53,328 nucleotides of DNA from Dehalococcoidia bacterium. Its GTDB lineage: Bacteria > Chloroflexota > Dehalococcoidia > JAUSIH01. The translations under genes and the position numbers were made by a program. Each line of letters begins with the position of its first letter. Position 1 is the stretch's first letter. Of this stretch, positions 1-53,328 are shown piece after piece. A model generated the notes under the pieces. It had not been told where the DNA came from, searched no databases, and saw nothing but the letters and a program-made list of their open reading frames with translations. The stretch covers positions 1 through 53,328 of the forward strand of contig JAUSIH010000053.1 in the NCBI GenBank assembly GCA_030648205.1. The letters run 5' to 3'.

Positions 1-1
1 G

Positions 2-70
2 GCGCGCTACATCGAGCAACATCCTCTCCACCCAGGGGCAATTTCCCGAGCCTTACCAGTCTCGCGATAG
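2..70 (+). CDS. 3' end of an unidentified upstream gene (partial)
   Basis: From the window edge an open frame reads ARYIEQHPLHPGAISRALP and ends in TAG at 68-70. That stop overlaps the probable ribosome-binding site of the transporter starting at 80, a spacing typical of operon neighbours. Only 22 codons are visible, so no family can be named. The call rests on the absence of stops and the tight junction with the next gene; chance openness in GC-rich DNA is the alternative. Confidence 0.35.
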   Translation, partial: ARYIEQHPLHPGAISRALPVSR

Positions 71-79
71 GAGTACCGC

Positions 80-1306
80 GTGAAAACTCACGTCATCACC
101 CGACCTGGTCATCTCCCCACCCTTGTCGCGTCGTTTCTGCATTTTGACCTGAGCTTCATGCTGTGGGTCTTGCTCGGCGCCCTGGGCATCTACATTGCCG
201 AGGACATGGGGCTGAGTCCCGCTGAAAAGGGCCTTCTGGTCGCCACGCCCATCCTGAGTGGGGCTCTGCTGCGCATTCCCCTGGGCCTCTTAAGCGACCG
301 CGTGGGGGCCAAACGAATAGGAGTAGCCATGCTCCTCTTTCTCTTCATACCCCTAACTCTGGGATGGCAAATGGGGAACAGCCTGCCCTCGCTCTTGGCG
401 ATTGGGTTGATGCTGGGGACGGCGGGGGCCTCGTTCGCCGTAGCGCTGCCACTGGCCAGCCGCTGGTATCCTCCCGAGCGTCAGGGGCTGGTCATGGGGA
501 TAGCCGCCGCAGGCAACAGCGGCGTTGTCATCGCAAATCTGCTGGCGCCACGCCTCGCCAGCGTGATAGGCTGGCACAACGTCCTCGCCGTCGCTATGTT
601 ACCTCTGGCGCTCGTGCTGGTTGCTTTTCTTCTCATGGCCAAGGACAGCCCGGACCACGTGAAGGGACAACCTAGCAGCTATTACCTGTCCATATTGAAG
701 TACGGCGACCTGTGGTGGTTCTGCGCTCTGTATAGCGTCACGTTTGGCGGCTACGTGGGACTCAGCAGCTTCCTGCCGCTTTTCCTGCGGGACCAGTACG
801 GGACAAGCCCTGTAACGGCAGGCTATCTGACCGCTATAGCAGCCTTTGTAGGAAGCGGCCTTCGCCCGGTAGGCGGTTATATCTCAGACAAGTTTGGCGG
901 CGTGCGTGTTCTGACCCTTGTGCTGGGAGGCATTGCGGTCACATATGTTCTTGGCTCTCGCCTGCCTCCGCTGCCGATCATGACGTTCTTGCTGGTCCTG
1001 GGGATGGCGTGTCTGGGCATGGGCAACGGAGCTGTCTTTCAACTCGTGCCTCGTCGCTTCCACCGCGAGATCGGCGTGGCGACGGGCCTCATCGGCGCAG
1101 TCGGGGGACTGGGAGGATTCATACTGCCTAACCTGCTAGGCAACGTGAAACAAGCAAGCGGCTCCTTCAGCGCGGGTTTTCTTATCCTGGGAGGCATAGC
1201 GTTTGTTTCCCTGGTGGCGCTTCAGTTCCTGACACGGGGGGACATGGGATGGCGTTCGGCTTGGGCAATGGAGAGGGTGGTACAAAGAGAAAGCGACGTA
1301 GATTAG
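80..1306 (+). CDS. NarK/NasA-type nitrate/nitrite transporter (MFS)
   Basis: A 408-residue polytopic membrane protein with about twelve hydrophobic segments. Two short motifs match the nitrate signatures of the nitrate/nitrite porter family of the major facilitator superfamily: AAGNSGVVIANLLAP near residue 145 and GNGAVFQLVP near residue 314. The N-terminal stretch VLLGALGIYIAEDMGLSP and the loop LLSDRVGAKR are also typical. It should move nitrate or nitrite across the cytoplasmic membrane; direction and substrate cannot be read from sequence. The GTG start at 80 follows an AGGAG-like site about eight bases upstream. No nitrate reductase gene is visible, but an upstream gene is cut off by the window edge. 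Confidence 0.87.
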   Translation: MKTHVITRPGHLPTLVASFLHFDLSFMLWVLLGALGIYIAEDMGLSPAEKGLLVATPILSGALLRIPLGLLSDRVGAKRIGVAMLLFLFIPLTLGWQMGNSLPSLLAIGLMLGTAGASFAVALPLASRWYPPERQGLVMGIAAAGNSGVVIANLLAPRLASVIGWHNVLAVAMLPLALVLVAFLLMAKDSPDHVKGQPSSYYLSILKYGDLWWFCALYSVTFGGYVGLSSFLPLFLRDQYGTSPVTAGYLTAIAAFVGSGLRPVGGYISDKFGGVRVLTLVLGGIAVTYVLGSRLPPLPIMTFLLVLGMACLGMGNGAVFQLVPRRFHREIGVATGLIGAVGGLGGFILPNLLGNVKQASGSFSAGFLILGGIAFVSLVALQFLTRGDMGWRSAWAMERVVQRESDVD

Positions 1307-1432
1307 CAGCATAAAGGGAAAGTTCACAAGTCGCCGGCACTTGTGTCGCCACAGTAAATGCGAACGGCGCGTCGTCGTTTGCGTTCCGTAGCCCTTCCTA
1401 CCAGGAAGGCGGAAGTCAGCGAATCTGGGGGC

Positions 1433-1480
1433 ACCCCTTCGGCTAAGCTCCGGGCAGGACCTGAGCGTGCCCGAAGGGGT
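1433..1480. repeat. REP-like inverted repeat, possible terminator
   Basis: ACCCCTTCGG at 1433-1442 pairs perfectly with CCGAAGGGGT at 1471-1480, and the intervening bases include CTGAGCGTGCCCGAAGG. The wording resembles the segment at 5880-5912 (CCTGAGCGAAGCCGAAGGG class), so this looks like one member of a dispersed family of intergenic palindromes. It could end the transporter transcript, but no T-run follows. Confidence 0.5.
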
Positions 1481-1502
1481 TAGAATGTCAAGTACGGCCC
1501 CC

Positions 1503-1518
1503 CCCCGATACATCGGGG
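1503..1518. repeat. CCCCGATACATCGGGG palindrome, copy 1
   Basis: A 16-base near-perfect palindrome. The identical 16-mer recurs at 40649-40664 in another intergenic region, and a related version (CCCCGATGAAATCGGGG) lies inside the element at 29898-30070. Shared wording at distant sites marks it as a small repeat unit. Confidence 0.6.
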
Positions 1519-1539
1519 CCGCGCGAGCAGGGCGTGCGT

Positions 1540-1568
1540 TTGACACTCACTGTCCGCGCCGCTAAGAT
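1540..1568 (+). promoter_or_regulatory. Sigma-70 promoter of the CitE/acyl-CoA dehydrogenase/MaoC genes
   Basis: A perfect -35 box TTGACA (1540-1545) and a -10 box TAAGAT (1563-1568) are separated by 17 bases. The predicted start near 1575 gives an approximately 115-base leader to the GTG at 1688. The 13-mer GCTAAGATACACA around the -10 recurs at 4605-4617, just before the next transcription unit, where the -35 is poor. Confidence 0.75.
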
Positions 1569-1687
1569 ACACAATTGGCTTAACCCTTGCGCGCGGTTTT
1601 TCCCCGCATTCCAGCCCGCCAGACAATCTACGAGTTGTGACGCGCCCAGGCGCTCTCTCAGGCGATCTCTGTAAGAAGAGGTGAAAC

Positions 1688-2752
1688 GTGTTCCTGCTGC
1701 CCGACGGACGACGGGTTGTCCCGCGCACTGAGCTGACCTATCCCGGCGTTACTCCCTCCATTCTGACCGACAAGTCCGCCGATCCGCTCAAAATGAGCAA
1801 GAACGCGATCAGGACGCCCGTGGACCACGTCATGGGCGACATGGAGGACGCCTGCCCCTACGACCTGAAGGGCGAGCCTGTCCGAAAAGCCCTCGCCGAG
1901 GCCTTCAATACCCTGGACTTTGGTACGAAGGTGGTCACCTGGCGCCCCAACAACATCCGCTCCGGCCTCTTCGAGGCGGACGTTGACTACATGATGCGCC
2001 ATGCCGTGGACAAGTTCCACGGCATGATCATGCCCAAGTCCTTCGGCCCGGACGACGTGCGGTACGTCCTGAATATTCTCAACTACTGCGAGCGGGTGAA
2101 CAAGTGGAAGACCAAGGTGGCGCTGGAGGTCCTGATTGAGACGCCCCGCGGGCTGGAGCAGATAGACGCCATCGGCGCGGAGCTGGAGCGCTCGGGCCGC
2201 GGCGCGGGACTCATCTTCGGCATCGCCGACTTCTCCTCGTTCCTGGGTATCGGCAACATCCTGACGGACCAGCACGTCTACTTCGCCTACGCCAAGCAGC
2301 GCACCGTCATCGCGGCGAAGGCCCACGGTCTGCACGCCATTGACAACGTGTACACGCGCATCGCGCGGAAGACGGACTTGCCCCAGGCGGTGAAGGATAT
2401 CGAGGCGGCGCTGCGGGAGAAGAACGCGAAGGCCGCCAATATGGGCATGGACGGCACGTGGGTCATCCACCCGTCCCAGGCGGATATTGCCAATGCCTGC
2501 TTCACGCCCACGGACGAGGAGATTGTGACCTACAAGCGGGCGCTGGACCAGTCCAAGAACGCCGGCGGCGGCGCGGTGATGGACCCGCAGTCCGGCGAGA
2601 TGATTGACGACGCCACAATCCGCATTGCGCTGCAGGCCCTGAGCAAGGCCGCGCAGGCGGGCAAGGTGACGTGGGACTACGTCCGCACCATGAACAAGAA
2701 GCTCACGGAGATTACCGGCTACGATATCCTGGGCTCCGGCATGCCACGCTAG
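1688..2752 (+). CDS. CitE/HpcH-family CoA-ester lyase (malyl- or citramalyl-CoA lyase-like)
   Basis: A 354-residue protein of the CitE/HpcH aldolase TIM-barrel family. Visible features are the acidic Mg-site region (LEVLIETPRGLEQ, GLIFGIADFSSFLG) and the C-terminal WVIHPSQADIAN motif near residue 258. Family members cleave beta-hydroxyacyl-CoA esters such as malyl-, beta-methylmalyl- or citramalyl-CoA into acetyl-CoA or propionyl-CoA plus a 2-oxoacid. A GAGG site precedes the GTG start and a strong promoter lies 120 bases upstream. An acyl-CoA dehydrogenase and a MaoC hydratase follow, as expected for a CoA-bound branched or dicarboxylic acid route. The exact substrate is unknown. Confidence 0.85.
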   Translation: MFLLPDGRRVVPRTELTYPGVTPSILTDKSADPLKMSKNAIRTPVDHVMGDMEDACPYDLKGEPVRKALAEAFNTLDFGTKVVTWRPNNIRSGLFEADVDYMMRHAVDKFHGMIMPKSFGPDDVRYVLNILNYCERVNKWKTKVALEVLIETPRGLEQIDAIGAELERSGRGAGLIFGIADFSSFLGIGNILTDQHVYFAYAKQRTVIAAKAHGLHAIDNVYTRIARKTDLPQAVKDIEAALREKNAKAANMGMDGTWVIHPSQADIANACFTPTDEEIVTYKRALDQSKNAGGGAVMDPQSGEMIDDATIRIALQALSKAAQAGKVTWDYVRTMNKKLTEITGYDILGSGMPR

Positions 2753-2817
2753 AGTCACGGGCGTTTTGCGGACTCGGCTATCGGATTGTCTGGTTCAAAG
2801 GGAGATGGGTGGTCGTC

Positions 2818-3978
2818 ATGTCAGCAACATCTGAGACCAGTCACAACATCATCGTCAATGAAGTCCGGCGTTTCGTGGACAAGGAAGTCATCCCCGTCGC
2901 AAGCGAGCTGGAGCACCGCAACGAGTTCCCGCAGCACCTGATGGACCAGGTGCGGGACATGGGCATCCTGGGCATGGTCATCAGCCCCCAGTACGGCGGA
3001 CTGGGCCTGCCGCTAACCACGTACGCTTCCGTCGTGGAGGAGCTCTCGCGCGGCTGGATGAGCCTGGGCGGCATCATCAACACCCACGTCATAGACGGCT
3101 ACATCATCGAGAACTTCGGCACCGAGGAGCAGAAGAAGCGCTGGCTCCCCGCGCTCGCGGAAGGGGAGAAACGCGGCGCCCTCTGTGTCACCGAGCCCAA
3201 TGCAGGCTCGGACGTGCAGGCCATTGAGACGACGGCGACCCGGGACGGCGACTTCTACCGGCTGAACGGCACCAAGATGTTCGTCAGCAACGGCCGCCGC
3301 GCCCAGTTCTACATGGTGCTCTGCAAGACCAACAAGAACGCCAGCCCTATCACCGCGGGCATGAGCGCCATCTTCGTGGAAAAGGGGACTGACGGGCTCC
3401 GGATTAACCGTGACATAGACAAGCTGGGGTACAAGGGCCTGGATACGGTGGAGCTGGACTTCACCGACTCCCCTGTGCCCGTGACTCACCTCGTCGGCGG
3501 CAAGGAAGGCGCGGGCATGAAGCAGGTGCTGAGCGGCCTGGAGGTCGGACGCATCAACGTCGGTGCGCGGGCCGTGGGCCTCGCGCGCGCCGCCTTCGAC
3601 GACGCCATCCAGTACTCCTTCCAGCGCCACAGCTTCGGCAAGCCCATCTTCGAGCACCAGGCCATCCACATGATGCTCGCGGACATGGCGACGAAGATCG
3701 AGGCGGCGCACCACCTGGTGCAGTCGGCGGCGGAGAAGAAGCAGCGCGGAGAGCGCAGCGACCTGGAGACCGGCATGGCCAAGCTCTTCGCGTCCGAGGT
3801 CTGCCAGGAGATCGTCGTGGACGCCATGCGCGTCTTCGGTGGGTACGGCTACACCAAGGAGATGCGCGTCGAGCGGTACTATCGCGACGCCCCCATGCTC
3901 ATCGTCGGCGAGGGGACCAGCCAGATACAGAAAATCGTCATCGCCCGCGCCCTGGAGCGCAAGTACAAGCGGGCATAG
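2818..3978 (+). CDS. Acyl-CoA dehydrogenase
   Basis: A 386-residue FAD-dependent acyl-CoA dehydrogenase that inserts an alpha,beta double bond into a CoA thioester and passes electrons to an electron-transfer flavoprotein. The family order is intact: helical N-terminus, beta-domain motif CVTEPNAGSDVQ, FAD contact RHSFGKPIFEHQ, RVFGGYGYTKE, and the catalytic Glu in VGEGTSQIQK near residue 365. ATG 2818 is chosen because the frame upstream lacks family similarity and would overlap the preceding gene. It sits 65 bases after the CitE-like gene, probably co-transcribed. Isovaleryl-, methylsuccinyl- or another short-branched acyl-CoA are possible substrates, inferred from context. Confidence 0.9.
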   Translation: MSATSETSHNIIVNEVRRFVDKEVIPVASELEHRNEFPQHLMDQVRDMGILGMVISPQYGGLGLPLTTYASVVEELSRGWMSLGGIINTHVIDGYIIENFGTEEQKKRWLPALAEGEKRGALCVTEPNAGSDVQAIETTATRDGDFYRLNGTKMFVSNGRRAQFYMVLCKTNKNASPITAGMSAIFVEKGTDGLRINRDIDKLGYKGLDTVELDFTDSPVPVTHLVGGKEGAGMKQVLSGLEVGRINVGARAVGLARAAFDDAIQYSFQRHSFGKPIFEHQAIHMMLADMATKIEAAHHLVQSAAEKKQRGERSDLETGMAKLFASEVCQEIVVDAMRVFGGYGYTKEMRVERYYRDAPMLIVGEGTSQIQKIVIARALERKYKRA

Positions 3979-4004
3979 CGGACGCCAGCAAGAATGCCTC
4001 ATCC

Positions 4005-4060
4005 TTCGACGGGCTCAGGATGAGCGGGAACGAGCGGCCGCTCGTAGTGAGCCTGTCGAA
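4005..4060. repeat. REP-like palindrome between acyl-CoA dehydrogenase and MaoC genes
   Basis: TTCGACGGGCTCA (4005-4017) pairs with TGAGCCTGTCGAA (4048-4060) with one G-U pair, around a central perfect palindrome ACGAGCGGCCGCTCGT (4030-4045). The wording (TTCGACRGGCTCAGGATGAGCGG) resembles the site at 35180-35212. It is probably an extragenic palindrome; it may act as an RNA stem in the intercistronic region. Confidence 0.65.
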
Positions 4061-4096
4061 CTACGAGCCTACATCCCGGAAATGAGAGGTCATGAC

Positions 4097-4579
4097 ATGG
4101 AGTTCGACGGACGGGACCGGTTCGGCAGATGCCTGGAGGACTTCACGGTGGGTGACGTGTACAAGCACTGGCCCGGCCGCACCATCACCGAGGCCGACGA
4201 CACCTTCTTCTGCATGCTCACCATGAACCACCATCCCACGCACATTGACCACGCCTATTCCGCCAATACGCAGTTCAAGAAGCCGCTGGTGGTGGGAACC
4301 CTGGTGTACAGTGTGGTCTTCGGGCTGACCGTGCCGGACATCTCCGGCAAGGCCATCGCCAACCTGGAGGTGGAGAGCCTCAAACATACCGGCCCCACCT
4401 TCCACGGCGACACCCTCTACGCGGAGACGAAGGTGGTGGACGTGAAGGCGTCGCAGAGCCGCCCGGACGTGGGCGTCATCACGGTGGATACGCGCGGCTT
4501 CAATCAGCGCGGCGAGACCGTCCTCACGTTTCGCCGCAAGGTCATGGTGCCTCGCCGCGCGCCCACAGCCAAGAAGTAA
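4097..4579 (+). CDS. MaoC-family (hotdog) acyl-CoA hydratase
   Basis: A 160-residue single-hotdog protein. The active-site stretch TITEADDTFFCMLTMN followed by HHPTHIDHAY (about residues 29-55) aligns with the R-hydratase helix, with Asn where PhaJ-type enzymes carry the catalytic Asp. I recall the TMNxxPxHxD form from MaoC proteins linked to CitE genes, so the substitution may be a subfamily trait. ATG 4097 is preferred over ATG 4082 because GAGAGG lies just upstream of the former. It would hydrate an enoyl-CoA made by the preceding dehydrogenase, giving the hydroxyacyl-CoA that the CitE-like lyase cleaves. This pathway order is inference. Confidence 0.82.
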   Translation: MEFDGRDRFGRCLEDFTVGDVYKHWPGRTITEADDTFFCMLTMNHHPTHIDHAYSANTQFKKPLVVGTLVYSVVFGLTVPDISGKAIANLEVESLKHTGPTFHGDTLYAETKVVDVKASQSRPDVGVITVDTRGFNQRGETVLTFRRKVMVPRRAPTAKK

Positions 4580-4614
4580 CCTGTTCCCGCTTCCCGCAAT
4601 GGTGGCTAAGATAC

Positions 4615-4640
4615 ACAGGCCCCGCCGAAGCGGGGCCTGT
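4615..4640 (+). terminator. Strong GC stem-loop after the MaoC gene
   Basis: A perfect 11-bp stem, ACAGGCCCCGC / GCGGGGCCTGT, with a CGAA tetraloop lies 35 bases after the MaoC stop. There is no downstream T-run, so it may be an atypical terminator or an RNA-stabilising stem. A -10-like TAAGAT (4607-4612) touches its 5' edge. Confidence 0.5.
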
Positions 4641-4686
4641 ATGCGTCAACGGCTATGCCGAAAGCTGCGTCCGAGAAGGAGGGCCT

Positions 4687-5640
4687 GTGACTCTCTACCT
4701 GACTGAAGACGACGTCCAGCGCCTGCTGCCCATGCCCGAAGCCGTGGCCGCGGTGGAGGACGCCATGCGCCAGCAGGCCCCCGGCGGCGCGGTCAACCGC
4801 CCGCGTCAGCGGGTGCGCATCCCCGCGGGAACGCTGCACCTGATGGGCGCCGCCCTGCCGCACAAGGGAGTGCTGGGGTTCAAGGCGTACACGGCCATTG
4901 GCCGCAAGATACGCTTCCTCGTCATGCTCTACAGCGCGACGGATGGCAGCCCACTGGCGCTGATGGAGGCTGACCACTTGGGACAGATACGCACGGGCGC
5001 GGCCAGCGGCGTCGCGACGAAGTACATGGCGCGCAAGGACGCGAACGTCGTGGGCGTCATCGGCGCGGGGTACCAGGCGGAGACCCAGGTCACGGCCATG
5101 TGCGCCGTCCGGCCCATCCGCGAGGTGCGGGTGTACAGTCGCACGCCGGAGCGCCGAAGCGCCTTTGCGCAGAAGGTGGCCCGCCAGACGGGCGTGGCGG
5201 TGCGCGCCGTGGACACGCCGGACGAGGCGGTGAAAGGCAGCCACATCCTCGTCACGGCCACGTACTCCCGCGAGCCGGTGTTCAAGGGGGACCTGCTGGA
5301 GAAGGGCGTCCACATGAACATCATGGGGGGCAATGCGCTCATCCGGCGGGAGATAGACGACGTGGCCGTGCGCAGGAGCAACATCATCGTGGTGGACTCC
5401 ATCGAGCAGGCGCGGGTGGAGTCCGGCGACCTCCTCGGCCCGGTGGAGCGCGGCCTGCTGTCCTGGGAGAACTGCCTTGAGATGTGGCAGGTGGTGTCCG
5501 GCCACGTGTCGGGCCGCCGCTCGGACGACGACATCACCATGTTCAAGTCGCATGGCATCGCGCTGTGGGACGTGGCGGCGGCCGCCCACGTCTATGAGCA
5601 GGCCAAGGCAAAGGGCATGGGGCGGGACCTGGGCATCTAG
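4687..5640 (+). CDS. Ornithine cyclodeaminase/mu-crystallin family dehydrogenase
   Basis: A 317-residue protein with the family core LGQIRTGAASGVATKYMAR followed by a Rossmann NAD(P) motif GVIGAGYQAETQV (near residue 125). Members include ornithine cyclodeaminase, alanine dehydrogenase and delta1-pyrroline-2-carboxylate reductase, which cannot be told apart here. An AAGGAGG site precedes the GTG start by four bases. Its TAG stop (5638-5640) lies inside the CTAG that forms the left boundary of the mobile element at 5637-5809. No arginine or proline genes lie nearby. Confidence 0.85.
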   Translation: MTLYLTEDDVQRLLPMPEAVAAVEDAMRQQAPGGAVNRPRQRVRIPAGTLHLMGAALPHKGVLGFKAYTAIGRKIRFLVMLYSATDGSPLALMEADHLGQIRTGAASGVATKYMARKDANVVGVIGAGYQAETQVTAMCAVRPIREVRVYSRTPERRSAFAQKVARQTGVAVRAVDTPDEAVKGSHILVTATYSREPVFKGDLLEKGVHMNIMGGNALIRREIDDVAVRRSNIIVVDSIEQARVESGDLLGPVERGLLSWENCLEMWQVVSGHVSGRRSDDDITMFKSHGIALWDVAAAAHVYEQAKAKGMGRDLGI

Positions 5641-5809
5641 CGTCCTGTAACTGAAATACGCGCACGGAATTGTCATTGCGAGGAGTCCCGACAAGTCGGG
5701 ACGACGAAGCAATCTGGAAGAGGGATGGACCTCGCCGCCAGATTGCCACGGCCCTCCTTCGTCGGGCCTCGCAATGACACTGTGACAAACTTCGGGGACA
5801 CCACACTAG
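5637..5809. mobile_element. CTAG-bounded MITE-like element, copy 1 (173 bp)
   Basis: A non-coding element bounded by CTAG at both ends (5637-5640 and 5806-5809). Just inside each end are blocks shared with copies at 29898-30070 and 38835-39005: one end reads (T)GAAATACGCG..., the other, on the opposite strand, TGTGGTGTCCCCGAAG. Inner long inverted repeats (TTGTCATTGCGAGGA..., CAATCTGG / CCAGATTG, CCTCGCAATGACA) let it fold into a long hairpin. It has no ORF, so any mobility would depend on a transposase elsewhere. The left CTAG provides the stop codon of the preceding gene. Confidence 0.8.
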
Positions 5810-6065
5810 CGCCCTCGTCAAAATTCGCTGGAAAACTTGGGCCGCAGGGCCGCAGGGCGGCCCGCCGGAGGGTCCGGGAGAGCCTGCCCTGAGCGAAGCC
5901 GAAGGGTGTCCTCCCGAATCCGTTCTTTCTCTCCCCACTCTCCGCAAGAGAGGGGGACCGAGGGGGTGAGGTCGTCCGCGCGGCGACGACCACCGTGGGT
6001 TTGCAGCCCCGCGCCAGTAGTTGTGAACCACTACGATCGCCGATTCTCGTCTCCCACATGACCTG
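5810..6065. other. Non-coding stretch with repeat fragments before proS
   Basis: No gene is supported. It contains a REP-like piece (CCTGAGCGAAGCCGAAGGG, about 5888-5906) and a CTCTCCGCAAGAGAGGGGG stem-loop sequence near 5938-5957. These look like dispersed intergenic repeat units rather than coding remnants. Confidence 0.5.
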
Positions 6066-6074
6066 TGCTATGAT
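6066..6074 (+). promoter_or_regulatory. Extended -10 promoter of proS
   Basis: TGCTATGAT forms an extended -10 element (TGn plus TATGAT) with no good -35. The predicted start near 6081 gives a leader of about 70 bases before proS, containing short complementary segments (GGAGA/TCTCC) but no T-box signature. Confidence 0.5.
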
Positions 6075-6150
6075 GGGAAGGCCGTCTCGCGGAGCACGAT
6101 TCCGCTAGGCCGGCAACATCGGAGAATCTCCCTGGGAGGCTGTCGCTTAG

Positions 6151-7875
6151 ATGCGTCTCTCTCAACTGTTCGGCAAGACGCTCCGCCAGGAACCTGCCGA
6201 TGCGGAGACAGCCAGCCACCGGCTGATGCTCAAGGCGGGGCTTATCCATCCCATCGCCGCTGGCGTGTACTCCATGCTGCCCCTGGGCCTGCGGGCCTAC
6301 CGCAAGATCGAGCGCATCATCCGCGAGGAGATGGACGCCGCGGGCGGCCAGGAGCTCTCCATGCCTGCCCTGCAGCCCATCGAGCTGTGGCAGCAGACGG
6401 GCCGCCACGGTTCGTTCGGCCAGACGCTCTTCACCCTTCAGGACCGCAAGGAGCGGCTCCTCTGCCTCGCGCCCACGCACGAGGAGGTCGTTACCACCCT
6501 CGTCAGCCTGAACGTGCAGAGCTACCGCGACCTTCCACAGCTTCTCTACCAGATTCAGACCAAGTTCCGCGACGAGCCGCGCCCCCGCGCGGGCCTCATC
6601 CGCGTGCGTGAGTTCGCCATGAAGGACGCGTACAGCTTCGACGTGGACGCCGACGCGCTGGACGTGACGTACCGGCGCGTCTTCCAGGCCTACAAGAACA
6701 TCTTCGCCCGCTGCGGCCTGCCAGCCGTGCCGGTGGAGGCGGACTCCGGAGCTATCGGCGGGAAGGACAGCCAGGAGTTCATGCTGCTTGCGGAGAGCGG
6801 CGAGGACGAGATACTGCGCTGCTCAGGCTGCGGCTACGCGGCCAACGTGGAGCGCGCCGCCTTCGTGAAGCCGCCCGCGCCGCGGGAGCCGGAGCGCCCG
6901 CTGGAGAAGGTCGCGACGCCCGGCAAGAAGACAATCGAGGAAGTCGCGGCGTTCCTGGGCGTGAAGCCGGAGCAGACGCTCAAGGCGGTCTTCTACGCCG
7001 CCGACGGCAAGGTCGTCTTCGTCGTCATCCGCGGCGACTTGGAGGTCAACGAGGTCAAGCTGAAAAACGCGCTGAAGTGCGCCGACCTGCGTCTGGCCAC
7101 GGACGAGGAGGTCAGAGGCGCGGGACTCGTCGCGGGGTACGCGTCGCCCATCGGCGTCACGGGCGTGCGCGTCGTTGGGGACGACTCCATCGCGCTGGGG
7201 TCCAACCTTGTTGCGGGGGCCAACCTGGAGGGCCATCACTACAAGAACGCGAACTACCCGCGCGACTTCACGGTGGCGCTGCTGACGGATATCGCGAAGG
7301 CGCGGGCGGGCTACATCTGCGCCCGCTGCGGCAAAGCCGCGTTCGTCTCCATGCGCGGCATTGAAGTCGGGCACGTCTTCAAGCTGGGGACTATCTTCAG
7401 CGAGAAGCTAGGCGCGTCGTTCCTGGACAAGGACGGGCAGAAGAAGCCTATCATCATGGGGTGCTACGGCATCGGCGTGGGGCGATTGCTGGCTGCTGCT
7501 GTTGAGCAGAACCACGACGAGAAGGGCATCGCGTGGCCCGCGCCGATCGCGCCCTACCAGGTGCACATGGTGGGGCTCCAGATGGACAATCCGCAGGTAG
7601 GCCCCGTCGCCGAGAAGCTGTACGCCGACCTCCAAGCGGCTGGCCTCGACGTGCTGTTCGACGACCGCGCGGACTCGCCGGGCGTCAAGTTCAACGACGC
7701 CGACCTGCTGGGTATCCCTCTCCGCGTCACGATCAGCCCGCGCACGCTGAAGACGCAGAGCGTGGAGCTGAAGCGGCGCATGGAGGCGCAGGCGCGGAAC
7801 GCGCCGTTGGCGGAGGCGGTGGCCGCGACGAAGCAGACGCTTGACGAGATGCTGCGGGAGGCGACCGGGGCGTAG
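6151..7875 (+). CDS. proS: Proline--tRNA ligase (bacterial type)
   Basis: A 574-residue class II aminoacyl-tRNA synthetase that charges tRNA-Pro. The order is the long bacterial form: catalytic core with motif 2 (FRDEPRPRAGLIRVREFAMKD is split here by its family pattern, around residues 138-158), a YbaK-like editing insertion (about 250-390, including VIRGDLEVNEVKLKNAL), motif 3 GCYGIGVGRLLAAAVEQNHD near residue 440, and the C-terminal anticodon-binding domain. Length matches the usual 565-575 residues. It stands alone behind its own extended -10 promoter and is followed 32 bases later by a small lipoprotein-like ORF. Confidence 0.97.
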   Translation: MRLSQLFGKTLRQEPADAETASHRLMLKAGLIHPIAAGVYSMLPLGLRAYRKIERIIREEMDAAGGQELSMPALQPIELWQQTGRHGSFGQTLFTLQDRKERLLCLAPTHEEVVTTLVSLNVQSYRDLPQLLYQIQTKFRDEPRPRAGLIRVREFAMKDAYSFDVDADALDVTYRRVFQAYKNIFARCGLPAVPVEADSGAIGGKDSQEFMLLAESGEDEILRCSGCGYAANVERAAFVKPPAPREPERPLEKVATPGKKTIEEVAAFLGVKPEQTLKAVFYAADGKVVFVVIRGDLEVNEVKLKNALKCADLRLATDEEVRGAGLVAGYASPIGVTGVRVVGDDSIALGSNLVAGANLEGHHYKNANYPRDFTVALLTDIAKARAGYICARCGKAAFVSMRGIEVGHVFKLGTIFSEKLGASFLDKDGQKKPIIMGCYGIGVGRLLAAAVEQNHDEKGIAWPAPIAPYQVHMVGLQMDNPQVGPVAEKLYADLQAAGLDVLFDDRADSPGVKFNDADLLGIPLRVTISPRTLKTQSVELKRRMEAQARNAPLAEAVAATKQTLDEMLREATGA

Positions 7876-7907
7876 GTTGTCCTGGTTACACCCGGCAGGA
7901 GGAAGCT

Positions 7908-8096
7908 GTGAGGCAGTCTCTCGCCGCAGTCCGCGCCTTTCTTTCCACCCTTGCCTTTGCGGCTTGCGCGTCCCCCGTGGCCGTCCCTTCGCCGACGCCG
8001 TCTTCGAAGCTGAACTTGGGCGCTGAAGCCGGTCTTGCGCGGGCTGCGGCGGGAGCGCTGGCTATTGACCCGCGGGACGATAGACGTACAGCGTGA
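7908..8096 (+). pseudogene. Short lipoprotein-like ORF, probable remnant
   Basis: A GTG at 7908 has a good AGGAGG-type site upstream and opens a 62-residue frame. It begins like a lipoprotein signal (FLSTLAFAACASP) followed by a Pro/Ser-rich spacer, the same design as the start of the alginate-lyase lipoprotein on the other strand. The frame then runs 35 bases into the 3' end of that convergent gene and stops. The good start signals but missing mature domain suggest a truncated lipoprotein gene. A real micro-lipoprotein is possible. Confidence 0.35.
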
Positions 8097-9345
8097 CGTC
8101 GCCGCCGAACCGCCGGGTATTAATCGGCTCCGTCAGGAAGCGACCGAGGTCGGGGCTGGCGTAATGCCGGCGGTACAGCTCCATCCACGCCATGTCTTCG
8201 CTGCCCGGCCTGAATGCCCGCAGGTCTTGCTCCTCGCTGGCGTACGCCTTCACGACTGCCGGGTCATCCAGCGCGCGCAGCAGGAACGCCACCGCGCGGT
8301 GGATATCGCGCCCGTTCACTTTGGCGTCATAGAGGTTTACTCCCTGCCGGTCAGCCAGCTCCGCGACCATCGCCAACGGCGCAATCGAGAAGTTCTGGTA
8401 ATGCAGCGCCCTCTCGTACCGGGCCATTTCCTCGGGCCAGCTTCCGTCGTCCGCCATTCGCGATAAGGCGTCGTAGTACTTCGCCATGCCCCAGCGAAAC
8501 AGCTCGACGTCGTTGCTGACGAGGCCGACGGACGTGGCTTCCAGCGCGCGCCACCATGCGTGGTTGTTGCAGCACGCGCTGCGCCCGCCGGGGAAGCCGA
8601 TCTGTCGGCGGGCGACGCGGCCCAGCCAGCCTTCGATTATCTCACGGTCCGCCGGCGCGACGGCGGGATCGGCGCGGATGACGGAGTACGACAGTGCCGC
8701 GGTCGAGGCCGTCCACTCCACGGTGTACCAGGCCTGCGAGCTTTCCGCGGGGTCGTAGTCCAGCAGCGTGTTCGCCCGCGCCCAATCGCGGAGCGTATCC
8801 ACCATGCACCGGACGTACGACTCTTCGCCGAAGCGGGCGTACAGCGTGGCGAGCAGGGAGAGCCGGTCCTCGAAGGCGTGATACGGCTGCATGGCGGGCG
8901 CGTAGGCTGGATTCGCGGGGCCATGCCCGCCGGAAACGTAGAACGGCGGGATGATCATGCGGCCCTTCGGCGGCTCAGGCCGACCGAGGCGCGCGCAGTC
9001 CCGGGCGGCGGGTATTGACTTGAGCAGGCGCGGGTCGGTCGTCGTGCGCAGGTATTCCCGGCGCGCCCTTACGTCGAAGAATGATGCGTTGGGGTCTCGG
9101 ATGACGGCGCGCGCTGCTGCTTCAGCGCTTGCCGGAGTGGGTGTCGGCGCCGGTTGCGGGCGAGGGGTAGGGGAGGGAGCGGGCCACTGCGTTGGACTCG
9201 GCGCGACAGCAGGTTGGGGCGTAGCAGGCGGCGCGGGAGCCGCATTGGATGTCGGCGCGGCGACAGGAGTCGGCGGGCGGGCGCAGGAGACCAGCAGCGC
9301 CGCGCCGGCAAGCAACGACAGGAGCCGGAACACCATAGTCCGCAT
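8062..9345 (-). CDS. Alginate-lyase-family (PL5-like) lipoprotein
   Basis: A 427-residue secreted lipoprotein. It has a signal peptide with lipobox LVSC (C21), then about 50 residues of Pro/Ala/Thr-rich linker, then an alpha/alpha-toroid domain resembling the Alginate_lyase family. The hallmark NNHAWWRALEA (near residue 257) corresponds to the AlgL NNHxYW active-site motif, and a second helix reads ERALHYQNFSIAPL. Family enzymes cleave mannuronate-rich polyuronides by beta-elimination; true substrate here is uncertain. Its extended -10 lies six bases before the ATG, predicting an almost leaderless mRNA. It is divergent from the SAM-riboswitch unit and convergent with proS. Confidence 0.78.
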   Translation of the reverse strand: MRTMVFRLLSLLAGAALLVSCARPPTPVAAPTSNAAPAPPATPQPAVAPSPTQWPAPSPTPRPQPAPTPTPASAEAAARAVIRDPNASFFDVRARREYLRTTTDPRLLKSIPAARDCARLGRPEPPKGRMIIPPFYVSGGHGPANPAYAPAMQPYHAFEDRLSLLATLYARFGEESYVRCMVDTLRDWARANTLLDYDPAESSQAWYTVEWTASTAALSYSVIRADPAVAPADREIIEGWLGRVARRQIGFPGGRSACCNNHAWWRALEATSVGLVSNDVELFRWGMAKYYDALSRMADDGSWPEEMARYERALHYQNFSIAPLAMVAELADRQGVNLYDAKVNGRDIHRAVAFLLRALDDPAVVKAYASEEQDLRAFRPGSEDMAWMELYRRHYASPDLGRFLTEPINTRRFGGDVTLYVYRPAGQ

Positions 9346-9351
9346 GACAGT

Positions 9352-9360
9352 ATGATAGCA
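9352..9360 (-). promoter_or_regulatory. Extended -10 directly before the alginate-lyase gene
   Basis: On the minus strand TGCTATCAT (TGn plus TATCAT) ends six bases before the ATG at 9345. Transcription would begin at or next to the start codon, leaving no room for a ribosome-binding site. No good -35 is visible. Confidence 0.5.
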
Positions 9361-9408
9361 GCCCCGCGGAGCGCGGGCGGAGGACGGAGGCTATCCGCGT
9401 GGTTCCTA

Positions 9409-9437
9409 TTGACACGGATAGCTCACCCCGTTACGAT
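9409..9437 (+). promoter_or_regulatory. Sigma-70 promoter of the SAM-riboswitch operon
   Basis: A perfect -35 TTGACA (9409-9414) and a -10 TACGAT (9432-9437) lie 17 bases apart. The predicted transcript starts near 9444, about 20 bases before the first stem of the SAM riboswitch. Confidence 0.8.
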
Positions 9438-9465
9438 ATCAGTCGGCCCATAACTGAATAGGCCC

Positions 9466-9593
9466 CTCGCTCTTATCAAGAGTGGTGGAGGGACTGGCCC
9501 GCTGAAGCCCGGCAACCGGTCGGCGCGGCGCTCATACGCTGCACGATACGGTGCCAACTCCAACCCCGCTCGAGGGGGACAGATGAGAGCGAT
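9466..9593 (+). ncRNA. SAM-I (S-box) riboswitch aptamer
   Basis: The conserved S-box core is clear: CTCTTATCAAGAG, then GGTGGAGGGACTGGCCC (kink-turn region), GAAGCCCGGCAACC, GGTGCCAACTCC and finally GATGAGAG. Stem P1 forms from TCGCTCT (9467-9473) and AGAGCGA (9586-9592). The 3' strand of P1 lies in GATGAGAG, which occurs twice (9582-9589 and 9591-9598). Both copies are complementary to CTCTCATC (9617-9624) within the terminator hairpin, giving the alternative antiterminator. SAM binding would stabilise P1 and switch the operon off. Position before mtnA and upstream of metK and ahcY fits known S-box targets. Confidence 0.96.
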
Positions 9594-9606
9594 GAGAGCA
9601 AGGCTC

Positions 9607-9641
9607 AAAGAGACTTCTCTCATCGGGAGGTCTCTTTTGTT
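9607..9641 (+). terminator. Riboswitch-controlled intrinsic terminator
   Basis: AAAGAGACTTCTC (9607-9619) pairs with GGGAGGTCTCTTT (9625-9637), with a few G-U pairs, around a TCATC loop, followed by TTTTGTT. The 5' arm and loop overlap CTCTCATC, the partner of the aptamer's GATGAGAG, so terminator and antiterminator are mutually exclusive. It lies directly before the mtnA start. Confidence 0.9.
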
Positions 9642-9651
9642 GTCAGAGGAT

Positions 9652-10701
9652 ATGAACGCAATCTCCTGGGAAAACGATCGGCTGAAGCTCGTGGACCAGA
9701 CGCGCCTCCCGCGGGAGCGCGTGTACCTGGAGTGCGCTGACTATTCGAGTGTTGTGATGGCCATTCGAGAGATGCGCGTGCGCGGCGCTCCGGCCATCGG
9801 CGTGGCGGGCGCGTACGCCGTGGCGCTGGCCGCGCGGCAACTCGCCGCAGCGTCGCGGCAGACGTTACTGCGCGAGCTGGACCGCGCCTGCGATGAGATA
9901 GCGCGCGCCCGTCCGACGGCGGTCAACCTGTCGTGGGCGGTGGAGCGAGTCCGGCGCGCGGCGCATGAGCAAGGCGACGTGGCCGCCATCCGCGCGTGCG
10001 CGCTGGCCGAGGCCCGGCGTATTCAAGAAGAGGACGAGCAGGCCAATCGCCGTATGGGGCAGCTTGGCGCGGCGCTCATTCCGGAGCGGGCTACTGTGTT
10101 GACCCACTGCAACGCGGGCGCGCTGGCTACGGCGGGCTACGGCACCGCGCTGGGCATTCTGCGCGCCGCGCGAGAGCAGGGCAAGGATGTACGAGTCATA
10201 GCTACGGAGACGCGGCCTTTCCTGCAGGGCGCACGCCTGACAGCGTGGGAGCTGCGGGAGGACGGCTTTGACGTCACGCTCATCACCGACTCCACGGCGG
10301 GCTTCGTCCTCAGCCGAGGAGACGTTGACTGCGTGGTCGTGGGAGCGGACCGCATCGCCGCCAACGGCGACGTGGCGAACAAGATAGGCACGTACACCAT
10401 CGCCGTCCTGGCGAAGGAGAACGGCGTTCCGTTCTACGTGGCCGCGCCCGTCAGCACCGTTGACCTGGCGACGCCAAGCGGCGACGCCATCGCCATCGAG
10501 GAGCGGCCTCCCGAGGAGGTCACGCACATAGCGGGGGTGCCCATCGCCCCGGACGGGGTGCGCGTGCGGAACCCAGCATTTGACATAACGCCTCACAGGT
10601 ACGTCACGGCCATTGTCACGGAGCGCGGGATTGTGCGCGCGCCGTACGGGACAAGCCTGGGGCGCTTGCTACGGCAGGCATCGGCGGCTTCCGTGCGCTA
10701 G
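9652..10701 (+). CDS. mtnA: Methylthioribose-1-phosphate isomerase
   Basis: A 349-residue enzyme that isomerises 5-methylthioribose-1-phosphate to methylthioribulose-1-phosphate in methionine salvage. Family motifs are present: N-terminal [33 protein letters not shown], active-site Cys in [18 protein letters not shown] (near residue 153) and Asp in [19 protein letters not shown] (near 232). ATG 9652 is chosen because it gives the conserved N-terminus and lies after the riboswitch terminator; the frame extending back to 9583 crosses the aptamer. AGAGGA sits unusually close (one base) to this ATG, so TTG at 9640 cannot be excluded. mtnP follows 195 bases later. Confidence 0.95.
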
Positions 10702-10721
10702 GGCTGCTGAAAAAGGAAAGT

Positions 10722-10805
10722 CCAGTCCTTCCCCGGAAGGACTGGCGGGGGGCTGGGGGTGTCCCCCAGATACAAGTTTTACCCCTTTCCTAGATAGGAA
10801 GGGGG
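10722..10805. repeat. Three consecutive stem-loops between mtnA and mtnP
   Basis: CCAGTCCTTCC (10722-10732) pairs with GGAAGGACTGG (10735-10745). CTGGGGG (10753-10759) pairs with CCCCCAG (10763-10769), followed a few bases later by TTTTA. CCCCTTTCC (10782-10790) pairs with GGAAGGGGG. They may lower read-through or process the operon mRNA. The composition resembles intergenic repeat DNA rather than a known riboswitch. Confidence 0.55.
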
Positions 10806-10896
10806 CAGGGGGATGGTCGAAAAGGCTTTTTGATTACCCCGCCAGCGCTGTTCGGGAGAGCGCGGATACGAGCGTCGGACTGATAGAGAGGAAGCT

Positions 10897-11808
10897 ATGG
10901 CGCCACGCCAGGGGGGAAAGCTGAAAGAGGGGGAGAGCGACCGGAGGCGCGCCACCATTGCCGTCATAGGCGGCAGCGGCCTGTACCAGATGGACGGTCT
11001 GACGGACGTGGAGAATGTGCGGGTCAAGACGCCCTTCGGCGATCCCAGCGACGCCATCATCCTGGGGACGCTGGAGGGGCGCCGCGTGGCCTTCCTTCCG
11101 CGCCACGGGCGGGGGCACGTTATCTCGCCCACGGAACTCCCCTCGCGCGCCAATATCTATGCGCTGAAGAGCCTTGGCGTGGAGCGCATCATCTCCGTCA
11201 ACGCCGTGGGCAGCCTGCGGGAGGACATACGGCCCCAGGACATGGTTATCCCCGACCAGGTCATTGACCGGACAAAGAACCGGGTCAACAGCCTCTTTGA
11301 GGGCAGCGGCGTCGTTGTCCACTGCGGCTTCGCCGACCCGTTCTGCGCCGACCTGAGCGGCCTTCTCTACAAAGCGGCGCGGCGGACGCACAGCCGCACC
11401 CATCGCGGCGGCACGTACATCGCGATGGAGGGGCCTCTCTTCTCGACGCGCGCCGAGTCCGAGCTGTACCGCTCGTGGGGAGGCAGCGTCATCGGCATGA
11501 CCGTGCTGCCGGAGGCCAAGCTGGCCCGCGAGGCGGAGATATGCTACGCCAGCCTGTCCTGCTCCACCGACTACGACTGCTGGCGCCCGGAGCACGACGA
11601 TGTGACAGTGGAGATGGTCATCTCCAACCTGCTGAAGAACGTGGCTGTCGCCAAGGGCGTTCTGCGCCGCCTTATCGCGAAGCTGCCGGCGGAGCGGACG
11701 TGCGGCTGCGCGAGCGCCCTTAAGAACGCCATTGTCACGGCGCGGGACAGCATTCCCGCCCGCGCCAGGCGAGACCTGACCCTGTTGCTTGGGAAGTATG
11801 TACAATAA
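10897..11808 (+). CDS. mtnP: S-methyl-5'-thioadenosine phosphorylase
   Basis: A 303-residue nucleoside phosphorylase that splits methylthioadenosine, the by-product of polyamine synthesis and other SAM reactions, into adenine and methylthioribose-1-phosphate, the MtnA substrate. Visible landmarks are the phosphate loop IGGSGLYQMDG, PRHGRGHVISPTELPSRANI, AMEGPLFSTRAES and the MTAP-type specificity segment STDYDCWRPEHDDV (near residue 223), which separates it from ordinary purine nucleoside phosphorylases. The first 20 residues are basic and non-conserved. AGAGGAAG precedes the ATG. It acts one step before the enzyme encoded upstream. Confidence 0.95.
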   Translation: MAPRQGGKLKEGESDRRRATIAVIGGSGLYQMDGLTDVENVRVKTPFGDPSDAIILGTLEGRRVAFLPRHGRGHVISPTELPSRANIYALKSLGVERIISVNAVGSLREDIRPQDMVIPDQVIDRTKNRVNSLFEGSGVVVHCGFADPFCADLSGLLYKAARRTHSRTHRGGTYIAMEGPLFSTRAESELYRSWGGSVIGMTVLPEAKLAREAEICYASLSCSTDYDCWRPEHDDVTVEMVISNLLKNVAVAKGVLRRLIAKLPAERTCGCASALKNAIVTARDSIPARARRDLTLLLGKYVQ

Positions 11809-11847
11809 GATGGCGCTTTGACCTTAATGGCGAGGGAGGGGAGCACC

Positions 11848-12216
11848 ATGGCGACCAGTAAGCGGCAGCCGCGGGAAACCGGCGAGCCTTTTGCAAGGAT
11901 ATCGACTGAGGAGGCGAAGAAGCTCATTGACAAGGGCGGAGTCCAGGTCATTGACACTCGCCGTCCGGACGAATACGTGCTTGGACATGTGCCAGGCGCC
12001 AAGCTCATTCCGGTGGACGAGTTCTTCACCCGCTCCGGGGAGGTGGACAGCGGGAAGCCCGCCCTGTTCATCTGCGCGACCGGCGTGCGCAGCGCCCTGA
12101 CCTGCGAGATGGCGGCGGCCCTGGGCTTCGACGCCTCGTTGCTCTACAACGTCGAAGGTGGGACGGAGGGGTGGATCGCCTGTAGCTACCCTGTGAAGAA
12201 GGGTAAAGATGCATAG
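11848..12216 (+). CDS. Single-domain rhodanese
   Basis: A 122-residue rhodanese-like sulfurtransferase. It has the CH2A-like IDTRRPDEYVLGHVPGAKLIPVDEF and the active-site loop FICATGVRSALT with the persulfide-forming Cys at about residue 76. ATG 11848 is preferred over an upstream TTG because GGAGGGGAG precedes it. It lies 39 bases after mtnP in a riboswitch-led unit. It might handle reduced sulfur released during methionine or methylthio-compound turnover, but sulfur donor and acceptor are unknown. Confidence 0.88.
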   Translation: MATSKRQPRETGEPFARISTEEAKKLIDKGGVQVIDTRRPDEYVLGHVPGAKLIPVDEFFTRSGEVDSGKPALFICATGVRSALTCEMAAALGFDASLLYNVEGGTEGWIACSYPVKKGKDA

Positions 12217-12287
12217 CCCTCGGCGAATTGTTGGTGATCAGAAGCGTCCGGGACGGTGCCCGGCAAGATTTCTCCAGAGAGGAACTC

Positions 12288-12764
12288 ATGAATAAACGGA
12301 AGCGCATGGCTACCCTCAAGCACCGCCACCGGCAGCAGATACTCAAACTTCGCAAGAAGTCGCTGCGGGCCACCGGCGGTCCATCGGTCAAGGCCCCCGT
12401 AACGGCCGCCGTCAGGGCCCCCGTTCCCGCGCACCGCGCCCCGGCGCCCGCGGCTGCGGCGCCACGTCCGCACGTAGCGCGGCCCCGTCCGCCCGCTCCG
12501 GCCAAGGCGGCGCCCCCGGAGAAGCCCGTGGAGAAGCCGGTTGCTGAGAAACCCGTTGTGGAAAAGCCCGCCGTGGAGAAGCACCCCAGGGCGCGTCCGG
12601 AGCATAAGCCCGCCGCCGAGCCCAAGGCTGCGGCTGAGACGAAGGCTCCCGCGGAAGCCAAGCCCCACGCGGAACCCAAGGCGCCCGCTGAGAAACATGC
12701 CAGACCTGCGAAGGCCAAGACCTCCGAGGGAGAACAGGCGGCCAAGGACAAGTCGGCGCCCTAG
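12288..12764 (+). CDS. Small basic protein with Ala/Pro/Lys/Glu-rich tail (unknown)
   Basis: A 158-residue protein I do not recognise. The first 28 residues are strongly basic and helical (MNKRKRMATLKHRHRQQILK...), recalling short ribosome-associated basic peptides such as the AURKAIP1/COX24-type domain. The remaining 130 residues are low-complexity Ala, Pro, Lys and Glu with KPVEKP/KPAVEKP-like repeats. ATG 12288 has an AGAGAGGA site. The kinase gene begins four bases after its stop, so the two are probably translated together. RNA or ribosome binding is inferred from charge only. Confidence 0.65.
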   Translation: MNKRKRMATLKHRHRQQILKLRKKSLRATGGPSVKAPVTAAVRAPVPAHRAPAPAAAAPRPHVARPRPPAPAKAAPPEKPVEKPVAEKPVVEKPAVEKHPRARPEHKPAAEPKAAAETKAPAEAKPHAEPKAPAEKHARPAKAKTSEGEQAAKDKSAP

Positions 12765-12768
12765 CGCG

Positions 12769-14403
12769 ATGAGGAATGTCCGCACCGCCGCCATCCCTTC
12801 AGTCCAGGGTGGGTCAGACCTGTACCCACCACTGGTCAGGGCTTTGCTTGACCCGGGGGCCTATTCCCACCCGGTCCAGACCGTCGAGCTGGTGCAGACG
12901 CACATTTCCTACATCTTTCTGACTGGGCAGGACGTGTACAAGGTCAAGAAGGCGGTGGACTTCGGCTTTCTGGACTTCACCACCCTGGAGAAGCGGCGTC
13001 ACTACTGCCAGGAGGAGTTGCGGCTGAACCGGCGCCTCTCGCCGGCCGCGTACAAGGGCGTCGTGGAGGTCACCCGCCACGGGGATGCGTACCGCGTCGG
13101 CGCGCCGGGCGAGGTGGTGGAGTACGCCGTGCACATGGCGCAGCTTCCGCGCGACCGCATGCTGGACGCCCTTCTGCGCCGCGATGAGGCAACGCCCGAC
13201 ATGGTGCGGCGGCTGGCCGAGAAGACCGTCGAGTTCCACCGACGGGCGGAGACCGACCCGGAGGTCGCGCGCTTCGGCAGTCCGGATGCCGTTCGGTTCA
13301 ACTGGCGGGAGAACCTGGCGCAGACGGAGAAATACGTGGGCACGACCATCGCCGAGCGCCAGTACCGCGACATGGGCGCCTACGCCACCCGCTTTGTGGA
13401 TGCTCAGACGCCGCTTTTGGAGCGCCGCATGGCGGAAGGGCGCGTGCGCGACTGCCACGGCGATCTGCACACGGCGCAGGTCTGCTTCACCAACGGCATT
13501 GAGGTCATTGACTGCATCGAGTTCACTCCGCGCTTCCGCTGCATTGACGTGGCCAGCGAGGTCGCCTTCCTGGCCATGGACCTGGACTTCAACGGGCGTC
13601 ACGACCTGTCCCGCCTGTGGGTGGACACCTACGTGGAGCTGTCGGGGGACGGCGAGCTGCGGGAGCTGTTGCCATTCTACAAGTGCTATCTGGCCTATGT
13701 ACGCGGCAAGGTGGCCAGCTTCCAGGTGGACGCGCCCGATGTGCCCCCGCCCGCGCGGGACAAGGCCCGGGAGACGGCCCGTCGCTACTTTGACCTGGCC
13801 CATTCCTATACGCAACCGTTGGGGCGGCCCGCCATCTTCATCACCACGGGTCTCGCGGGCACGGGCAAGACGACGCTGGCCCGTGACCTGGCGCGGAGAC
13901 TGGGCGTGGAGGTGGCCTCGTCGGACGTGGTGCGCAAGGAGATGGCCTCCGTCCCGTTCACCGAGCGCCACTTCGACCCGTTCAATCGGGGGTTGTACCG
14001 CCCGGAGATGACGGAGAAGACCTATGACGCCCTCGTCGAGAGGGCGCGCCACGCCTTGAAACGCGGGCAGTCCATTATCCTGGACGCCTCCTTCCGGGAA
14101 GCCCGCCATCGTCGGCAGGCCGCCGCCGCCGCGGATGACGCGGGCGCCGCGTTTTACGTGCTGGAGGCCGTCTGCCCGGAGCCGCTGGCGCTCCGCCGTC
14201 TGGAGCGGCGTCTCGAACAGGGAGCGTCTGCGTCGGACGCGCGTGCCGAGATCTACGAGGCGCAGAAACGTGCCTTTGAGCCGATAGCGGAAGCGGACTC
14301 GGTCCATCACATGGTGGTGGACACGTCGCGCCCCCGCGGGCAAGTCATTGACCACGTCCTGCGGAGGCTGCCGCTGGAGGCGCTGGCGGGAGTGAAGGGG
14401 TAG
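12769..14403 (+). CDS. APH-like domain fused to P-loop kinase (COG2187-COG0645 type)
   Basis: A 544-residue two-domain protein. Residues 1-350 resemble the aminoglycoside-phosphotransferase/choline-kinase fold, with VYKVKKAVDFGFLDF, DCHGDLHTAQVCF (near 229) and VIDCIEFTPRFRCIDVASE; Gln stands where many APH kinases have the Mg-binding Asn after HGDLH. Residues 355-540 form a P-loop kinase with Walker A GLAGTGKTTLA (near 361) and LDASFREARHR. Proteins of this architecture are widespread but their substrate is not established. Its place between mtnP and ahcY under a SAM riboswitch suggests a sugar or nucleoside phosphorylation linked to methyl metabolism, which is inference. Start ATG lies four bases after the preceding stop. 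Confidence 0.82.
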   Translation: MRNVRTAAIPSVQGGSDLYPPLVRALLDPGAYSHPVQTVELVQTHISYIFLTGQDVYKVKKAVDFGFLDFTTLEKRRHYCQEELRLNRRLSPAAYKGVVEVTRHGDAYRVGAPGEVVEYAVHMAQLPRDRMLDALLRRDEATPDMVRRLAEKTVEFHRRAETDPEVARFGSPDAVRFNWRENLAQTEKYVGTTIAERQYRDMGAYATRFVDAQTPLLERRMAEGRVRDCHGDLHTAQVCFTNGIEVIDCIEFTPRFRCIDVASEVAFLAMDLDFNGRHDLSRLWVDTYVELSGDGELRELLPFYKCYLAYVRGKVASFQVDAPDVPPPARDKARETARRYFDLAHSYTQPLGRPAIFITTGLAGTGKTTLARDLARRLGVEVASSDVVRKEMASVPFTERHFDPFNRGLYRPEMTEKTYDALVERARHALKRGQSIILDASFREARHRRQAAAAADDAGAAFYVLEAVCPEPLALRRLERRLEQGASASDARAEIYEAQKRAFEPIAEADSVHHMVVDTSRPRGQVIDHVLRRLPLEALAGVKG

Positions 14404-14458
14404 AAATTATGCTCCTCTGTGCAAAGGAGAGGAGCCGGAATCCGGTGTGAGAGAGTGA

Positions 14459-15755
<1,297 letters not shown>

Positions 15756-15777
15756 TGTAACAAGGGAGGGCTTGCTC

Positions 15778-17058
15778 ATGGGTTACAGCTTCATGGAATC
15801 CCCGTCGTACCTGTACACATCGGAGTCGGTCACCGAGGGCCACCCCGACAAGATGTGCGACCAGATCTCCGACGCCATCCTGGACGCCATCTTCTCGAAG
15901 GACTCCCAGGCCCGCGTCGCGTGCGAGGCCCTGGCGACGACCGGCCTCATCGTCGTCACCGGGGAGATCACCACGTCCACATGGATAGACATGAGCAAGG
16001 TGATCCGCGATACCGTCCGCGCAATCGGCTATACGCGGTCTGACCACTATTTCGACGCCGATACCTGCGGCATCATCCTGTCCATCAAGGAGCAGTCCAG
16101 GGACATCGCCATGGGCGTGAACCAGGCCCTGGAGGCGCGTGAGAAAGGGCTGCCCAGCAGCAACGGCGACGAGGACTTCGACAAGATCGGCGCGGGCGAC
16201 CAGGGGATGATGGTGGGCTTCGCATGTCGCGAGACGGACATGCTGGAGAATGACGCCGGCAATCCCCGGATTCTGATGCCTCTGCCCATTTACCTGTCCC
16301 ACCTTCTCACCAAGCGCCTGGCCGAGGTGCGCAAGGACGGCACGTTGCCCTACCTGCGTCCCGACGGCAAGTCCCAGGTCACGGTGGAGTACAGCAAAGG
16401 GAAGCCCAAGCGGGTCACCACAGTGGTCATAGGGGCGCAGCACAGCGCGGAGGTGGACCACAGCACCATCGAGCGCGACATCATCGAGTACGTCATCAAG
16501 CCCGTGGTGCCCAAGCACTTGCGGGACAAGGACACGCGCTACTACGTGAACGCCACGGGGCGCTTCGTCATCGGCGGCCCGATGGGCGATGCCGGCCTCA
16601 CGGGGCGCAAGATTCTGGTGGACACCTACGGCGGCGTGGCCCGGCATGGCGGCGGCGCATTCTCCGGCAAAGACCCCACAAAGGTGGACCGCACGGGCGC
16701 CTACGCCGCCCGCCACGTGGCCAAGAACCTCGTGGCGGCGGGCCTGGCGGACCGATTGGAGATCCAGGTGGCCTATGTCATCGGCAAGGCGCACCCCGTC
16801 TCCATCTCCATCGAGACGTTCGGCACGGGCAAGGTCAGCGACGAGATCATTCTGGAGCTGATCAACAAGCACTTTGACCTGCGGCCGGGCGCGGTCATCC
16901 ATAACATGGAGCTGCGTCGTCCCATTTACAAGCAGACGGCTTCCTACGGGCATTTCGGTCGCGAGGACCTGGACCTGCCGTGGGAGCGGACGGACAAAGC
17001 CGCCATTCTGCGGCGAGAGGCGGGCCTCAGCCCTCTCAAGCCCGCGCCAGTGGCGTAG
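15778..17058 (+). CDS. metK: S-adenosylmethionine synthetase
   Basis: A 426-residue enzyme making SAM from methionine and ATP. Diagnostic motifs are [19 protein letters not shown] near the start, [12 protein letters not shown] near residue 142, and [15 protein letters not shown] near 296. ATG 15778 has AAGGGAGG eight bases upstream; ATG 15793 is an alternative giving a more usual N-terminus. As the last methyl-cycle gene of the unit it is a classic S-box target: high SAM would terminate transcription 6 kb upstream. The stem-loop at 15721-15755 may tune its level relative to ahcY. Confidence 0.97.
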
Positions 17059-17082
17059 GCGACAGGGAATAAGAGCCGACCT

Positions 17083-18402
17083 ATGGCGGGCTCCACCGTC
17101 GCACGGGCGCGCTCACAGGGTCTCCACTACGCGTGGGTGGTCCTGGCTTGCGCCGCCGCGATGGCGGTTGTCGCCGCGGGCATCCGGAACTCTTTTGCCG
17201 TTCTCGTTGACCCTCTGGTCGCCCAGTACGGCTGGAGTCGGGGAGACATATCCGTCGCTTACGCGCTCGTGTACCTGTCGGCGGTGCCACTGTCCTTGCT
17301 GGCGGGAGCTGTGGCGGACAAGTATGGCTCTCGGCGGGTCATTCTGGCGGGCTCCCTGGCATTTACCGCGGGCATGCTGCTGACTGGCACGGCGACGCAA
17401 CTGTGGCAGTTCTACGTCTATTACGGCGTTCTGCTGGGTGGTCTTGGCACGACCATCTTCACAATGCTGCTGCCCGTTGTCCTGACACGCTGGTTCCACG
17501 CGCGGGTGGGGATGGCCCTCGGCTTCATGTGGGTGGCGGTGGGCCTTGGCCCGGTCATTCTGCCATTCCTGCTGCGCTGGGTCATCTCCCTTGTGGGGTG
17601 GCAACAGGCCTTTACGCTGATAGGCATCCCCACAGGGGTGGTCCTGCTCACGGCGGGCTTCCTGCTGCGGAACAAGCCGGAGGACAAGGGCCTGATGCCC
17701 TATGGGCTTTTCGCAGGCCAGGGCCAGGCGGCGGAGACTGCGGCGACGCCTCCCGCGGATGCCGTGACCTTTGCCCGGGTGCGTTCCAACCGCTCCTTCT
17801 GGTTTCTGGTGCTGGTCCACGCGCTGGGTTGCGCGGGACACTCCATCATTCTGGCCCACGTGGTCTCCATGGCCACGTTGCAGGGAGTCCCCGGCCTCGT
17901 GGCCGTGGGCGTGCTCAGCGCCATCTCCGGCGCGTCCATGGTGAGCCGCTTCGGCATGTCCATGGTGACCGAGCGGATGGGCGCGCGCTTCACGCTGGCC
18001 GTCGCGCTGCTGCTCCAGACTACGCCGCTCGTGCTGCTCTTCTGGGCGAGCGATACATGGGGCTTCTATCTCTTCGCGGTGCTCTTCGGCTTCGGGTTCG
18101 GGGGCGAGATGGTGGGCTTCCCCATCATCAACCGGCAGTTCTACGGCGAAAAGGCGCCTCTAAATCGTATCTATTCGTTTGAAGTCGCGGGTGCCATGAT
18201 GGGCATGGCCTTCGGCGGATGGCTCGGAGGCGCGCTGTTTGACCTGAGCGGGTCATATACATGGTCGATTGTCGCGGCGCTGGTCTGCGGCTACGCCGGG
18301 CTTGTGCCTGTTCTGCTGCTGCCCGCTCACCAGCCGGGCCGGCTGGTGGTCGCGGCGGCGACGTCCGCCGGAGCGCATCAGGCGGCCACCCACGCCCGCT
18401 AG
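17083..18402 (+). CDS. MFS transporter, oxalate/formate antiporter-like family
   Basis: A 439-residue, 12-segment major facilitator protein. Typical features are the first-helix entry HYAWVVLACAAAMAVVAAG, the A-like motif LAGAVADKYGSRRVILAG, and the PLVAQYGWSRGDISVAYAL segment seen in oxalate/formate-antiporter and monocarboxylate carriers. Substrate is unknown; small organic anions are the usual cargo. It starts 24 bases after metK and may be the distal gene of the riboswitch unit, although a sugar-phosphate gene set follows. The C-terminal 25 residues are Ala/His-rich and non-conserved. Confidence 0.8.
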   Translation: MAGSTVARARSQGLHYAWVVLACAAAMAVVAAGIRNSFAVLVDPLVAQYGWSRGDISVAYALVYLSAVPLSLLAGAVADKYGSRRVILAGSLAFTAGMLLTGTATQLWQFYVYYGVLLGGLGTTIFTMLLPVVLTRWFHARVGMALGFMWVAVGLGPVILPFLLRWVISLVGWQQAFTLIGIPTGVVLLTAGFLLRNKPEDKGLMPYGLFAGQGQAAETAATPPADAVTFARVRSNRSFWFLVLVHALGCAGHSIILAHVVSMATLQGVPGLVAVGVLSAISGASMVSRFGMSMVTERMGARFTLAVALLLQTTPLVLLFWASDTWGFYLFAVLFGFGFGGEMVGFPIINRQFYGEKAPLNRIYSFEVAGAMMGMAFGGWLGGALFDLSGSYTWSIVAALVCGYAGLVPVLLLPAHQPGRLVVAAATSAGAHQAATHAR

Positions 18403-18430
18403 TCCACATTTTGTCAGGGAGACCGTAGCT

Positions 18431-19885
18431 ATGAGCGACACCACCCCCATCAAGTTCGGCACCGACGGATGGCGCGCCATCATCGCCGAGGACTTCACGT
18501 TCGAGAACGTGCGGGCCTGCGCGCGCGGCACGGCGCTGTACCTCCAGGAGCGCGGCCTGGCCTCGCGCGGGCTGGTCGTGGGATACGACACGCGCTTCAG
18601 CTCTGAGCACTTCGCCGCCGCCGTGGCGGAGGTGGTGGCCGCGAGCGGCGTCCCGGTCTATCTCTGCGAGCGGGCCGCGCCCACCCCGGTGGTCAGCTAC
18701 AGCATCGTGGCCCAGAAAGCGGGAGGGGCCGCCATCATCACCGCGAGCCACAATCCGGGCATCTGGAACGGCTACAAGTACAAGCCGGAGTACGCGGGCA
18801 GCGCCTCGCCGGAGGTGGTGGCCCGTCTGGAGCAGCTTATCGCAGCGGCCAGGGCCGGGGGCCCGATACCGCGCATGCCCCTGAGCGAGGCGGAAGCAAG
18901 CGGGCGCGTCCGGCGCATTGACCCGGAAGGGCCGTACATGGAGCACGTCGCGCGGCTGGTGGACCTGGAGCGCATCAGAAAGGCGGGCCTGCGCGTGGAG
19001 GTGGACCCCATGTACGGCGCGGGCGCTGGCTACCTACGGAAGTTGCTGGCCCACGATGCATCGGGGCTGGCGGGCGGCGCCACCCGCGTCCACGAGCTGC
19101 ATGGCGAGCGCAACCCCATCTTCCCCGGCATGCGTCAGCCAGAGCCTATCGCCGACAATCTGCACGACTTGTGTAAGGCCGTGGTGCGGCGCAAGGCGGA
19201 CGTGGGCCTGGCCACGGACGGCGACGCCGACCGCGTGGGCATGGTGGACGAGAACGGCGTCTTCCTGACGTCCCTACAGGTCTTCGCGCTGCTGGCCCTG
19301 TACATGCTGGAGGTGCGCGGCGAGCGCGGCGCCATCGTGAAGTCGGTGACGACCACCAGTATGCTCTATAAGCTGGCGCAGCTTTACAACGTGCCCATCT
19401 TCGAGACGCCGGTGGGGTTCAAGTACATCGGCCCCATCATGGAGCGCGAGAAGGCGCTCATCGGCGGCGAGGAAAGCGGCGGGTTCGGCTTCCGCGGGCA
19501 CATCCCGGAGCGCGATGGCGTGCTTGCCAGCCTGTTCCTCCTCGACCTGATGGTGCGGACGGGGAAGTCGCCCGCGAAGCTCATCGAGTACCTGTACGGC
19601 AAGGTGGGGCCGCATCACTACAAGCGCATTGACCTGCCGTTTGACGCGACGCGGCGCGACTCCGTGGTGCGGCGCGTGTCCGACAGCAGGCCGTCGGCGC
19701 TCGATGGCGTCAAGGTCGCCACCACGGACACGACGGACGGCTTCCGGTTCGTGCTGGAGGATGGGGCGTGGCTGCTCATCCGGTTCTCCGGCACGGAGCC
19801 GCTGCTGCGCATCTACGGCGAGGGCCCCAGCCCAGAGCGCGTGGAGCGGCTTCTAGACGCGGGTCGCAAGATGACGGGAGTGTAG
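18431..19885 (+). CDS. Phosphoglucomutase/phosphomannomutase
   Basis: A 484-residue alpha-D-phosphohexomutase interconverting hexose-1- and hexose-6-phosphates. All four active-site loops are visible: phosphoserine TASHNPG (near residue 104), metal loop ATDGDADRVG (near 261), sugar loop GGEESGGFGF, and the C-terminal phosphate loop RFSGTEPLLRIY. ATG 18431 is chosen because the frame extending upstream lies inside the preceding transporter. The isomerase gene begins six bases after its stop, so together they link fructose-6-P, glucose-6-P or mannose-6-P with the 1-phosphates used for nucleotide sugars. Glucose versus mannose preference is not resolved. Confidence 0.93.
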   Translation: MSDTTPIKFGTDGWRAIIAEDFTFENVRACARGTALYLQERGLASRGLVVGYDTRFSSEHFAAAVAEVVAASGVPVYLCERAAPTPVVSYSIVAQKAGGAAIITASHNPGIWNGYKYKPEYAGSASPEVVARLEQLIAAARAGGPIPRMPLSEAEASGRVRRIDPEGPYMEHVARLVDLERIRKAGLRVEVDPMYGAGAGYLRKLLAHDASGLAGGATRVHELHGERNPIFPGMRQPEPIADNLHDLCKAVVRRKADVGLATDGDADRVGMVDENGVFLTSLQVFALLALYMLEVRGERGAIVKSVTTTSMLYKLAQLYNVPIFETPVGFKYIGPIMEREKALIGGEESGGFGFRGHIPERDGVLASLFLLDLMVRTGKSPAKLIEYLYGKVGPHHYKRIDLPFDATRRDSVVRRVSDSRPSALDGVKVATTDTTDGFRFVLEDGAWLLIRFSGTEPLLRIYGEGPSPERVERLLDAGRKMTGV

Positions 19886-19891
19886 GCCGCC

Positions 19892-20974
19892 GTGATTAAC
19901 CTGGACACGCCGGATATCTATCGTCGTCTCGACCCGTCCGGCCTGGGCGGGCGCATCGCCGGGATGGCGCGCAATTGCAGCGACGCATGGTCGGCGGCGC
20001 AGGCGTTCCCCTTGCCGGAGGACTACCGCCGCGTGGAGCGGGTCGTGGTGCTCGGCATGGGCGGCTCCGCCATCGCGGGAGACCTGCTGGCCGACCTGTG
20101 CGCCCATCTGGGCGGGCCGTCGGTGCTGGTGCACCGCGACTACGAGTTGCCGACCCGGTGGGTGAGCGACAGGACGCTGGTGGTTGCGTCCAGCTATTCC
20201 GGCAACACAGAGGAGACCCTCTCCGGTTTCCGGCGCGCCCTCGCCAGTCGCGCCTCCCTCGGCGTCAAGCTGCTGGCCATTACTCGCGGCGGCCAGGTCG
20301 CGGCCCTGGCGCGAGAGAGTGGCGTTCCGGTCTTCCCCATTCAGTTCGAGGGGGAGCCGCGCAGCGCCCTGGCGTGGGGCTTTCTGCCGCTGGTGGCCTT
20401 CACCCAGAAGCTGGGCATGGTTGCTGACCAATCGGCGGCTGTGCGGGAGGCCACGGCCCTGCTGGACCGGCTCGCCGCGGAGCTGGGGCCGGATGCGCCT
20501 GAGTCGCGCAACCCCGCCAAGGCGCTCGCGCGGCGGATGCACGGCAAGCTCCCCGTCATCTACGGCGCGGGCCTGCTCACGAGCGTGGCGCGGCGGTGGA
20601 AGACCCAGGTGAACGAGAACAGCAAGGCGTGGGCGTTCTTTGAGGTTCTGCCCGAGCTGCACCACAACGCCGTTGTGGGCTTCCCGCTCCCCGAGAAGCT
20701 GCGCAAGGACACGCTCGTGCTCATGCTGCGGTCGCCGCTGCTCCACGCGCGCACCCTCCTGCGCTACGCCATCACCGACGACATGCTGACTGAGGCGGGC
20801 GTTCCGCACGAGACCGTGGACGCGCGGGGGACAAGCCCGCTGGCCCAGATGCTGTCGGTGACGCTCCTCGGCGACTACGTCAGCTACTATCTCGCCATGC
20901 TGAACGGGATAGACCCCGCGCCCGTGCCGGTCATTGACCGGCTGAAGCGGCGCTTGACCGAAAGCGGCCAGTAG
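19892..20974 (+). CDS. Bifunctional phosphoglucose/phosphomannose isomerase
   Basis: A 360-residue two-SIS-domain protein of the archaeal/bacterial Pgi/Pmi type. Residues 45-80 contain VVLGMGGSAIAGDLLADLC; further landmarks are VVASSYSGNTEETLSG (near 100), HNAVVGFP and the C-terminal LAQMLSVTLLGDYVSYYLAMLNGIDPAPV. It would interconvert fructose-6-phosphate with glucose- and mannose-6-phosphate. Translation from GTG 19892 is likely coupled to the mutase upstream, from which it is separated by six bases. Confidence 0.9.
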   Translation: MINLDTPDIYRRLDPSGLGGRIAGMARNCSDAWSAAQAFPLPEDYRRVERVVVLGMGGSAIAGDLLADLCAHLGGPSVLVHRDYELPTRWVSDRTLVVASSYSGNTEETLSGFRRALASRASLGVKLLAITRGGQVAALARESGVPVFPIQFEGEPRSALAWGFLPLVAFTQKLGMVADQSAAVREATALLDRLAAELGPDAPESRNPAKALARRMHGKLPVIYGAGLLTSVARRWKTQVNENSKAWAFFEVLPELHHNAVVGFPLPEKLRKDTLVLMLRSPLLHARTLLRYAITDDMLTEAGVPHETVDARGTSPLAQMLSVTLLGDYVSYYLAMLNGIDPAPVPVIDRLKRRLTESGQ

Positions 20975-21009
20975 CCGCGGTGCTTCGGGCAGTGCCTCGG
21001 AAAGGCAGC

Positions 21010-21444
21010 GTGAAGGTCTCCACTCGCAGCGGCGCAAGGGCTTTCGCTTTCTTGTGGCTTTGTCTGGTGGCCGCGCTTGTCCTTGCGGCGTGCGGCCAGG
21101 CGGCGCAGCCTGCGCCAGCGCCGCCGGAGGTCGTCCAGCGGGGCGCGCGGCTCTACGGCGCCTACTGCCAGAGCTGCCACGGCGACGCGACGGGCGGCGT
21201 CATCCAGGACTATCCTCCCGTGCACAACGCCAACGGGCACACCTGGCACCACCCCGACTGCGTGCTGGTGCGGATTACTGTGGAGGGAGTGCCTCCGTCG
21301 CCTGGCGCCCCGGCTGACGCGCCGCGCATGGAGGGGTTCAAGCTCGCCACGGACGACGTGAAGGCGATTCTGGCCTACATGAAGACCTGGTGGACGGACA
21401 AGCAGCGCGCGTTCCAGGCCGACGTGACCCGGCAGTCGTGCTAG
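21010..21444 (+). CDS. Cytochrome c lipoprotein
   Basis: A 144-residue extracytoplasmic mono-heme c protein. From GTG 21010 the N-terminus is a clean lipoprotein signal (basic n-region, hydrophobic FAFLWLCLVAALV, lipobox LAAC with C28). CQSCH (residues 53-57) binds heme and PRMEG supplies a likely Met ligand. AAAGG precedes 21010; GTG 20980 is an in-frame alternative with poorer signals. It is anchored outside the membrane and may carry electrons between membrane complexes. It follows the isomerase closely but has no functional link to it that I can see. Confidence 0.85.
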   Translation: MKVSTRSGARAFAFLWLCLVAALVLAACGQAAQPAPAPPEVVQRGARLYGAYCQSCHGDATGGVIQDYPPVHNANGHTWHHPDCVLVRITVEGVPPSPGAPADAPRMEGFKLATDDVKAILAYMKTWWTDKQRAFQADVTRQSC

Positions 21445-21458
21445 TGACGCGATGGTTC

Positions 21459-21467
21459 TGATATACT
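21459..21467 (+). promoter_or_regulatory. Extended -10 promoter of hicB
   Basis: TGATATACT is a strong extended -10 (TGn plus TATACT) 50 bases before the hicB ATG. The -35 region is poor. Its place directly upstream fits an autoregulated toxin-antitoxin promoter. Confidence 0.5.
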
Positions 21468-21517
21468 CGGCGTGTGGGTTTGCGCTCGTCCAATAGGCGC
21501 GAACGACGGAGTACGCC

Positions 21518-21727
21518 ATGAAATTGAAGGTTGTGGTACACGAGGCGGAAGAGGGTGGCTACTGGGCGGAGGTGCCCGCCATCCCTGGCTGCGCCACGCA
21601 GGGGGAGACCTTTGAAGAGCTGTTGCACAACCTTTACGAGGCGGTGGAGGGCTGTCTCTCCGTGGACATCAAGAAGCCAAAGGCGCGGGCAAAAAGCAAG
21701 GTGCGGGTCCTCGAAATAGCCGTATGA
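21518..21727 (+). CDS. hicB: HicB-family antitoxin
   Basis: A 69-residue protein with the partial RNase-H-like HicB fold: KVVVHEAEEGGYWAEVPAIP, GCATQGETFEELLHNLYEAV and a basic C-terminal tail. HicB proteins neutralise HicA mRNA interferases. The order here is antitoxin first, and the stop TGA overlaps the ATG of the hicA remnant (ATGA), as in intact operons. With the toxin reduced to 21 residues it is an orphan antitoxin, unless it acts on a HicA elsewhere. Confidence 0.88.
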   Translation: MKLKVVVHEAEEGGYWAEVPAIPGCATQGETFEELLHNLYEAVEGCLSVDIKKPKARAKSKVRVLEIAV

Positions 21728-21789
21728 AGCCCGTATCCGGCGAGGCGTTTGCGAGGATCGTGAAACGCCACGGCCGGACATTGTTGTAG
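21724..21789 (+). pseudogene. hicA: hicA toxin remnant (21 residues)
   Basis: The ATG overlapping the hicB stop opens MKPVSGEAFARIVKRHGRTL then Leu and a TAG. This matches the first approximately 20 residues of HicA (MKPVSGKxxxxxLxxHGWxL class), but the catalytic segment with GSHHI-type His is missing. Base composition falls sharply right after the stop, so the toxin gene seems to have been cut by the AT-rich sequence that follows. Confidence 0.75.
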
Positions 21790-22390
21790 CATTCATGTCG
21801 ATTACCACATTCATCTATTAAGACGTCGCATGAAGTATTATCCCCCAAAGTTGTCAACACTGCTTAAGGGACTCGAAAGTTCATATGAGCGATTCATAAA
21901 GGTTCAGGCAGAACGAGATACGTCTGACACGTTCATTGCGTTATTCGAGACGTTGAATTGGGTAGTGAGCGTCGACGACTGGATAAAGCACATGTCGGAT
22001 AGCGGAAGGGAATGGTACACAAACTTTGGGGAGCAAAGAGGCTTGATTGTGCCAGCTCTCAGATATGTACGTGCCAGAGTTCATCATCAATGGGCTCATG
22101 CACTTTATTTGGATCCTGAAGGCGCAGAGTTCCCGATAGTTTTTCCAACAGGGTTCCATGAATGGTGCTGGCGTGATTCCAAAGAACTGCCATCTCCTGA
22201 TAAAGGACATGAGTACGCTAGAGGCGAAATGGCATACGACAGTTTATTGGCTCATAAAGCTGCGCGTCATACGTTGCAAGCCGTGCTTGGTCTTGTTCAC
22301 GACCAAACGACTTCTTCACCATGACGCAAAAACAAGGGCGATATACTTAGACAACTAATTCTCCCGAACTCAATCTGAGAAGGCGGGTAT
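21790..22390. other. AT-rich islet
   Basis: About 600 bases with roughly 45% GC by eye, against about 65% in the flanks. It begins at the break in hicA and ends before prmC. It holds one ORF (21830-22324). I found no clear terminal repeats or integrase gene, so the mode of arrival is unknown. Confidence 0.7.
21830..22324 (+). CDS. HEPN-like hypothetical protein in the AT-rich islet
   Basis: A 164-residue, mainly helical protein I cannot assign to a named family. After two predicted helices (residues 7-60) the segment LRYVRARVHHQWAHAL contains R81-A-R-V-H-H86, an R-x4-H arrangement like the catalytic motif of HEPN ribonucleases, although the usual Asn or His after Arg is Ala. The rest includes WCWRDSKELPSPDKGHEYA. 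Codon use is AT-rich unlike all neighbours, indicating acquisition by transfer. No obvious ribosome-binding site precedes the ATG. Its position next to a broken HicAB pair fits a defence/toxin hotspot; function is inference. Confidence 0.6.
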   Translation: MKYYPPKLSTLLKGLESSYERFIKVQAERDTSDTFIALFETLNWVVSVDDWIKHMSDSGREWYTNFGEQRGLIVPALRYVRARVHHQWAHALYLDPEGAEFPIVFPTGFHEWCWRDSKELPSPDKGHEYARGEMAYDSLLAHKAARHTLQAVLGLVHDQTTSSP

Positions 22391-22406
22391 CACTCGGCCT
22401 ATTCGC

Positions 22407-23300
22407 CTACCTCCTGACTGTCCACTGTGCGGGTAGGCCTGTTACCTCTCTCCGTACCTCCACCACGCGCGGCAGGCCCGCAAGGTCCGGCCACACGCGC
22501 ACTGTAGCCTGCGGGAAGGCCGCGCGCGCCATATCCGCCACCGTGTCCGCGTGCGCCTCATTGACCTCCAGCAGCAGCGCGCCGTCCGGCTTCACCTTCG
22601 TCGGCGCCGACCGCAGCAGCCGCGCGATGGCGTCCGTGCCGTCCGGTCCGCCCAGGAGCGCATCCCGCGGCTCGTGGTGTAGCTCAGGAGCCAGGCCGGG
22701 GTAGTCGCCGTCGAGGACGTAGGGCAGGTTGGCGACGAGCATATCCACAAGCTCGGGCAGCGGCTCCGCAAGGTCGCCGCGCAGGAGGGTGACGCGGCGC
22801 GCGACTCCGTGGCGGCGCACGTTCCGCTCAGCGACCGCCAGCGCGCCAGCGGAGGCATCCGTGGCGTACACGCGGGCCGCTGGCAGGTGCACGGCCAGGG
22901 CGATGGCCACGCACCCGCTGCCCGTGCCGATGTCCGCCAGCACCGCGCGCTTGCCGTCCCCTCCGAATCGCTCGCGCACCGCGCCCACGGCCCGCTCCAC
23001 CAGCATCTCGGTCTCCGGCCTCGGTATGAGCACGCGCGCGTCCACGGCGAAGTCCAGGCCGAAGAACTCCTTGCGTCGGGTGATGTAGGCCAGAGGCTCG
23101 CGGGTGAGGCGGCGCTTCACCAGGCGCTTGTAGGCTTCCGCCCTGTCGTCGGGCAGTCTGTCGGAGAGGCGCGCGTAAAGCTCCGCGCGATTCTTGCCGA
23201 TGGCGTGGCAGAGGAGGACTTCTGACTCCAGGTAGTGCTCATCAATGCCGGCGGACGCGAGGGTGACGCGGCCCCACTGGAGGGTCTCCAGGTAGGTCAC
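22407..23300 (-). CDS. prmC: Release-factor glutamine methyltransferase
   Basis: A 297-residue Rossmann methyltransferase that N5-methylates the Gln of the GGQ motif in release factors, using SAM. An N-terminal helical substrate domain (residues 1-90) with EPLAYITRRKEFFGLDF precedes the SAM domain (ADIGTGSGCVAIALA). The motif usually written NPPY is NLPY here (near residue 190), a variant I believe occurs in related bacteria. The GTG start overlaps the prfA stop by four bases (GTGA), the classical prfA-prmC arrangement, so enzyme and substrate are made together. Confidence 0.95.
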   Translation of the reverse strand: MTYLETLQWGRVTLASAGIDEHYLESEVLLCHAIGKNRAELYARLSDRLPDDRAEAYKRLVKRRLTREPLAYITRRKEFFGLDFAVDARVLIPRPETEMLVERAVGAVRERFGGDGKRAVLADIGTGSGCVAIALAVHLPAARVYATDASAGALAVAERNVRRHGVARRVTLLRGDLAEPLPELVDMLVANLPYVLDGDYPGLAPELHHEPRDALLGGPDGTDAIARLLRSAPTKVKPDGALLLEVNEAHADTVADMARAAFPQATVRVWPDLAGLPRVVEVRREVTGLPAQWTVRR

Positions 23301-24385
23301 ACGAGGCTCTCCGCCAGCTTGCGCTCCTGCTCGTCCGCCTGAAGCGCGTCAATCAGCTTGTCCAGGTCGCCGTCCAGCACCCCCTCCAGGTTGTGGACGG
23401 TGATGTTGACGCGGTGGTCGGTGACCCTGTTCTGAGGGAAGTTGTAGGTGCGGCCCTTTTCGGAGCGCTCCGCCGTCCCCACCTGGGCGCGGCGCTGCTG
23501 CGAGACCTGCTCCTCCTGCTTGCGCCGCTTGATCTCGTACAGGCGCGCGCGGAGCAGGGCCATGGCCTTCGTCTTGTTCTTGAGCTGTGAGCGCTCGTCC
23601 TGGCAACTGGCCACGATGCCCGTGGGCACATGAACGATGCGCACTGCCGTGGCCACCTTCTGCACGTTTTGCCCGCCGTGGCCGCTGGCGTGGAAGATGT
23701 CAATGCGCAGCTCGTCGGGGTTCACCTGCACGTCCACCTCGTCAATCTCCGGGAGGACGGCCACGGTGGCCGTGGACGTGTGGATGCGGCCGCTGGACTC
23801 GGTGGAGGGCACGCGCTGGACGCGGTGGACGCCGCTTTCGTGCTTCAGGCGGCTGTAGGCGCCCTTGCCGTGGACCTCAAAGGTGATCTCCTTGAAGCCG
23901 CCGATACCGATGGCGCTGGTGTTGATGACCTCCGTCTTCCAGTTATGCCGTTGCGCGTAGCGGCTGTACATGCGAAAGAGGTCTGACGCGAACAGGGCGG
24001 CCTCGTCGCCTCCCGCGCCGGCGCGGACCTCAACGATGACGTCCTTCTCGTCGTTGGGGTCCCTGGGCAGCAGCCCGCGGTGCAACTCCTCGATGAGGCC
24101 GTTGCGCCTCTTCTCCAGCGCGTCCGCCTCCTGGCGGGCCATGGCGCGCATCTCCTCGTCGCCACTCTCCTTGACCAGGGCCAGCGTGTCCTGCAGTTCC
24201 TGGTCCACCTTGCGGTAGGAGCGGAACTGGTTGACCACGTCCTCAATGGAGGCGCGTTCTTTCGCCAGGGTCTGCACGCGCCCGTAGTCGGTGGCGAGGG
24301 CGGCGTCCGCCATCTGGCGCTCGATATCGTTATAGCGCCTCTCGACGGATTCCAGTTTGGGCAGGAACTGCTTGATGTCGTCCAT
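23297..24385 (-). CDS. prfA: Peptide chain release factor 1
   Basis: A 362-residue class I release factor terminating at UAA and UAG. It has the acidic N-terminal domain, the GGQ peptidyl-hydrolysis motif in HASGHGGQNVQKV (near residue 233) and the codon-recognition tripeptide in VQRVPSTESSGRIHTS. The tripeptide is PST where RF1 usually reads PAT or PVT, so it is a mild variant. It is transcribed from a recognisable promoter at 24415-24443. prmC follows with a four-base overlap. Confidence 0.97.
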   Translation of the reverse strand: MDDIKQFLPKLESVERRYNDIERQMADAALATDYGRVQTLAKERASIEDVVNQFRSYRKVDQELQDTLALVKESGDEEMRAMARQEADALEKRRNGLIEELHRGLLPRDPNDEKDVIVEVRAGAGGDEAALFASDLFRMYSRYAQRHNWKTEVINTSAIGIGGFKEITFEVHGKGAYSRLKHESGVHRVQRVPSTESSGRIHTSTATVAVLPEIDEVDVQVNPDELRIDIFHASGHGGQNVQKVATAVRIVHVPTGIVASCQDERSQLKNKTKAMALLRARLYEIKRRKQEEQVSQQRRAQVGTAERSEKGRTYNFPQNRVTDHRVNITVHNLEGVLDGDLDKLIDALQADEQERKLAESLV

Positions 24386-24414
24386 AGTCTTGTGAAAGTC
24401 TCTCTTCCGTCTTC

Positions 24415-24443
24415 AGTATAGCTGGCGCATAGGTGAGGCGCAA
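24415..24443 (-). promoter_or_regulatory. Promoter of prfA-prmC
   Basis: On the minus strand TTGCGC (-35) and TATACT (-10) are separated by exactly 17 bases. The -10 ends 29 bases before the prfA ATG, leaving room for a conventional short leader. Confidence 0.6.
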
Positions 24444-24520
24444 GGAGCGGCGGAACGCGGGAGCGGCGTCTCGCACGCGGTGGCTGCTATCGAGAGAGAG
24501 CCGGGGCGCCTCAGGCACGT

Positions 24521-25762
24521 TCAGGCTTGCTTCGTGCGGGCGTCAACGCCCTCTTTTTGGAGCCGTCGGCGCTGGGTCTTGAACATCCATAGGGCTACCA
24601 TTCCCATGAAAAAGAACATGAGGGCGTCAACGACGAAGATGGACCGGAATCCCATCGCCACACTCATCGTGCCCGCGATCAGGGAGGCCGAGGCGAGCGC
24701 CATCGCGTTGACGCTCTGGACAACTCCGAAGACTGCTCCCTGGTGTTGCCGGGAGACGGACGTGCTCAGCAGGGCGTTTGTCGCCGTAAGCAACGTCCCC
24801 TGAAAAAGGCCTACTATCGCGAAAAGCGCCAAGGACGCGCCTGGCGACCGCACCCACGCCTGGGGCAGATAGAACGCGGAGGCGCCGAAGGCGGCGACCA
24901 GGACGGCGACGTGCAGGTTGTGCGATTGGCCCCAGCGACCGATCAGCACGGACGCGAGCGCGCTCGCCAGTCCCAAGAGGGCAAAGGCGAGGCCAGCCAT
25001 CGTGGCGGCTCCCTGAGCGACCATCTCCTGCATGAAGACCGCCATGACGGGAAACAGCATGAACGGTCCGCAGCGCGTGACGAGCAGCATCCCCAGGAGA
25101 GGCACCACATTCGGCAGGCCCAGCACCATCCGGACGTTCCGGAGGGGATGCAGCCGTTCCTTGGTCTCCGGGGGAGGCTCAAACTTCTCCCGCACGAAGA
25201 GGAGAACGACGAGGAAGCTGACGACCAGCAGTCCGCCGGTAACGAAAAAGGGAGCGCGGTAGCCGAAGGAATCGGCCAGGAAGCCGCCCAGCAACGGGCC
25301 AGCCATCGTACCGAGGAAAAAGGCCATTTGCACTATCCCCAGGGCGAATGCTGTCCGCTTCTGCGGGGCCTGTGACACGGCGAGGGCAAAAGAGGCGGCG
25401 TTGACGCCGGTCAAAGCCCCATGCAGCGAGCGCATCACGATGAGGAAGGCCAGATTTGGGGAGAGGCCGGTGATCGCCAGAATGACCGCGCCGGCGGCTG
25501 TGGAGCGCAGTACCATGGTCCTGCGCCCGTAGCGGTCGGCCATGGCGCCCCACAGTGGGCCGGCAAGGAAGGAGCAAAAGCCGCCCGCGAAATGGGCCAC
25601 GCCCGTCCAGAAAGCAGCCTCGCTGGGGGCCCTCACGCCGAGATCCTGCACAAAGAGGGGAAGGAGAGGACTTACGCCTTGAAATCCTAACGTGGAGAAG
25701 AACTGTGCAACCGCCAGGAAGTAGAGGTTCCGCTGCCAACGGAACACGCTGCGCTCAGTCAT
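24521..25762 (-). CDS. MFS multidrug-type exporter (DHA1-like)
   Basis: A 413-residue, 12-segment major facilitator. The drug/H+ antiporter signatures are present: loop 2-3 PLWGAMADRYGRRTMVLRS and the helix-5 segment GTMAGPLLGGFLADSFGYRAPFF. Such proteins export drugs or metabolites by proton exchange; cargo is unknown. Its -10 box (TATAAT) ends nine bases before the ATG, predicting an mRNA with almost no leader. It is divergent from the GreA-like gene and shares a 145-base promoter region with it. Confidence 0.82.
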   Translation of the reverse strand: MTERSVFRWQRNLYFLAVAQFFSTLGFQGVSPLLPLFVQDLGVRAPSEAAFWTGVAHFAGGFCSFLAGPLWGAMADRYGRRTMVLRSTAAGAVILAITGLSPNLAFLIVMRSLHGALTGVNAASFALAVSQAPQKRTAFALGIVQMAFFLGTMAGPLLGGFLADSFGYRAPFFVTGGLLVVSFLVVLLFVREKFEPPPETKERLHPLRNVRMVLGLPNVVPLLGMLLVTRCGPFMLFPVMAVFMQEMVAQGAATMAGLAFALLGLASALASVLIGRWGQSHNLHVAVLVAAFGASAFYLPQAWVRSPGASLALFAIVGLFQGTLLTATNALLSTSVSRQHQGAVFGVVQSVNAMALASASLIAGTMSVAMGFRSIFVVDALMFFFMGMVALWMFKTQRRRLQKEGVDARTKQA

Positions 25763-25771
25763 TACAGAGCG

Positions 25772-25777
25772 ATTATA
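25772..25777 (-). promoter_or_regulatory. -10 box directly before the MFS exporter gene
   Basis: A perfect minus-strand TATAAT is followed after nine bases by the ATG at 25762. Transcription would start about three bases before the codon. No -35 match is visible. Confidence 0.45.
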
Positions 25778-25871
25778 GCCTTGTGAACGTGTATCCGCTA
25801 CTCCAAGGGATATCTCTTGAATAGAGGTTCCAGACCCGCGGCGCCCGAATGTCTTTCCTGGCGCTGTCCGT

Positions 25872-25900
25872 TTGACAGGGGGGTGAGCGCGTTCTACAAT
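25872..25900 (+). promoter_or_regulatory. Consensus promoter giving a leaderless mRNA
   Basis: TTGACA (25872-25877), 17 bases, then TACAAT (25895-25900). The ATG at 25908 begins seven bases after the -10, which is where transcription should start. The gene would thus be translated from a leaderless mRNA; the seven bases (AGACGAG) hold no usable ribosome-binding site. Confidence 0.75.
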
Positions 25901-25907
25901 AGACGAG

Positions 25908-26726
25908 ATGGCTCTTCAACAGGACCAAGGGGCTACCATAGCTCAAATAGCCGCTCGCTACCTGACCGAGGCGCCACTTCACGATAAGCCCAGCGCTCAG
26001 CAGGAGATCAACCGGTTCATCCGGTGGTGCAGGGGCGACCGCTTCGTGTCACAGCTCACACCCCACGAGCTGGAACTGTATGCTGAGTCATGCTCATCCT
26101 CCTACGGCGACGCCGGAGTCCGCCTCCAACCACTTAAATCATTCTTCCGATATGTGAGCAAGAAGGGCCTGACCCCGGAGAACCTGGGTGTCCACCTGAA
26201 GGTGAAACGGGTGTCGGGCGCCCGGCGGAACGGCCGGAACGCGCGCGCCGGAGCGGCGGATGCCATGCAACTCACACCGGAGGGCTTTGCCCTTCTGCAG
26301 GGTGAGTTGGAGGAACTGAAGTCCCGACGGGTACACATCGCCGAGGAGCTCAAGCGCGCCATGGCCGACAAGGACTTCCGCGAGAACGCGCCGCTGGACG
26401 CCGCGCGGGAGGCCCAGGGCATGACGGAGGCCCGTATCCGCGAGCTGGAGCACAAGCTGCGCAGCGCCACCCTCATCGAAGGGCGTAACGGCGAACGCTC
26501 AAGCCGCGTCAGGCTCGGTTGCCGCGTCACCGTGCGTGATCTCGCCAATAGCGAGGAGTTCCTTTACGTGCTGGTGAATCCCAGTGAGGTGAACCCCAGC
26601 ACGGGGAAGATATCCGTCATGTCGCCCACGGGCCGGGCGCTGCTGGAGCACGAGCTGGGGGATGAGGTGGACGTGAGCGCGCCGGCGGGCAAACTCCGGT
26701 ACCGAGTGGTGAAGGTTGAAGGCTAG
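25908..26726 (+). CDS. GreA/GreB-type factor with integrase SAM-like N-terminal domain
   Basis: A 272-residue fusion. Residues 8-100 look like the core-binding (SAM-like) domain of tyrosine recombinases: AQIAARYLTEA, INRFIRWCRGD, LTPHELELYAESCSSS and RLQPLKSFFRYVSKKGLTP. No recombinase catalytic domain follows. Residues 118-272 are a GreA-type factor: N-terminal coiled coil with tip DKDFRENAPLDAAREAQG (near 155), keeping the acidic D and E that stimulate RNA cleavage, then the C-terminal FKBP-like domain with ISVMSPTGRALLEHELGDEV. It would rescue backtracked RNA polymerase, with the N-terminal domain perhaps binding DNA or protein. Promoter and terminator make it a monocistronic unit. Confidence 0.85.
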   Translation: MALQQDQGATIAQIAARYLTEAPLHDKPSAQQEINRFIRWCRGDRFVSQLTPHELELYAESCSSSYGDAGVRLQPLKSFFRYVSKKGLTPENLGVHLKVKRVSGARRNGRNARAGAADAMQLTPEGFALLQGELEELKSRRVHIAEELKRAMADKDFRENAPLDAAREAQGMTEARIRELEHKLRSATLIEGRNGERSSRVRLGCRVTVRDLANSEEFLYVLVNPSEVNPSTGKISVMSPTGRALLEHELGDEVDVSAPAGKLRYRVVKVEG

Positions 26727-26755
26727 CCGGCCAGACCCCTTGCATGTTCTTTCAA

Positions 26756-26782
26756 AGACCTGCGTCGCAGGTCTCTTTTCTT
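26756..26782 (+). terminator. Intrinsic terminator after the GreA-like gene
   Basis: AGACCTGC (26756-26763) pairs perfectly with GCAGGTCT (26767-26774) around a GTC loop, followed by CTTTTCTT. It ends the leaderless GreA-like unit 30 bases after the stop codon. Confidence 0.85.
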
Positions 26783-26804
26783 AATCGGTGTAGAGACGCG
26801 CTCA

Positions 26805-28040
26805 ATGAAGAACTGGGCCCTGGTCTTGGTGGCCGTCGCGCTCACAGCGCTTGGCTTCGTCAGGCGCGCGGCAGGCATTCCCGCCCCCGCCCTTTACCAG
26901 GACGCTCTGGTGTTCGGCGCGGCCGTCGTGGGCGCTGCATTCCTTCTGGCTTGGGCCTCAGAGGCGGCGCGCAGGGATTTCCCCGCTCCGTTGATCGTCG
27001 CTCTTCTCGCCGTTGTAGTTGTTTTGCCGGAGTCTAATGTAACCTTGCATCTCATAGCCCAGGCGGGCAGGGAGCCATCCTATACGGCATACGCCGCCGC
27101 CAGCATGTCAGGGGCCAACCGTATCCTCGTGGGCCTTGCTGTGCCTGTCGTCTTCTTGGCCTTCTTGGCCAGGTCCCGTAAGGGTGCGCTTCCCTTACCC
27201 GCCGCCGCTTCCATTGACCTGGTTTTCCTGGGGAGCCTCACGTTGTATTCCTTTGTTATCTATTTCAAATCGTCCATCGCTTTGTTGGACAGCGCCTTTC
27301 TGGTGGTTCTCTTCGGTCTGTACCTGTGGCTTGCGGCCCGGGCGCCCCGGGAGCAGCCGAGACGGGAAGGCCCACTCGTCGCCATGGCCCGCCTCGGACA
27401 TGGCTGGCGGCGCGCCATCGTCCTGGGCCTGTTCCTCCTGTCGACGCTCGGCCTCGTCGCTTCCGCCGGGCCGTTCGTCGAGGCGCTGGCCGCCACCGGC
27501 AGGGCCACCGGTGACGACCTTCTGCTTGTCCAGTGGTTCGCGCCCCTTGCCGCTCAGGCGCCGCAGATTGTGGTGGTCGGCGTGCTAGCCCTGCGCGGAT
27601 ACGGCGGTGAGGCCCTGACAGCGCTGATCGCCGCCCGGCTGGCGCTGGGGACCCTTCTGGCGGGCGCTCTACCCGTTGCGCTCAGCCTGTCCGCGGGCGC
27701 GTCCCACGACCTTGTTTTGGACTCGGTGCAGCGCCAGGAGTTCCTGTTGACCAATGCCCAGGCGCTATTCGCGGTCTTCCTGCTGGCGTCCCTGCGGCTG
27801 AAGGCATGGGAGGCCCTGGTCATCTTCGTGCTTTTCACGACTCAACTCGTCGTGTCCGATTCTCAGGTGCGGCTTATCTATTCGGCTCTCTACGTCGCGG
27901 GGTGCCTGGGCCTCATCGTGCTGTCCCGCGAGCGCATGCGTTCCATTGTCAACTTGATTCCTATGGCTACGCGTGTTCTTCAGCAGGGCGGGGGGGCAAC
28001 GGGCGGTCCCGCGAGCCGGACGGCGCCGCACGGGCGATGA
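26805..28040 (+). CDS. Cation/Ca2+ exchanger-like membrane protein, divergent paralogue
   Basis: A 411-residue protein with about ten hydrophobic segments, clearly homologous to the next gene. The first alpha-repeat is recognisable (VVVLPESNVTLHLIA, AAASMSGANRILVGLAVP) and keeps the acidic residue of cation/Ca2+ exchangers. The second repeat reads FAPLAAQAPQIVVVGVLALRG, with Gln where the partner has Glu (EAPEIVV), and KVNQWTLLVG-like residues are replaced by RLALGTLLAG. It may be transport-deficient, or form a heterodimer with its neighbour. Its stop codon overlaps an ATG of the next frame (ATGA). Family call is by motif resemblance. Confidence 0.72.
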   Translation: MKNWALVLVAVALTALGFVRRAAGIPAPALYQDALVFGAAVVGAAFLLAWASEAARRDFPAPLIVALLAVVVVLPESNVTLHLIAQAGREPSYTAYAAASMSGANRILVGLAVPVVFLAFLARSRKGALPLPAAASIDLVFLGSLTLYSFVIYFKSSIALLDSAFLVVLFGLYLWLAARAPREQPRREGPLVAMARLGHGWRRAIVLGLFLLSTLGLVASAGPFVEALAATGRATGDDLLLVQWFAPLAAQAPQIVVVGVLALRGYGGEALTALIAARLALGTLLAGALPVALSLSAGASHDLVLDSVQRQEFLLTNAQALFAVFLLASLRLKAWEALVIFVLFTTQLVVSDSQVRLIYSALYVAGCLGLIVLSRERMRSIVNLIPMATRVLQQGGGATGGPASRTAPHGR

Positions 28041-28069
28041 ACGCACCATATCAGGAGAGACCTGCCGAT

Positions 28070-29338
28070 ATGCAAAACGAAAAAAAACACTGGGTCTGGG
28101 TGGACCTGACGCTTATCCTTATCGCGGTGGCGGTCGCCGCGCCCGCCATATTCGCACGCCTGACGGGACTCCATCTTCCCACTCCCATTTTGGGGGCAGT
28201 GCTCTTCGGCGTCGCCATCCTCGGCGGCGCGTTCATCCTTGCCTGGGCCTCGGAAGTGGCCCATATGGACATACCGCCCTCCCTGGCCCTCGCCATACTA
28301 GCCGTCGTCGCGGTCCTGCCGGAATACAGCGTGGACCTGTACTTCGCGTGGCAGGCGGGCAAGGACCCGGCCTATGTGGCGTACGCCGCGGCTAATATGA
28401 CAGGGTCCAACCGGCTCCTTATTGGCCTTGCCTGGCCGTTGATTCTCTTGCTGTTCTTCTTCAAGTCGCGCAAAGGGACGTTTAACCTGTTGCCCGCCAA
28501 CACGGTAGAGTTGAGCGTCCTTGGCCTGGCTACGCTGTACTCGTTCGCCATCTACTTCAAGGCCTCCATATCTCTGCTGGACACCGTCATCCTGGTTGGT
28601 CTTTTCTGCGTGTACATCTGGATCATCTCCCGTGCGCCCGTGGAGGAACCGGAGCTGGGGGGGCCTGCGGCGACCATCGCGAGGCTGCCGAAGGCGCCTC
28701 GGCGACTTGCGACCATCGTGATGTTCATCTTCGCGGCGGGGGCGATCTTCGCCTCTGCGGAGCCCTTCGCCGAGAGTCTGCTCGCGATGGGCCACGTGCT
28801 AAAGGTGGACGAGTTTCTGCTGGTGCAATGGCTGGCGCCTCTGGCTTCCGAGGCGCCGGAGATTGTGGTGGCCTGCATCTTCACTCTGCGAGGCCAGGCC
28901 AACGCCGCCATGACTACAATGATTTCCGCCAAGGTGAACCAGTGGACGCTGCTGGTGGGGACGCTGCCCGTGGTCTACAGCATCTCCTCGGGGGCGCCTA
29001 CCGCCCTGGCGCTGGACTTCCGTCAGCAGGAGGAGTTCCTGCTGACCAGCGCCCAGTCCCTGTTCGCCGTGTTCCTGCTGGCATCTCTGCGGCTTAAGGC
29101 CTGGGAGGCGCTCGTTTTGTTCCTCTTGTTCGCCGTCCAGCTCGTGACGCCGGACCCGCGGGTGCGCCTCGCCTTCGCCGCCATGTACGTGGCCCTTTGT
29201 CTGGCCATGGTGGTCGTCTTCCGCGAGCGCCTGCGCCATGTGGCGCAGCTCGTCCCCACAGCATTGAACGCCATACGCGCGGGTTGGCAACAGCAACAGG
29301 CGGCCAAGGAGGTTGGGGGACGGCAGGCAGACCCTTAG
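28070..29338 (+). CDS. Sodium/calcium exchanger-family protein
   Basis: A 422-residue membrane protein with about ten segments arranged as two inverted halves. Alpha-repeat 1 reads AVLPEYSVDLYFAWQAG with NMTGSNRLLIGLAWP; alpha-repeat 2 reads LAPLASEAPEIVVACIFTLR and SAKVNQWTLLVGTLPV, retaining both acidic residues expected for ion binding. It should exchange cations such as Ca2+ for Na+ or H+. ATG 28070 has GGAGAG upstream; ATG 28037 overlaps the previous stop and is an alternative that would add 11 residues. It forms a tandem pair with the divergent paralogue upstream. Confidence 0.8.
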   Translation: MQNEKKHWVWVDLTLILIAVAVAAPAIFARLTGLHLPTPILGAVLFGVAILGGAFILAWASEVAHMDIPPSLALAILAVVAVLPEYSVDLYFAWQAGKDPAYVAYAAANMTGSNRLLIGLAWPLILLLFFFKSRKGTFNLLPANTVELSVLGLATLYSFAIYFKASISLLDTVILVGLFCVYIWIISRAPVEEPELGGPAATIARLPKAPRRLATIVMFIFAAGAIFASAEPFAESLLAMGHVLKVDEFLLVQWLAPLASEAPEIVVACIFTLRGQANAAMTTMISAKVNQWTLLVGTLPVVYSISSGAPTALALDFRQQEEFLLTSAQSLFAVFLLASLRLKAWEALVLFLLFAVQLVTPDPRVRLAFAAMYVALCLAMVVVFRERLRHVAQLVPTALNAIRAGWQQQQAAKEVGGRQADP

Positions 29339-29417
29339 GGCTGCCGATCTGTCTTGCTGGGGGCGGCGAGGCTAACAGATAGCTGAATGAGCGTGCTGCC
29401 GGGTCGTGGGCAATCCG

Positions 29418-29864
29418 CTAGTTTTGAGCGGCCTGCTCAGCGGTCTCTACGGCCTGTTCGAGGGCTGTCCACGGGAGCAGGGCACACTGCAGCCGGCCGG
29501 GGAACTTCCGCACTCCCTGTAATGCCTCCACGTCGCCCAGGCCGGAGAGGCGAGGGCCAGAGCTCTGGACTGCTCCACTGAACCTTTGGTAGAGCGCCAG
29601 GGCCTCCGCGAACGTCTTACCTTTCATGACCTCGGTCATGATGGAGCCAGAAGCGCAGCTGATGGAGCACCCCCTGACCTGAACCGAGATGTCCTCGATG
29701 CGATTGTGCTTCAGCTTCATTTGCAGGACGACCTGGTCTCCGCACAGGGGATTGCTCGCCTCACGCGTCACGTCCGGGGCCGCCAGAGGCCGGGCGTTGC
29801 GGGGATGACGGTAGTGCTCCAGGATGATCTCTTTGTAGAGGTCGTCGTTGCCTTCAGTGGTCAT
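29418..29864 (-). CDS. sufU: SufU/NifU-N-type Fe-S cluster scaffold or sulfur-transfer protein
   Basis: A 148-residue protein with the three conserved Cys and one Asp of the SufU/IscU family: NPLCGDQ, RGCSISCASGSIMTE and a C-terminal LQCALLPW. The 18-residue insertion region between the second and third Cys (YQRFSGAVQSSGPRLSGLGD) fits SufU rather than IscU. In SUF systems it accepts sulfur from the SufS desulfurase for cluster assembly. Here it stands alone with no suf genes nearby. Its stop lies in a CTAG (29418-29421), and a mobile element begins 34 bases upstream of its start. Confidence 0.88.
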   Translation of the reverse strand: MTTEGNDDLYKEIILEHYRHPRNARPLAAPDVTREASNPLCGDQVVLQMKLKHNRIEDISVQVRGCSISCASGSIMTEVMKGKTFAEALALYQRFSGAVQSSGPRLSGLGDVEALQGVRKFPGRLQCALLPWTALEQAVETAEQAAQN

Positions 29865-29897
29865 AGAGCGCAGGCCTGCTTTTCAGTCCAGAAGGCG

Positions 29898-30070
29898 CTA
29901 GTGTAGTGTCCCCGAAGTTCGTTGCCAATGTCATTGCGATCCCCGATGAAATCGGGGCGTGGCAATCTGGTTGCGGGGTACACCCCTCCTCCAGATTGCT
30001 TCGTCCTCCTTCCGCGGAAGGACTCCTCGCAATGACAATTCATACGCGTATTTCAGGGACATTACACTAG
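29898..30070. mobile_element. CTAG-bounded MITE-like element, copy 2 (173 bp, inverted)
   Basis: The same length as copy 1 but in the opposite orientation. CTAG bounds it at 29898-29901 and 30067-30070. The left end reads TGTAGTGTCCCCGAAG, the right end GCGTATTTCAGGGACATTACA, the complement of the GAAATACGC end of copies 1 and 3. Internal hairpin arms begin GTCATTGCGA and end TCGCAATGACA, with CAATCTGG / CCAGATTG in the middle. The right CTAG supplies the stop codon of the minus-strand gene at 30067-30330. Confidence 0.82.
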
Positions 30071-30330
30071 TTGCGGCGCAGGTAGAGGATGAACTCCTCG
30101 TCGCTGACCCTGCGCTTCTCCTTGAGACACAGGATGGTGTACTGGGTGAACATGCGTGCCAGCCCGGAGAACTTGAGGGCGTCCGCGCCAAAGGCGATCT
30201 TGGGCGTGGGCGAGGAGAGGTCCACGGAGATGCCCGACCGCTTGGCTGTGTCTATGGACAGCTCAATCACGGTCCCCGTGGCGCCTTCAATGCGCTGCTT
30301 GATGTGCCTGACGAAGTCTTCGTCTTCCAT
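30067..30330 (-). CDS. Small hypothetical protein (87 residues)
   Basis: I do not recognise the family. The protein is soluble, mixed alpha/beta: an acidic-basic N-terminus (MEDEDFVRHIKQRIEGATG), a middle strand region (IELSIDTAKRSGISVDL, KIAFGADALKF) and a helical, basic C-terminus (MFTQYTILCLKEKRRVSDEE). It has an extended -10 box seven bases before its ATG, so it is probably expressed from a leaderless mRNA. Its UAG stop is formed by the CTAG at the edge of the mobile element. The clean promoter and codon use support a real gene. Confidence 0.65.
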   Translation of the reverse strand: MEDEDFVRHIKQRIEGATGTVIELSIDTAKRSGISVDLSSPTPKIAFGADALKFSGLARMFTQYTILCLKEKRRVSDEEFILYLRRN

Positions 30331-30337
30331 CTCTGCA

Positions 30338-30346
30338 AGTATAGCA
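30338..30346 (-). promoter_or_regulatory. Extended -10 giving a leaderless mRNA for the 87-residue gene
   Basis: Minus-strand TGCTATACT (TGn plus TATACT) ends seven bases before the ATG at 30330. This is the same geometry as the promoter at 25872-25900. Confidence 0.6.
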
Positions 30347-30372
30347 AAACCCTCGCCGCCATCCCCGCGGAT

Positions 30373-30419
30373 GCGTACAGGAAAGGGCTTCCACGTGACG
30401 GAAGCCCTTTCCTGTACGC
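30373..30419. terminator. Perfect 19-bp hairpin after the crotonase gene
   Basis: GCGTACAGGAAAGGGCTTC (30373-30391) pairs without mismatch with GAAGCCCTTTCCTGTACGC (30401-30419) around a nine-base loop. It follows the stop of the minus-strand crotonase gene by 25 bases and precedes the small-gene promoter. With the stem itself A/T-tracted (CCTTTCC) but no T-run beyond, it may be a terminator or a processing site. Confidence 0.65.
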
Positions 30420-30444
30420 GCTATTTGGGGGCAAGCGGCGACGC

Positions 30445-31383
30445 CTAGGCGCGGAGGGCCTCCGGCGTGGCGCTCTGCTTGCGGTCCGAGAAGTAGCCCT
30501 TCAGTCCTTTGTCCCGGCGCAGCTTGTAGAAGTTGACCTCTCCCTCAGGGAATCGGATGAACTGCAGCGCGATATGCCTGGCGTGATGGGACCGCCAGGC
30601 GCGGCTGATACCGGAGATGTCCGCGCAGCCGTTCAAGAACTCCTTCGTCAAGGTGAGCGCGTCCGCGGGTATCTCCGCAATGGCCTTGGCCCACGTCAGG
30701 GCCTCATCGTCCAGCCTGTCCGCGGGGACAGTCTTGTTAATCAGATGCACGCGCGCGGCGTCCCTGGCCCCTATCTCCTGAAGGACGGTGCCGCCGCGCT
30801 GGAACTGCGAGCCCCACGGCCAGGCGCCGGGCCAGTTGTGGACGCCCTCCGTCATGCGGCCAAAGCCGCGCTGGCCCAGCACGGCGTCCTCCGCCGCGAT
30901 GGTCAGATCGCAGGATGCGGCCACGAACTCGCCCGCGCCGATGGCGAAGCCATGCACCTGTGCGATCGTCACCTTGGGCAAAAAGAGGATGTCTCTGTGC
31001 TTGGTGCAACGCCGCCGCTCGACGTTGAAGTAGTCGCGCATGGTGGGCTTCATATCCGGGGGAACAGGCGGCGTCTCGTCCGGGCGCCCGTGCTCGTCCT
31101 TGGGGCCGGAGAGGTCGTGGCCGGAGCAGAAGCCGGCCCCGGCGCCGCGAATAATAATGGCGCGGACGTCAGCGTCGTCGAACGCCTTGTGGTAGGCGGC
31201 GAGCATCTCCAGGAAGAGGTTGTCGTTGAAGGCGTTGCGTCGCTCAGGCCGGTTGAGAGTGATGCGAGCGACCTTGGGGGTGGGCTTCTCGTAGATGATG
31301 ACCTTCCATTCCCTACCCTCATGCGGGACCTGGAGGGCCTGGTCCCACAGGTACTGGAACTTGTAGCGCTCGTGGACGGCCAT
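30445..31383 (-). CDS. Enoyl-CoA hydratase/isomerase (crotonase) family protein
   Basis: A 312-residue crotonase-fold protein. The oxyanion-hole segments are present: RGAGAGFCSGHDLSG and VHGFAIGAGEFVAASCDLTI. The usual catalytic Glu of hydratases (in LGxPE) is absent because the text reads AVLGQRGFGRMTEG, so it may catalyse another crotonase reaction such as isomerisation, hydrolysis or dehalogenation. Compared with plain hydratases (about 260 residues) it has an N-terminal extension and a 25-residue insertion after CSGHDL. It is driven by a strong promoter (TTGACA, 18, TATAGT) and appears monocistronic. Confidence 0.82.
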   Translation of the reverse strand: MAVHERYKFQYLWDQALQVPHEGREWKVIIYEKPTPKVARITLNRPERRNAFNDNLFLEMLAAYHKAFDDADVRAIIIRGAGAGFCSGHDLSGPKDEHGRPDETPPVPPDMKPTMRDYFNVERRRCTKHRDILFLPKVTIAQVHGFAIGAGEFVAASCDLTIAAEDAVLGQRGFGRMTEGVHNWPGAWPWGSQFQRGGTVLQEIGARDAARVHLINKTVPADRLDDEALTWAKAIAEIPADALTLTKEFLNGCADISGISRAWRSHHARHIALQFIRFPEGEVNFYKLRRDKGLKGYFSDRKQSATPEALRA

Positions 31384-31457
31384 TGTACGCCTCCTGTGGC
31401 GCGGCTTGGCCTTGCGGAGGCCAGCGCGTCGGGCCCGGGTTAGTGTAGTGTAGCTAG

Positions 31458-31487
31458 ACTATACCGAGCGGCTGCGGACGCTGTCAA
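31458..31487 (-). promoter_or_regulatory. Strong promoter of the crotonase-family gene
   Basis: On the minus strand TTGACA (31482-31487) and TATAGT (31458-31463) are separated by 18 bases. The leader is about 65 bases. Confidence 0.72.
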
Positions 31488-31554
31488 GCGCCTTGAGAGC
31501 AATTTCTCCGCTGGACAAGCTGGCTGGCAAGCCCACGTCCGTATCCGGATGACG

Positions 31555-31560
31555 TATAAT
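31555..31560 (+). promoter_or_regulatory. -10 box of the JAMM protease gene
   Basis: A perfect TATAAT with a predicted start near 31567, 36 bases before the GTG at 31603. The -35 region (around 31532) is poor. The two promoters at 31458-31487 and here are divergent. Confidence 0.5.
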
Positions 31561-31602
31561 GAATAGCTGGAGCGTGTTCGTACATTCCGGAGGGGCATCC
31601 GC

Positions 31603-32016
31603 GTGACTCTGTACCTTGAGAAGCGCCATGTGGACGAGATGATCGCCCACTCCCGTGCGGACGCCCCCCGGGAGTGCTGCGGCATCCTGATAGGCAAAGG
31701 CTCCCGCGTGAGCGAGGCCCGCCGCGCCGACAACACGCTCCACTCCCCGGTGCTGTACCGCATTGACGACAAGCAGTTGCTGGCCGCTATCCGCGAGGCC
31801 GAGAAGAACGGTACGGAGATAGTCGGCTTCTACCATTCCCACACAGCGACCGAGGCCTATCCCTCCCCAACGGACCGCCGGCAGGCCATGGCCGCCTGGC
31901 CGGACGTCTTCTACGTCCTTGTCTCGCTACGCGACGAGCGGAACCCCGTGTTGCGCGCATTCGTCATTGACGAGCGCGGGGAGATATCCGAGCAAACAGT
32001 GCAGATTGAGGGCTAG
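31603..32016 (+). CDS. JAMM/MPN+ metallopeptidase (Mov34/PAD-1 family)
   Basis: A 137-residue zinc peptidase with the full JAMM signature: E24 in PRECCGILIG, then H78-S-H80 and, ten residues further, D91 in HSHTATEAYPSPTD. Small bacterial members cleave the C-terminal extension or isopeptide bonds of ubiquitin-like sulfur carriers (ThiS/MoaD type) in cysteine, thiamine or molybdopterin routes. No such carrier is seen nearby, so the substrate is open. GTG 31603 has GGAGGGG eight bases upstream. Confidence 0.9.
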   Translation: MTLYLEKRHVDEMIAHSRADAPRECCGILIGKGSRVSEARRADNTLHSPVLYRIDDKQLLAAIREAEKNGTEIVGFYHSHTATEAYPSPTDRRQAMAAWPDVFYVLVSLRDERNPVLRAFVIDERGEISEQTVQIEG

Positions 32017-32067
32017 GAGGGCCTAACCTTCCAGCGCAGGCAGCGTTGTTAGGGGTGTGAGGTGTCT

Positions 32068-34377
32068 ATGGCCCTTCGTTGGCTGAAGATAGCTGTCCCC
32101 CTTGCTGCCGTCGCCCTGGCGGGCGGAGGCTACCTGGCCTATAGCCAGGTGGCGAATGCCAAGTCCACCACCGCCGTGAACGTCCAGCAGGTGGATGTCA
32201 GGCGGGGCAATCTGGAGATAGTGGTCAACACCAGCGGCAGCGTGGCCATCCCCACGCGCGCACAGGGCAAGCTGGCATTCGGGGTGGCGGGGAATATCGC
32301 CACCCTTCCCGTGGACACCGGCGACGAGGTCAAAAAGGGCCAGATTCTCGGCAAGTTGGACACCTCCGATCTGGGGCGGGATGTCCAGCAGGCTGAGTTC
32401 AACCTGAAGAACGCTCAGCTCGCGGTGGAGAAGGCCAAGAGCCCCTACACGGAAGGAGACATTGCCAAGGCGGAGGCTAACGTGACGGCCGCCAAGGCCA
32501 ACCTCGCGGCCTCGGTGAGCAATCTTGAAAAAGTTAAGAATCCCTACACGGCGGCTGATATCGCCAAGCAGCGAGCGGTGGTGGCGCAGGCCAAGGCAAA
32601 TCTGCGTACGGCCCAGGGCGCCCTGGACGACTCACGGAACCCGTTCCCCGAGGTGCAGAGCGCGCGCTCTGCCCTGGAGGCCATGGACCGGCAGGTGGGA
32701 ATCGCTGTCGGCGCTCTGCGTCAGACGGCTGCCCCCACGGCGCCCGACGTGGCCCGCGCGCATGACGCTCTGTTCACCGCCGTCTCCAACGCGGATAACG
32801 CCCTGGACTGGATTGACAAGGGCAAGACCAATCAGAAGAACCTCACGGCGGGGCTTGAAACCATCCGTCGGAACGACCTGAATACCATTGGGGCTGAGGC
32901 CACGGCGGTCAAGGCACTCGTGACCGCCGCCGAGCAAAGCCTGGTGACTGCGCAAGGCAGCATCGCCCTCAGCGTTCCGCTCTATAAGGTGGAGGTGGAC
33001 AGGGCACAGGCCATCTACGACCAGACGAAAGCCTCGTTCAACCAGCAACAGGTGTCGCAAGCGGAGATGAGCCGCAAGGCGGCGGACCTTCAAGTGGCCA
33101 TGGACAAGCTTGCTCAGGAGCAAGGCCGGGCCGGCCAGGCGCTGGCGCAGGCCCTCAGGAGCATCTCCACCCTTGCAACAAGCCAGGAGCAACTCTACAA
33201 GGATATTGACAACATGCTAGCGTCCCAGGCGGACCCGACTGATCTGGAGGTCAAACAGAGCCAGGTAAACTCGTCCCAGGCCAACCAGCTGAAGGCGCAG
33301 GAGGACTTGGACAAGCAGTTGAGTGGCGCGGACCCTGTGGACGTGCAAAAGGCCGAGGCTTCGCTCGCCAGCGCACGGGCAAGTCTCAAGACGACGGAGG
33401 AGGAGCTTGCGAAGCTGCAAGCAGGCGGCGACCCGAACGACGTCGCGACCAAAGAGAACCAGCGCTCCAACGCGCAGGTTGCCCTTGACCGCGCCAAGGA
33501 CCAGATCACAAAGGCCACCATGGTGGCGCCTTTTGACGGGGTCATCGCCGCGGTGAGCGTCGAGGAAGGGACCTCCGTAGGCGCTTCAACGGTCGTCCTC
33601 CAGATCGTTGACCCCAGCAAGGCGGAGTTGCACACCAATGTTGATGAGGTGGATGTGCTCCGTCTGCGTCCGGGGCAGATCGCCACGCTCACCATGGACG
33701 CGCTCCCCGGCGTCACGCTCACGGGCAGCGTGCGGACTATTTCATTCCTTGCGACCAGTCAGAGCGGCGTGGTGACCTATGACGTGACCCTGGACATCCT
33801 TCCCACGGAGAGTCCCGCGGGAAGTCAGGTCAGGCGTCCTAACGCTTCAACCGGCGCTGTGGCAGGGTCGGGGGGGCAGCCGGCGCTACGGCGTACGCCC
33901 ACGGCGGGCGCGCCGTCCCAGAGCGGGGCGACGCAAGCGCAGGCAAGCGGCGCGCCGCAGGCATCCGCAACGCCCGGCCAGCCGGCGCCACGGCGCACGC
34001 CTTTGGCGGGCGCTCCACCGCAGAGCGGGGCGACGCAGGCGCCGCGGGCGTCCTCCGGTCTGGGCGTTCCCCTGCGCCAGGGTCTCACCGTCTTGGTGCG
34101 GATAGTCGTGGACCAGCGTGAAAGCGTGCTGCTCGCGCCCGTGCGGGCCGTCCGGCAGTCCGGTCGCGATCGGATTGTGAAGGTGCTGGTCAACGGCCTG
34201 CCGGAGGAGCGCAAGGTCACCATTGGCCTCTCCGACGGGCAAAACGTTGAAGTCTTGGAGGGGTTGGTGGAGGGCGACACCGTGCTCATCGAGCCGATTC
34301 AACGGGCTTCCGCCACGCCCACGACATCCACATTTGGCTTACCCAGCGTCGGCGGAGCGCGGCCGGCTGGCCGCTAG
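32068..34377 (+). CDS. MacA/HlyD-type periplasmic adaptor with very long coiled coil
   Basis: A 769-residue membrane-fusion protein. Order: one N-terminal anchor (residues 8-25), first lipoyl half (about 60-105, GNIATLPVDTGDEVKKGQIL), a very long alpha-helical region (about 110-480) with repeated NPYTAADIAKQRAVVAQAK-type units and Ala/Gln-rich heptads, second lipoyl half (VAPFDGVIAAVSVEEG), beta-barrel, a Pro/Ala/Thr-rich insert with internal repeat (about 595-660), and the membrane-proximal domain. Typical MacA is about 370 residues. ATG 32068 follows GAGG. The ATPase and permease genes follow, forming a MacB-like efflux complex; the elongated helix may span a thick cell envelope. Confidence 0.88.
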   Translation: MALRWLKIAVPLAAVALAGGGYLAYSQVANAKSTTAVNVQQVDVRRGNLEIVVNTSGSVAIPTRAQGKLAFGVAGNIATLPVDTGDEVKKGQILGKLDTSDLGRDVQQAEFNLKNAQLAVEKAKSPYTEGDIAKAEANVTAAKANLAASVSNLEKVKNPYTAADIAKQRAVVAQAKANLRTAQGALDDSRNPFPEVQSARSALEAMDRQVGIAVGALRQTAAPTAPDVARAHDALFTAVSNADNALDWIDKGKTNQKNLTAGLETIRRNDLNTIGAEATAVKALVTAAEQSLVTAQGSIALSVPLYKVEVDRAQAIYDQTKASFNQQQVSQAEMSRKAADLQVAMDKLAQEQGRAGQALAQALRSISTLATSQEQLYKDIDNMLASQADPTDLEVKQSQVNSSQANQLKAQEDLDKQLSGADPVDVQKAEASLASARASLKTTEEELAKLQAGGDPNDVATKENQRSNAQVALDRAKDQITKATMVAPFDGVIAAVSVEEGTSVGASTVVLQIVDPSKAELHTNVDEVDVLRLRPGQIATLTMDALPGVTLTGSVRTISFLATSQSGVVTYDVTLDILPTESPAGSQVRRPNASTGAVAGSGGQPALRRTPTAGAPSQSGATQAQASGAPQASATPGQPAPRRTPLAGAPPQSGATQAPRASSGLGVPLRQGLTVLVRIVVDQRESVLLAPVRAVRQSGRDRIVKVLVNGLPEERKVTIGLSDGQNVEVLEGLVEGDTVLIEPIQRASATPTTSTFGLPSVGGARPAGR
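33877..34041 (+). repeat. Two-copy 63-bp repeat inside the adaptor gene
   Basis: A 63-base unit at 33877-33939 recurs at 33979-34041 (period 102). It encodes QPALRRTPTAGAPSQSGATQ and QPAPRRTPLAGAPPQSGATQ. The region is low-complexity and lies between the beta-barrel and membrane-proximal segments, suggesting a flexible insert grown by duplication. Confidence 0.8.
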
Positions 34378-34406
34378 AGCCAGACCCTTTTCGACGGGAG
34401 TGCTTC

Positions 34407-35147
34407 GTGATTGAACTGCACGATATCACCAAGGTCTATCACATGGGCACTACGGAGGTGCGTGCGCTCCGAGGCGTCAGCCTGAGCATCCGAGACGGCG
34501 AGATGGTGGCTATCATGGGCCCCTCTGGCTCGGGCAAGTCCACTCTCATGCACCTTCTGGGCTGTCTGGACAAGCCCACGTCTGGGTCTTACATTCTGGG
34601 CGGAGCGGAGGTGAGCCGCCTTTCCGATGACCAGCTTGCTGTCGTGCGTAACCGCAAGATAGGCTTTGTGTTCCAGGGATTCAACCTGCTCAGCCGATTG
34701 GACGCCCTCGGCAACGTGGAGCTTCCCCTCGTGTATGCCGGTATTCGCGATCGGCGGAAGCGGGCAATGGAGGCTCTGGAGCGGGTAGGAATCGCGGATC
34801 GCGCGCATCACCGTCCGTCGGAGATGTCAGGCGGCCAGCAGCAGCGCGTGGCCATCGCTCGCGCTATCGTGACCGACCCCGCCGTCCTCATGGCGGACGA
34901 GCCTACGGGCAACCTCGACACCAAGACGAGCAGCGAGATCATGCACATCTTCCTGGAGCTAAACATCAAGGAGGGCATGACCGTGATCCTGGTGACACAT
35001 GAGAGCGACATCGCCCAGTACGCGGAGCGGATTATTATGCTCCGGGACGGGCTTGTCCATCGGATAGAGCAGGTGACGAAGAGGTCTGGTGAGGATGTGA
35101 TCAGAGCCGCAGTTCCGGCCCGCGTGACGCTCGGCCAGCCGCGCTAG
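34407..35147 (+). CDS. ABC transporter ATP-binding protein (MacB/LolD-like)
   Basis: A 246-residue ATPase. Walker A GPSGSGKST (near residue 38), Q-loop VFQGFNLL, signature MSGGQQQRVAIARA (near 140), Walker B VLMADEPTGNLD and the H-loop VTHESD are all intact. The YHMGTTEVRALRGVSLSI start and NLD ending of Walker B are typical of the MacB/LolD export group, which powers mechanotransmission rather than ordinary transport. The GTG start lies 29 bases after the adaptor stop. It should pair with the FtsX/MacB-type permease at 35290. Confidence 0.95.
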   Translation: MIELHDITKVYHMGTTEVRALRGVSLSIRDGEMVAIMGPSGSGKSTLMHLLGCLDKPTSGSYILGGAEVSRLSDDQLAVVRNRKIGFVFQGFNLLSRLDALGNVELPLVYAGIRDRRKRAMEALERVGIADRAHHRPSEMSGGQQQRVAIARAIVTDPAVLMADEPTGNLDTKTSSEIMHIFLELNIKEGMTVILVTHESDIAQYAERIIMLRDGLVHRIEQVTKRSGEDVIRAAVPARVTLGQPR

Positions 35148-35179
35148 TGCGTAGTTGCGAAAAAGCGCGGTATGAAAAG

Positions 35180-35212
35180 CCGCTCATGGTGAGCTCGTCG
35201 AAGGGTGAGCGG
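35180..35212. repeat. REP-like palindrome between ATPase and permease genes
   Basis: CCGCTCA (35180-35186) pairs with TGAGCGG (35206-35212) around a segment containing GAGCTCGTCGAAGG. The wording matches the family seen at 4005-4060. It sits within the 142-base gap between two genes of one transporter. Confidence 0.55.
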
Positions 35213-35289
35213 GCCTGGGGCAAACCTGGTGTACGTGAACTTACGCAACCGAGTGCTAACATGCAGATCGTAAGCTGGAGTCCAGACTG

Positions 35290-36534
35290 ATGAACGTATT
35301 TGAGAGCCTCTCCATAGCCCTCCAGGCGCTGGGCAGCAACAAGCTGCGCTCCAGCCTGACCGTGCTGGGCATCGTCATTGGCGTGGCGGCGGTCATCTCG
35401 CTCATGTCCATCGGCCGCGGCAGCCAGGCGTCTGTCACCTCCGCGGTCCAGGCTGTAGGCTCCAATCTGCTCTTCGTCCGGTCCGGCGCCCAGACTGTGG
35501 CTGGCGTGCGCGGGCAGCAAGGCTCGGTCCAGACGCTCACGCTGGACGACGCCGAAGCCCTGGCGGACCCCATCACCGCGTCCGCCGTGGCCAAAGTAGC
35601 CCCGGAGCTTACCACGGGCGCTCGTATCGTAGCCCAGGGCCAGAACGTGTCAACCCGCGTGGTGGGCGTGACGCCTGACTATGCGGACGTACGCAACCTC
35701 AGCCTGGCGGAGGGGTCATTTATTACGGACCAGAACATACAGGCGCGTTCCGCCGTGATTGTCCTGGGCGCCACAGTGGCCCAGAACCTTTTCGGCGACA
35801 GCAGCCCGATTGACCAGACTATCCGCGTGAGCAACCGGCCGTTTCGAGTCATCGGAGTGCTCCAGCCGAAGGGGGGCAGCTTCCTGGGGTCTCAGGACGA
35901 CATGGTCCTTGCGCCCCTGACAACCGTGCGTTACCGGCTCTTTTCCCAGCGCACCGCTCAGGGAGCTATTAACGTGCAGCTCATCAGCGTGCAGGTTACA
36001 GACGAGAGCCAGCTTGACGCCGCGAAGGAGCAGATCTCAAGCATTCTGCGCGAGCGGCACAACATCAGCGGAGACGATGACTTTACGGTCACCAGCCAGC
36101 AGGACATTCTGGCTACTTTTGGCCAGATCACTGGCGTGCTCACCGTCTTCCTGGGGAGCGTCGCCGGCATATCGCTGGTGGTGGGCGGCATTGGCATCAT
36201 GAACATCATGCTGGTGTCCGTGACAGAGCGCATCCGTGAGATAGGCATTCGGAAGGCGGTTGGCGCCCGGCGCAGGGACATCCTGCTGCAGTTCCTAATC
36301 GAGGCGACGACGCTCAGCCTGCTAGGCGGCGCCCTCGGCGTGGGGGCCGGTTGGGGCCTCGCTCAGCTATTCGCCACCCAGCAGATTAATGGGCAGCAGA
36401 TTCAGACACAGGTCTCGCTGGACGTGGTGGCGATGGCCCTGGCAGTGTCCGTGATGACGGGGCTTTTCTTCGGCATCTACCCGGCCTACCGTGCGGGCCG
36501 TCTGGACCCTATTGAGGCGCTGCGGCACGACTAG
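35290..36534 (+). CDS. MacB/FtsX-family ABC transporter permease
   Basis: A 414-residue permease with one N-terminal transmembrane helix (LTVLGIVIGVAAVISLMSIG), a large extracytoplasmic MacB_PCD domain (about residues 50-245) and three C-terminal helices with the FtsX-type motif ERIREIGIRKAVGARRRDIL. With the adaptor and ATPase upstream it forms a tripartite-like exporter for antibiotics, peptides or lipids; cargo is unknown. Its TAG stop lies in a CTAG that also encodes, on the opposite strand, the stop of the convergent GGDEF gene, so the two genes overlap by four bases. Confidence 0.93.
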   Translation: MNVFESLSIALQALGSNKLRSSLTVLGIVIGVAAVISLMSIGRGSQASVTSAVQAVGSNLLFVRSGAQTVAGVRGQQGSVQTLTLDDAEALADPITASAVAKVAPELTTGARIVAQGQNVSTRVVGVTPDYADVRNLSLAEGSFITDQNIQARSAVIVLGATVAQNLFGDSSPIDQTIRVSNRPFRVIGVLQPKGGSFLGSQDDMVLAPLTTVRYRLFSQRTAQGAINVQLISVQVTDESQLDAAKEQISSILRERHNISGDDDFTVTSQQDILATFGQITGVLTVFLGSVAGISLVVGGIGIMNIMLVSVTERIREIGIRKAVGARRRDILLQFLIEATTLSLLGGALGVGAGWGLAQLFATQQINGQQIQTQVSLDVVAMALAVSVMTGLFFGIYPAYRAGRLDPIEALRHD

Positions 36535-38807
36535 GGCGGCTGTCGTGGCGTCGCGTCGCCCTTGCTCGTCCTGCTCTGGTAGAGGGCCGCGTCCGCCGCG
36601 GAGAAGAGTGCGGACGACGTCTGGCCGTCGAGCGGGAATGTGGCCAGACCCCAGGAGATGCCCGGCAGCGGCACCTCTTTCCCGCCGGTCTCAAGCCTCG
36701 GCTCCTGGCACTTGAAGGCCTGCGCCGCGCGCTGGACCACCGTCTCCGCCGCCTCTTTCGTCGCCTCCGGCATGATCACCACGAACTCGTCTCCGCCGTA
36801 GCGCGCCGTCACGTCCGAGCCGCGCATCTCGCGCCGCAGCACGGCGCCCACGCGCTGCAAGACGGTGTCGCCCGCCAAATGGCCGTAATTATCGTTGATC
36901 TGCTTGAGGCGGTCTATGTCCAGCACCGCCAGTGTTAGAGGCTCCTTGAGCCGCCTGGCGCGGGCTATCTCCTCCTCCAGCCGCTGTTTGAAGTAGCGGT
37001 GGTTGTGCAGCCCGGTCAGGGAGTCCGTGACCGCCGCCTCCGCGGTCTGCCTATGCAGCACGGCGACCTCCAGCATCAGGCCGATGGAGGGGACCAGCGC
37101 CCGCGTTAGCCGCAGGTCTTCTTCGGTGAAGCCGTTCGGCTCCGCGGTCTCCATCACCACGAGGCCGTTGACCTCGCTCTCGTGGCGCAAGGGCAGCAGG
37201 ATGGCTGCGCCGCCGGCAAAAAGCAGCTCGGCGAAGGCGGGTATGTCGCCCGTGCCGGTGAGAAGGGCAGGGTCGCCGGTTCCCAGGGCCTCTGTTACCG
37301 GCCCTGCCAGTGGAGTCACGCGCTTCCCGCCGTGGTCGCTCCACCGCCCCATGCCGCAGGCGACCACGAAGGTCTCTTTGGTGGCGCGGAACAGGAAGGC
37401 TTCGCTCGAACACGGGATGGCCTCTTGCAGAATCTCGCATACGCGTTTGCTCAGCGTTTCCATGTTCAGCACCGCGCTGACGTCTCCGCCGAGGCGCAGC
37501 AACGCGGTGGCCACCTTCTGCTGGGTGCTTGGCCGCATGTCCAGCGCCCAGGGCAGGGGTATCGCCGCCAGGGGACGTCCCGCGTCAACGCGAGTGCGCC
37601 CTGCCGAAGTGGGAGGCGGGAGTGTCACAAGACCCTTGCGCCAGGTCTCGGCAAGGGACTGGACCACGCGCGGGTCGAACTGCGAGCCGGCCATGCGTCG
37701 CAGCTCCGCCAGGGCCTGCTCAGGAGAGAGCCTTCCGTTCATTGTCATCGCCTCAAAGGCGTCCGCCACCGCGAGGATGCGCGCGCCCAGGGGTATGGCT
37801 TCGCCGGACAGGCCGTCCGGGTAACCCGTTCCATCGACGAACTCGTGGTGGTGCCGCACAAGAGGCAGGACATGCTGCATTACGCCCGTTGCCGCCAGTA
37901 TCTCAACGCCGACGAGGGGATGGCGCATGATCTGGGCCTGTCGCACCGGGTCCAGGGGAACGGTCTGGCTGATCGTATCCTGTGGCAGCAGCGCCATGCC
38001 CACGTCACAGACCAGCGCCGCGTCGCGAATGGTCTCCGTCTCCATCGGGCCCACGCGCATCTCCCGGGCGATGGCCGTGGCGTGCCGCGCGATGCGCTCT
38101 CCCTCGCCAACCGCTTGCGGCGCGTGCGCCCCCACCGTGGTGGTCAGCGTCCGCACTACCGCCATGTGGCTGGAGCGCAGGGCGTCGCGCTGGCGTGTAG
38201 AGATCAGGTATGTGGTGAGGAACATCAGGATGGACAGCGCGAAGGTGTGGAACAGCAGCGCCATCAGGAGGAACGATGGGTTGTTGTACGGGTTGGGAGC
38301 GCCCGCAAGGACATATGGTCGAGGAATGACGCCCGTATAGCTCAGCCAGGCATGGCCCCATAGCAAGACAAGGGTCGCCGCGAACGCCACCTGGGTGCCT
38401 CTCCCCCGAAGGACCACGTCGGGCCTCATGACAACGATAAGGTAGAGCCAGGGGAAAAGGCTGACGAGGCCGCCCGTCAGGTAGATGAAAGTGGTGACCA
38501 CCAGTACGTCCACCGCGACAACGACCCACGACCGGACAACTGATAAGGGGGTGCGCCGCGCCCAGAACCACGCGAGTCCGTGCACCGCCAGGGCGAGGGC
38601 GTAGAGGACATAGACAGGGACGGGGTCAAAGCCGGGGAAAAACGGCGCGCCAAAGAATACGATGACTGTGGTTATGGTGATGAGGCTGGCGCGAACGATG
38701 ATGCCGTAGCGAGTCACGTAGGCGATGGACATGGCCCGCCCCCACTCGCTCTCCACAAGACCGTCCGTCGGCTTTGGCGCTCCGGAGTCGGGCTTCCGCA
38801 TCCCCAT
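36531..38807 (-). CDS. Membrane GGDEF protein with degenerate HD-GYP and GAF domains
   Basis: A 758-residue signalling protein. Order: about six transmembrane segments (residues 30-215), an HD-GYP-like domain (about 225-375), a GAF-like sensor (about 430-575) and a C-terminal diguanylate cyclase (about 590-745) with intact active site RYGGDEFVV. In the HD-GYP part the motif HHEFVDGTGYPDGLSG is good, but the HD doublet is altered: ALVCDVGMALL where LHDIGK-type is expected (His to Cys, Lys to Met). It probably makes cyclic di-GMP, while phosphodiesterase activity is doubtful. The last codon overlaps the permease stop. Confidence 0.9.
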   Translation of the reverse strand: MGMRKPDSGAPKPTDGLVESEWGRAMSIAYVTRYGIIVRASLITITTVIVFFGAPFFPGFDPVPVYVLYALALAVHGLAWFWARRTPLSVVRSWVVVAVDVLVVTTFIYLTGGLVSLFPWLYLIVVMRPDVVLRGRGTQVAFAATLVLLWGHAWLSYTGVIPRPYVLAGAPNPYNNPSFLLMALLFHTFALSILMFLTTYLISTRQRDALRSSHMAVVRTLTTTVGAHAPQAVGEGERIARHATAIAREMRVGPMETETIRDAALVCDVGMALLPQDTISQTVPLDPVRQAQIMRHPLVGVEILAATGVMQHVLPLVRHHHEFVDGTGYPDGLSGEAIPLGARILAVADAFEAMTMNGRLSPEQALAELRRMAGSQFDPRVVQSLAETWRKGLVTLPPPTSAGRTRVDAGRPLAAIPLPWALDMRPSTQQKVATALLRLGGDVSAVLNMETLSKRVCEILQEAIPCSSEAFLFRATKETFVVACGMGRWSDHGGKRVTPLAGPVTEALGTGDPALLTGTGDIPAFAELLFAGGAAILLPLRHESEVNGLVVMETAEPNGFTEEDLRLTRALVPSIGLMLEVAVLHRQTAEAAVTDSLTGLHNHRYFKQRLEEEIARARRLKEPLTLAVLDIDRLKQINDNYGHLAGDTVLQRVGAVLRREMRGSDVTARYGGDEFVVIMPEATKEAAETVVQRAAQAFKCQEPRLETGGKEVPLPGISWGLATFPLDGQTSSALFSAADAALYQSRTSKGDATPRQPP

Positions 38808-38834
38808 GCCTCGCTGCCGCCGGAGGGTAGGCGG

Positions 38835-39005
38835 CTAGTGTCCCGTTTCGGAAATACGCCTACGATTTGTCATTGCGAGGACTCCGGCTTGCCGGAGGAC
38901 GAAGCAATCTGGAGGAAGGGCGCGCCCCGCAGCCAGATTGCCACGGCCCTCCTTCGTCGGGCCTCGCAATGACATCGACGGCGTACTTCGGGAACACCAC
39001 ACTAG
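38835..39005. mobile_element. CTAG-bounded MITE-like element, copy 3 (171 bp)
   Basis: The same orientation as copy 1. CTAG lies at 38835-38838 and 39002-39005. The left end reads TGTCCCGTTTCGGAAATACG, the right end GTACTTCGGGAACACCACA. The long internal inverted repeat (TTGTCATTGCGAGGACTCC / GGGCCTCGCAATGACA) and CAATCTGG/CCAGATTG are conserved, with compensating differences in the variable arms. The right CTAG supplies the stop codon of citramalate synthase. Confidence 0.82.
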
Positions 39006-40609
39006 GCGGACTCCACGCCGCGCTTGAGCAGCCAGTACTCCAGGCTGTCCGCCAGGGCCATCCAGCTCGCTTCGATGATGTTAGCAGAGCAGCCCACGGT
39101 GCGCCAGGAGCGCTCGCCGTCGGTGGACTCGATGAGGACGCGCACCTTGGCGCCGGTGCCCTCCGTCTCGTTCACGATGCGGACCTTGTAGTCCACCAGC
39201 TTGACCGCGGCCAAGCTGGGGTACACGCGCAGGAGCGCCTGGCGCAGGGCGGCGTCCAGGGCGTTGACCGGGCCGTTGCCTTCCGCCGCCACCATGCTGG
39301 TCTCTCCCGCCACGCGCACCTTCACCATCGCGTCGGAGAGGACCTCGCCGTTGACGTCGCCCAGGGTGGGCAGACGCCGGCGCTTCTCCACCAGCACCAG
39401 GAAGTCCACCAGCTCGAAGTGGGGGTGCAGGCTGCCGACGGCGCGGCGGACCAGCAGCTCGAAAGACGCCTCGGCGCCCTCGTACTGAAAGCCTTTGCTC
39501 TCCTGCTCCTTGATCTGGTCCAGGATGCGCCGCGCCTGCTCCCCGTGGAGGGGGACGTCCGGGAAAAGCTCCTTGGCCTTCGCCAGGATGTTGCCGCGCC
39601 CGGCCAGTTCCGAGACGAGCACGCGCTTCGTGTTGCCGACCAGCAGCGGGTCAATGTGCTGATAGCTGTGCTCCACCTTCGCCACGGCGGAGGCGTGCAG
39701 CCCCGCCTTGTGGCTGAAGGCGCTGGCCCCCACGTAAGGCTGGAATGCGTTCGGGGACTGGTTGGCTATCTCCGATACGAAGCGGGAGACCTCCGTGAGA
39801 CTGGCGAGCTGGGCGTCCGTCAGGCACGAGATGCCCATCTTCAGCTTCAGGTTGGGGATGATGGAGACCAGGTTGGCGTTCCCGCAGCGCTCGCCGTAGC
39901 CGTTGACGGTGCCCTGCACCTGGAAGACGCCCGCCTCCACTGCGGCCAGGCTGTTGCCCACGGCAAGCTCGCAGTCGTTATGGCAGTGGATGCCCAGGGG
40001 CGTCTTGACGGTCTGGAGGGAGCGCTTGACGACGTCCCGGATATCCCAGGGCATGCCGCCGCCGTTGGTGTCGCACAAGATGATGCGCTCCGCGCCCGCC
40101 TCGTCCGCGGCGCGGAGGCACCGCAGGGCGTACTCCTGATTGGCCTTGAAGCCGTCGAAGTAATGCTCGGCGTCGTAGAAGACCCTGCGCCCCTTGGCCT
40201 TGAGGAAGCGAATGGAGTCCTGGATCATCCGCAGGTTCTCCTCCAGTGTGGTCTCCACCACCTGGGTGACGTGGAGGTCCCAGCTCTTGCCCACCAGCGT
40301 GACGACGCGCGTTCGTGCGTCCAGAAGGGCGCGGATGCTGGCGTCCTGCTCCGGCGTGACGTTCGGTCGGCGCGTCATGGCGAACGCGGCGACAACGGCG
40401 TTCTTCAGGGTCAGGCCCTGGGCGCGGACGAAATACTCGGCGTCCTTCGGGTTGGAGCCGGGCCATCCGCCCTCGACGTAGGGTATGCCCAGCTCGTCCA
40501 GCTTGCGCGTGATGCGCAGCTTGTCCTCCACGGAGAGGGAGATGCCCTCCCCCTGCGTGCCGTCGCGCAACGTTGTGTCGTAAAGCTCTACTTTGCGGTC
40601 AGAGGCCAT
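39002..40609 (-). CDS. cimA: (R)-citramalate synthase
   Basis: A 535-residue HMGL-like TIM-barrel enzyme with C-terminal LeuA-type dimer domain. It condenses pyruvate with acetyl-CoA to citramalate, the threonine-independent entry to isoleucine. Motifs: ELYDTTLRDGTQGEGISLS at the start, HCHNDCELAVGNSLAAVEAG, and NGYGERCGNANLVSIIPNLK, a form typical of the long CimA/LeuA2 group. HKAGLHASAV is also present. A GGAGGAGGGG site precedes the ATG. The stop codon is part of the adjoining element's CTAG. No other ilv or leu genes are in the window. Confidence 0.93.
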   Translation of the reverse strand: MASDRKVELYDTTLRDGTQGEGISLSVEDKLRITRKLDELGIPYVEGGWPGSNPKDAEYFVRAQGLTLKNAVVAAFAMTRRPNVTPEQDASIRALLDARTRVVTLVGKSWDLHVTQVVETTLEENLRMIQDSIRFLKAKGRRVFYDAEHYFDGFKANQEYALRCLRAADEAGAERIILCDTNGGGMPWDIRDVVKRSLQTVKTPLGIHCHNDCELAVGNSLAAVEAGVFQVQGTVNGYGERCGNANLVSIIPNLKLKMGISCLTDAQLASLTEVSRFVSEIANQSPNAFQPYVGASAFSHKAGLHASAVAKVEHSYQHIDPLLVGNTKRVLVSELAGRGNILAKAKELFPDVPLHGEQARRILDQIKEQESKGFQYEGAEASFELLVRRAVGSLHPHFELVDFLVLVEKRRRLPTLGDVNGEVLSDAMVKVRVAGETSMVAAEGNGPVNALDAALRQALLRVYPSLAAVKLVDYKVRIVNETEGTGAKVRVLIESTDGERSWRTVGCSANIIEASWMALADSLEYWLLKRGVESA

Positions 40610-40648
40610 GCCCCCTCCTCCTCGCCTTATGAAAAGGTTTGAGCGGAA

Positions 40649-40664
40649 CCCCGATACATCGGGG
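40649..40664. repeat. CCCCGATACATCGGGG palindrome, copy 2
   Basis: Identical to the 16-mer at 1503-1518. It is followed by another stem, CCCCGG...CCGGGG (about 40670-40688), in the region between cimA and the permease remnant. Confidence 0.6.
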
Positions 40665-40708
40665 CGAGCCCCGGCCCCTTCGCCGGGGAGGCTGCGTCCC
40701 GGGTGCGC

Positions 40709-41111
40709 CTACCTCAGCCAGCCCATCTGGAACTCCACAATCAGCACGCCCACCGCCAGCGCCAGCGTCGCCGCGGTGACGGGCAGCCCCACGCGCAGGA
40801 ACTCGCCGAACCGCACCTCGACGCCGTCTCGGGCCGCCACCTCCGCCACGATGATGTTGGACACCGCCCCGCCCTGCGGGGTTGCCGCCCAGCGTGGAGC
40901 TTGCGGCAAGCGTAACCCATAGTGTATCACCCTGGATACCCTTTATCAACGGAATCACGAGCATGGTCAGCGGCACGTTGCTCACCAACTGGGAGACCGT
41001 GGCGCTGAAGACGCTGAGGGAGATGATGCCGCTGATGTCCGGAGTAATGAGCGCCTGCTCCCGCGACAGCAGGGCGTTCAGATCTGGCGAGCAAGCGCTC
41101 CCGCGCGTAGT
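40709..41111 (-). pseudogene. Decayed ArsB/SLC13-type anion permease (C-terminal fragment, frameshifted)
   Basis: Minus-strand translation from about 41111 gives PDLNALLSREQALITPD, LSVFSATVSQLVSNVPLTML, VIPLIKGIQGDTLWVTLAAS and STLGGN, the penultimate helices of ArsB/NhaD/SLC13-type carriers. The frame then breaks near 40885-40895. A second frame continues GAVSNIIVAEVAARDGVEV, RFGEFLRVGLPVTAATLALA and ends at 40709. Ten bases separate STLGGN from GAVSN, so an indel is required. The N-terminal two-thirds of the usual gene are missing, so this is a truncated relic rather than a sequencing slip alone. Confidence 0.78.
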
Positions 41112-41208
41112 CTAGCGCAGGCGCATAGTCTAGTGGAAACGCACGGAGGCCGCAAGGGCGTCAGCCTGTGCCCGTACCCCGGCGGCGGGCACGCGCCTCC
41201 GGTCAAGT

Positions 41209-41237
41209 TTGCATTCTCTTATGGAATGCTTTAGTAT
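41209..41237 (+). promoter_or_regulatory. Probable promoter of selD with an inverted repeat
   Basis: TTGCAT (41209-41214) and TAGTAT (41232-41237) are 17 bases apart in an AT-rich patch. GCATTC (41211-41216) and GAATGC (41224-41229) form an inverted repeat between and over the two boxes, a position suited to an operator. The leader is about 55 bases. Confidence 0.5.
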
Positions 41238-41299
41238 TTTTAATCTCTCGCCTTGCCGTTGTGGACAGTCCGTTCCCGCGACGAGAGAAGGAGGCAGCT

Positions 41300-42346
41300 A
41301 TGGCCAGCGTGGAGGAGGTCCGCCTCACCAGCCTGGCTCGATGCGCGGGCTGAGCCGCCAAATTCAGCCCGGAGGACCTGGTCGAGGTCCTGAAGCACCT
41401 GCCGCGAGTGAGCCACCCCAATCTGCTCATCGGCACGGCCACGTCCGACGACGCAGCCGTCTACAAGCTGACCGAGGAGATCGCCCTCGTCCAGACGGTG
41501 GACTTTTTCCCGCCCGTCGTGGATGACCCGTATGCCTTCGGGGCAATCGCCGTGGCCAACGCCCTGAGCGATGTGTACGCCAAGGGAGGCCAGCCGCTCA
41601 CGGCCCTGAACATCGTCTGCTTCCCGGTCAATCTCTCGAAGGACATACTGGGGCGCATTCTGCGGGGCGGCGCGGACAAGGCCGCCGAGGCGGGCCTGCT
41701 CATCGTGGGCGGCCACACGATTGACGACCCGGAGCCCAAGTACGGCCTGGCGGTCACGGGCCTCATCCGGCCCGGCCTGCAGGTGTCCAACGCGACGGCG
41801 CAGGCGGGCGACAAGCTCGTTCTGACGAAGCCGCTGGGCACGGGCATCATCACCACGGCCGGCAAGGGGGGCGTGGCGCCCAAGGCCGTGCTGGAACAGG
41901 CCATCAAGGTCATGTCCACGCTCAACAAGGCTGCGGCAGAGGCCATGATGAAGGTGGGCGTCCATGCCTGCACTGATGTCACCGGCTACGGACTCCTGGG
42001 CCATCTGCGCTGGATGGTGGAGGCCACGGGGCTGACCGCCCGCGTCTCGCTCTCGCAGACGCCGGTCATGGATGGCACGTGGGACCTGATAGCCAAGGGG
42101 ACAATCCCCGGAGGCACCATCCGCAACCTGAAGTCTCTGGAGAAGATCGTGCGGTGGGACGAAAAGGTGTCGCAGGACGGGCGGATCGTGCTGGCGGACG
42201 CCCAGACGTCGGGCGGGCTGCTGATGGCCACGCCTCCCGACAAGGTAGACCGCCTGCTGAAGGCGTTGCGCCAGTCGGGCGTGCAGGGCGCGATCATCGG
42301 CGAGTTCACCCGGGACCGCGGCCCGTCCATAGTCGTCGTGCCCTAG
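41300..42346 (+). CDS. selD: Selenide, water dikinase, itself a selenoprotein
   Basis: SelD makes selenophosphate from selenide and ATP, the donor for selenocysteine and selenouridine. Translation from ATG 41300 (AAGGAGG five bases upstream) gives MASVEEVRLTSLARCAG, then TGA at 41351-41353, then AAKFSPEDLVEVLKHLP, continuing without a break to SHPNLLIGTATSDDAAVYKL. The TGA falls exactly on the catalytic Cys/Sec of the family's CAGxxxK glycine-rich loop, so it should be read as selenocysteine (residue 18). A stem-loop with GGUC in its loop follows at 41363-41394. The rest has DDAAVY, ANALSDVYAKGG, VGGHTIDDPEPKYG and TDVTGYGLLGH. Without recoding the protein would lack its N-terminus. No selA, selB or selC lies in the window. 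Confidence 0.93.
41363..41394 (+). promoter_or_regulatory. Bacterial SECIS-like stem-loop in selD
   Basis: Ten bases after the in-frame TGA, TTCA (41363-41366) can pair with TGAA (41391-41394). Above an asymmetric bulge, GGACC (41374-41378) pairs with GGTCC (41386-41390). The seven-base loop TGGTCGA contains the G-U that SelB needs in known bacterial SECIS loops. The distance from UGA to the apical loop (about 26 bases) is slightly longer than in fdhF. Confidence 0.65.
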
Positions 42347-42549
42347 CGCGGCCTGTCCACGGCGCGGGCCGGCGCATACGCTCCCGCTTTCTCCGTCCGA
42401 GTCCGTTCGCCGTCTCCTCGCGCAAGCGACTTCGACGCCCGTCTCCCTCCTATCTCAACGCGCCCGGGAAGGGGTAGAATTGCCCTGAGCGCTCATCAGG
42501 GGGCCTGGGGTGGCCCTCGCCTGAATCGTGCGTACGGAGAAAAGAGGCT

Positions 42550-43737
42550 ATGGACTTCGCCTTGACCTCGGAGCAGGAGGCCTTTCGCCAGGATATACGC
42601 GGCTGGCTGAAGCAGGAGCTTCCGCGGGGCTTCACCGGCCTCGACCACGGCGAGGAGTTCGACGGGGAGAACTGGGAATTCACCCGCACCATGTCGCGGA
42701 AGCTGGCGGGGAAGGGATGGCTGACCCTCTCCTGGCCCCATGAGTATGGCGGCCTCGCTCGTCCCCTGATGGACACGGTCATCTACCGCGAGGAGATGGT
42801 CTACAACGGGGTCCCGGGTATTGACATGGGTGTCGGCGGCGTGAGCTGGGTCGGCCCTACGCTCATGCTCTACGGCACCGACGAGCAGAAGCGCGAGCAC
42901 CTGCCCTCCATCACGCGGGCGGAGCGCTACTGGTGCACCCTGTACAGCGAACCGAGCACCGGCTCGGACCTGGCCTCGCTCCAAACGCAGGCCGTCCGTG
43001 ACGGGGACGACTACATCATTCGCGGCCAGAAGATATGGACCAGCGCTGCGCACGTCTCCGACTGGGGCTGGATCGCCGCGCGGACGGACCCCGCGGCGCC
43101 CAAGCACAAGGGCATCAGCCTGTTCGTCGTGGACATGAAGTCGAAGGGCGTCACCGTCCGGCCCATCAAGACAATGGCCAATCTGCATTACTTCAACGAG
43201 GTCTTCTTCGACGACGTGCGGGTGCCTGCGCGCAACCGCGTGGGGGACGAGAACCACGGCTGGTACATTCTGGCCGTGGCCCTGGACTTCGAGAGGTCGG
43301 GCGTGGCCTATTCCGCGCACGCGCGGAGGGTCATTGAGGAACTGACGGCATATTGTCAGAGCACGGTGCGCGACGGCGCGCCCCTGGCCCAGGACCCCTT
43401 CGTGCGCAACCGGCTCGCGGACGCCGCAATCGAGACGAAGCTGTCGCGCTTCATGGCATACCGGGTGGCCGTGATGCAGTCGCAGGGCAAGGTGCCGAAC
43501 TACGAGGCCTCCATGTCCAAGTGCTTTGGCACGGAGATGACGCAGCGCCTGTACCGCACGGGCATGAGTGTTTTGGGGATGCGGAGTCAGTTAGAGGTGG
43601 GGGAGAAGCGCGCGCCTCTGGAGGGCCGCATAGCGCGGGGCGCCCTCACCGCCGTCTCCGTGACCATTGCTGCGGGCACCTCCGAGATTCAGCGCAACAT
43701 CATCGCTCAGCGCGGGCTGGGCCTGCCGCGAGGGTAG
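42550..43737 (+). CDS. Acyl-CoA dehydrogenase (long N-domain, FadE-like)
   Basis: A 395-residue acyl-CoA dehydrogenase. Landmarks are GWLTLSWPHEYGGLARPLMD, LYSEPSTGSDLASLQTQAV, GQKIWTSAAHVSDWGW and the C-terminal TIAAGTSEIQRNIIAQRGLG. The catalytic Glu of ordinary family members (EGTSEIQ) is Ala here, as in FadE-type subunits that use another base or act in heteromers. Its partner is not in this window. A TAGAAT -10-like box lies at 42475-42480 and a 203-base gap separates it from selD. A palindromic terminator follows. Steroid, branched-chain or unusual acyl-CoA substrates are possible. Confidence 0.88.
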   Translation: MDFALTSEQEAFRQDIRGWLKQELPRGFTGLDHGEEFDGENWEFTRTMSRKLAGKGWLTLSWPHEYGGLARPLMDTVIYREEMVYNGVPGIDMGVGGVSWVGPTLMLYGTDEQKREHLPSITRAERYWCTLYSEPSTGSDLASLQTQAVRDGDDYIIRGQKIWTSAAHVSDWGWIAARTDPAAPKHKGISLFVVDMKSKGVTVRPIKTMANLHYFNEVFFDDVRVPARNRVGDENHGWYILAVALDFERSGVAYSAHARRVIEELTAYCQSTVRDGAPLAQDPFVRNRLADAAIETKLSRFMAYRVAVMQSQGKVPNYEASMSKCFGTEMTQRLYRTGMSVLGMRSQLEVGEKRAPLEGRIARGALTAVSVTIAAGTSEIQRNIIAQRGLGLPRG

Positions 43738-43785
43738 AGGCTGGCCATCTCCGGGCTGGTACACAGTAGAGGGTGGCGTCAAGAG

Positions 43786-43827
43786 ACAAAAAGAGACGCC
43801 CCGGAATTCCGGGGCGTCTCTTTTTGT
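43786..43827. terminator. Perfect 42-bp bidirectional terminator
   Basis: The sequence is a perfect palindrome centred at 43806/43807: ACAAAAAGAGACGCCCCGG followed by AATT and its exact complement. On both strands it gives a GC-rich stem with an A-run before and a T-run after (TCTCTTTTTGT). It lies between the convergent acyl-CoA dehydrogenase (49 bases away) and rpsI, the last gene of the ribosomal cluster. Confidence 0.93.
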
Positions 43828-43851
43828 GTTCTCCGCGTTGCGGGTTGGTTC

Positions 43852-44262
43852 CTAGCGCTTGGTGTACTGAGGCGCCTTGCGGGCCCGCTTCAGGCCGTAC
43901 TTCTTGCGCTCCTTGACGCGCGAGTCCCGCGTGAGAAGGCCGGCCTTCCGCAGAATTGGCCGAAGCGTCTCGTCCATGACCAGCAGCGCCCGGGCAATGC
44001 CGTGACGCACGGAGCTGGCCTGGCCGGTCAGTCCACCGCCGGTGACCTTGACCATGACGTTGAACTTGCCTTCCGCGTTGGCGACCTTGAACGCTTGCAG
44101 CACAAGCGTCTGCAGACGTGGCAGGGGAAACGCCGTCTCCAGAGGCTTGCCGTTCACGAGGACGGTCCCGTTGCCAGGGACCATCTTCACGCGTGCGACG
44201 GCGCACTTCCGGCGGCCCAGTCCCCTGTAGTAGTCTGGCTGCGCTGGCGACTGTGTTGACAT
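43852..44262 (-). CDS. rpsI: 30S ribosomal protein S9 (uS9)
   Basis: A 136-residue protein with the S9 core YYRGLGRRKCAVARVKMVPG, TGGGLTGQASSVRHGIARAL and the tail KKYGLKRARKAPQYTKR, whose final KR contacts P-site tRNA. Length is slightly above the usual 128-130 because of a short N-terminal extension. It is the last gene of the cluster, three bases after rplM, and is followed by the palindromic terminator. Confidence 0.98.
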   Translation of the reverse strand: MSTQSPAQPDYYRGLGRRKCAVARVKMVPGNGTVLVNGKPLETAFPLPRLQTLVLQAFKVANAEGKFNVMVKVTGGGLTGQASSVRHGIARALLVMDETLRPILRKAGLLTRDSRVKERKKYGLKRARKAPQYTKR

Positions 44263-44265
44263 AAG

Positions 44266-44808
44266 TTACGCCTCTTTCTTCTTGGGGGCGGCTGTCTTTT
44301 TCGCAGCACTGGTCTTGCGCTCCTTGGCTGGAGCAATCGCATCCTTGGCCGGAGCAGCCGCGTCCTTGACCGCATGAGCGGGACCGACCTGGGCCTGGTA
44401 ATGGTGGTCGGGCCCGGACGATACCTTGAGGCGCTTGATCAGGCGTCTGCCCAGGGCGTTATGGGGCAGCATGCCCTGTACGGCGTCCTCGATGACGCGC
44501 TCCGGATGTTTCGCCAGCACATCGTCCAGGCGGGTCTTCTTGAGGCCGCCGGGGTACAGGGAGTGGTGATAGTAGAACTTCTTGGTCAGCTTGGCCCCGG
44601 TGACGTGCACCTTGGCTGCGTTGACAACGACGACGAAGTCGCCCATGGCGATGTGAGGCGTGAACGTGGGCTTGTCCTTGCCCCGGAGGATGCAAGCGAT
44701 CTCCGTGGCCAGACGGCCCAGCGTTCGCCCCGAGGCGTCAATGACGCGCCACCGGAGCGTCAGGTTTTTCTCTGACGCCGTGTATGTCTTGGTTTGAATG
44801 ATCTTCAT
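44266..44808 (-). CDS. rplM: 50S ribosomal protein L13 (uL13) with C-terminal extension
   Basis: A 180-residue protein. The first approximately 143 residues match L13 ([56 protein letters not shown]). The remaining 35 are Ala/Lys-rich ([17 protein letters not shown]...), absent from typical L13. ATG 44808 is chosen because it starts the conserved core; it overlaps the truA stop by four bases. An AAGG site lies about 12 bases upstream. Confidence 0.97.
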
Positions 44809-45596
44809 AACCCTTTTTCCTTGGGCGGGAAGTCCTGGTATATGACCCGCATGAGATACAGTCCACAGGCGGGAAGGACGGGCCCCGCGGTCCCTTTTCT
44901 GGGCGTGTCCAGTACCCGGCGGAACGCCGCCAACTCCAATTTCCCCGTGCCCACCGCTGTCAGCGCCCCCGCCATGCGGCGGACCTGCTGAGGCAGGAAG
45001 GCGTTGGCCCGGACGGTGAAACTCACCATCTCGCCGCGTCGCGTCACGCGCGCTCGCGCCACCCGGCGCACCGTGCTGCGTACCCCCGGCTCCAGCGATT
45101 CGGTGAAGGATGCCATGTCCCGCTCGCCTTCGAAGAGGCGGCTGGCGGCGTCCATAGCCGCGGCGTCCAGCGGCTCGCTCATCCGGTAAGTGAACCGTCG
45201 CCACAAGGGGCTGGGATCCGGCCGATTCAGCACGAGGTACATGTACTCGCGGCCTTGCGCGTTGCGCCGGACGTCAAATGGGAGGGGCGCCTCATGGGCG
45301 GCCTGCACCGCGATGTCCTCCGGCAAATAGTGGTTCAGAGCTTGCTTGTAGACTTCCGGCGCGTGCCGAGAGTCCGTCAGGAAGCTGACCACCTGCCCGC
45401 GTGCGTGGACGCCGGCATCCGTACGGCTGGCGCCTGCCATCCGCGTCCTTTCGCCTGTCAATTGTTCAAGTGCTCTTTGCAGCTCCCCCTGAATAGTGGG
45501 AGCGCTCTTCTGTATCTGAAAGCCCCTGTAGTGTGTCCCTTCGTACTCCACCACCAGGACGATACGCCGTACCTGCGCCGTGGCGCTGGGGGCCAC
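44805..45596 (-). CDS. truA: tRNA pseudouridine synthase A
   Basis: A 263-residue enzyme that forms pseudouridine at tRNA positions 38-40. The catalytic Asp is D60 in [14 protein letters not shown], and other motifs are [20 protein letters not shown]-like [12 protein letters not shown], and the C-terminal [14 protein letters not shown]. The gene lies between rplQ and rplM, the position it takes in many Gram-positive genomes, with four-base coupling to rplM. Confidence 0.96.
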
Positions 45597-45598
45597 CG

Positions 45599-45988
45599 TT
45601 ACTTCTTGGTGCCCTTGGCTTTCGCCTTCTCGGGAGCGTCAACCATCTCTATCTGCGCCATCATCGCGCCGTCACCCGTACGGGGGCCCATCTTGATAAT
45701 GCGGGTGTAACCGCCGGAGCGGTCCTTGTAGCGCTGGGCCAGGTCCGTGAACAGCTTCTCCACCACGTCCTTCTTGTAAATGAAGGCCAGGGCTTGGCGT
45801 CGGCCGTGGAGCTCCTGGCTCTTGCCCAGTGTGACCATCCGCTCGGCGAAAGTGCGCGTCTCCTTGGCCTTGGCCAGCGTGGTCACGATCTTCTCGTTCT
45901 CCAGAAGGCTGGTGGCCAGGTTGCGATAGAGGGCCATACGGTGGTCCGTGGCCCGTGAGAGATGACGTCCTGATAATCTGTGTCGCAT
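45599..45988 (-). CDS. rplQ: 50S ribosomal protein L17 (bL17)
   Basis: A 129-residue bacterial L17: [20 protein letters not shown] at the N-terminus, [20 protein letters not shown], and a basic C-terminus with [19 protein letters not shown]. It directly follows rpoA, as in nearly all bacterial alpha operons, and precedes truA by two bases. Confidence 0.98.
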
Positions 45989-46010
45989 GGTTATCCTCGG
46001 TACTGCTTAA

Positions 46011-47018
46011 CTAGCTTGTAGCCTCTACCGCTTCCGAGTCAGCCTCGGCGCCCTCCTTGGAGTCAGCGGGCTTTTCCTCTGGCGACAGGAGGCCCATGGA
46101 GCGGAGGCGATCGTACAACTCATCCAGCGACTTCTCGCCGAAGTTCCGCATGGAGAGGAGCTCCTCGCGGCTTTTCTCCAGGACCTCGCCGACTTTGTTG
46201 GTGTTGTTGCGCTTGAGACAGTTGAGCGTGCGGGCGGAGAGGCCCAGCTTCTCAATGAGCGTGTTATAGACTTCAGCCGGGATGGTCAGAGCCAGGGGTT
46301 TCTGGTCCGGGCCGCGCTCCAGCGCCTTGCCGAAGTTGGTGAACAGGAAGAACTGGTCCACGAGGGCCTGGGCCGCCTGGCGCAGCGCCTCCATGGGGGT
46401 GATAGTACCGTCCGTCCATATCTCCAGGACGAGCCGGTCATAGTCCGTTACCTGGCCGACCCGCGTGTGCTCCACGGTGAAGTTAGCCTTCCGGACCGGC
46501 GAGAAAATGGCGTCCACCGGCAGGTTGCCGATAGGCATACCGGTGACGTGGGTGGCCGGGACATAGCCTTTGCCCGGTTCCACGTAGAACTCAATCGCCA
46601 GTCGGGCGTCCTGGGAGTCCAGGGTTGCCAGGTGCTCCTCAGGGTTGACCACCTGGTAGTCGGACGAAGGCTCGATGTCGGCCGCGGTTACCTCTCCCTC
46701 ACGCTGGACGTTCAGGTAGAGCGTTGCCGGCTTGTTGGAGATGGGCCGCAGACGGATGGCTTTCACGTTCAGCAGCAGATCGGTAAGGTCCTCCTTCATG
46801 AAAGGGAGGGAGGAGTACTCGTGCTGCACGCCCTCGATCTTGATCCCACGAATAGCGGCGCCGGGCAGGCAGCCGAGAAGTACGCGGCGCAGCGCATTGC
46901 CCAGCGTCACGCCAAACCCCCGCTCCAGCGGCTCCGCGACAAACCGGGAATACGTCTCGCCCTGTTCCACGCAGCCAATCTTGGGCTGCGGCGTTGCAAC
47001 TCGTTCTTCTGTGGTCAT
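46011..47018 (-). CDS. rpoA: DNA-directed RNA polymerase subunit alpha
   Basis: A 335-residue alpha subunit. The N-terminal dimerisation domain (residues 1-230) includes RFVAEPLERGFGVTLGNALR and LRRVLLGCLPGAAIRGIKIE. A linker leads to the C-terminal domain (about 255-320) with two helix-hairpin-helix motifs: LGLSARTLNCLKRNNTNKVG and MRNFGEKSLDELYDRL, which contact UP elements and activators. The tail is acidic (EEKPADSKEGAEADSEAVE). It sits between rpsD and rplQ as expected. Confidence 0.98.
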   Translation of the reverse strand: MTTEERVATPQPKIGCVEQGETYSRFVAEPLERGFGVTLGNALRRVLLGCLPGAAIRGIKIEGVQHEYSSLPFMKEDLTDLLLNVKAIRLRPISNKPATLYLNVQREGEVTAADIEPSSDYQVVNPEEHLATLDSQDARLAIEFYVEPGKGYVPATHVTGMPIGNLPVDAIFSPVRKANFTVEHTRVGQVTDYDRLVLEIWTDGTITPMEALRQAAQALVDQFFLFTNFGKALERGPDQKPLALTIPAEVYNTLIEKLGLSARTLNCLKRNNTNKVGEVLEKSREELLSMRNFGEKSLDELYDRLRSMGLLSPEEKPADSKEGAEADSEAVEATS

Positions 47019-47063
47019 GAATGATTCCGCTCCTACTAGCTCACGCTATCTGGAGGAAGACCT

Positions 47064-47690
47064 CTACCGAGAGTAGAACTCTACGATGAGACGGTCGTCC
47101 ACTTTCACCTCGGTGTCAGTTGGCTCAGGCAAACCGATCACCTTGGCGGTCATAGTGCCGCTGTCCAGGCTGAGCCATGCGGGCACGGGGCGTTGAGGCG
47201 CGTCCTTGGCGACGGCCTGGTAATAGGAACTCTTCTTGCTCACTTCCCGCCAGCCTATGACGTCGCCGGTGCGTACCAAATAGGACGGGATATCCGTCAC
47301 CACTCCGTTGACGGTGATGTGGCCGTGTCCCACGACTTGCCGGCTCTGCCTGCGCGACTCCGCGAAGGCCAGCCGGTAGGCCACATTGTCCAAGCGTCGC
47401 TCCAGAAGCTGCATGAGGTACTTGCCCGTCATTTCAGGCCGGCGCTTGGCCTGGTCAAAGAAGCGGCGGAACTGGCGCTCCATCATCCCGTAGACGTAGC
47501 GTGCTTTCTGCTTCTCCTTGAGATGCACGCCGTATTCGGAAAGGCGGCGCCGACGCTGGGGGTGAGCGCCGGGCGGCGTGCCCCGCTTTTCGACGGCGCA
47601 CTTGGGGCTCAGGCATCGCTCTCCCTTCAGGAAGAGCTTTTCGCCTATCCTTCTGCATAACCGGCAAGCCGGGCCTGTGTCGCGTCCCAT
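47064..47690 (-). CDS. rpsD: 30S ribosomal protein S4 (uS4), zinc form
   Basis: A 208-residue S4. The N-terminal segment contains four Cys (CRLCRRIGEKLFLKGERC... then KC), so this is the zinc-binding C+ form. The S4 RNA-binding domain follows (LERRLDNVAYRLAFAESRRQ, VVGHGHITVNGVVTDIPSYL). S4 initiates small-subunit assembly and often represses the alpha operon. It lies between rpsK and rpoA. Confidence 0.98.
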   Translation of the reverse strand: MGRDTGPACRLCRRIGEKLFLKGERCLSPKCAVEKRGTPPGAHPQRRRRLSEYGVHLKEKQKARYVYGMMERQFRRFFDQAKRRPEMTGKYLMQLLERRLDNVAYRLAFAESRRQSRQVVGHGHITVNGVVTDIPSYLVRTGDVIGWREVSKKSSYYQAVAKDAPQRPVPAWLSLDSGTMTAKVIGLPEPTDTEVKVDDRLIVEFYSR

Positions 47691-47739
47691 AGTTATCTCA
47701 CTTCCTGTCTAAAGCCGTGCAAGGCGATGCGTCCCCCAC

Positions 47740-48132
47740 CTACACGCGGCGCCGCTTGGGTGGCCGGCACCCGTTGTGGGGAATGGGAGTCACGTCCGTG
47801 ATGCGGGTGATGGTGAGGCCAGACGCTTGGAGAGAGCGGATGGCTGCCTCGCGGCCAGTGCCAGGGCCACGCACGTACACCTCGACCTGGCGCATGCCGT
47901 ACTCGATCGCTCGCTTGGACGCCTCTTCAGCGGCCCGTTGGGCGGCAAAGGCCGTCCCTTTGCGGGAGCCTTTAAAGCCGGTAGCCCCGGCGCTGGCCCA
48001 CGAGAGGACGTTGCCCTTGGGGTCGGTGAGGGTCACCTGGGTGTTGTTGAATGTGGACTGGACATAAGCCCGTCCTGCGGGGATTTGCCTTTTTTCCCGA
48101 CGGCGTCCACCTTTAGGCGCAGATTTTGCCAT
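47740..48132 (-). CDS. rpsK: 30S ribosomal protein S11 (uS11)
   Basis: A 130-residue S11: [60 protein letters not shown] and the terminal [20 protein letters not shown]. It forms part of the platform near the mRNA exit. Position after rpsM is standard. Confidence 0.98.
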
Positions 48133-48165
48133 ACGTGCTCCTCAGCTTTAGCTATCTGTCCGAGG

Positions 48166-48549
48166 CTACTTCTTGGCGGCGACGCGGCGCTTGCCGGCCA
48201 CGGTCTTACGCGCGCCCTTCTTGGTGCGGGCGTTTGTGCGCGTGCGCTGGCCTCGGGCGGGCAGGCCGCGGCGGTGCCGCGTGCCCTGGTAGCAGTTGAT
48301 CTCTATCTTGCGGCGGATGCTCATCTGCACCTCGCGGCGCAGGTCGCCTTCCACCCGGTACCCTTTGTCCACAATTTCTCGGAGGCGGTTAACCAGATCT
48401 TCGGGAAGGTCGGACAGCTTGGCCTGAGGGTCAACGCCGGCCTTCTGGCAGACAATCCGGGCCAGGGTGGGCCCGATGCCATAGATATAACGCAACGCGA
48501 TCTCAGCTCGCTTGTTGTTCGGCAGGTCCACCCCTGCGATACGCGCCAT
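48166..48549 (-). CDS. rpsM: 30S ribosomal protein S13 (uS13)
   Basis: A 127-residue S13: [40 protein letters not shown], and the basic tail with [20 protein letters not shown]. The C-terminal extension reaches the P-site tRNA. It is preceded by rpmJ, 33 bases away, and followed by rpsK. Confidence 0.98.
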
Positions 48550-48582
48550 AACATCTCCTCGTTGAGGCCAATCCCTAAGGCT

Positions 48583-48696
48583 TTAGCCCTGCCTCTGCTT
48601 GTGCTTGGGGTTGCTACAGATGACCCTCACCACGCCCTTGCGGCGGATGACCTTGCACTTTTCGCATCGCGCCCGGACAGATGACCTGACCCTCAT
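48583..48696 (-). CDS. rpmJ: 50S ribosomal protein L36 (bL36)
   Basis: A 37-residue protein, [20 protein letters not shown] followed by [17 protein letters not shown] and TAA. The zinc-ribbon ligands C11, C14, C27 and H32 are all present, so this is the zinc-binding form. It lies between infA and rpsM, its usual site, and is short enough to be missed by ORF length filters. Confidence 0.97.
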
Positions 48697-48743
48697 CGCC
48701 GTTTCCTCTTCTCGGTTGAATACTTCATTCTGGCAAACGAAAG

Positions 48744-48772
48744 GCTCAGAGGCTGGTAAACCAGCCCTGAGC
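48744..48772 (-). promoter_or_regulatory. Stem-loop between infA and rpmJ, possible attenuator
   Basis: GCTCAG and GGCTGG (48744-48756, one bulged A between) pair with CCAGCC and CTGAGC (48761-48772) around a four-base loop. On the transcribed minus strand the stem is followed by CTTTCGTTTGCC, moderately T-rich. It could partially terminate or process the mRNA so that translation-factor genes upstream and ribosomal genes downstream are expressed at different levels. Confidence 0.5.
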
Positions 48773-48787
48773 GTGATATACCTTGTG

Positions 48788-49006
48788 CTATTTGAACCTG
48801 TACGTTACCCGCCCCCGGGTCAAGTCGTAGGGAGATAGCTCCACCAACACTTTGTCCCCCGGCAGAATCTTGATGAAATGGAGCCGGATTTTGCCGGACA
48901 CGTGGGCCAGGACAGTGTGCCCGTTCGCCAACTGCACACGAAACATGGCGTTAGGCAGGGCCTCCGCCACCGTCCCCTCTACCTCGATTGTTTCCTTTTT
49001 TCCCAT
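48788..49006 (-). CDS. infA: Translation initiation factor IF-1
   Basis: A 72-residue S1-like OB-fold protein: [60 protein letters not shown]. It occupies the ribosomal A site during initiation. It follows map by 39 bases and precedes rpmJ, the normal arrangement in Gram-positive-like clusters. Confidence 0.98.
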
Positions 49007-49045
49007 ACACTCCTTGTCCCATCCGCCTCCCCTTCACAATCCGCC

Positions 49046-49816
49046 CTATAACTGCGTCAGGACCTCAGGCGTCCCGTCGGTGATCGCCACCGTGTGCTCA
49101 AAGTGCGCCGACAGGCTTCCGTCCAGCGTGACTACCGTCCAGTTGTCCGGCTTGAGGCGGGTCCGCCATGTCCCGATGTTCACCATCGGCTCCAAGGCGA
49201 GCACCATCCCGCTCTGGAGGGCCAATCCCTTGCCCCGCTCACCGTAGTTGGGCACGGCGGGCTCCTCGTGGAGAGCCCTGCCTATCCCGTGTCCTACGTA
49301 CTCCTTGACCACCGAGTAGCCGCGTGATTCGGCGTAGCTCTGGATGGCCGCCGAGATCTCGCCCATCCGGTTGCCCGCCCTGGCCTCCTGGATGCCCTGC
49401 GCCAGGGTCTCTCGAGTGGTTTCGATAAGCTGCTCGGCCTCTCGGCTGATGCGTCCCACCCCCACCGTCACCGCGGCGTCTCCGTGATAGCCGCTCACGA
49501 TGGCGCCCACGTCCAGGCCGACGATGTCCCCTTCCTTGAGGACACGGCGCCCGGGGATGCCGTGGACGATTTCGTCGTTGACCGAGACGCAGATGGTGGC
49601 CGGAAAGCCTCTGTATCCTTTGAACGAAGGGATGGCGCCCATGTCACGGACCACCCGTTCCGCTATGGCGTCCAGCTCTCCCGTACGTATACCGGGGCGC
49701 ACGGCCTTGACCAGGGCGTCAATCATGTGAGCGACGACCTTCCCAGCCTGGCGCATGTAGTCGAGCTCTTGGCGCGACTTGAGCGTTATTCCCTGTTGCA
49801 GTACGGGTTCTAACAT
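49046..49816 (-). CDS. map: Methionine aminopeptidase, type I
   Basis: A 256-residue dimetal peptidase removing initiator Met. Metal ligands are in GLDVGAIVSGYHGDAAVTVG (two Asp), GHGIGRALHEEPAVPNYG (His), LALEPMVNIG (Glu) and HFEHTVAITDG (Glu). The upstream 149 bases to adk hold a CACCCTG/CAGGGTG stem-loop (49910-49927) and a TATAGT -10-like box (49838-49843), so the distal cluster may have an internal promoter. A canonical -35 is not seen. Confidence 0.97.
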   Translation of the reverse strand: MLEPVLQQGITLKSRQELDYMRQAGKVVAHMIDALVKAVRPGIRTGELDAIAERVVRDMGAIPSFKGYRGFPATICVSVNDEIVHGIPGRRVLKEGDIVGLDVGAIVSGYHGDAAVTVGVGRISREAEQLIETTRETLAQGIQEARAGNRMGEISAAIQSYAESRGYSVVKEYVGHGIGRALHEEPAVPNYGERGKGLALQSGMVLALEPMVNIGTWRTRLKPDNWTVVTLDGSLSAHFEHTVAITDGTPEVLTQL

Positions 49817-49965
49817 TGTGGCAAAACTCTATTGTGCACTATAACGCGCGCCAGGTCAAGCAGGCGTCCCGCTCTCCAATAGCCTTTGTCAGCTTGTAAG
49901 GTGCTCGTCCACCCTGCGAACAGGGTGAGGAATTCAGGGGACCCGTCGAAATCATGCGTGGTGCG

Positions 49966-50631
49966 TTAGCGCCTCGCCACGCGCTTGGCGACATTGAGGC
50001 TCCGCAGGAGGTCACCGCGCACCTTGTCGATCTCCTGCTCGCCGTTGACCTCTGTCAGCTTGCCCGCCTTCTGGTAATACTCGATGAGCGGCATGGTCTG
50101 CTGGAAGTACACACGCAGGCGGTTGCGGGCCGTCTCCGGCGTGTCGTCGGCGCGCTGGTAGAGCTGGCCCCCGCACCTGTCACACTTGCCTGTCAGCTTG
50201 GGCGGCGCGGACGTCACGTTGTACGGGATCTGGCAGGAACGGCATATCCAGCGGTCGCTCAGGCGGCGGACAAGCTCCGCCTCCGAAACGACGATATACA
50301 GCACCTTGTCAATGGCCTTGTTCCGCTGCGTCAGGGCCTGGTCCAGGGCCTTGGCCTGCTCAATGGTCCGGGGGAAGCCGTCCAGGATGGCTCCCTGGGC
50401 GCAGTCGGGCCGCTCTATCCGCTCCAGGACCATGCGGATGGTCACCTCGTCCGGCACAAGCTGGCCCTTCTCCATGTAGGACTTGGCCAGCAGCCCCAGC
50501 TCCGTGCCCTTCTGCTGGTGCTCGCGGAAGAGGTCGCCGGACGCCACGTGCGCCAGTTTCAACTCCTGCTGCAGGGTTGCGGCCTGAGTGCCTTTCCCCG
50601 CGCCGGGGGCGCCCAATAGGATGACGTACAT
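49966..50631 (-). CDS. adk: Adenylate kinase with zinc-binding LID
   Basis: A 221-residue nucleoside monophosphate kinase interconverting ATP, AMP and ADP. P-loop GAPGAGKGTQ, the AMP-binding ASGDLFRE, DGFPRTIEQAKAL, and a long LID with four Cys (CRSCQIPYNV and GKCDRCGGQL), typical of zinc-stabilised Gram-positive-type enzymes. The ATG has a GCGAGG-like site. secY lies upstream by 34 bases, map downstream by 149. Confidence 0.98.
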   Translation of the reverse strand: MYVILLGAPGAGKGTQAATLQQELKLAHVASGDLFREHQQKGTELGLLAKSYMEKGQLVPDEVTIRMVLERIERPDCAQGAILDGFPRTIEQAKALDQALTQRNKAIDKVLYIVVSEAELVRRLSDRWICRSCQIPYNVTSAPPKLTGKCDRCGGQLYQRADDTPETARNRLRVYFQQTMPLIEYYQKAGKLTEVNGEQEIDKVRGDLLRSLNVAKRVARR

Positions 50632-50665
50632 GCTCTGTTATCCTCGCGTTGCGAAGGGCATTGCC

Positions 50666-51991
50666 CTAGCGAATGAATCCTTCGTAGTGGCGCATGAGGA
50701 GTTGGGCTTCAAGTTGCCGCATGGTGTCCAGGACCACGCCGATGACGATGAGCAGGCCGGTGCTTGAAAGCTGCAGCCCCTGCACACCCGTCAGGAGCGT
50801 GGCGAAGTACGGGGCCGCGGCCACCAGTCCCAGGAAGATGGCGCCGCCCCAGGTGATGCGAGTGATGACGCGCAGCAGATAGTCGTGGGTCGGGCGCCCC
50901 GGACGGATGCCGGGAATGAAGCCGCCATTCTTCTGGAGGTTTTCCGCCATCTGCTGTTGCTGGAAGATGACCATCGTGTAGAAGAAGGCGAAGGCTACCA
51001 CCAGCAGGAAGTACAGCGTCTGGTAGAAAATGCTGTCGAAGGCGAACACGCGCTGCACAAAGGACGCCATGTCCGATACCCACGCGGGCTGCACGCCGAT
51101 GAAATAGCTGGCGACAGTCCCCGGCAGGATCATGATGGAGATGGCGAAGATAAGGGGAATCATGCCCGCCGAGTTCACGCGCAGTGGGATGTGGGTGGAG
51201 CCGCCCACCCGACGGACTTGCCCTCCTCTGAACAGGGTCTTGCCGTATTGGACGGGAACGCGCCTCTTGGCCTCGGTGAAGATAACGATGAACATCACCA
51301 TCAGGAAGCCAACGCCGAAGAATAACACCAGGCCCATGGGGTTCCCCGCCTGCAGGAACGACTGTCCCAGCATCTGCGGCAGGCTCGCCACAATGCCGGC
51401 GAAGATGATGATGGAGATGCCGTTGCCGATACCGTGCTCGGTGATGAGCTCGCCCAGCCAGACGAGGAACATGGACGTCGCCGTCATGGAGGCGACCATC
51501 GCCAGTGTGGGCAGCAGGTTCTCGCCGGTCAGCCCGAAGCCGGGGATGATGCCCGCGCGCTGAAAGACGAAGAGCTGTGCATATGCCTGCAGCGCCGACA
51601 GCGGGATGGTGAGCCAGAAGGTGATGCGGTTAATCTGCGCCCGACCCTGGTCGCCTTCCTTGGACAGGCGCTCCAGAGCGGGGATAACAGGCACCATGAG
51701 CTGCATGATGATGGTGGACGTGATGTAGGGGTACACTCCCATGGCCGCAACGCTCAGGTTGCGCATGGCGCCGCCGGTGAACAGGTCCAGCATGCCCAGA
51801 AGGGCGTTGCCCTGGAAGAACCGGTTCATGGCGGCCAGGTCCACTCCCGGCACGGGGATATGGGCCACAAAACGGAAGAGCACCAGCAGGCCAAAGGTAA
51901 ACAGAAGGCGCGCCCGCAGGTCCGGCTGGCGGAACGCGTCCACCATGGCCTGGAGCAATCGAGGGGCTGCCGCCTGCGTCTGTGTGGTCAC
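50666..51991 (-). CDS. secY: Protein translocase subunit SecY
   Basis: A 441-residue, ten-helix channel of the Sec translocon. Features include the plug region after TM1 (PVPGVDLAAMNRFFQGNALL-like), TM2 with YPYITSTIIMQLMVPVIP, the conserved cytoplasmic loops EAKRRVPVQYGKTLFRGG and QQQQMAENLQKNGGFIPGIR. The GTG start lies one base after rplO, so translation is coupled. Length matches the family (430-440). Confidence 0.98.
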   Translation of the reverse strand: MTTQTQAAAPRLLQAMVDAFRQPDLRARLLFTFGLLVLFRFVAHIPVPGVDLAAMNRFFQGNALLGMLDLFTGGAMRNLSVAAMGVYPYITSTIIMQLMVPVIPALERLSKEGDQGRAQINRITFWLTIPLSALQAYAQLFVFQRAGIIPGFGLTGENLLPTLAMVASMTATSMFLVWLGELITEHGIGNGISIIIFAGIVASLPQMLGQSFLQAGNPMGLVLFFGVGFLMVMFIVIFTEAKRRVPVQYGKTLFRGGQVRRVGGSTHIPLRVNSAGMIPLIFAISIMILPGTVASYFIGVQPAWVSDMASFVQRVFAFDSIFYQTLYFLLVVAFAFFYTMVIFQQQQMAENLQKNGGFIPGIRPGRPTHDYLLRVITRITWGGAIFLGLVAAAPYFATLLTGVQGLQLSSTGLLIVIGVVLDTMRQLEAQLLMRHYEGFIR

Positions 51992-51992
51992 G

Positions 51993-52454
51993 TTAAGTGG
52001 CTACCTCAACAGCTTTGCCGCCCGCCGCCTCGATCTTCTGTTTGGCGGAGGCGGTGAATTTGTGCACCGTGACCGTCAGGGCCTTCGTCAGGTCACCCTC
52101 TCCCAACACCTTGATTGGCTTCTTGAGGTCTCGAACGACGCGGGCCTTGACCAGCGCGTCCAGCGTGATCTCGGCGCCCGCCGCGAAGGCTGTCTCCAGC
52201 TTGCTGACGTTCACCTCTGTGTACTCGACACGGTGGGGGTTGTGAAAGCCTCGCTTGGTGGGCAGACGCTTGATAAGGGGATTCTGGCCGCCCTCGAAGC
52301 CGGGGCGCATCTCGCTTTTACCACCTGTGCGGGCCTTCTGGCCCTTCACGCCCTTGGTGGAATAGACGCCGTGCCCGCTGCCGATGCCCCGGCCGACGCG
52401 CTTCCTGCGATGGTGGGACCCGGGCGGGGACTTGAGCGTATGCTGTTTGATCAT
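51993..52454 (-). CDS. rplO: 50S ribosomal protein L15 (uL15)
   Basis: A 153-residue L15. The Gly/Arg-rich N-terminus HHRRKRVGRGIGSGHGVYST with KGVKGQKARTGGKSEMRPGF is typical, followed by the globular part FEGGQNPLIKRLPTKRGFHN and the C-terminal VTVHKFTASAKQKIEAAGGK. It lies between rpmD and secY. Confidence 0.98.
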   Translation of the reverse strand: MIKQHTLKSPPGSHHRRKRVGRGIGSGHGVYSTKGVKGQKARTGGKSEMRPGFEGGQNPLIKRLPTKRGFHNPHRVEYTEVNVSKLETAFAAGAEITLDALVKARVVRDLKKPIKVLGEGDLTKALTVTVHKFTASAKQKIEAAGGKAVEVAT

Positions 52455-52473
52455 TGTGTCAGACCCCTATCTC

Positions 52474-52665
52474 TCAGGCCGCGTCAACCCACTCTACGCG
52501 GAGCAGGTGCTTCACCTTTTCGACCATGCCCCGCATTGCGGGGGTGTCATCGTGCTCGACAGTCTGGTGCAGGCGCCGGAGTCCCAGCGCCCGGACAGTC
52601 CGCTTCTGCTCACCACTGTAGCCGATGGAGCTCTTGACATATGTCGCGCGGATGCGTTTAGCCAT
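52474..52665 (-). CDS. rpmD: 50S ribosomal protein L30 (uL30)
   Basis: A 63-residue L30: [55 protein letters not shown]. The start overlaps the end of rpsE by eight bases. Position between rpsE and rplO is universal for bacteria that have it. Confidence 0.97.
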
Positions 52666-53284
52666 TGGGCTTCTCCTGCGCGGGAGCCAGTGCTGCCGCG
52701 GCGGGCGCTACAACGACGGGCGCTGCTACGGCGGGCGCGGGGGCCGCCTGAGGACGGCCCGCGGCAGGCTGCGCCGCGGCTGAGGCCCTGTTCTTGCGCA
52801 GGGCGATTTCCTTCTCAGGGTCCCGCAGGTCCAAAAGGGCCTTGAGTGTGGCGCGCACGACGTTGATCGGATTGGAGCTGCCCAGGGACTTGGTCACGAT
52901 GTCCTTGATGCCGGCAGCCTCCACTACGGCTCGAACGCTGCTTCCCGCAATGACGCCGGTGCCCGCCTTCGCAGGCTTGAGCAGGACACGGGCCGCGCCG
53001 AACTTTACATTAATCTCATGCGGGATGGTGTCCCCCTTCCGAGGGATCGGCGTGAGGTTCTTCCGCGCCAGTGCACCGCCCTTGCGAATGGCCTCGGGCA
53101 CCTCCTCCGCTTTGCCAATGCCGATGCCCACGCGGCCTTCGCCGTCGCCGACGACGACGACAGCGTTGAAGTGGAACCGACGCCCGCCCTTGACCACCTT
53201 GGCGACACGGCGGATAAACACAACCTTCTCGGTGAAGGAGCTGTCCCCCGCGTTGAACCGGTCACGCCGAATTGGTCTGTTCAT
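52658..53284 (-). CDS. rpsE: 30S ribosomal protein S5 (uS5) with C-terminal tail
   Basis: A 208-residue S5. The first approximately 165 residues match S5: [60 protein letters not shown] and [17 protein letters not shown]. The last 40 residues are an Ala/Pro/Val-rich extension not found in typical S5. The ATG overlaps the rplR stop by one base (TAATG). Confidence 0.97.
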
Positions 53285-53328
53285 TAGAACTGCAGTCCCC
53301 CTTCCCTGGCAGCGTCCGCCAGGGCTTT
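53284..53328 (-). CDS. rplR: 50S ribosomal protein L18 (uL18), C-terminal end only
   Basis: The last 14 codons before TAA read [14 protein letters not shown], the standard L18 C-terminus. The gene continues beyond the window edge. It shares one base with the rpsE start codon. Confidence 0.9.

Follow-up and report, generated by a model that had tools for sequence, protein, structure and literature searches.

Three short elements, E1 to E3, lie in the window, by which we mean the whole stretch of 53,328 nucleotides that was analysed, and each of them carries the UAG stop codon of an adjacent gene within one of its two border CTAGs (Table 1). The 87-aa gene next to E2 had no match in a Pfam search, while the domains of the gene next to E3 are consistent with cimA. 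The closest relatives of the cimA-like gene are at most 70% identical among 40 genomes of the class and at most 66% identical among 80 GTDB loci, and are therefore too distant for an insertion-site comparison; the 3' ends read in those distant relatives were without the element, which shows absence only. Judging by the named relatives of this gene, the class is Dehalococcoidia or a close neighbour of it. Apart from these genes, a SAM riboswitch (RF00162, 77.9 bits) was found at window positions 9470-9589, upstream of a gene starting near 9583/9652.

Table 1. Positions of the CTAG-bordered elements, their hairpin cores and the genes whose stop codons lie in their borders (window coordinates).
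Feature	Position	Strand	Remarks
OCD_Mu_crystall gene (ornithine cyclodeaminase/mu-crystallin family)	4687..5640	+	317 aa; PF02423, 242 bits; UAG 5638-5640 (+) in left CTAG of E1
E1	5637..5809	+	173 bp including border CTAGs 5637-5640 and 5806-5809
E1 hairpin core, long	5672..5778	+	GTCATTGCGAGG ... CCTCGCAATGAC, inner variable stem-loop between
E2	29898..30070	-	173 bp including border CTAGs 29898-29901 and 30067-30070
E2 hairpin core	29930..30036	-	
87-aa gene	30067..30330	-	coding score 43.6; UAG 30067-30069 (-) in right CTAG of E2
E3	38835..39005	+	171 bp including border CTAGs 38835-38838 and 39002-39005
E3 hairpin core	38869..38973	+	
HMGL-like/LeuA_dimer gene, cimA-like	39002..40609	-	535 aa; Pfam HMGL/LeuA_dimer; UAG 39002-39004 (-) in right CTAG of E3

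The preliminary description of this DNA had presented the three elements as MITE-like, flanked by CTAG on both sides and with the neighbour's UAG in one border, and all of this was confirmed, with CTAG at 6/6 borders. E2 is inverted relative to both E1 and E3, and E2 and E3 are 79-81% identical to E1, with a mean column identity of 89% across all three. Their terminal repeats are of the CTAGTGTNNTGTCYCNGAA type with left and right sub-ends unlike each other, and E1 forms one long hairpin with a fold of -80.7 kcal/mol (z -6.9 vs shuffles). The inner stem-loop differs between copies by paired changes (GC/UA/CG at one pair; alignment A2, columns 49-66), which suggests either template-switch correction between the arms or selection on the hairpin.

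The three elements belong to a family far larger than expected by chance, since the own genome yielded 51 BLAST matches to E1, and the end pattern CTAGTGTNNTGTCCCNGAA with up to 3 mismatches gave 98 matches there vs 17 for the reversed control. In the own-genome assembly (2.69 Mb in 120 contigs, 95% complete) we resolved about 48 complete copies, without a transposase gene and mostly of 140-220 bp. No copy exceeds about 90% identity to E1 over most of its length, thus the family looks old in the lineage. The same ends, hereafter A-type (genomes of the class are given as G-numbers and loci as L-numbers), occur with at most 1 mismatch in 20 of 393 class genomes scattered over families, with up to 32 matches of the end pattern per genome vs 0-1 for the reversed control. 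CTAG also terminates at least four additional short families, the GTTCTGTTGACA, AAGTCATTTCAAAA, TACCTASTTGCGAA and TGTAGTGCTTCC types. The families form head-to-tail arrays in which neighbours share one CTAG (A-B-D at L304 4613-4955, C-A-B at L015 1504-1798), an arrangement that would arise if every insertion provided a new CTAG target. In families B and C (L015, L018, L022), the cores contain CCCTGAGCTTGTCGAAGGG-type palindromes, a REP-like repeat inside CTAG-bordered elements.

Judged by the terminal sequences, the likely partner of these elements is an IS630 transposase and not an IS5 one. In genome G100, two matching ends, CTAGTGTCCTGTCTCTAAAATACGTTG and CTAGTGTCTTGTCTCCGAAGTTCGC, lie 1.17 kb apart around an IS630 transposase (NF033545, 226.6 bits at a cut-off of 100; DDE_3, PF13358) and reproduce the unlike sub-ends of the MITEs, with ...GAAATACG or AAAATACG on one side and ...CCGAAGTTCG on the other. 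A TGA in the conserved SxWLN region breaks the transposase gene, which makes this copy a probably inactive one. MITEs and IS630 elements thus have terminal repeats in common at both ends in G100 and at one end in G196, where the A-type end CTAGTGTCTAGTCCCTGAAATAGC stands about 50 bp before the start of an IS630 transposase in a cut and frame-disrupted copy. Among the IS630 loci found by a protein search, nine more have paired ends, for which only TA and not CTAG was required, and all nine have CTAG on both sides; eight of them are in other class genomes, and the ninth is the own-genome element at C46:137901-138991. This element has other ends, CTAGTACTCAGTCAC, and two overlapping reading frames, and its right CTAG coincides exactly with the end of the contig. 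An IS630 fragment with the end CTAGTGTAGTGCTTCC (CTAGTGTAGTGCTTCCTAAATAGC) is present at C61, and an intact IS630 with A-type ends was not found in the own genome as assembled (95% complete, 120 contigs). As for other transposases, an IS481/IS3 partner was rejected because the five own-genome rve loci (L060-L064) are without matching ends.

The mobilisation of the elements had initially been attributed, as a possibility, to an IS5-group transposase acting at YTAR or CTAG with a 4-bp duplication. In favour of this, IS5 also uses CTAG-like targets, and CTAG does stand on both sides of the elements. However, the element ends match IS630 elements, neither of the two IS4/IS5-type loci of the own genome, which were searched for by PF01609 only, has A-type ends, and the borders read CTAG and not CTAA or TTAG apart from rare exceptions, so we regard an IS5 mover as very unlikely. 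MITEPsy1 of Pseudomonas syringae (PMC3189936), a MITE of about 100 bp that inserts at and duplicates CTAG or YTAA, would favour IS5, as it is thought to derive from ISPsy2 (table entry 'IS5?'), but its end sequences differ from ours. A further precedent is IS630 of Shigella, as the title of Tenzen and Ohtsubo 1991 (cited in PMC2170065) reports that an IS630-associated composite transposon prefers TA in 5'-CTAG-3'. IS630 shares with our system the CTAG target, the transposase family NF033545 and a size typical of the family for the 1.17-kb partner, whereas the abundant form here is a 0.17-kb non-autonomous hairpin, with a probable duplication of TA. The Tc1/mariner/IS630 elements, among them ISY100 (PMC2170065), are likewise a cut-and-paste family, and ISY100 duplicates TA on insertion; it is described as inserting at TA, whereas here TA is almost always preceded by C and followed by G. 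The MITEs and RU repeats of Coxiella and enterobacteria (PMC5896051, PMC2759123) are also short hairpin mobile repeats between genes, but their abstracts mention no CTAG target or landing at stop codons.

We therefore consider E1-E3 to be, very probably, non-autonomous MITEs of the IS630 family (Tc1/mariner-like) that target CTAG and are moved in trans, with selection subsequently keeping the copies at stops. An IS630 transposase would act on the CTAGTGTNNTGTCYCNGAA-type terminal repeats and carry the MITEs into CTAG, and their position at gene ends would follow from the insertion of this transposase family at CTAG. CTAG mostly holds at the borders of the 48 complete copies as a whole, with rare exceptions: the outer base is C in 89/96 and the inner base G in 91/96 borders. 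CTAG on both sides fits duplication of either TA or CTAG. The border variants at L070, L080, L086 and L089 need fewer changes under TA duplication and none favours 4 bp, and because of the precedent of the IS630 family it is likely that insertion would duplicate the central TA only.

An insertion at a CTAG stop would leave the reading frame and the stop unchanged, so that copies at such sites should survive, and selection on the stop would then hold the CTAG on the gene side while the far copy drifts. In agreement with the earlier proposal that the ORF stays intact, the gene-side border has kept a stop in 25/25 copies with a single associated gene (in 4 of them in altered form), whereas CTAG persists at the far border in 16/25 (p 0.0016 vs gene side). 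The same borders bear on whether CTAG and UAG belong to the element, so that a stop would arise when it entered coding sequence close to the end of a gene. Under duplication of TA alone, the element's first base would be the G of UAG, and L089 (CTAG/CTAA) and L086 (GTAG/CTAG) resemble landings at CTAA and CTAC. However, TA is still followed by G at the far border in 23/25 stop-associated copies, from which it follows that the UAG stop predates the insertion. An origin of the stops from the elements is thus very unlikely, and the initial wording that each element supplies the stop of its neighbour was mostly misleading. The far borders of stop-associated copies have decayed mostly to CCAG in the gene sense (5/9); a change from CTAG to CCAG is expected of Vsr-like very-short-patch repair, which could also explain the depletion of CTAG described below.

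How far the stop association exceeds expectation depends on base rates, which we took from 444 kb of the 2.69-Mb genome, with genes called by a home-made codon-usage caller. UAG accounts for 234 of the 412 stops in this sample (57%), 88/412 genes, about a fifth, end in CTAG, and CTAG as a whole is depleted (319 seen vs 597 predicted by a Markov estimate based on the counts of CTA, TAG and TA). With recognised mobile ends removed, the native CTAG sites comprise 75 stops, 119 intergenic and 74 coding sites, and stops are 39% of the non-coding ones. Because coding sequence contains few CTAGs, while UAG leads among the stops and roughly one gene in five ends in CTAG, many of the CTAGs at which an insertion does no harm are stops. 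Exactly at a stop we found 26/48 copies (54%) vs 39% of native non-coding sites (Fisher p 0.07); with any border stop included, the figure is 27/48, with p about 0.03 at lower gene-calling thresholds and lower with stricter calling. The three out of three in the window are hence a favourable sample. In five other genomes, 14/29 insertions vs 48/183 native sites are at stops (p 0.026). A test restricted to copies with both borders CTAG (15/21 at stops) was rejected, as one of the two borders is shielded by selection on the stop. Most of the stop association is base rate and follows from the choice of CTAG as target, its depletion and the high share of UAG among stops. What is left is a modest excess that target choice alone does not fully explain.

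This excess could reflect true targeting, i.e., a transposase or a host factor, such as gene-end transcription or termination, that directs the elements to UAG beyond CTAG. The Mantel-Haenszel odds ratio of 2.1 over native non-coding CTAG in six genomes (p 0.004) argues for it, as does the stability of the own-genome excess to gene-calling thresholds. On the other hand, some 45% of copies lie away from stops, with 0/3 at stops in G110 and 2/10 in G381, and the roughly twofold odds excess can come from selection alone. Selection against insertions in leaders and promoters, missed genes, unrecognised and hence unmasked mobile CTAGs in the control and better-kept stop-side borders would all raise the excess in the same direction. 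We infer selection as the cause and consider direct targeting of stops unlikely. A further explanation would have the elements kept for host benefit as functional 3' hairpins, either terminators or RNA stabilisers; the strong fold, the paired changes in the inner stem and the position at gene ends are in its favour. Yet no T-run lies beside the stem, about half of the copies are elsewhere, both orientations occur and the same CTAGs also hold stacked elements of other MITE families, which makes such a role quite improbable. The preliminary idea of a safe-insertion strategy at UAG stops survives in weakened form, the excess speaking for it and the predominance of base rate against it. A literature search found no published link between such insertions and stop codons. 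Our best reading is an emergent safe harbour produced by CTAG targeting and selection, and not a demonstrated active preference for stops.

UAG is the commonest stop in the window, where it ends at least about two thirds of the genes called, which is unusual for a GC-rich bacterium. Across the class the UAG share ranges from 0 to 0.75 in small samples. In stretches not chosen for elements, its mean was 0.53 in 11 genomes with A-type ends vs 0.34 in 33 without them (p 0.001), with few genes per genome and kinship ignored. Within a GC content of 0.58-0.68, the share was 0.55 in genomes with at least 6 ends vs 0.38 (p 0.02), in an exploratory analysis in which several comparisons were tried. That genomes with A-type ends use more UAG stops is at present only a lead. 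We hypothesize, tentatively and with the odds against it, that the IS630-type elements of Dehalococcoidia are coupled to stop usage, in that UAG-rich genomes carry more CTAG MITEs by way of harmless CTAG stops, or that element activity favours UAG; the machinery may even prefer gene ends beyond CTAG.

Our results show that a simple target rule of four bases is enough to bring a parasite to gene ends, with no need for a stop-codon sensor, and the base rates obtained here provide a yardstick for claims of 'safe' insertion. Should the relation of UAG usage to element load persist once ancestry is corrected for, the choice of stop codon would be a host property determining the carrying capacity for a transposon family.

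Follow-up and report, generated by a model that had tools for sequence, protein, structure and literature searches.

Can the selD gene of this Dehalococcoidia bacterium be read through the TGA codon that lies within its frame, and what would such an organism use selenocysteine (Sec) for? The gene lies in a window of 53,328 nucleotides, by which we mean the whole stretch of DNA that was analysed, and the source genome is a draft assembly of 120 contigs (2.69 Mb, 95% complete). An earlier interpretation of the window from its letters alone, in the following the sequence-only reading, regarded the product as a selenoprotein, and the analyses described here support it in substance. With a probability of about 0.96, we regard the gene as the selD of an uncultured member of the Chloroflexota, predicted to encode a selenophosphate synthetase with a catalytic selenocysteine.

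The selD reading frame and its UGA codon

The frame extends from the ATG at 41300 to the TAG ending at 42346 and contains a single in-frame TGA (Table 1). As the sequence-only reading had it, the frame opens behind a strong ribosome-binding site, AAGGAGG, at a distance of 5 nt from the ATG. Translation through the TGA gives a product that scores 372 bits in the SelD family TIGR00476 (cut-off 125), and in an alignment to E. coli SelD (3U0O) its U18 and K21 fall on Cys17 and Lys20. The UGA is thus found at the catalytic Cys/Sec codon, where it had been placed before, and is followed by the catalytic lysine.

Table 1. Coordinates of selD features in the window and of Sec machinery genes on other contigs (C1, C46, C102) of the same genome
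Feature	Position	Strand	Details
selD, selenide water dikinase	41300..42346	+	348 aa, Sec = residue 18, stop TAG
Shine-Dalgarno-like AAGGAGG	41288..41294	+	5 nt spacer to ATG; from sequence
In-frame UGA, predicted selenocysteine	41351..41353	+	position of E. coli Cys17; TGA conserved in relatives
Candidate bacterial SECIS hairpin	41373..41391	+	7-bp stem AGGACCU/AGGUCCU, loop GGUCG, 26 nt after UGA
Second hairpin CGGGCUGAG/UUCAGCCCG	41346..41371	+	41346-41354 paired with 41363-41371; UGA buried in stem
selB	C46:99387-101237		same genome as selD
selA	C1:29744-31084		564 bits vs cut-off 268
tRNA-Sec, anticodon UCA	C102:18137-18230		one clear copy in genome

Standard annotation would clip this gene: under translation table 11, the ORF starts at GTG 41408, which is the product to be expected if the UGA were a true stop and the cell made a truncated or inactive SelD. 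The 36 residues that this ORF lacks relative to the frame from 41300, a loss already pointed out from the sequence, include both the catalytic residue and Lys21 and show conservation throughout the class. Furthermore, a Shine-Dalgarno-like sequence was looked for upstream of GTG 41408 and none was seen, and every other component of the Sec pathway is encoded in the genome (see below), so that we give termination at the UGA very little credence. Mismatches to related selD genes amount to 0.39, 0.29 and 0.66 at the three codon positions before the UGA and to 0.33, 0.26 and 0.56 after it. As the upstream codons vary like the downstream ones, mostly at third positions, the stretch before the UGA appears to be under protein-level constraint.

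For a comparison across the class, we searched 40 relatives, one per family, and found a SelD with one in-frame TGA in nearly every SelD-bearing genome. Of 28 true SelD genes fetched from this class, each from a different family and the window's own included, 27 have TGA as the active-site codon, the one exception being L036 with TGC. Likewise, among SelD loci from many phyla in GTDB, the codon, which could be placed in 78 of the best 80, is TGA in 67, TGT in 8 and TGC in 3. These numbers also bear on the idea that the codon is really TGC or TGT and the TGA an error of sequencing or assembly. The draft state of the source genome and the existence of Cys-containing SelD in related lineages (L036; 11 of the 78 GTDB relatives) would be in keeping with such an error, but the recurrence of TGA at this very codon in 27 genomes of the class, the window's own among them, makes it even less credible than a true stop. 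Taken together, we consider it very unlikely that the TGA is an error or the gene truncated, and the conserved TGA in relatives, combined with a complete Sec machinery, constitutes strong evidence for reading the codon as Sec.

Hairpins around the selD UGA

The sequence-only reading had also described a stem-loop with GGUC in its loop behind the TGA. It is present and conforms to published rules for bacterial SECIS elements (PMC13188914), which ask for a loop of 3-9 nt, a stem of 4-16 bp, a G in the first two loop positions, a spacing of 16-37 nt and at most -7.5 kcal/mol: the hairpin has a 5-nt loop and 7 bp at 26 nt from the UGA and reaches -10.7 kcal/mol on its own, with about -13.7 kcal/mol for a 50-nt stretch containing it. 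As a structure alone, however, the fold of 41351-41400, which had been suggested as a check, is weak evidence (z = -0.09). Hairpins of no lower stability that conform to the rules follow 45 of the window's 1388 TGA trinucleotides (3.2%), so that we consider the hairpin at 41373-41391 supportive only. Its register does not covary above shuffles among 27 SelD genes (0.104 vs 0.094), and the proposed SECIS role thus finds no backing in covariation.

Covariation is seen in the 27 genes for a hairpin that lies six columns downstream of this one (0.270 vs 0.196 +/- 0.021 in shuffles), with changes on both sides in 6 of 8 pairs. In the alignment, most sister SelD genes use this hairpin, whereas 3 of its 8 pairs are broken in the selD of the window; we read this as a candidate SECIS register that may have shifted between sister lineages. 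An Rfam scan of the window returned no SECIS, and folding the 27 SelD regions to a consensus yielded no structure, the latter perhaps because sister genes use different hairpins, as the pair counts suggest. Lastly, a second hairpin would bury the UGA itself in its stem, and the 51-nt joint fold of this hairpin with the candidate SECIS hairpin is unusually stable (z = -3.98). By inspection, related pairing seems to be restricted to L012 and L013, the closest relatives.

Elsewhere in the window, a SAM riboswitch (RF00162, 77.9 bits) occupies 9470-9589, just 5' of a methylthioribose-1-phosphate isomerase-like gene, with SAH hydrolase-like and metK-like genes downstream.

The Sec machinery and its probable users

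A selenocysteine-containing SelD had been taken to imply a full selenocysteine system, and this is what the genome holds: selA, selB and a tRNA-Sec with anticodon UCA are all present (Table 1). These genes and selD are scattered, without a selAB operon that would include selD. Across the class sample, a full SelB is accompanied by a Sec-type SelD in nearly every genome. By analogy with the E. coli system, SelA would convert Ser-tRNA-Sec to Sec-tRNA-Sec with selenophosphate made by SelD, and SelB would bind a hairpin just 3' of the UGA and bring in the Sec-tRNA-Sec; SelD would consequently depend on its own product. As to the surroundings of the machinery genes, a UGSC-family gene (L184; C1:28988-29416, minus strand) lies right beside selA, another (L205; C102:16218-16571) about 1.6 kb from the tRNA-Sec gene, and the tRNA-Sec gene itself is preceded by a gene for a Cys-type thioredoxin (WCGPC).

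The proposal to look for other UGA-containing genes in the genome was borne out, if not for the enzymes named. Four molybdopterin oxidoreductases were found, none with a TGA, and we accordingly discarded the idea that formate dehydrogenase explains the Sec system. The selenouridine trait, for which no mnmH/ybbB was found in the genome, was likewise rejected as an explanation of SelD, and neither of the two AhpD-like (CMD) genes has a TGA. The TGA-containing genes instead encode a peroxiredoxin, with the codon at the position of the peroxidatic cysteine (FTGGU, in FTGGUTNE; L214:1845-2312), and members of the UGSC family.

A search with the UGSC-family profile NF041046 gave 45 matches in the genome. 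Forty-one of these are genes with exactly one TGA, which in all 41 encodes the U of the motif U-G-[S/G/A/V]-C (26 UGSCT, 8 UGGCT, 5 UGACT, 1 UGSCS and 1 UGVCT); in three further copies, full-length but without TGA, the motif is gone and no Cys takes its place, and one match is cut by a contig end. Most copies score below the strict NF041046 cut-off of 125 bits, and all five Sec copies tested against Pfam pass PF24696. The 41 copies are spread over 26 contigs and are at most 64% identical to their nearest paralog (median 51%), which marks them as old paralogs rather than strain duplicates.

Their UGA is followed by a hairpin, most commonly CGUGG-UGUAU-CCACG, which covaries well above controls: its value of 0.261 compares with 0.124 +/- 0.019 for shuffles and no more than 0.124 for slid controls, and at two of its pairs 12 and 5 sequences have swapped G-C for C-G. 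As only 10 of the 41 hairpins reach the strict -7.5 kcal/mol rule, it is the covariation and the exact position of the TGA that carry the argument. In-frame TGA codons in so many genes might also suggest that UGA is reassigned genome-wide to some other residue and not recoded to Sec. In all 41 genes, however, TGA stands in the one motif codon only, six of them appear to end at TGA, and tRNA-Sec(UCA), SelA and SelB are present; such a reassignment is hence about as implausible as the sequencing error discussed above. With recoding to Sec, the genome appears to hold at least 43 candidate selenoprotein genes, namely 41 UGSC genes, the peroxiredoxin and selD, a lower bound counted outside the Se-cofactor trait (YqeB/YqeC) and the SelW, thioredoxin and DsbA families. 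Comparative genomics points to the UGSC genes and the peroxiredoxin, all with TGA at the position of the motif, as the main users of the pathway.

The UGSC genes have a consistent companion. Of the short ones, 35 of 36 adjoin a same-strand ORF of one family of about 390 residues, and nine further UGSC-family genes are fused to this partner as a domain. The partner domain features an invariant MAGC motif and has no match in Pfam or NCBIfam and no convincing PDB entry; no convincing solved-structure homolog was found for the UGSC protein either. UGSC and partner might form a two-part selenoenzyme, in which Sec would attack a partner-held substrate in the manner of the GrdB/PrdB reductases. This is the most likely mechanism we can offer, yet a doubtful one, drawn by analogy. 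Classification of UGSC as a GrdB/PrdB reductase itself was rejected, as the similarity lies far below the family cut-offs (for one fusion against TIGR01917, E = 2.6e-4 and 20 bits vs 602). Other recurrent neighbours, recognised by eye, are ABC transporter solute-binding proteins and CoA-transferase-like proteins, which would fit a catabolic use.

Within the class sample, the UGSC copy number ranges from zero to very high. The relative G027, a draft genome of 5.0 Mb (96% complete, 7% contaminated), yielded 150 scored UGSC matches from 208 candidates, all but four with TGA (about 146), and in the 30 distinct loci examined, TGA stands at the motif in all 30. Both the contamination and the draft state of G027 call for caution, yet contamination of 7% is an unlikely cause of this number. 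We think it probable that some bacteria of the class Dehalococcoidia have turned UGSC and its neighbouring or fused partner into a large paralogous set of two-part selenoenzymes, with about 41 members here and about 146 in the relative.

Comparison with known systems

Among prokaryotic selenoprotein families, Sec-containing SelD ranks second in size. The SelD of the window is an already known form of the enzyme, and the interest lies in the UGSC expansion instead. It shares with the well-known Sec-containing SelD of bacteria (PMC1794560, PMC13188914) the family, the active-site Sec, the UGA, the dependence on SelA, SelB and tRNA-Sec and a candidate SECIS downstream; there is no difference of substance, and the SECIS position varies between sister genera of the class. 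The SelD proteins of E. coli (3U0O) and Aquifex (2YYE/2ZOD) belong to the same family by sequence, with Lys20 and the surrounding motifs kept, but E. coli SelD has Cys17 where the window's has Sec18.

The largest published bacterial selenoproteomes that we found comprise 57 and 63 genes (PMC13188914), and that of Desulfosediminicola flagellatus 46 (PMC12013277); the TGA-containing UGSC genes of G027 are more than twice as many as the largest of these. In reviews, the groups described as rich in selenoproteins are anaerobic Thermodesulfobacteriota, Synergistota and Clostridia, and no mention of Chloroflexota as such was found in those searched for it. If our reading is true, the UGSC expansion would represent the largest bacterial selenoproteome known, and Sec would serve as an everyday catalytic residue in a wide catabolic repertoire. 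At least 43 and about 146 candidate genes, nearly all of one family, would change the picture of selenoprotein-rich groups, and the recurrent partner gene would offer a practical way into the function of UGSC proteins.

To GrdB/PrdB, the selenoprotein B of glycine, betaine and proline reductases, UGSC bears a weak similarity around the Sec motif. The known UGSC selenoproteins (NF041046/PF24696; PMC2398784) share with the 41 genes described here the UGSC motif, the TGA at its U and the fusion to a second domain, reported in 2008 as an unknown conserved domain (PMC2398784). In the literature searched, we found no report of a consistent separate partner gene or of copy numbers of 41 or about 146. 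What sets the present genes apart is thus their number, with 41 copies carrying TGA in this genome and about 146 in the class relative, and the separate partner that stands beside 35 of the 36 short copies.
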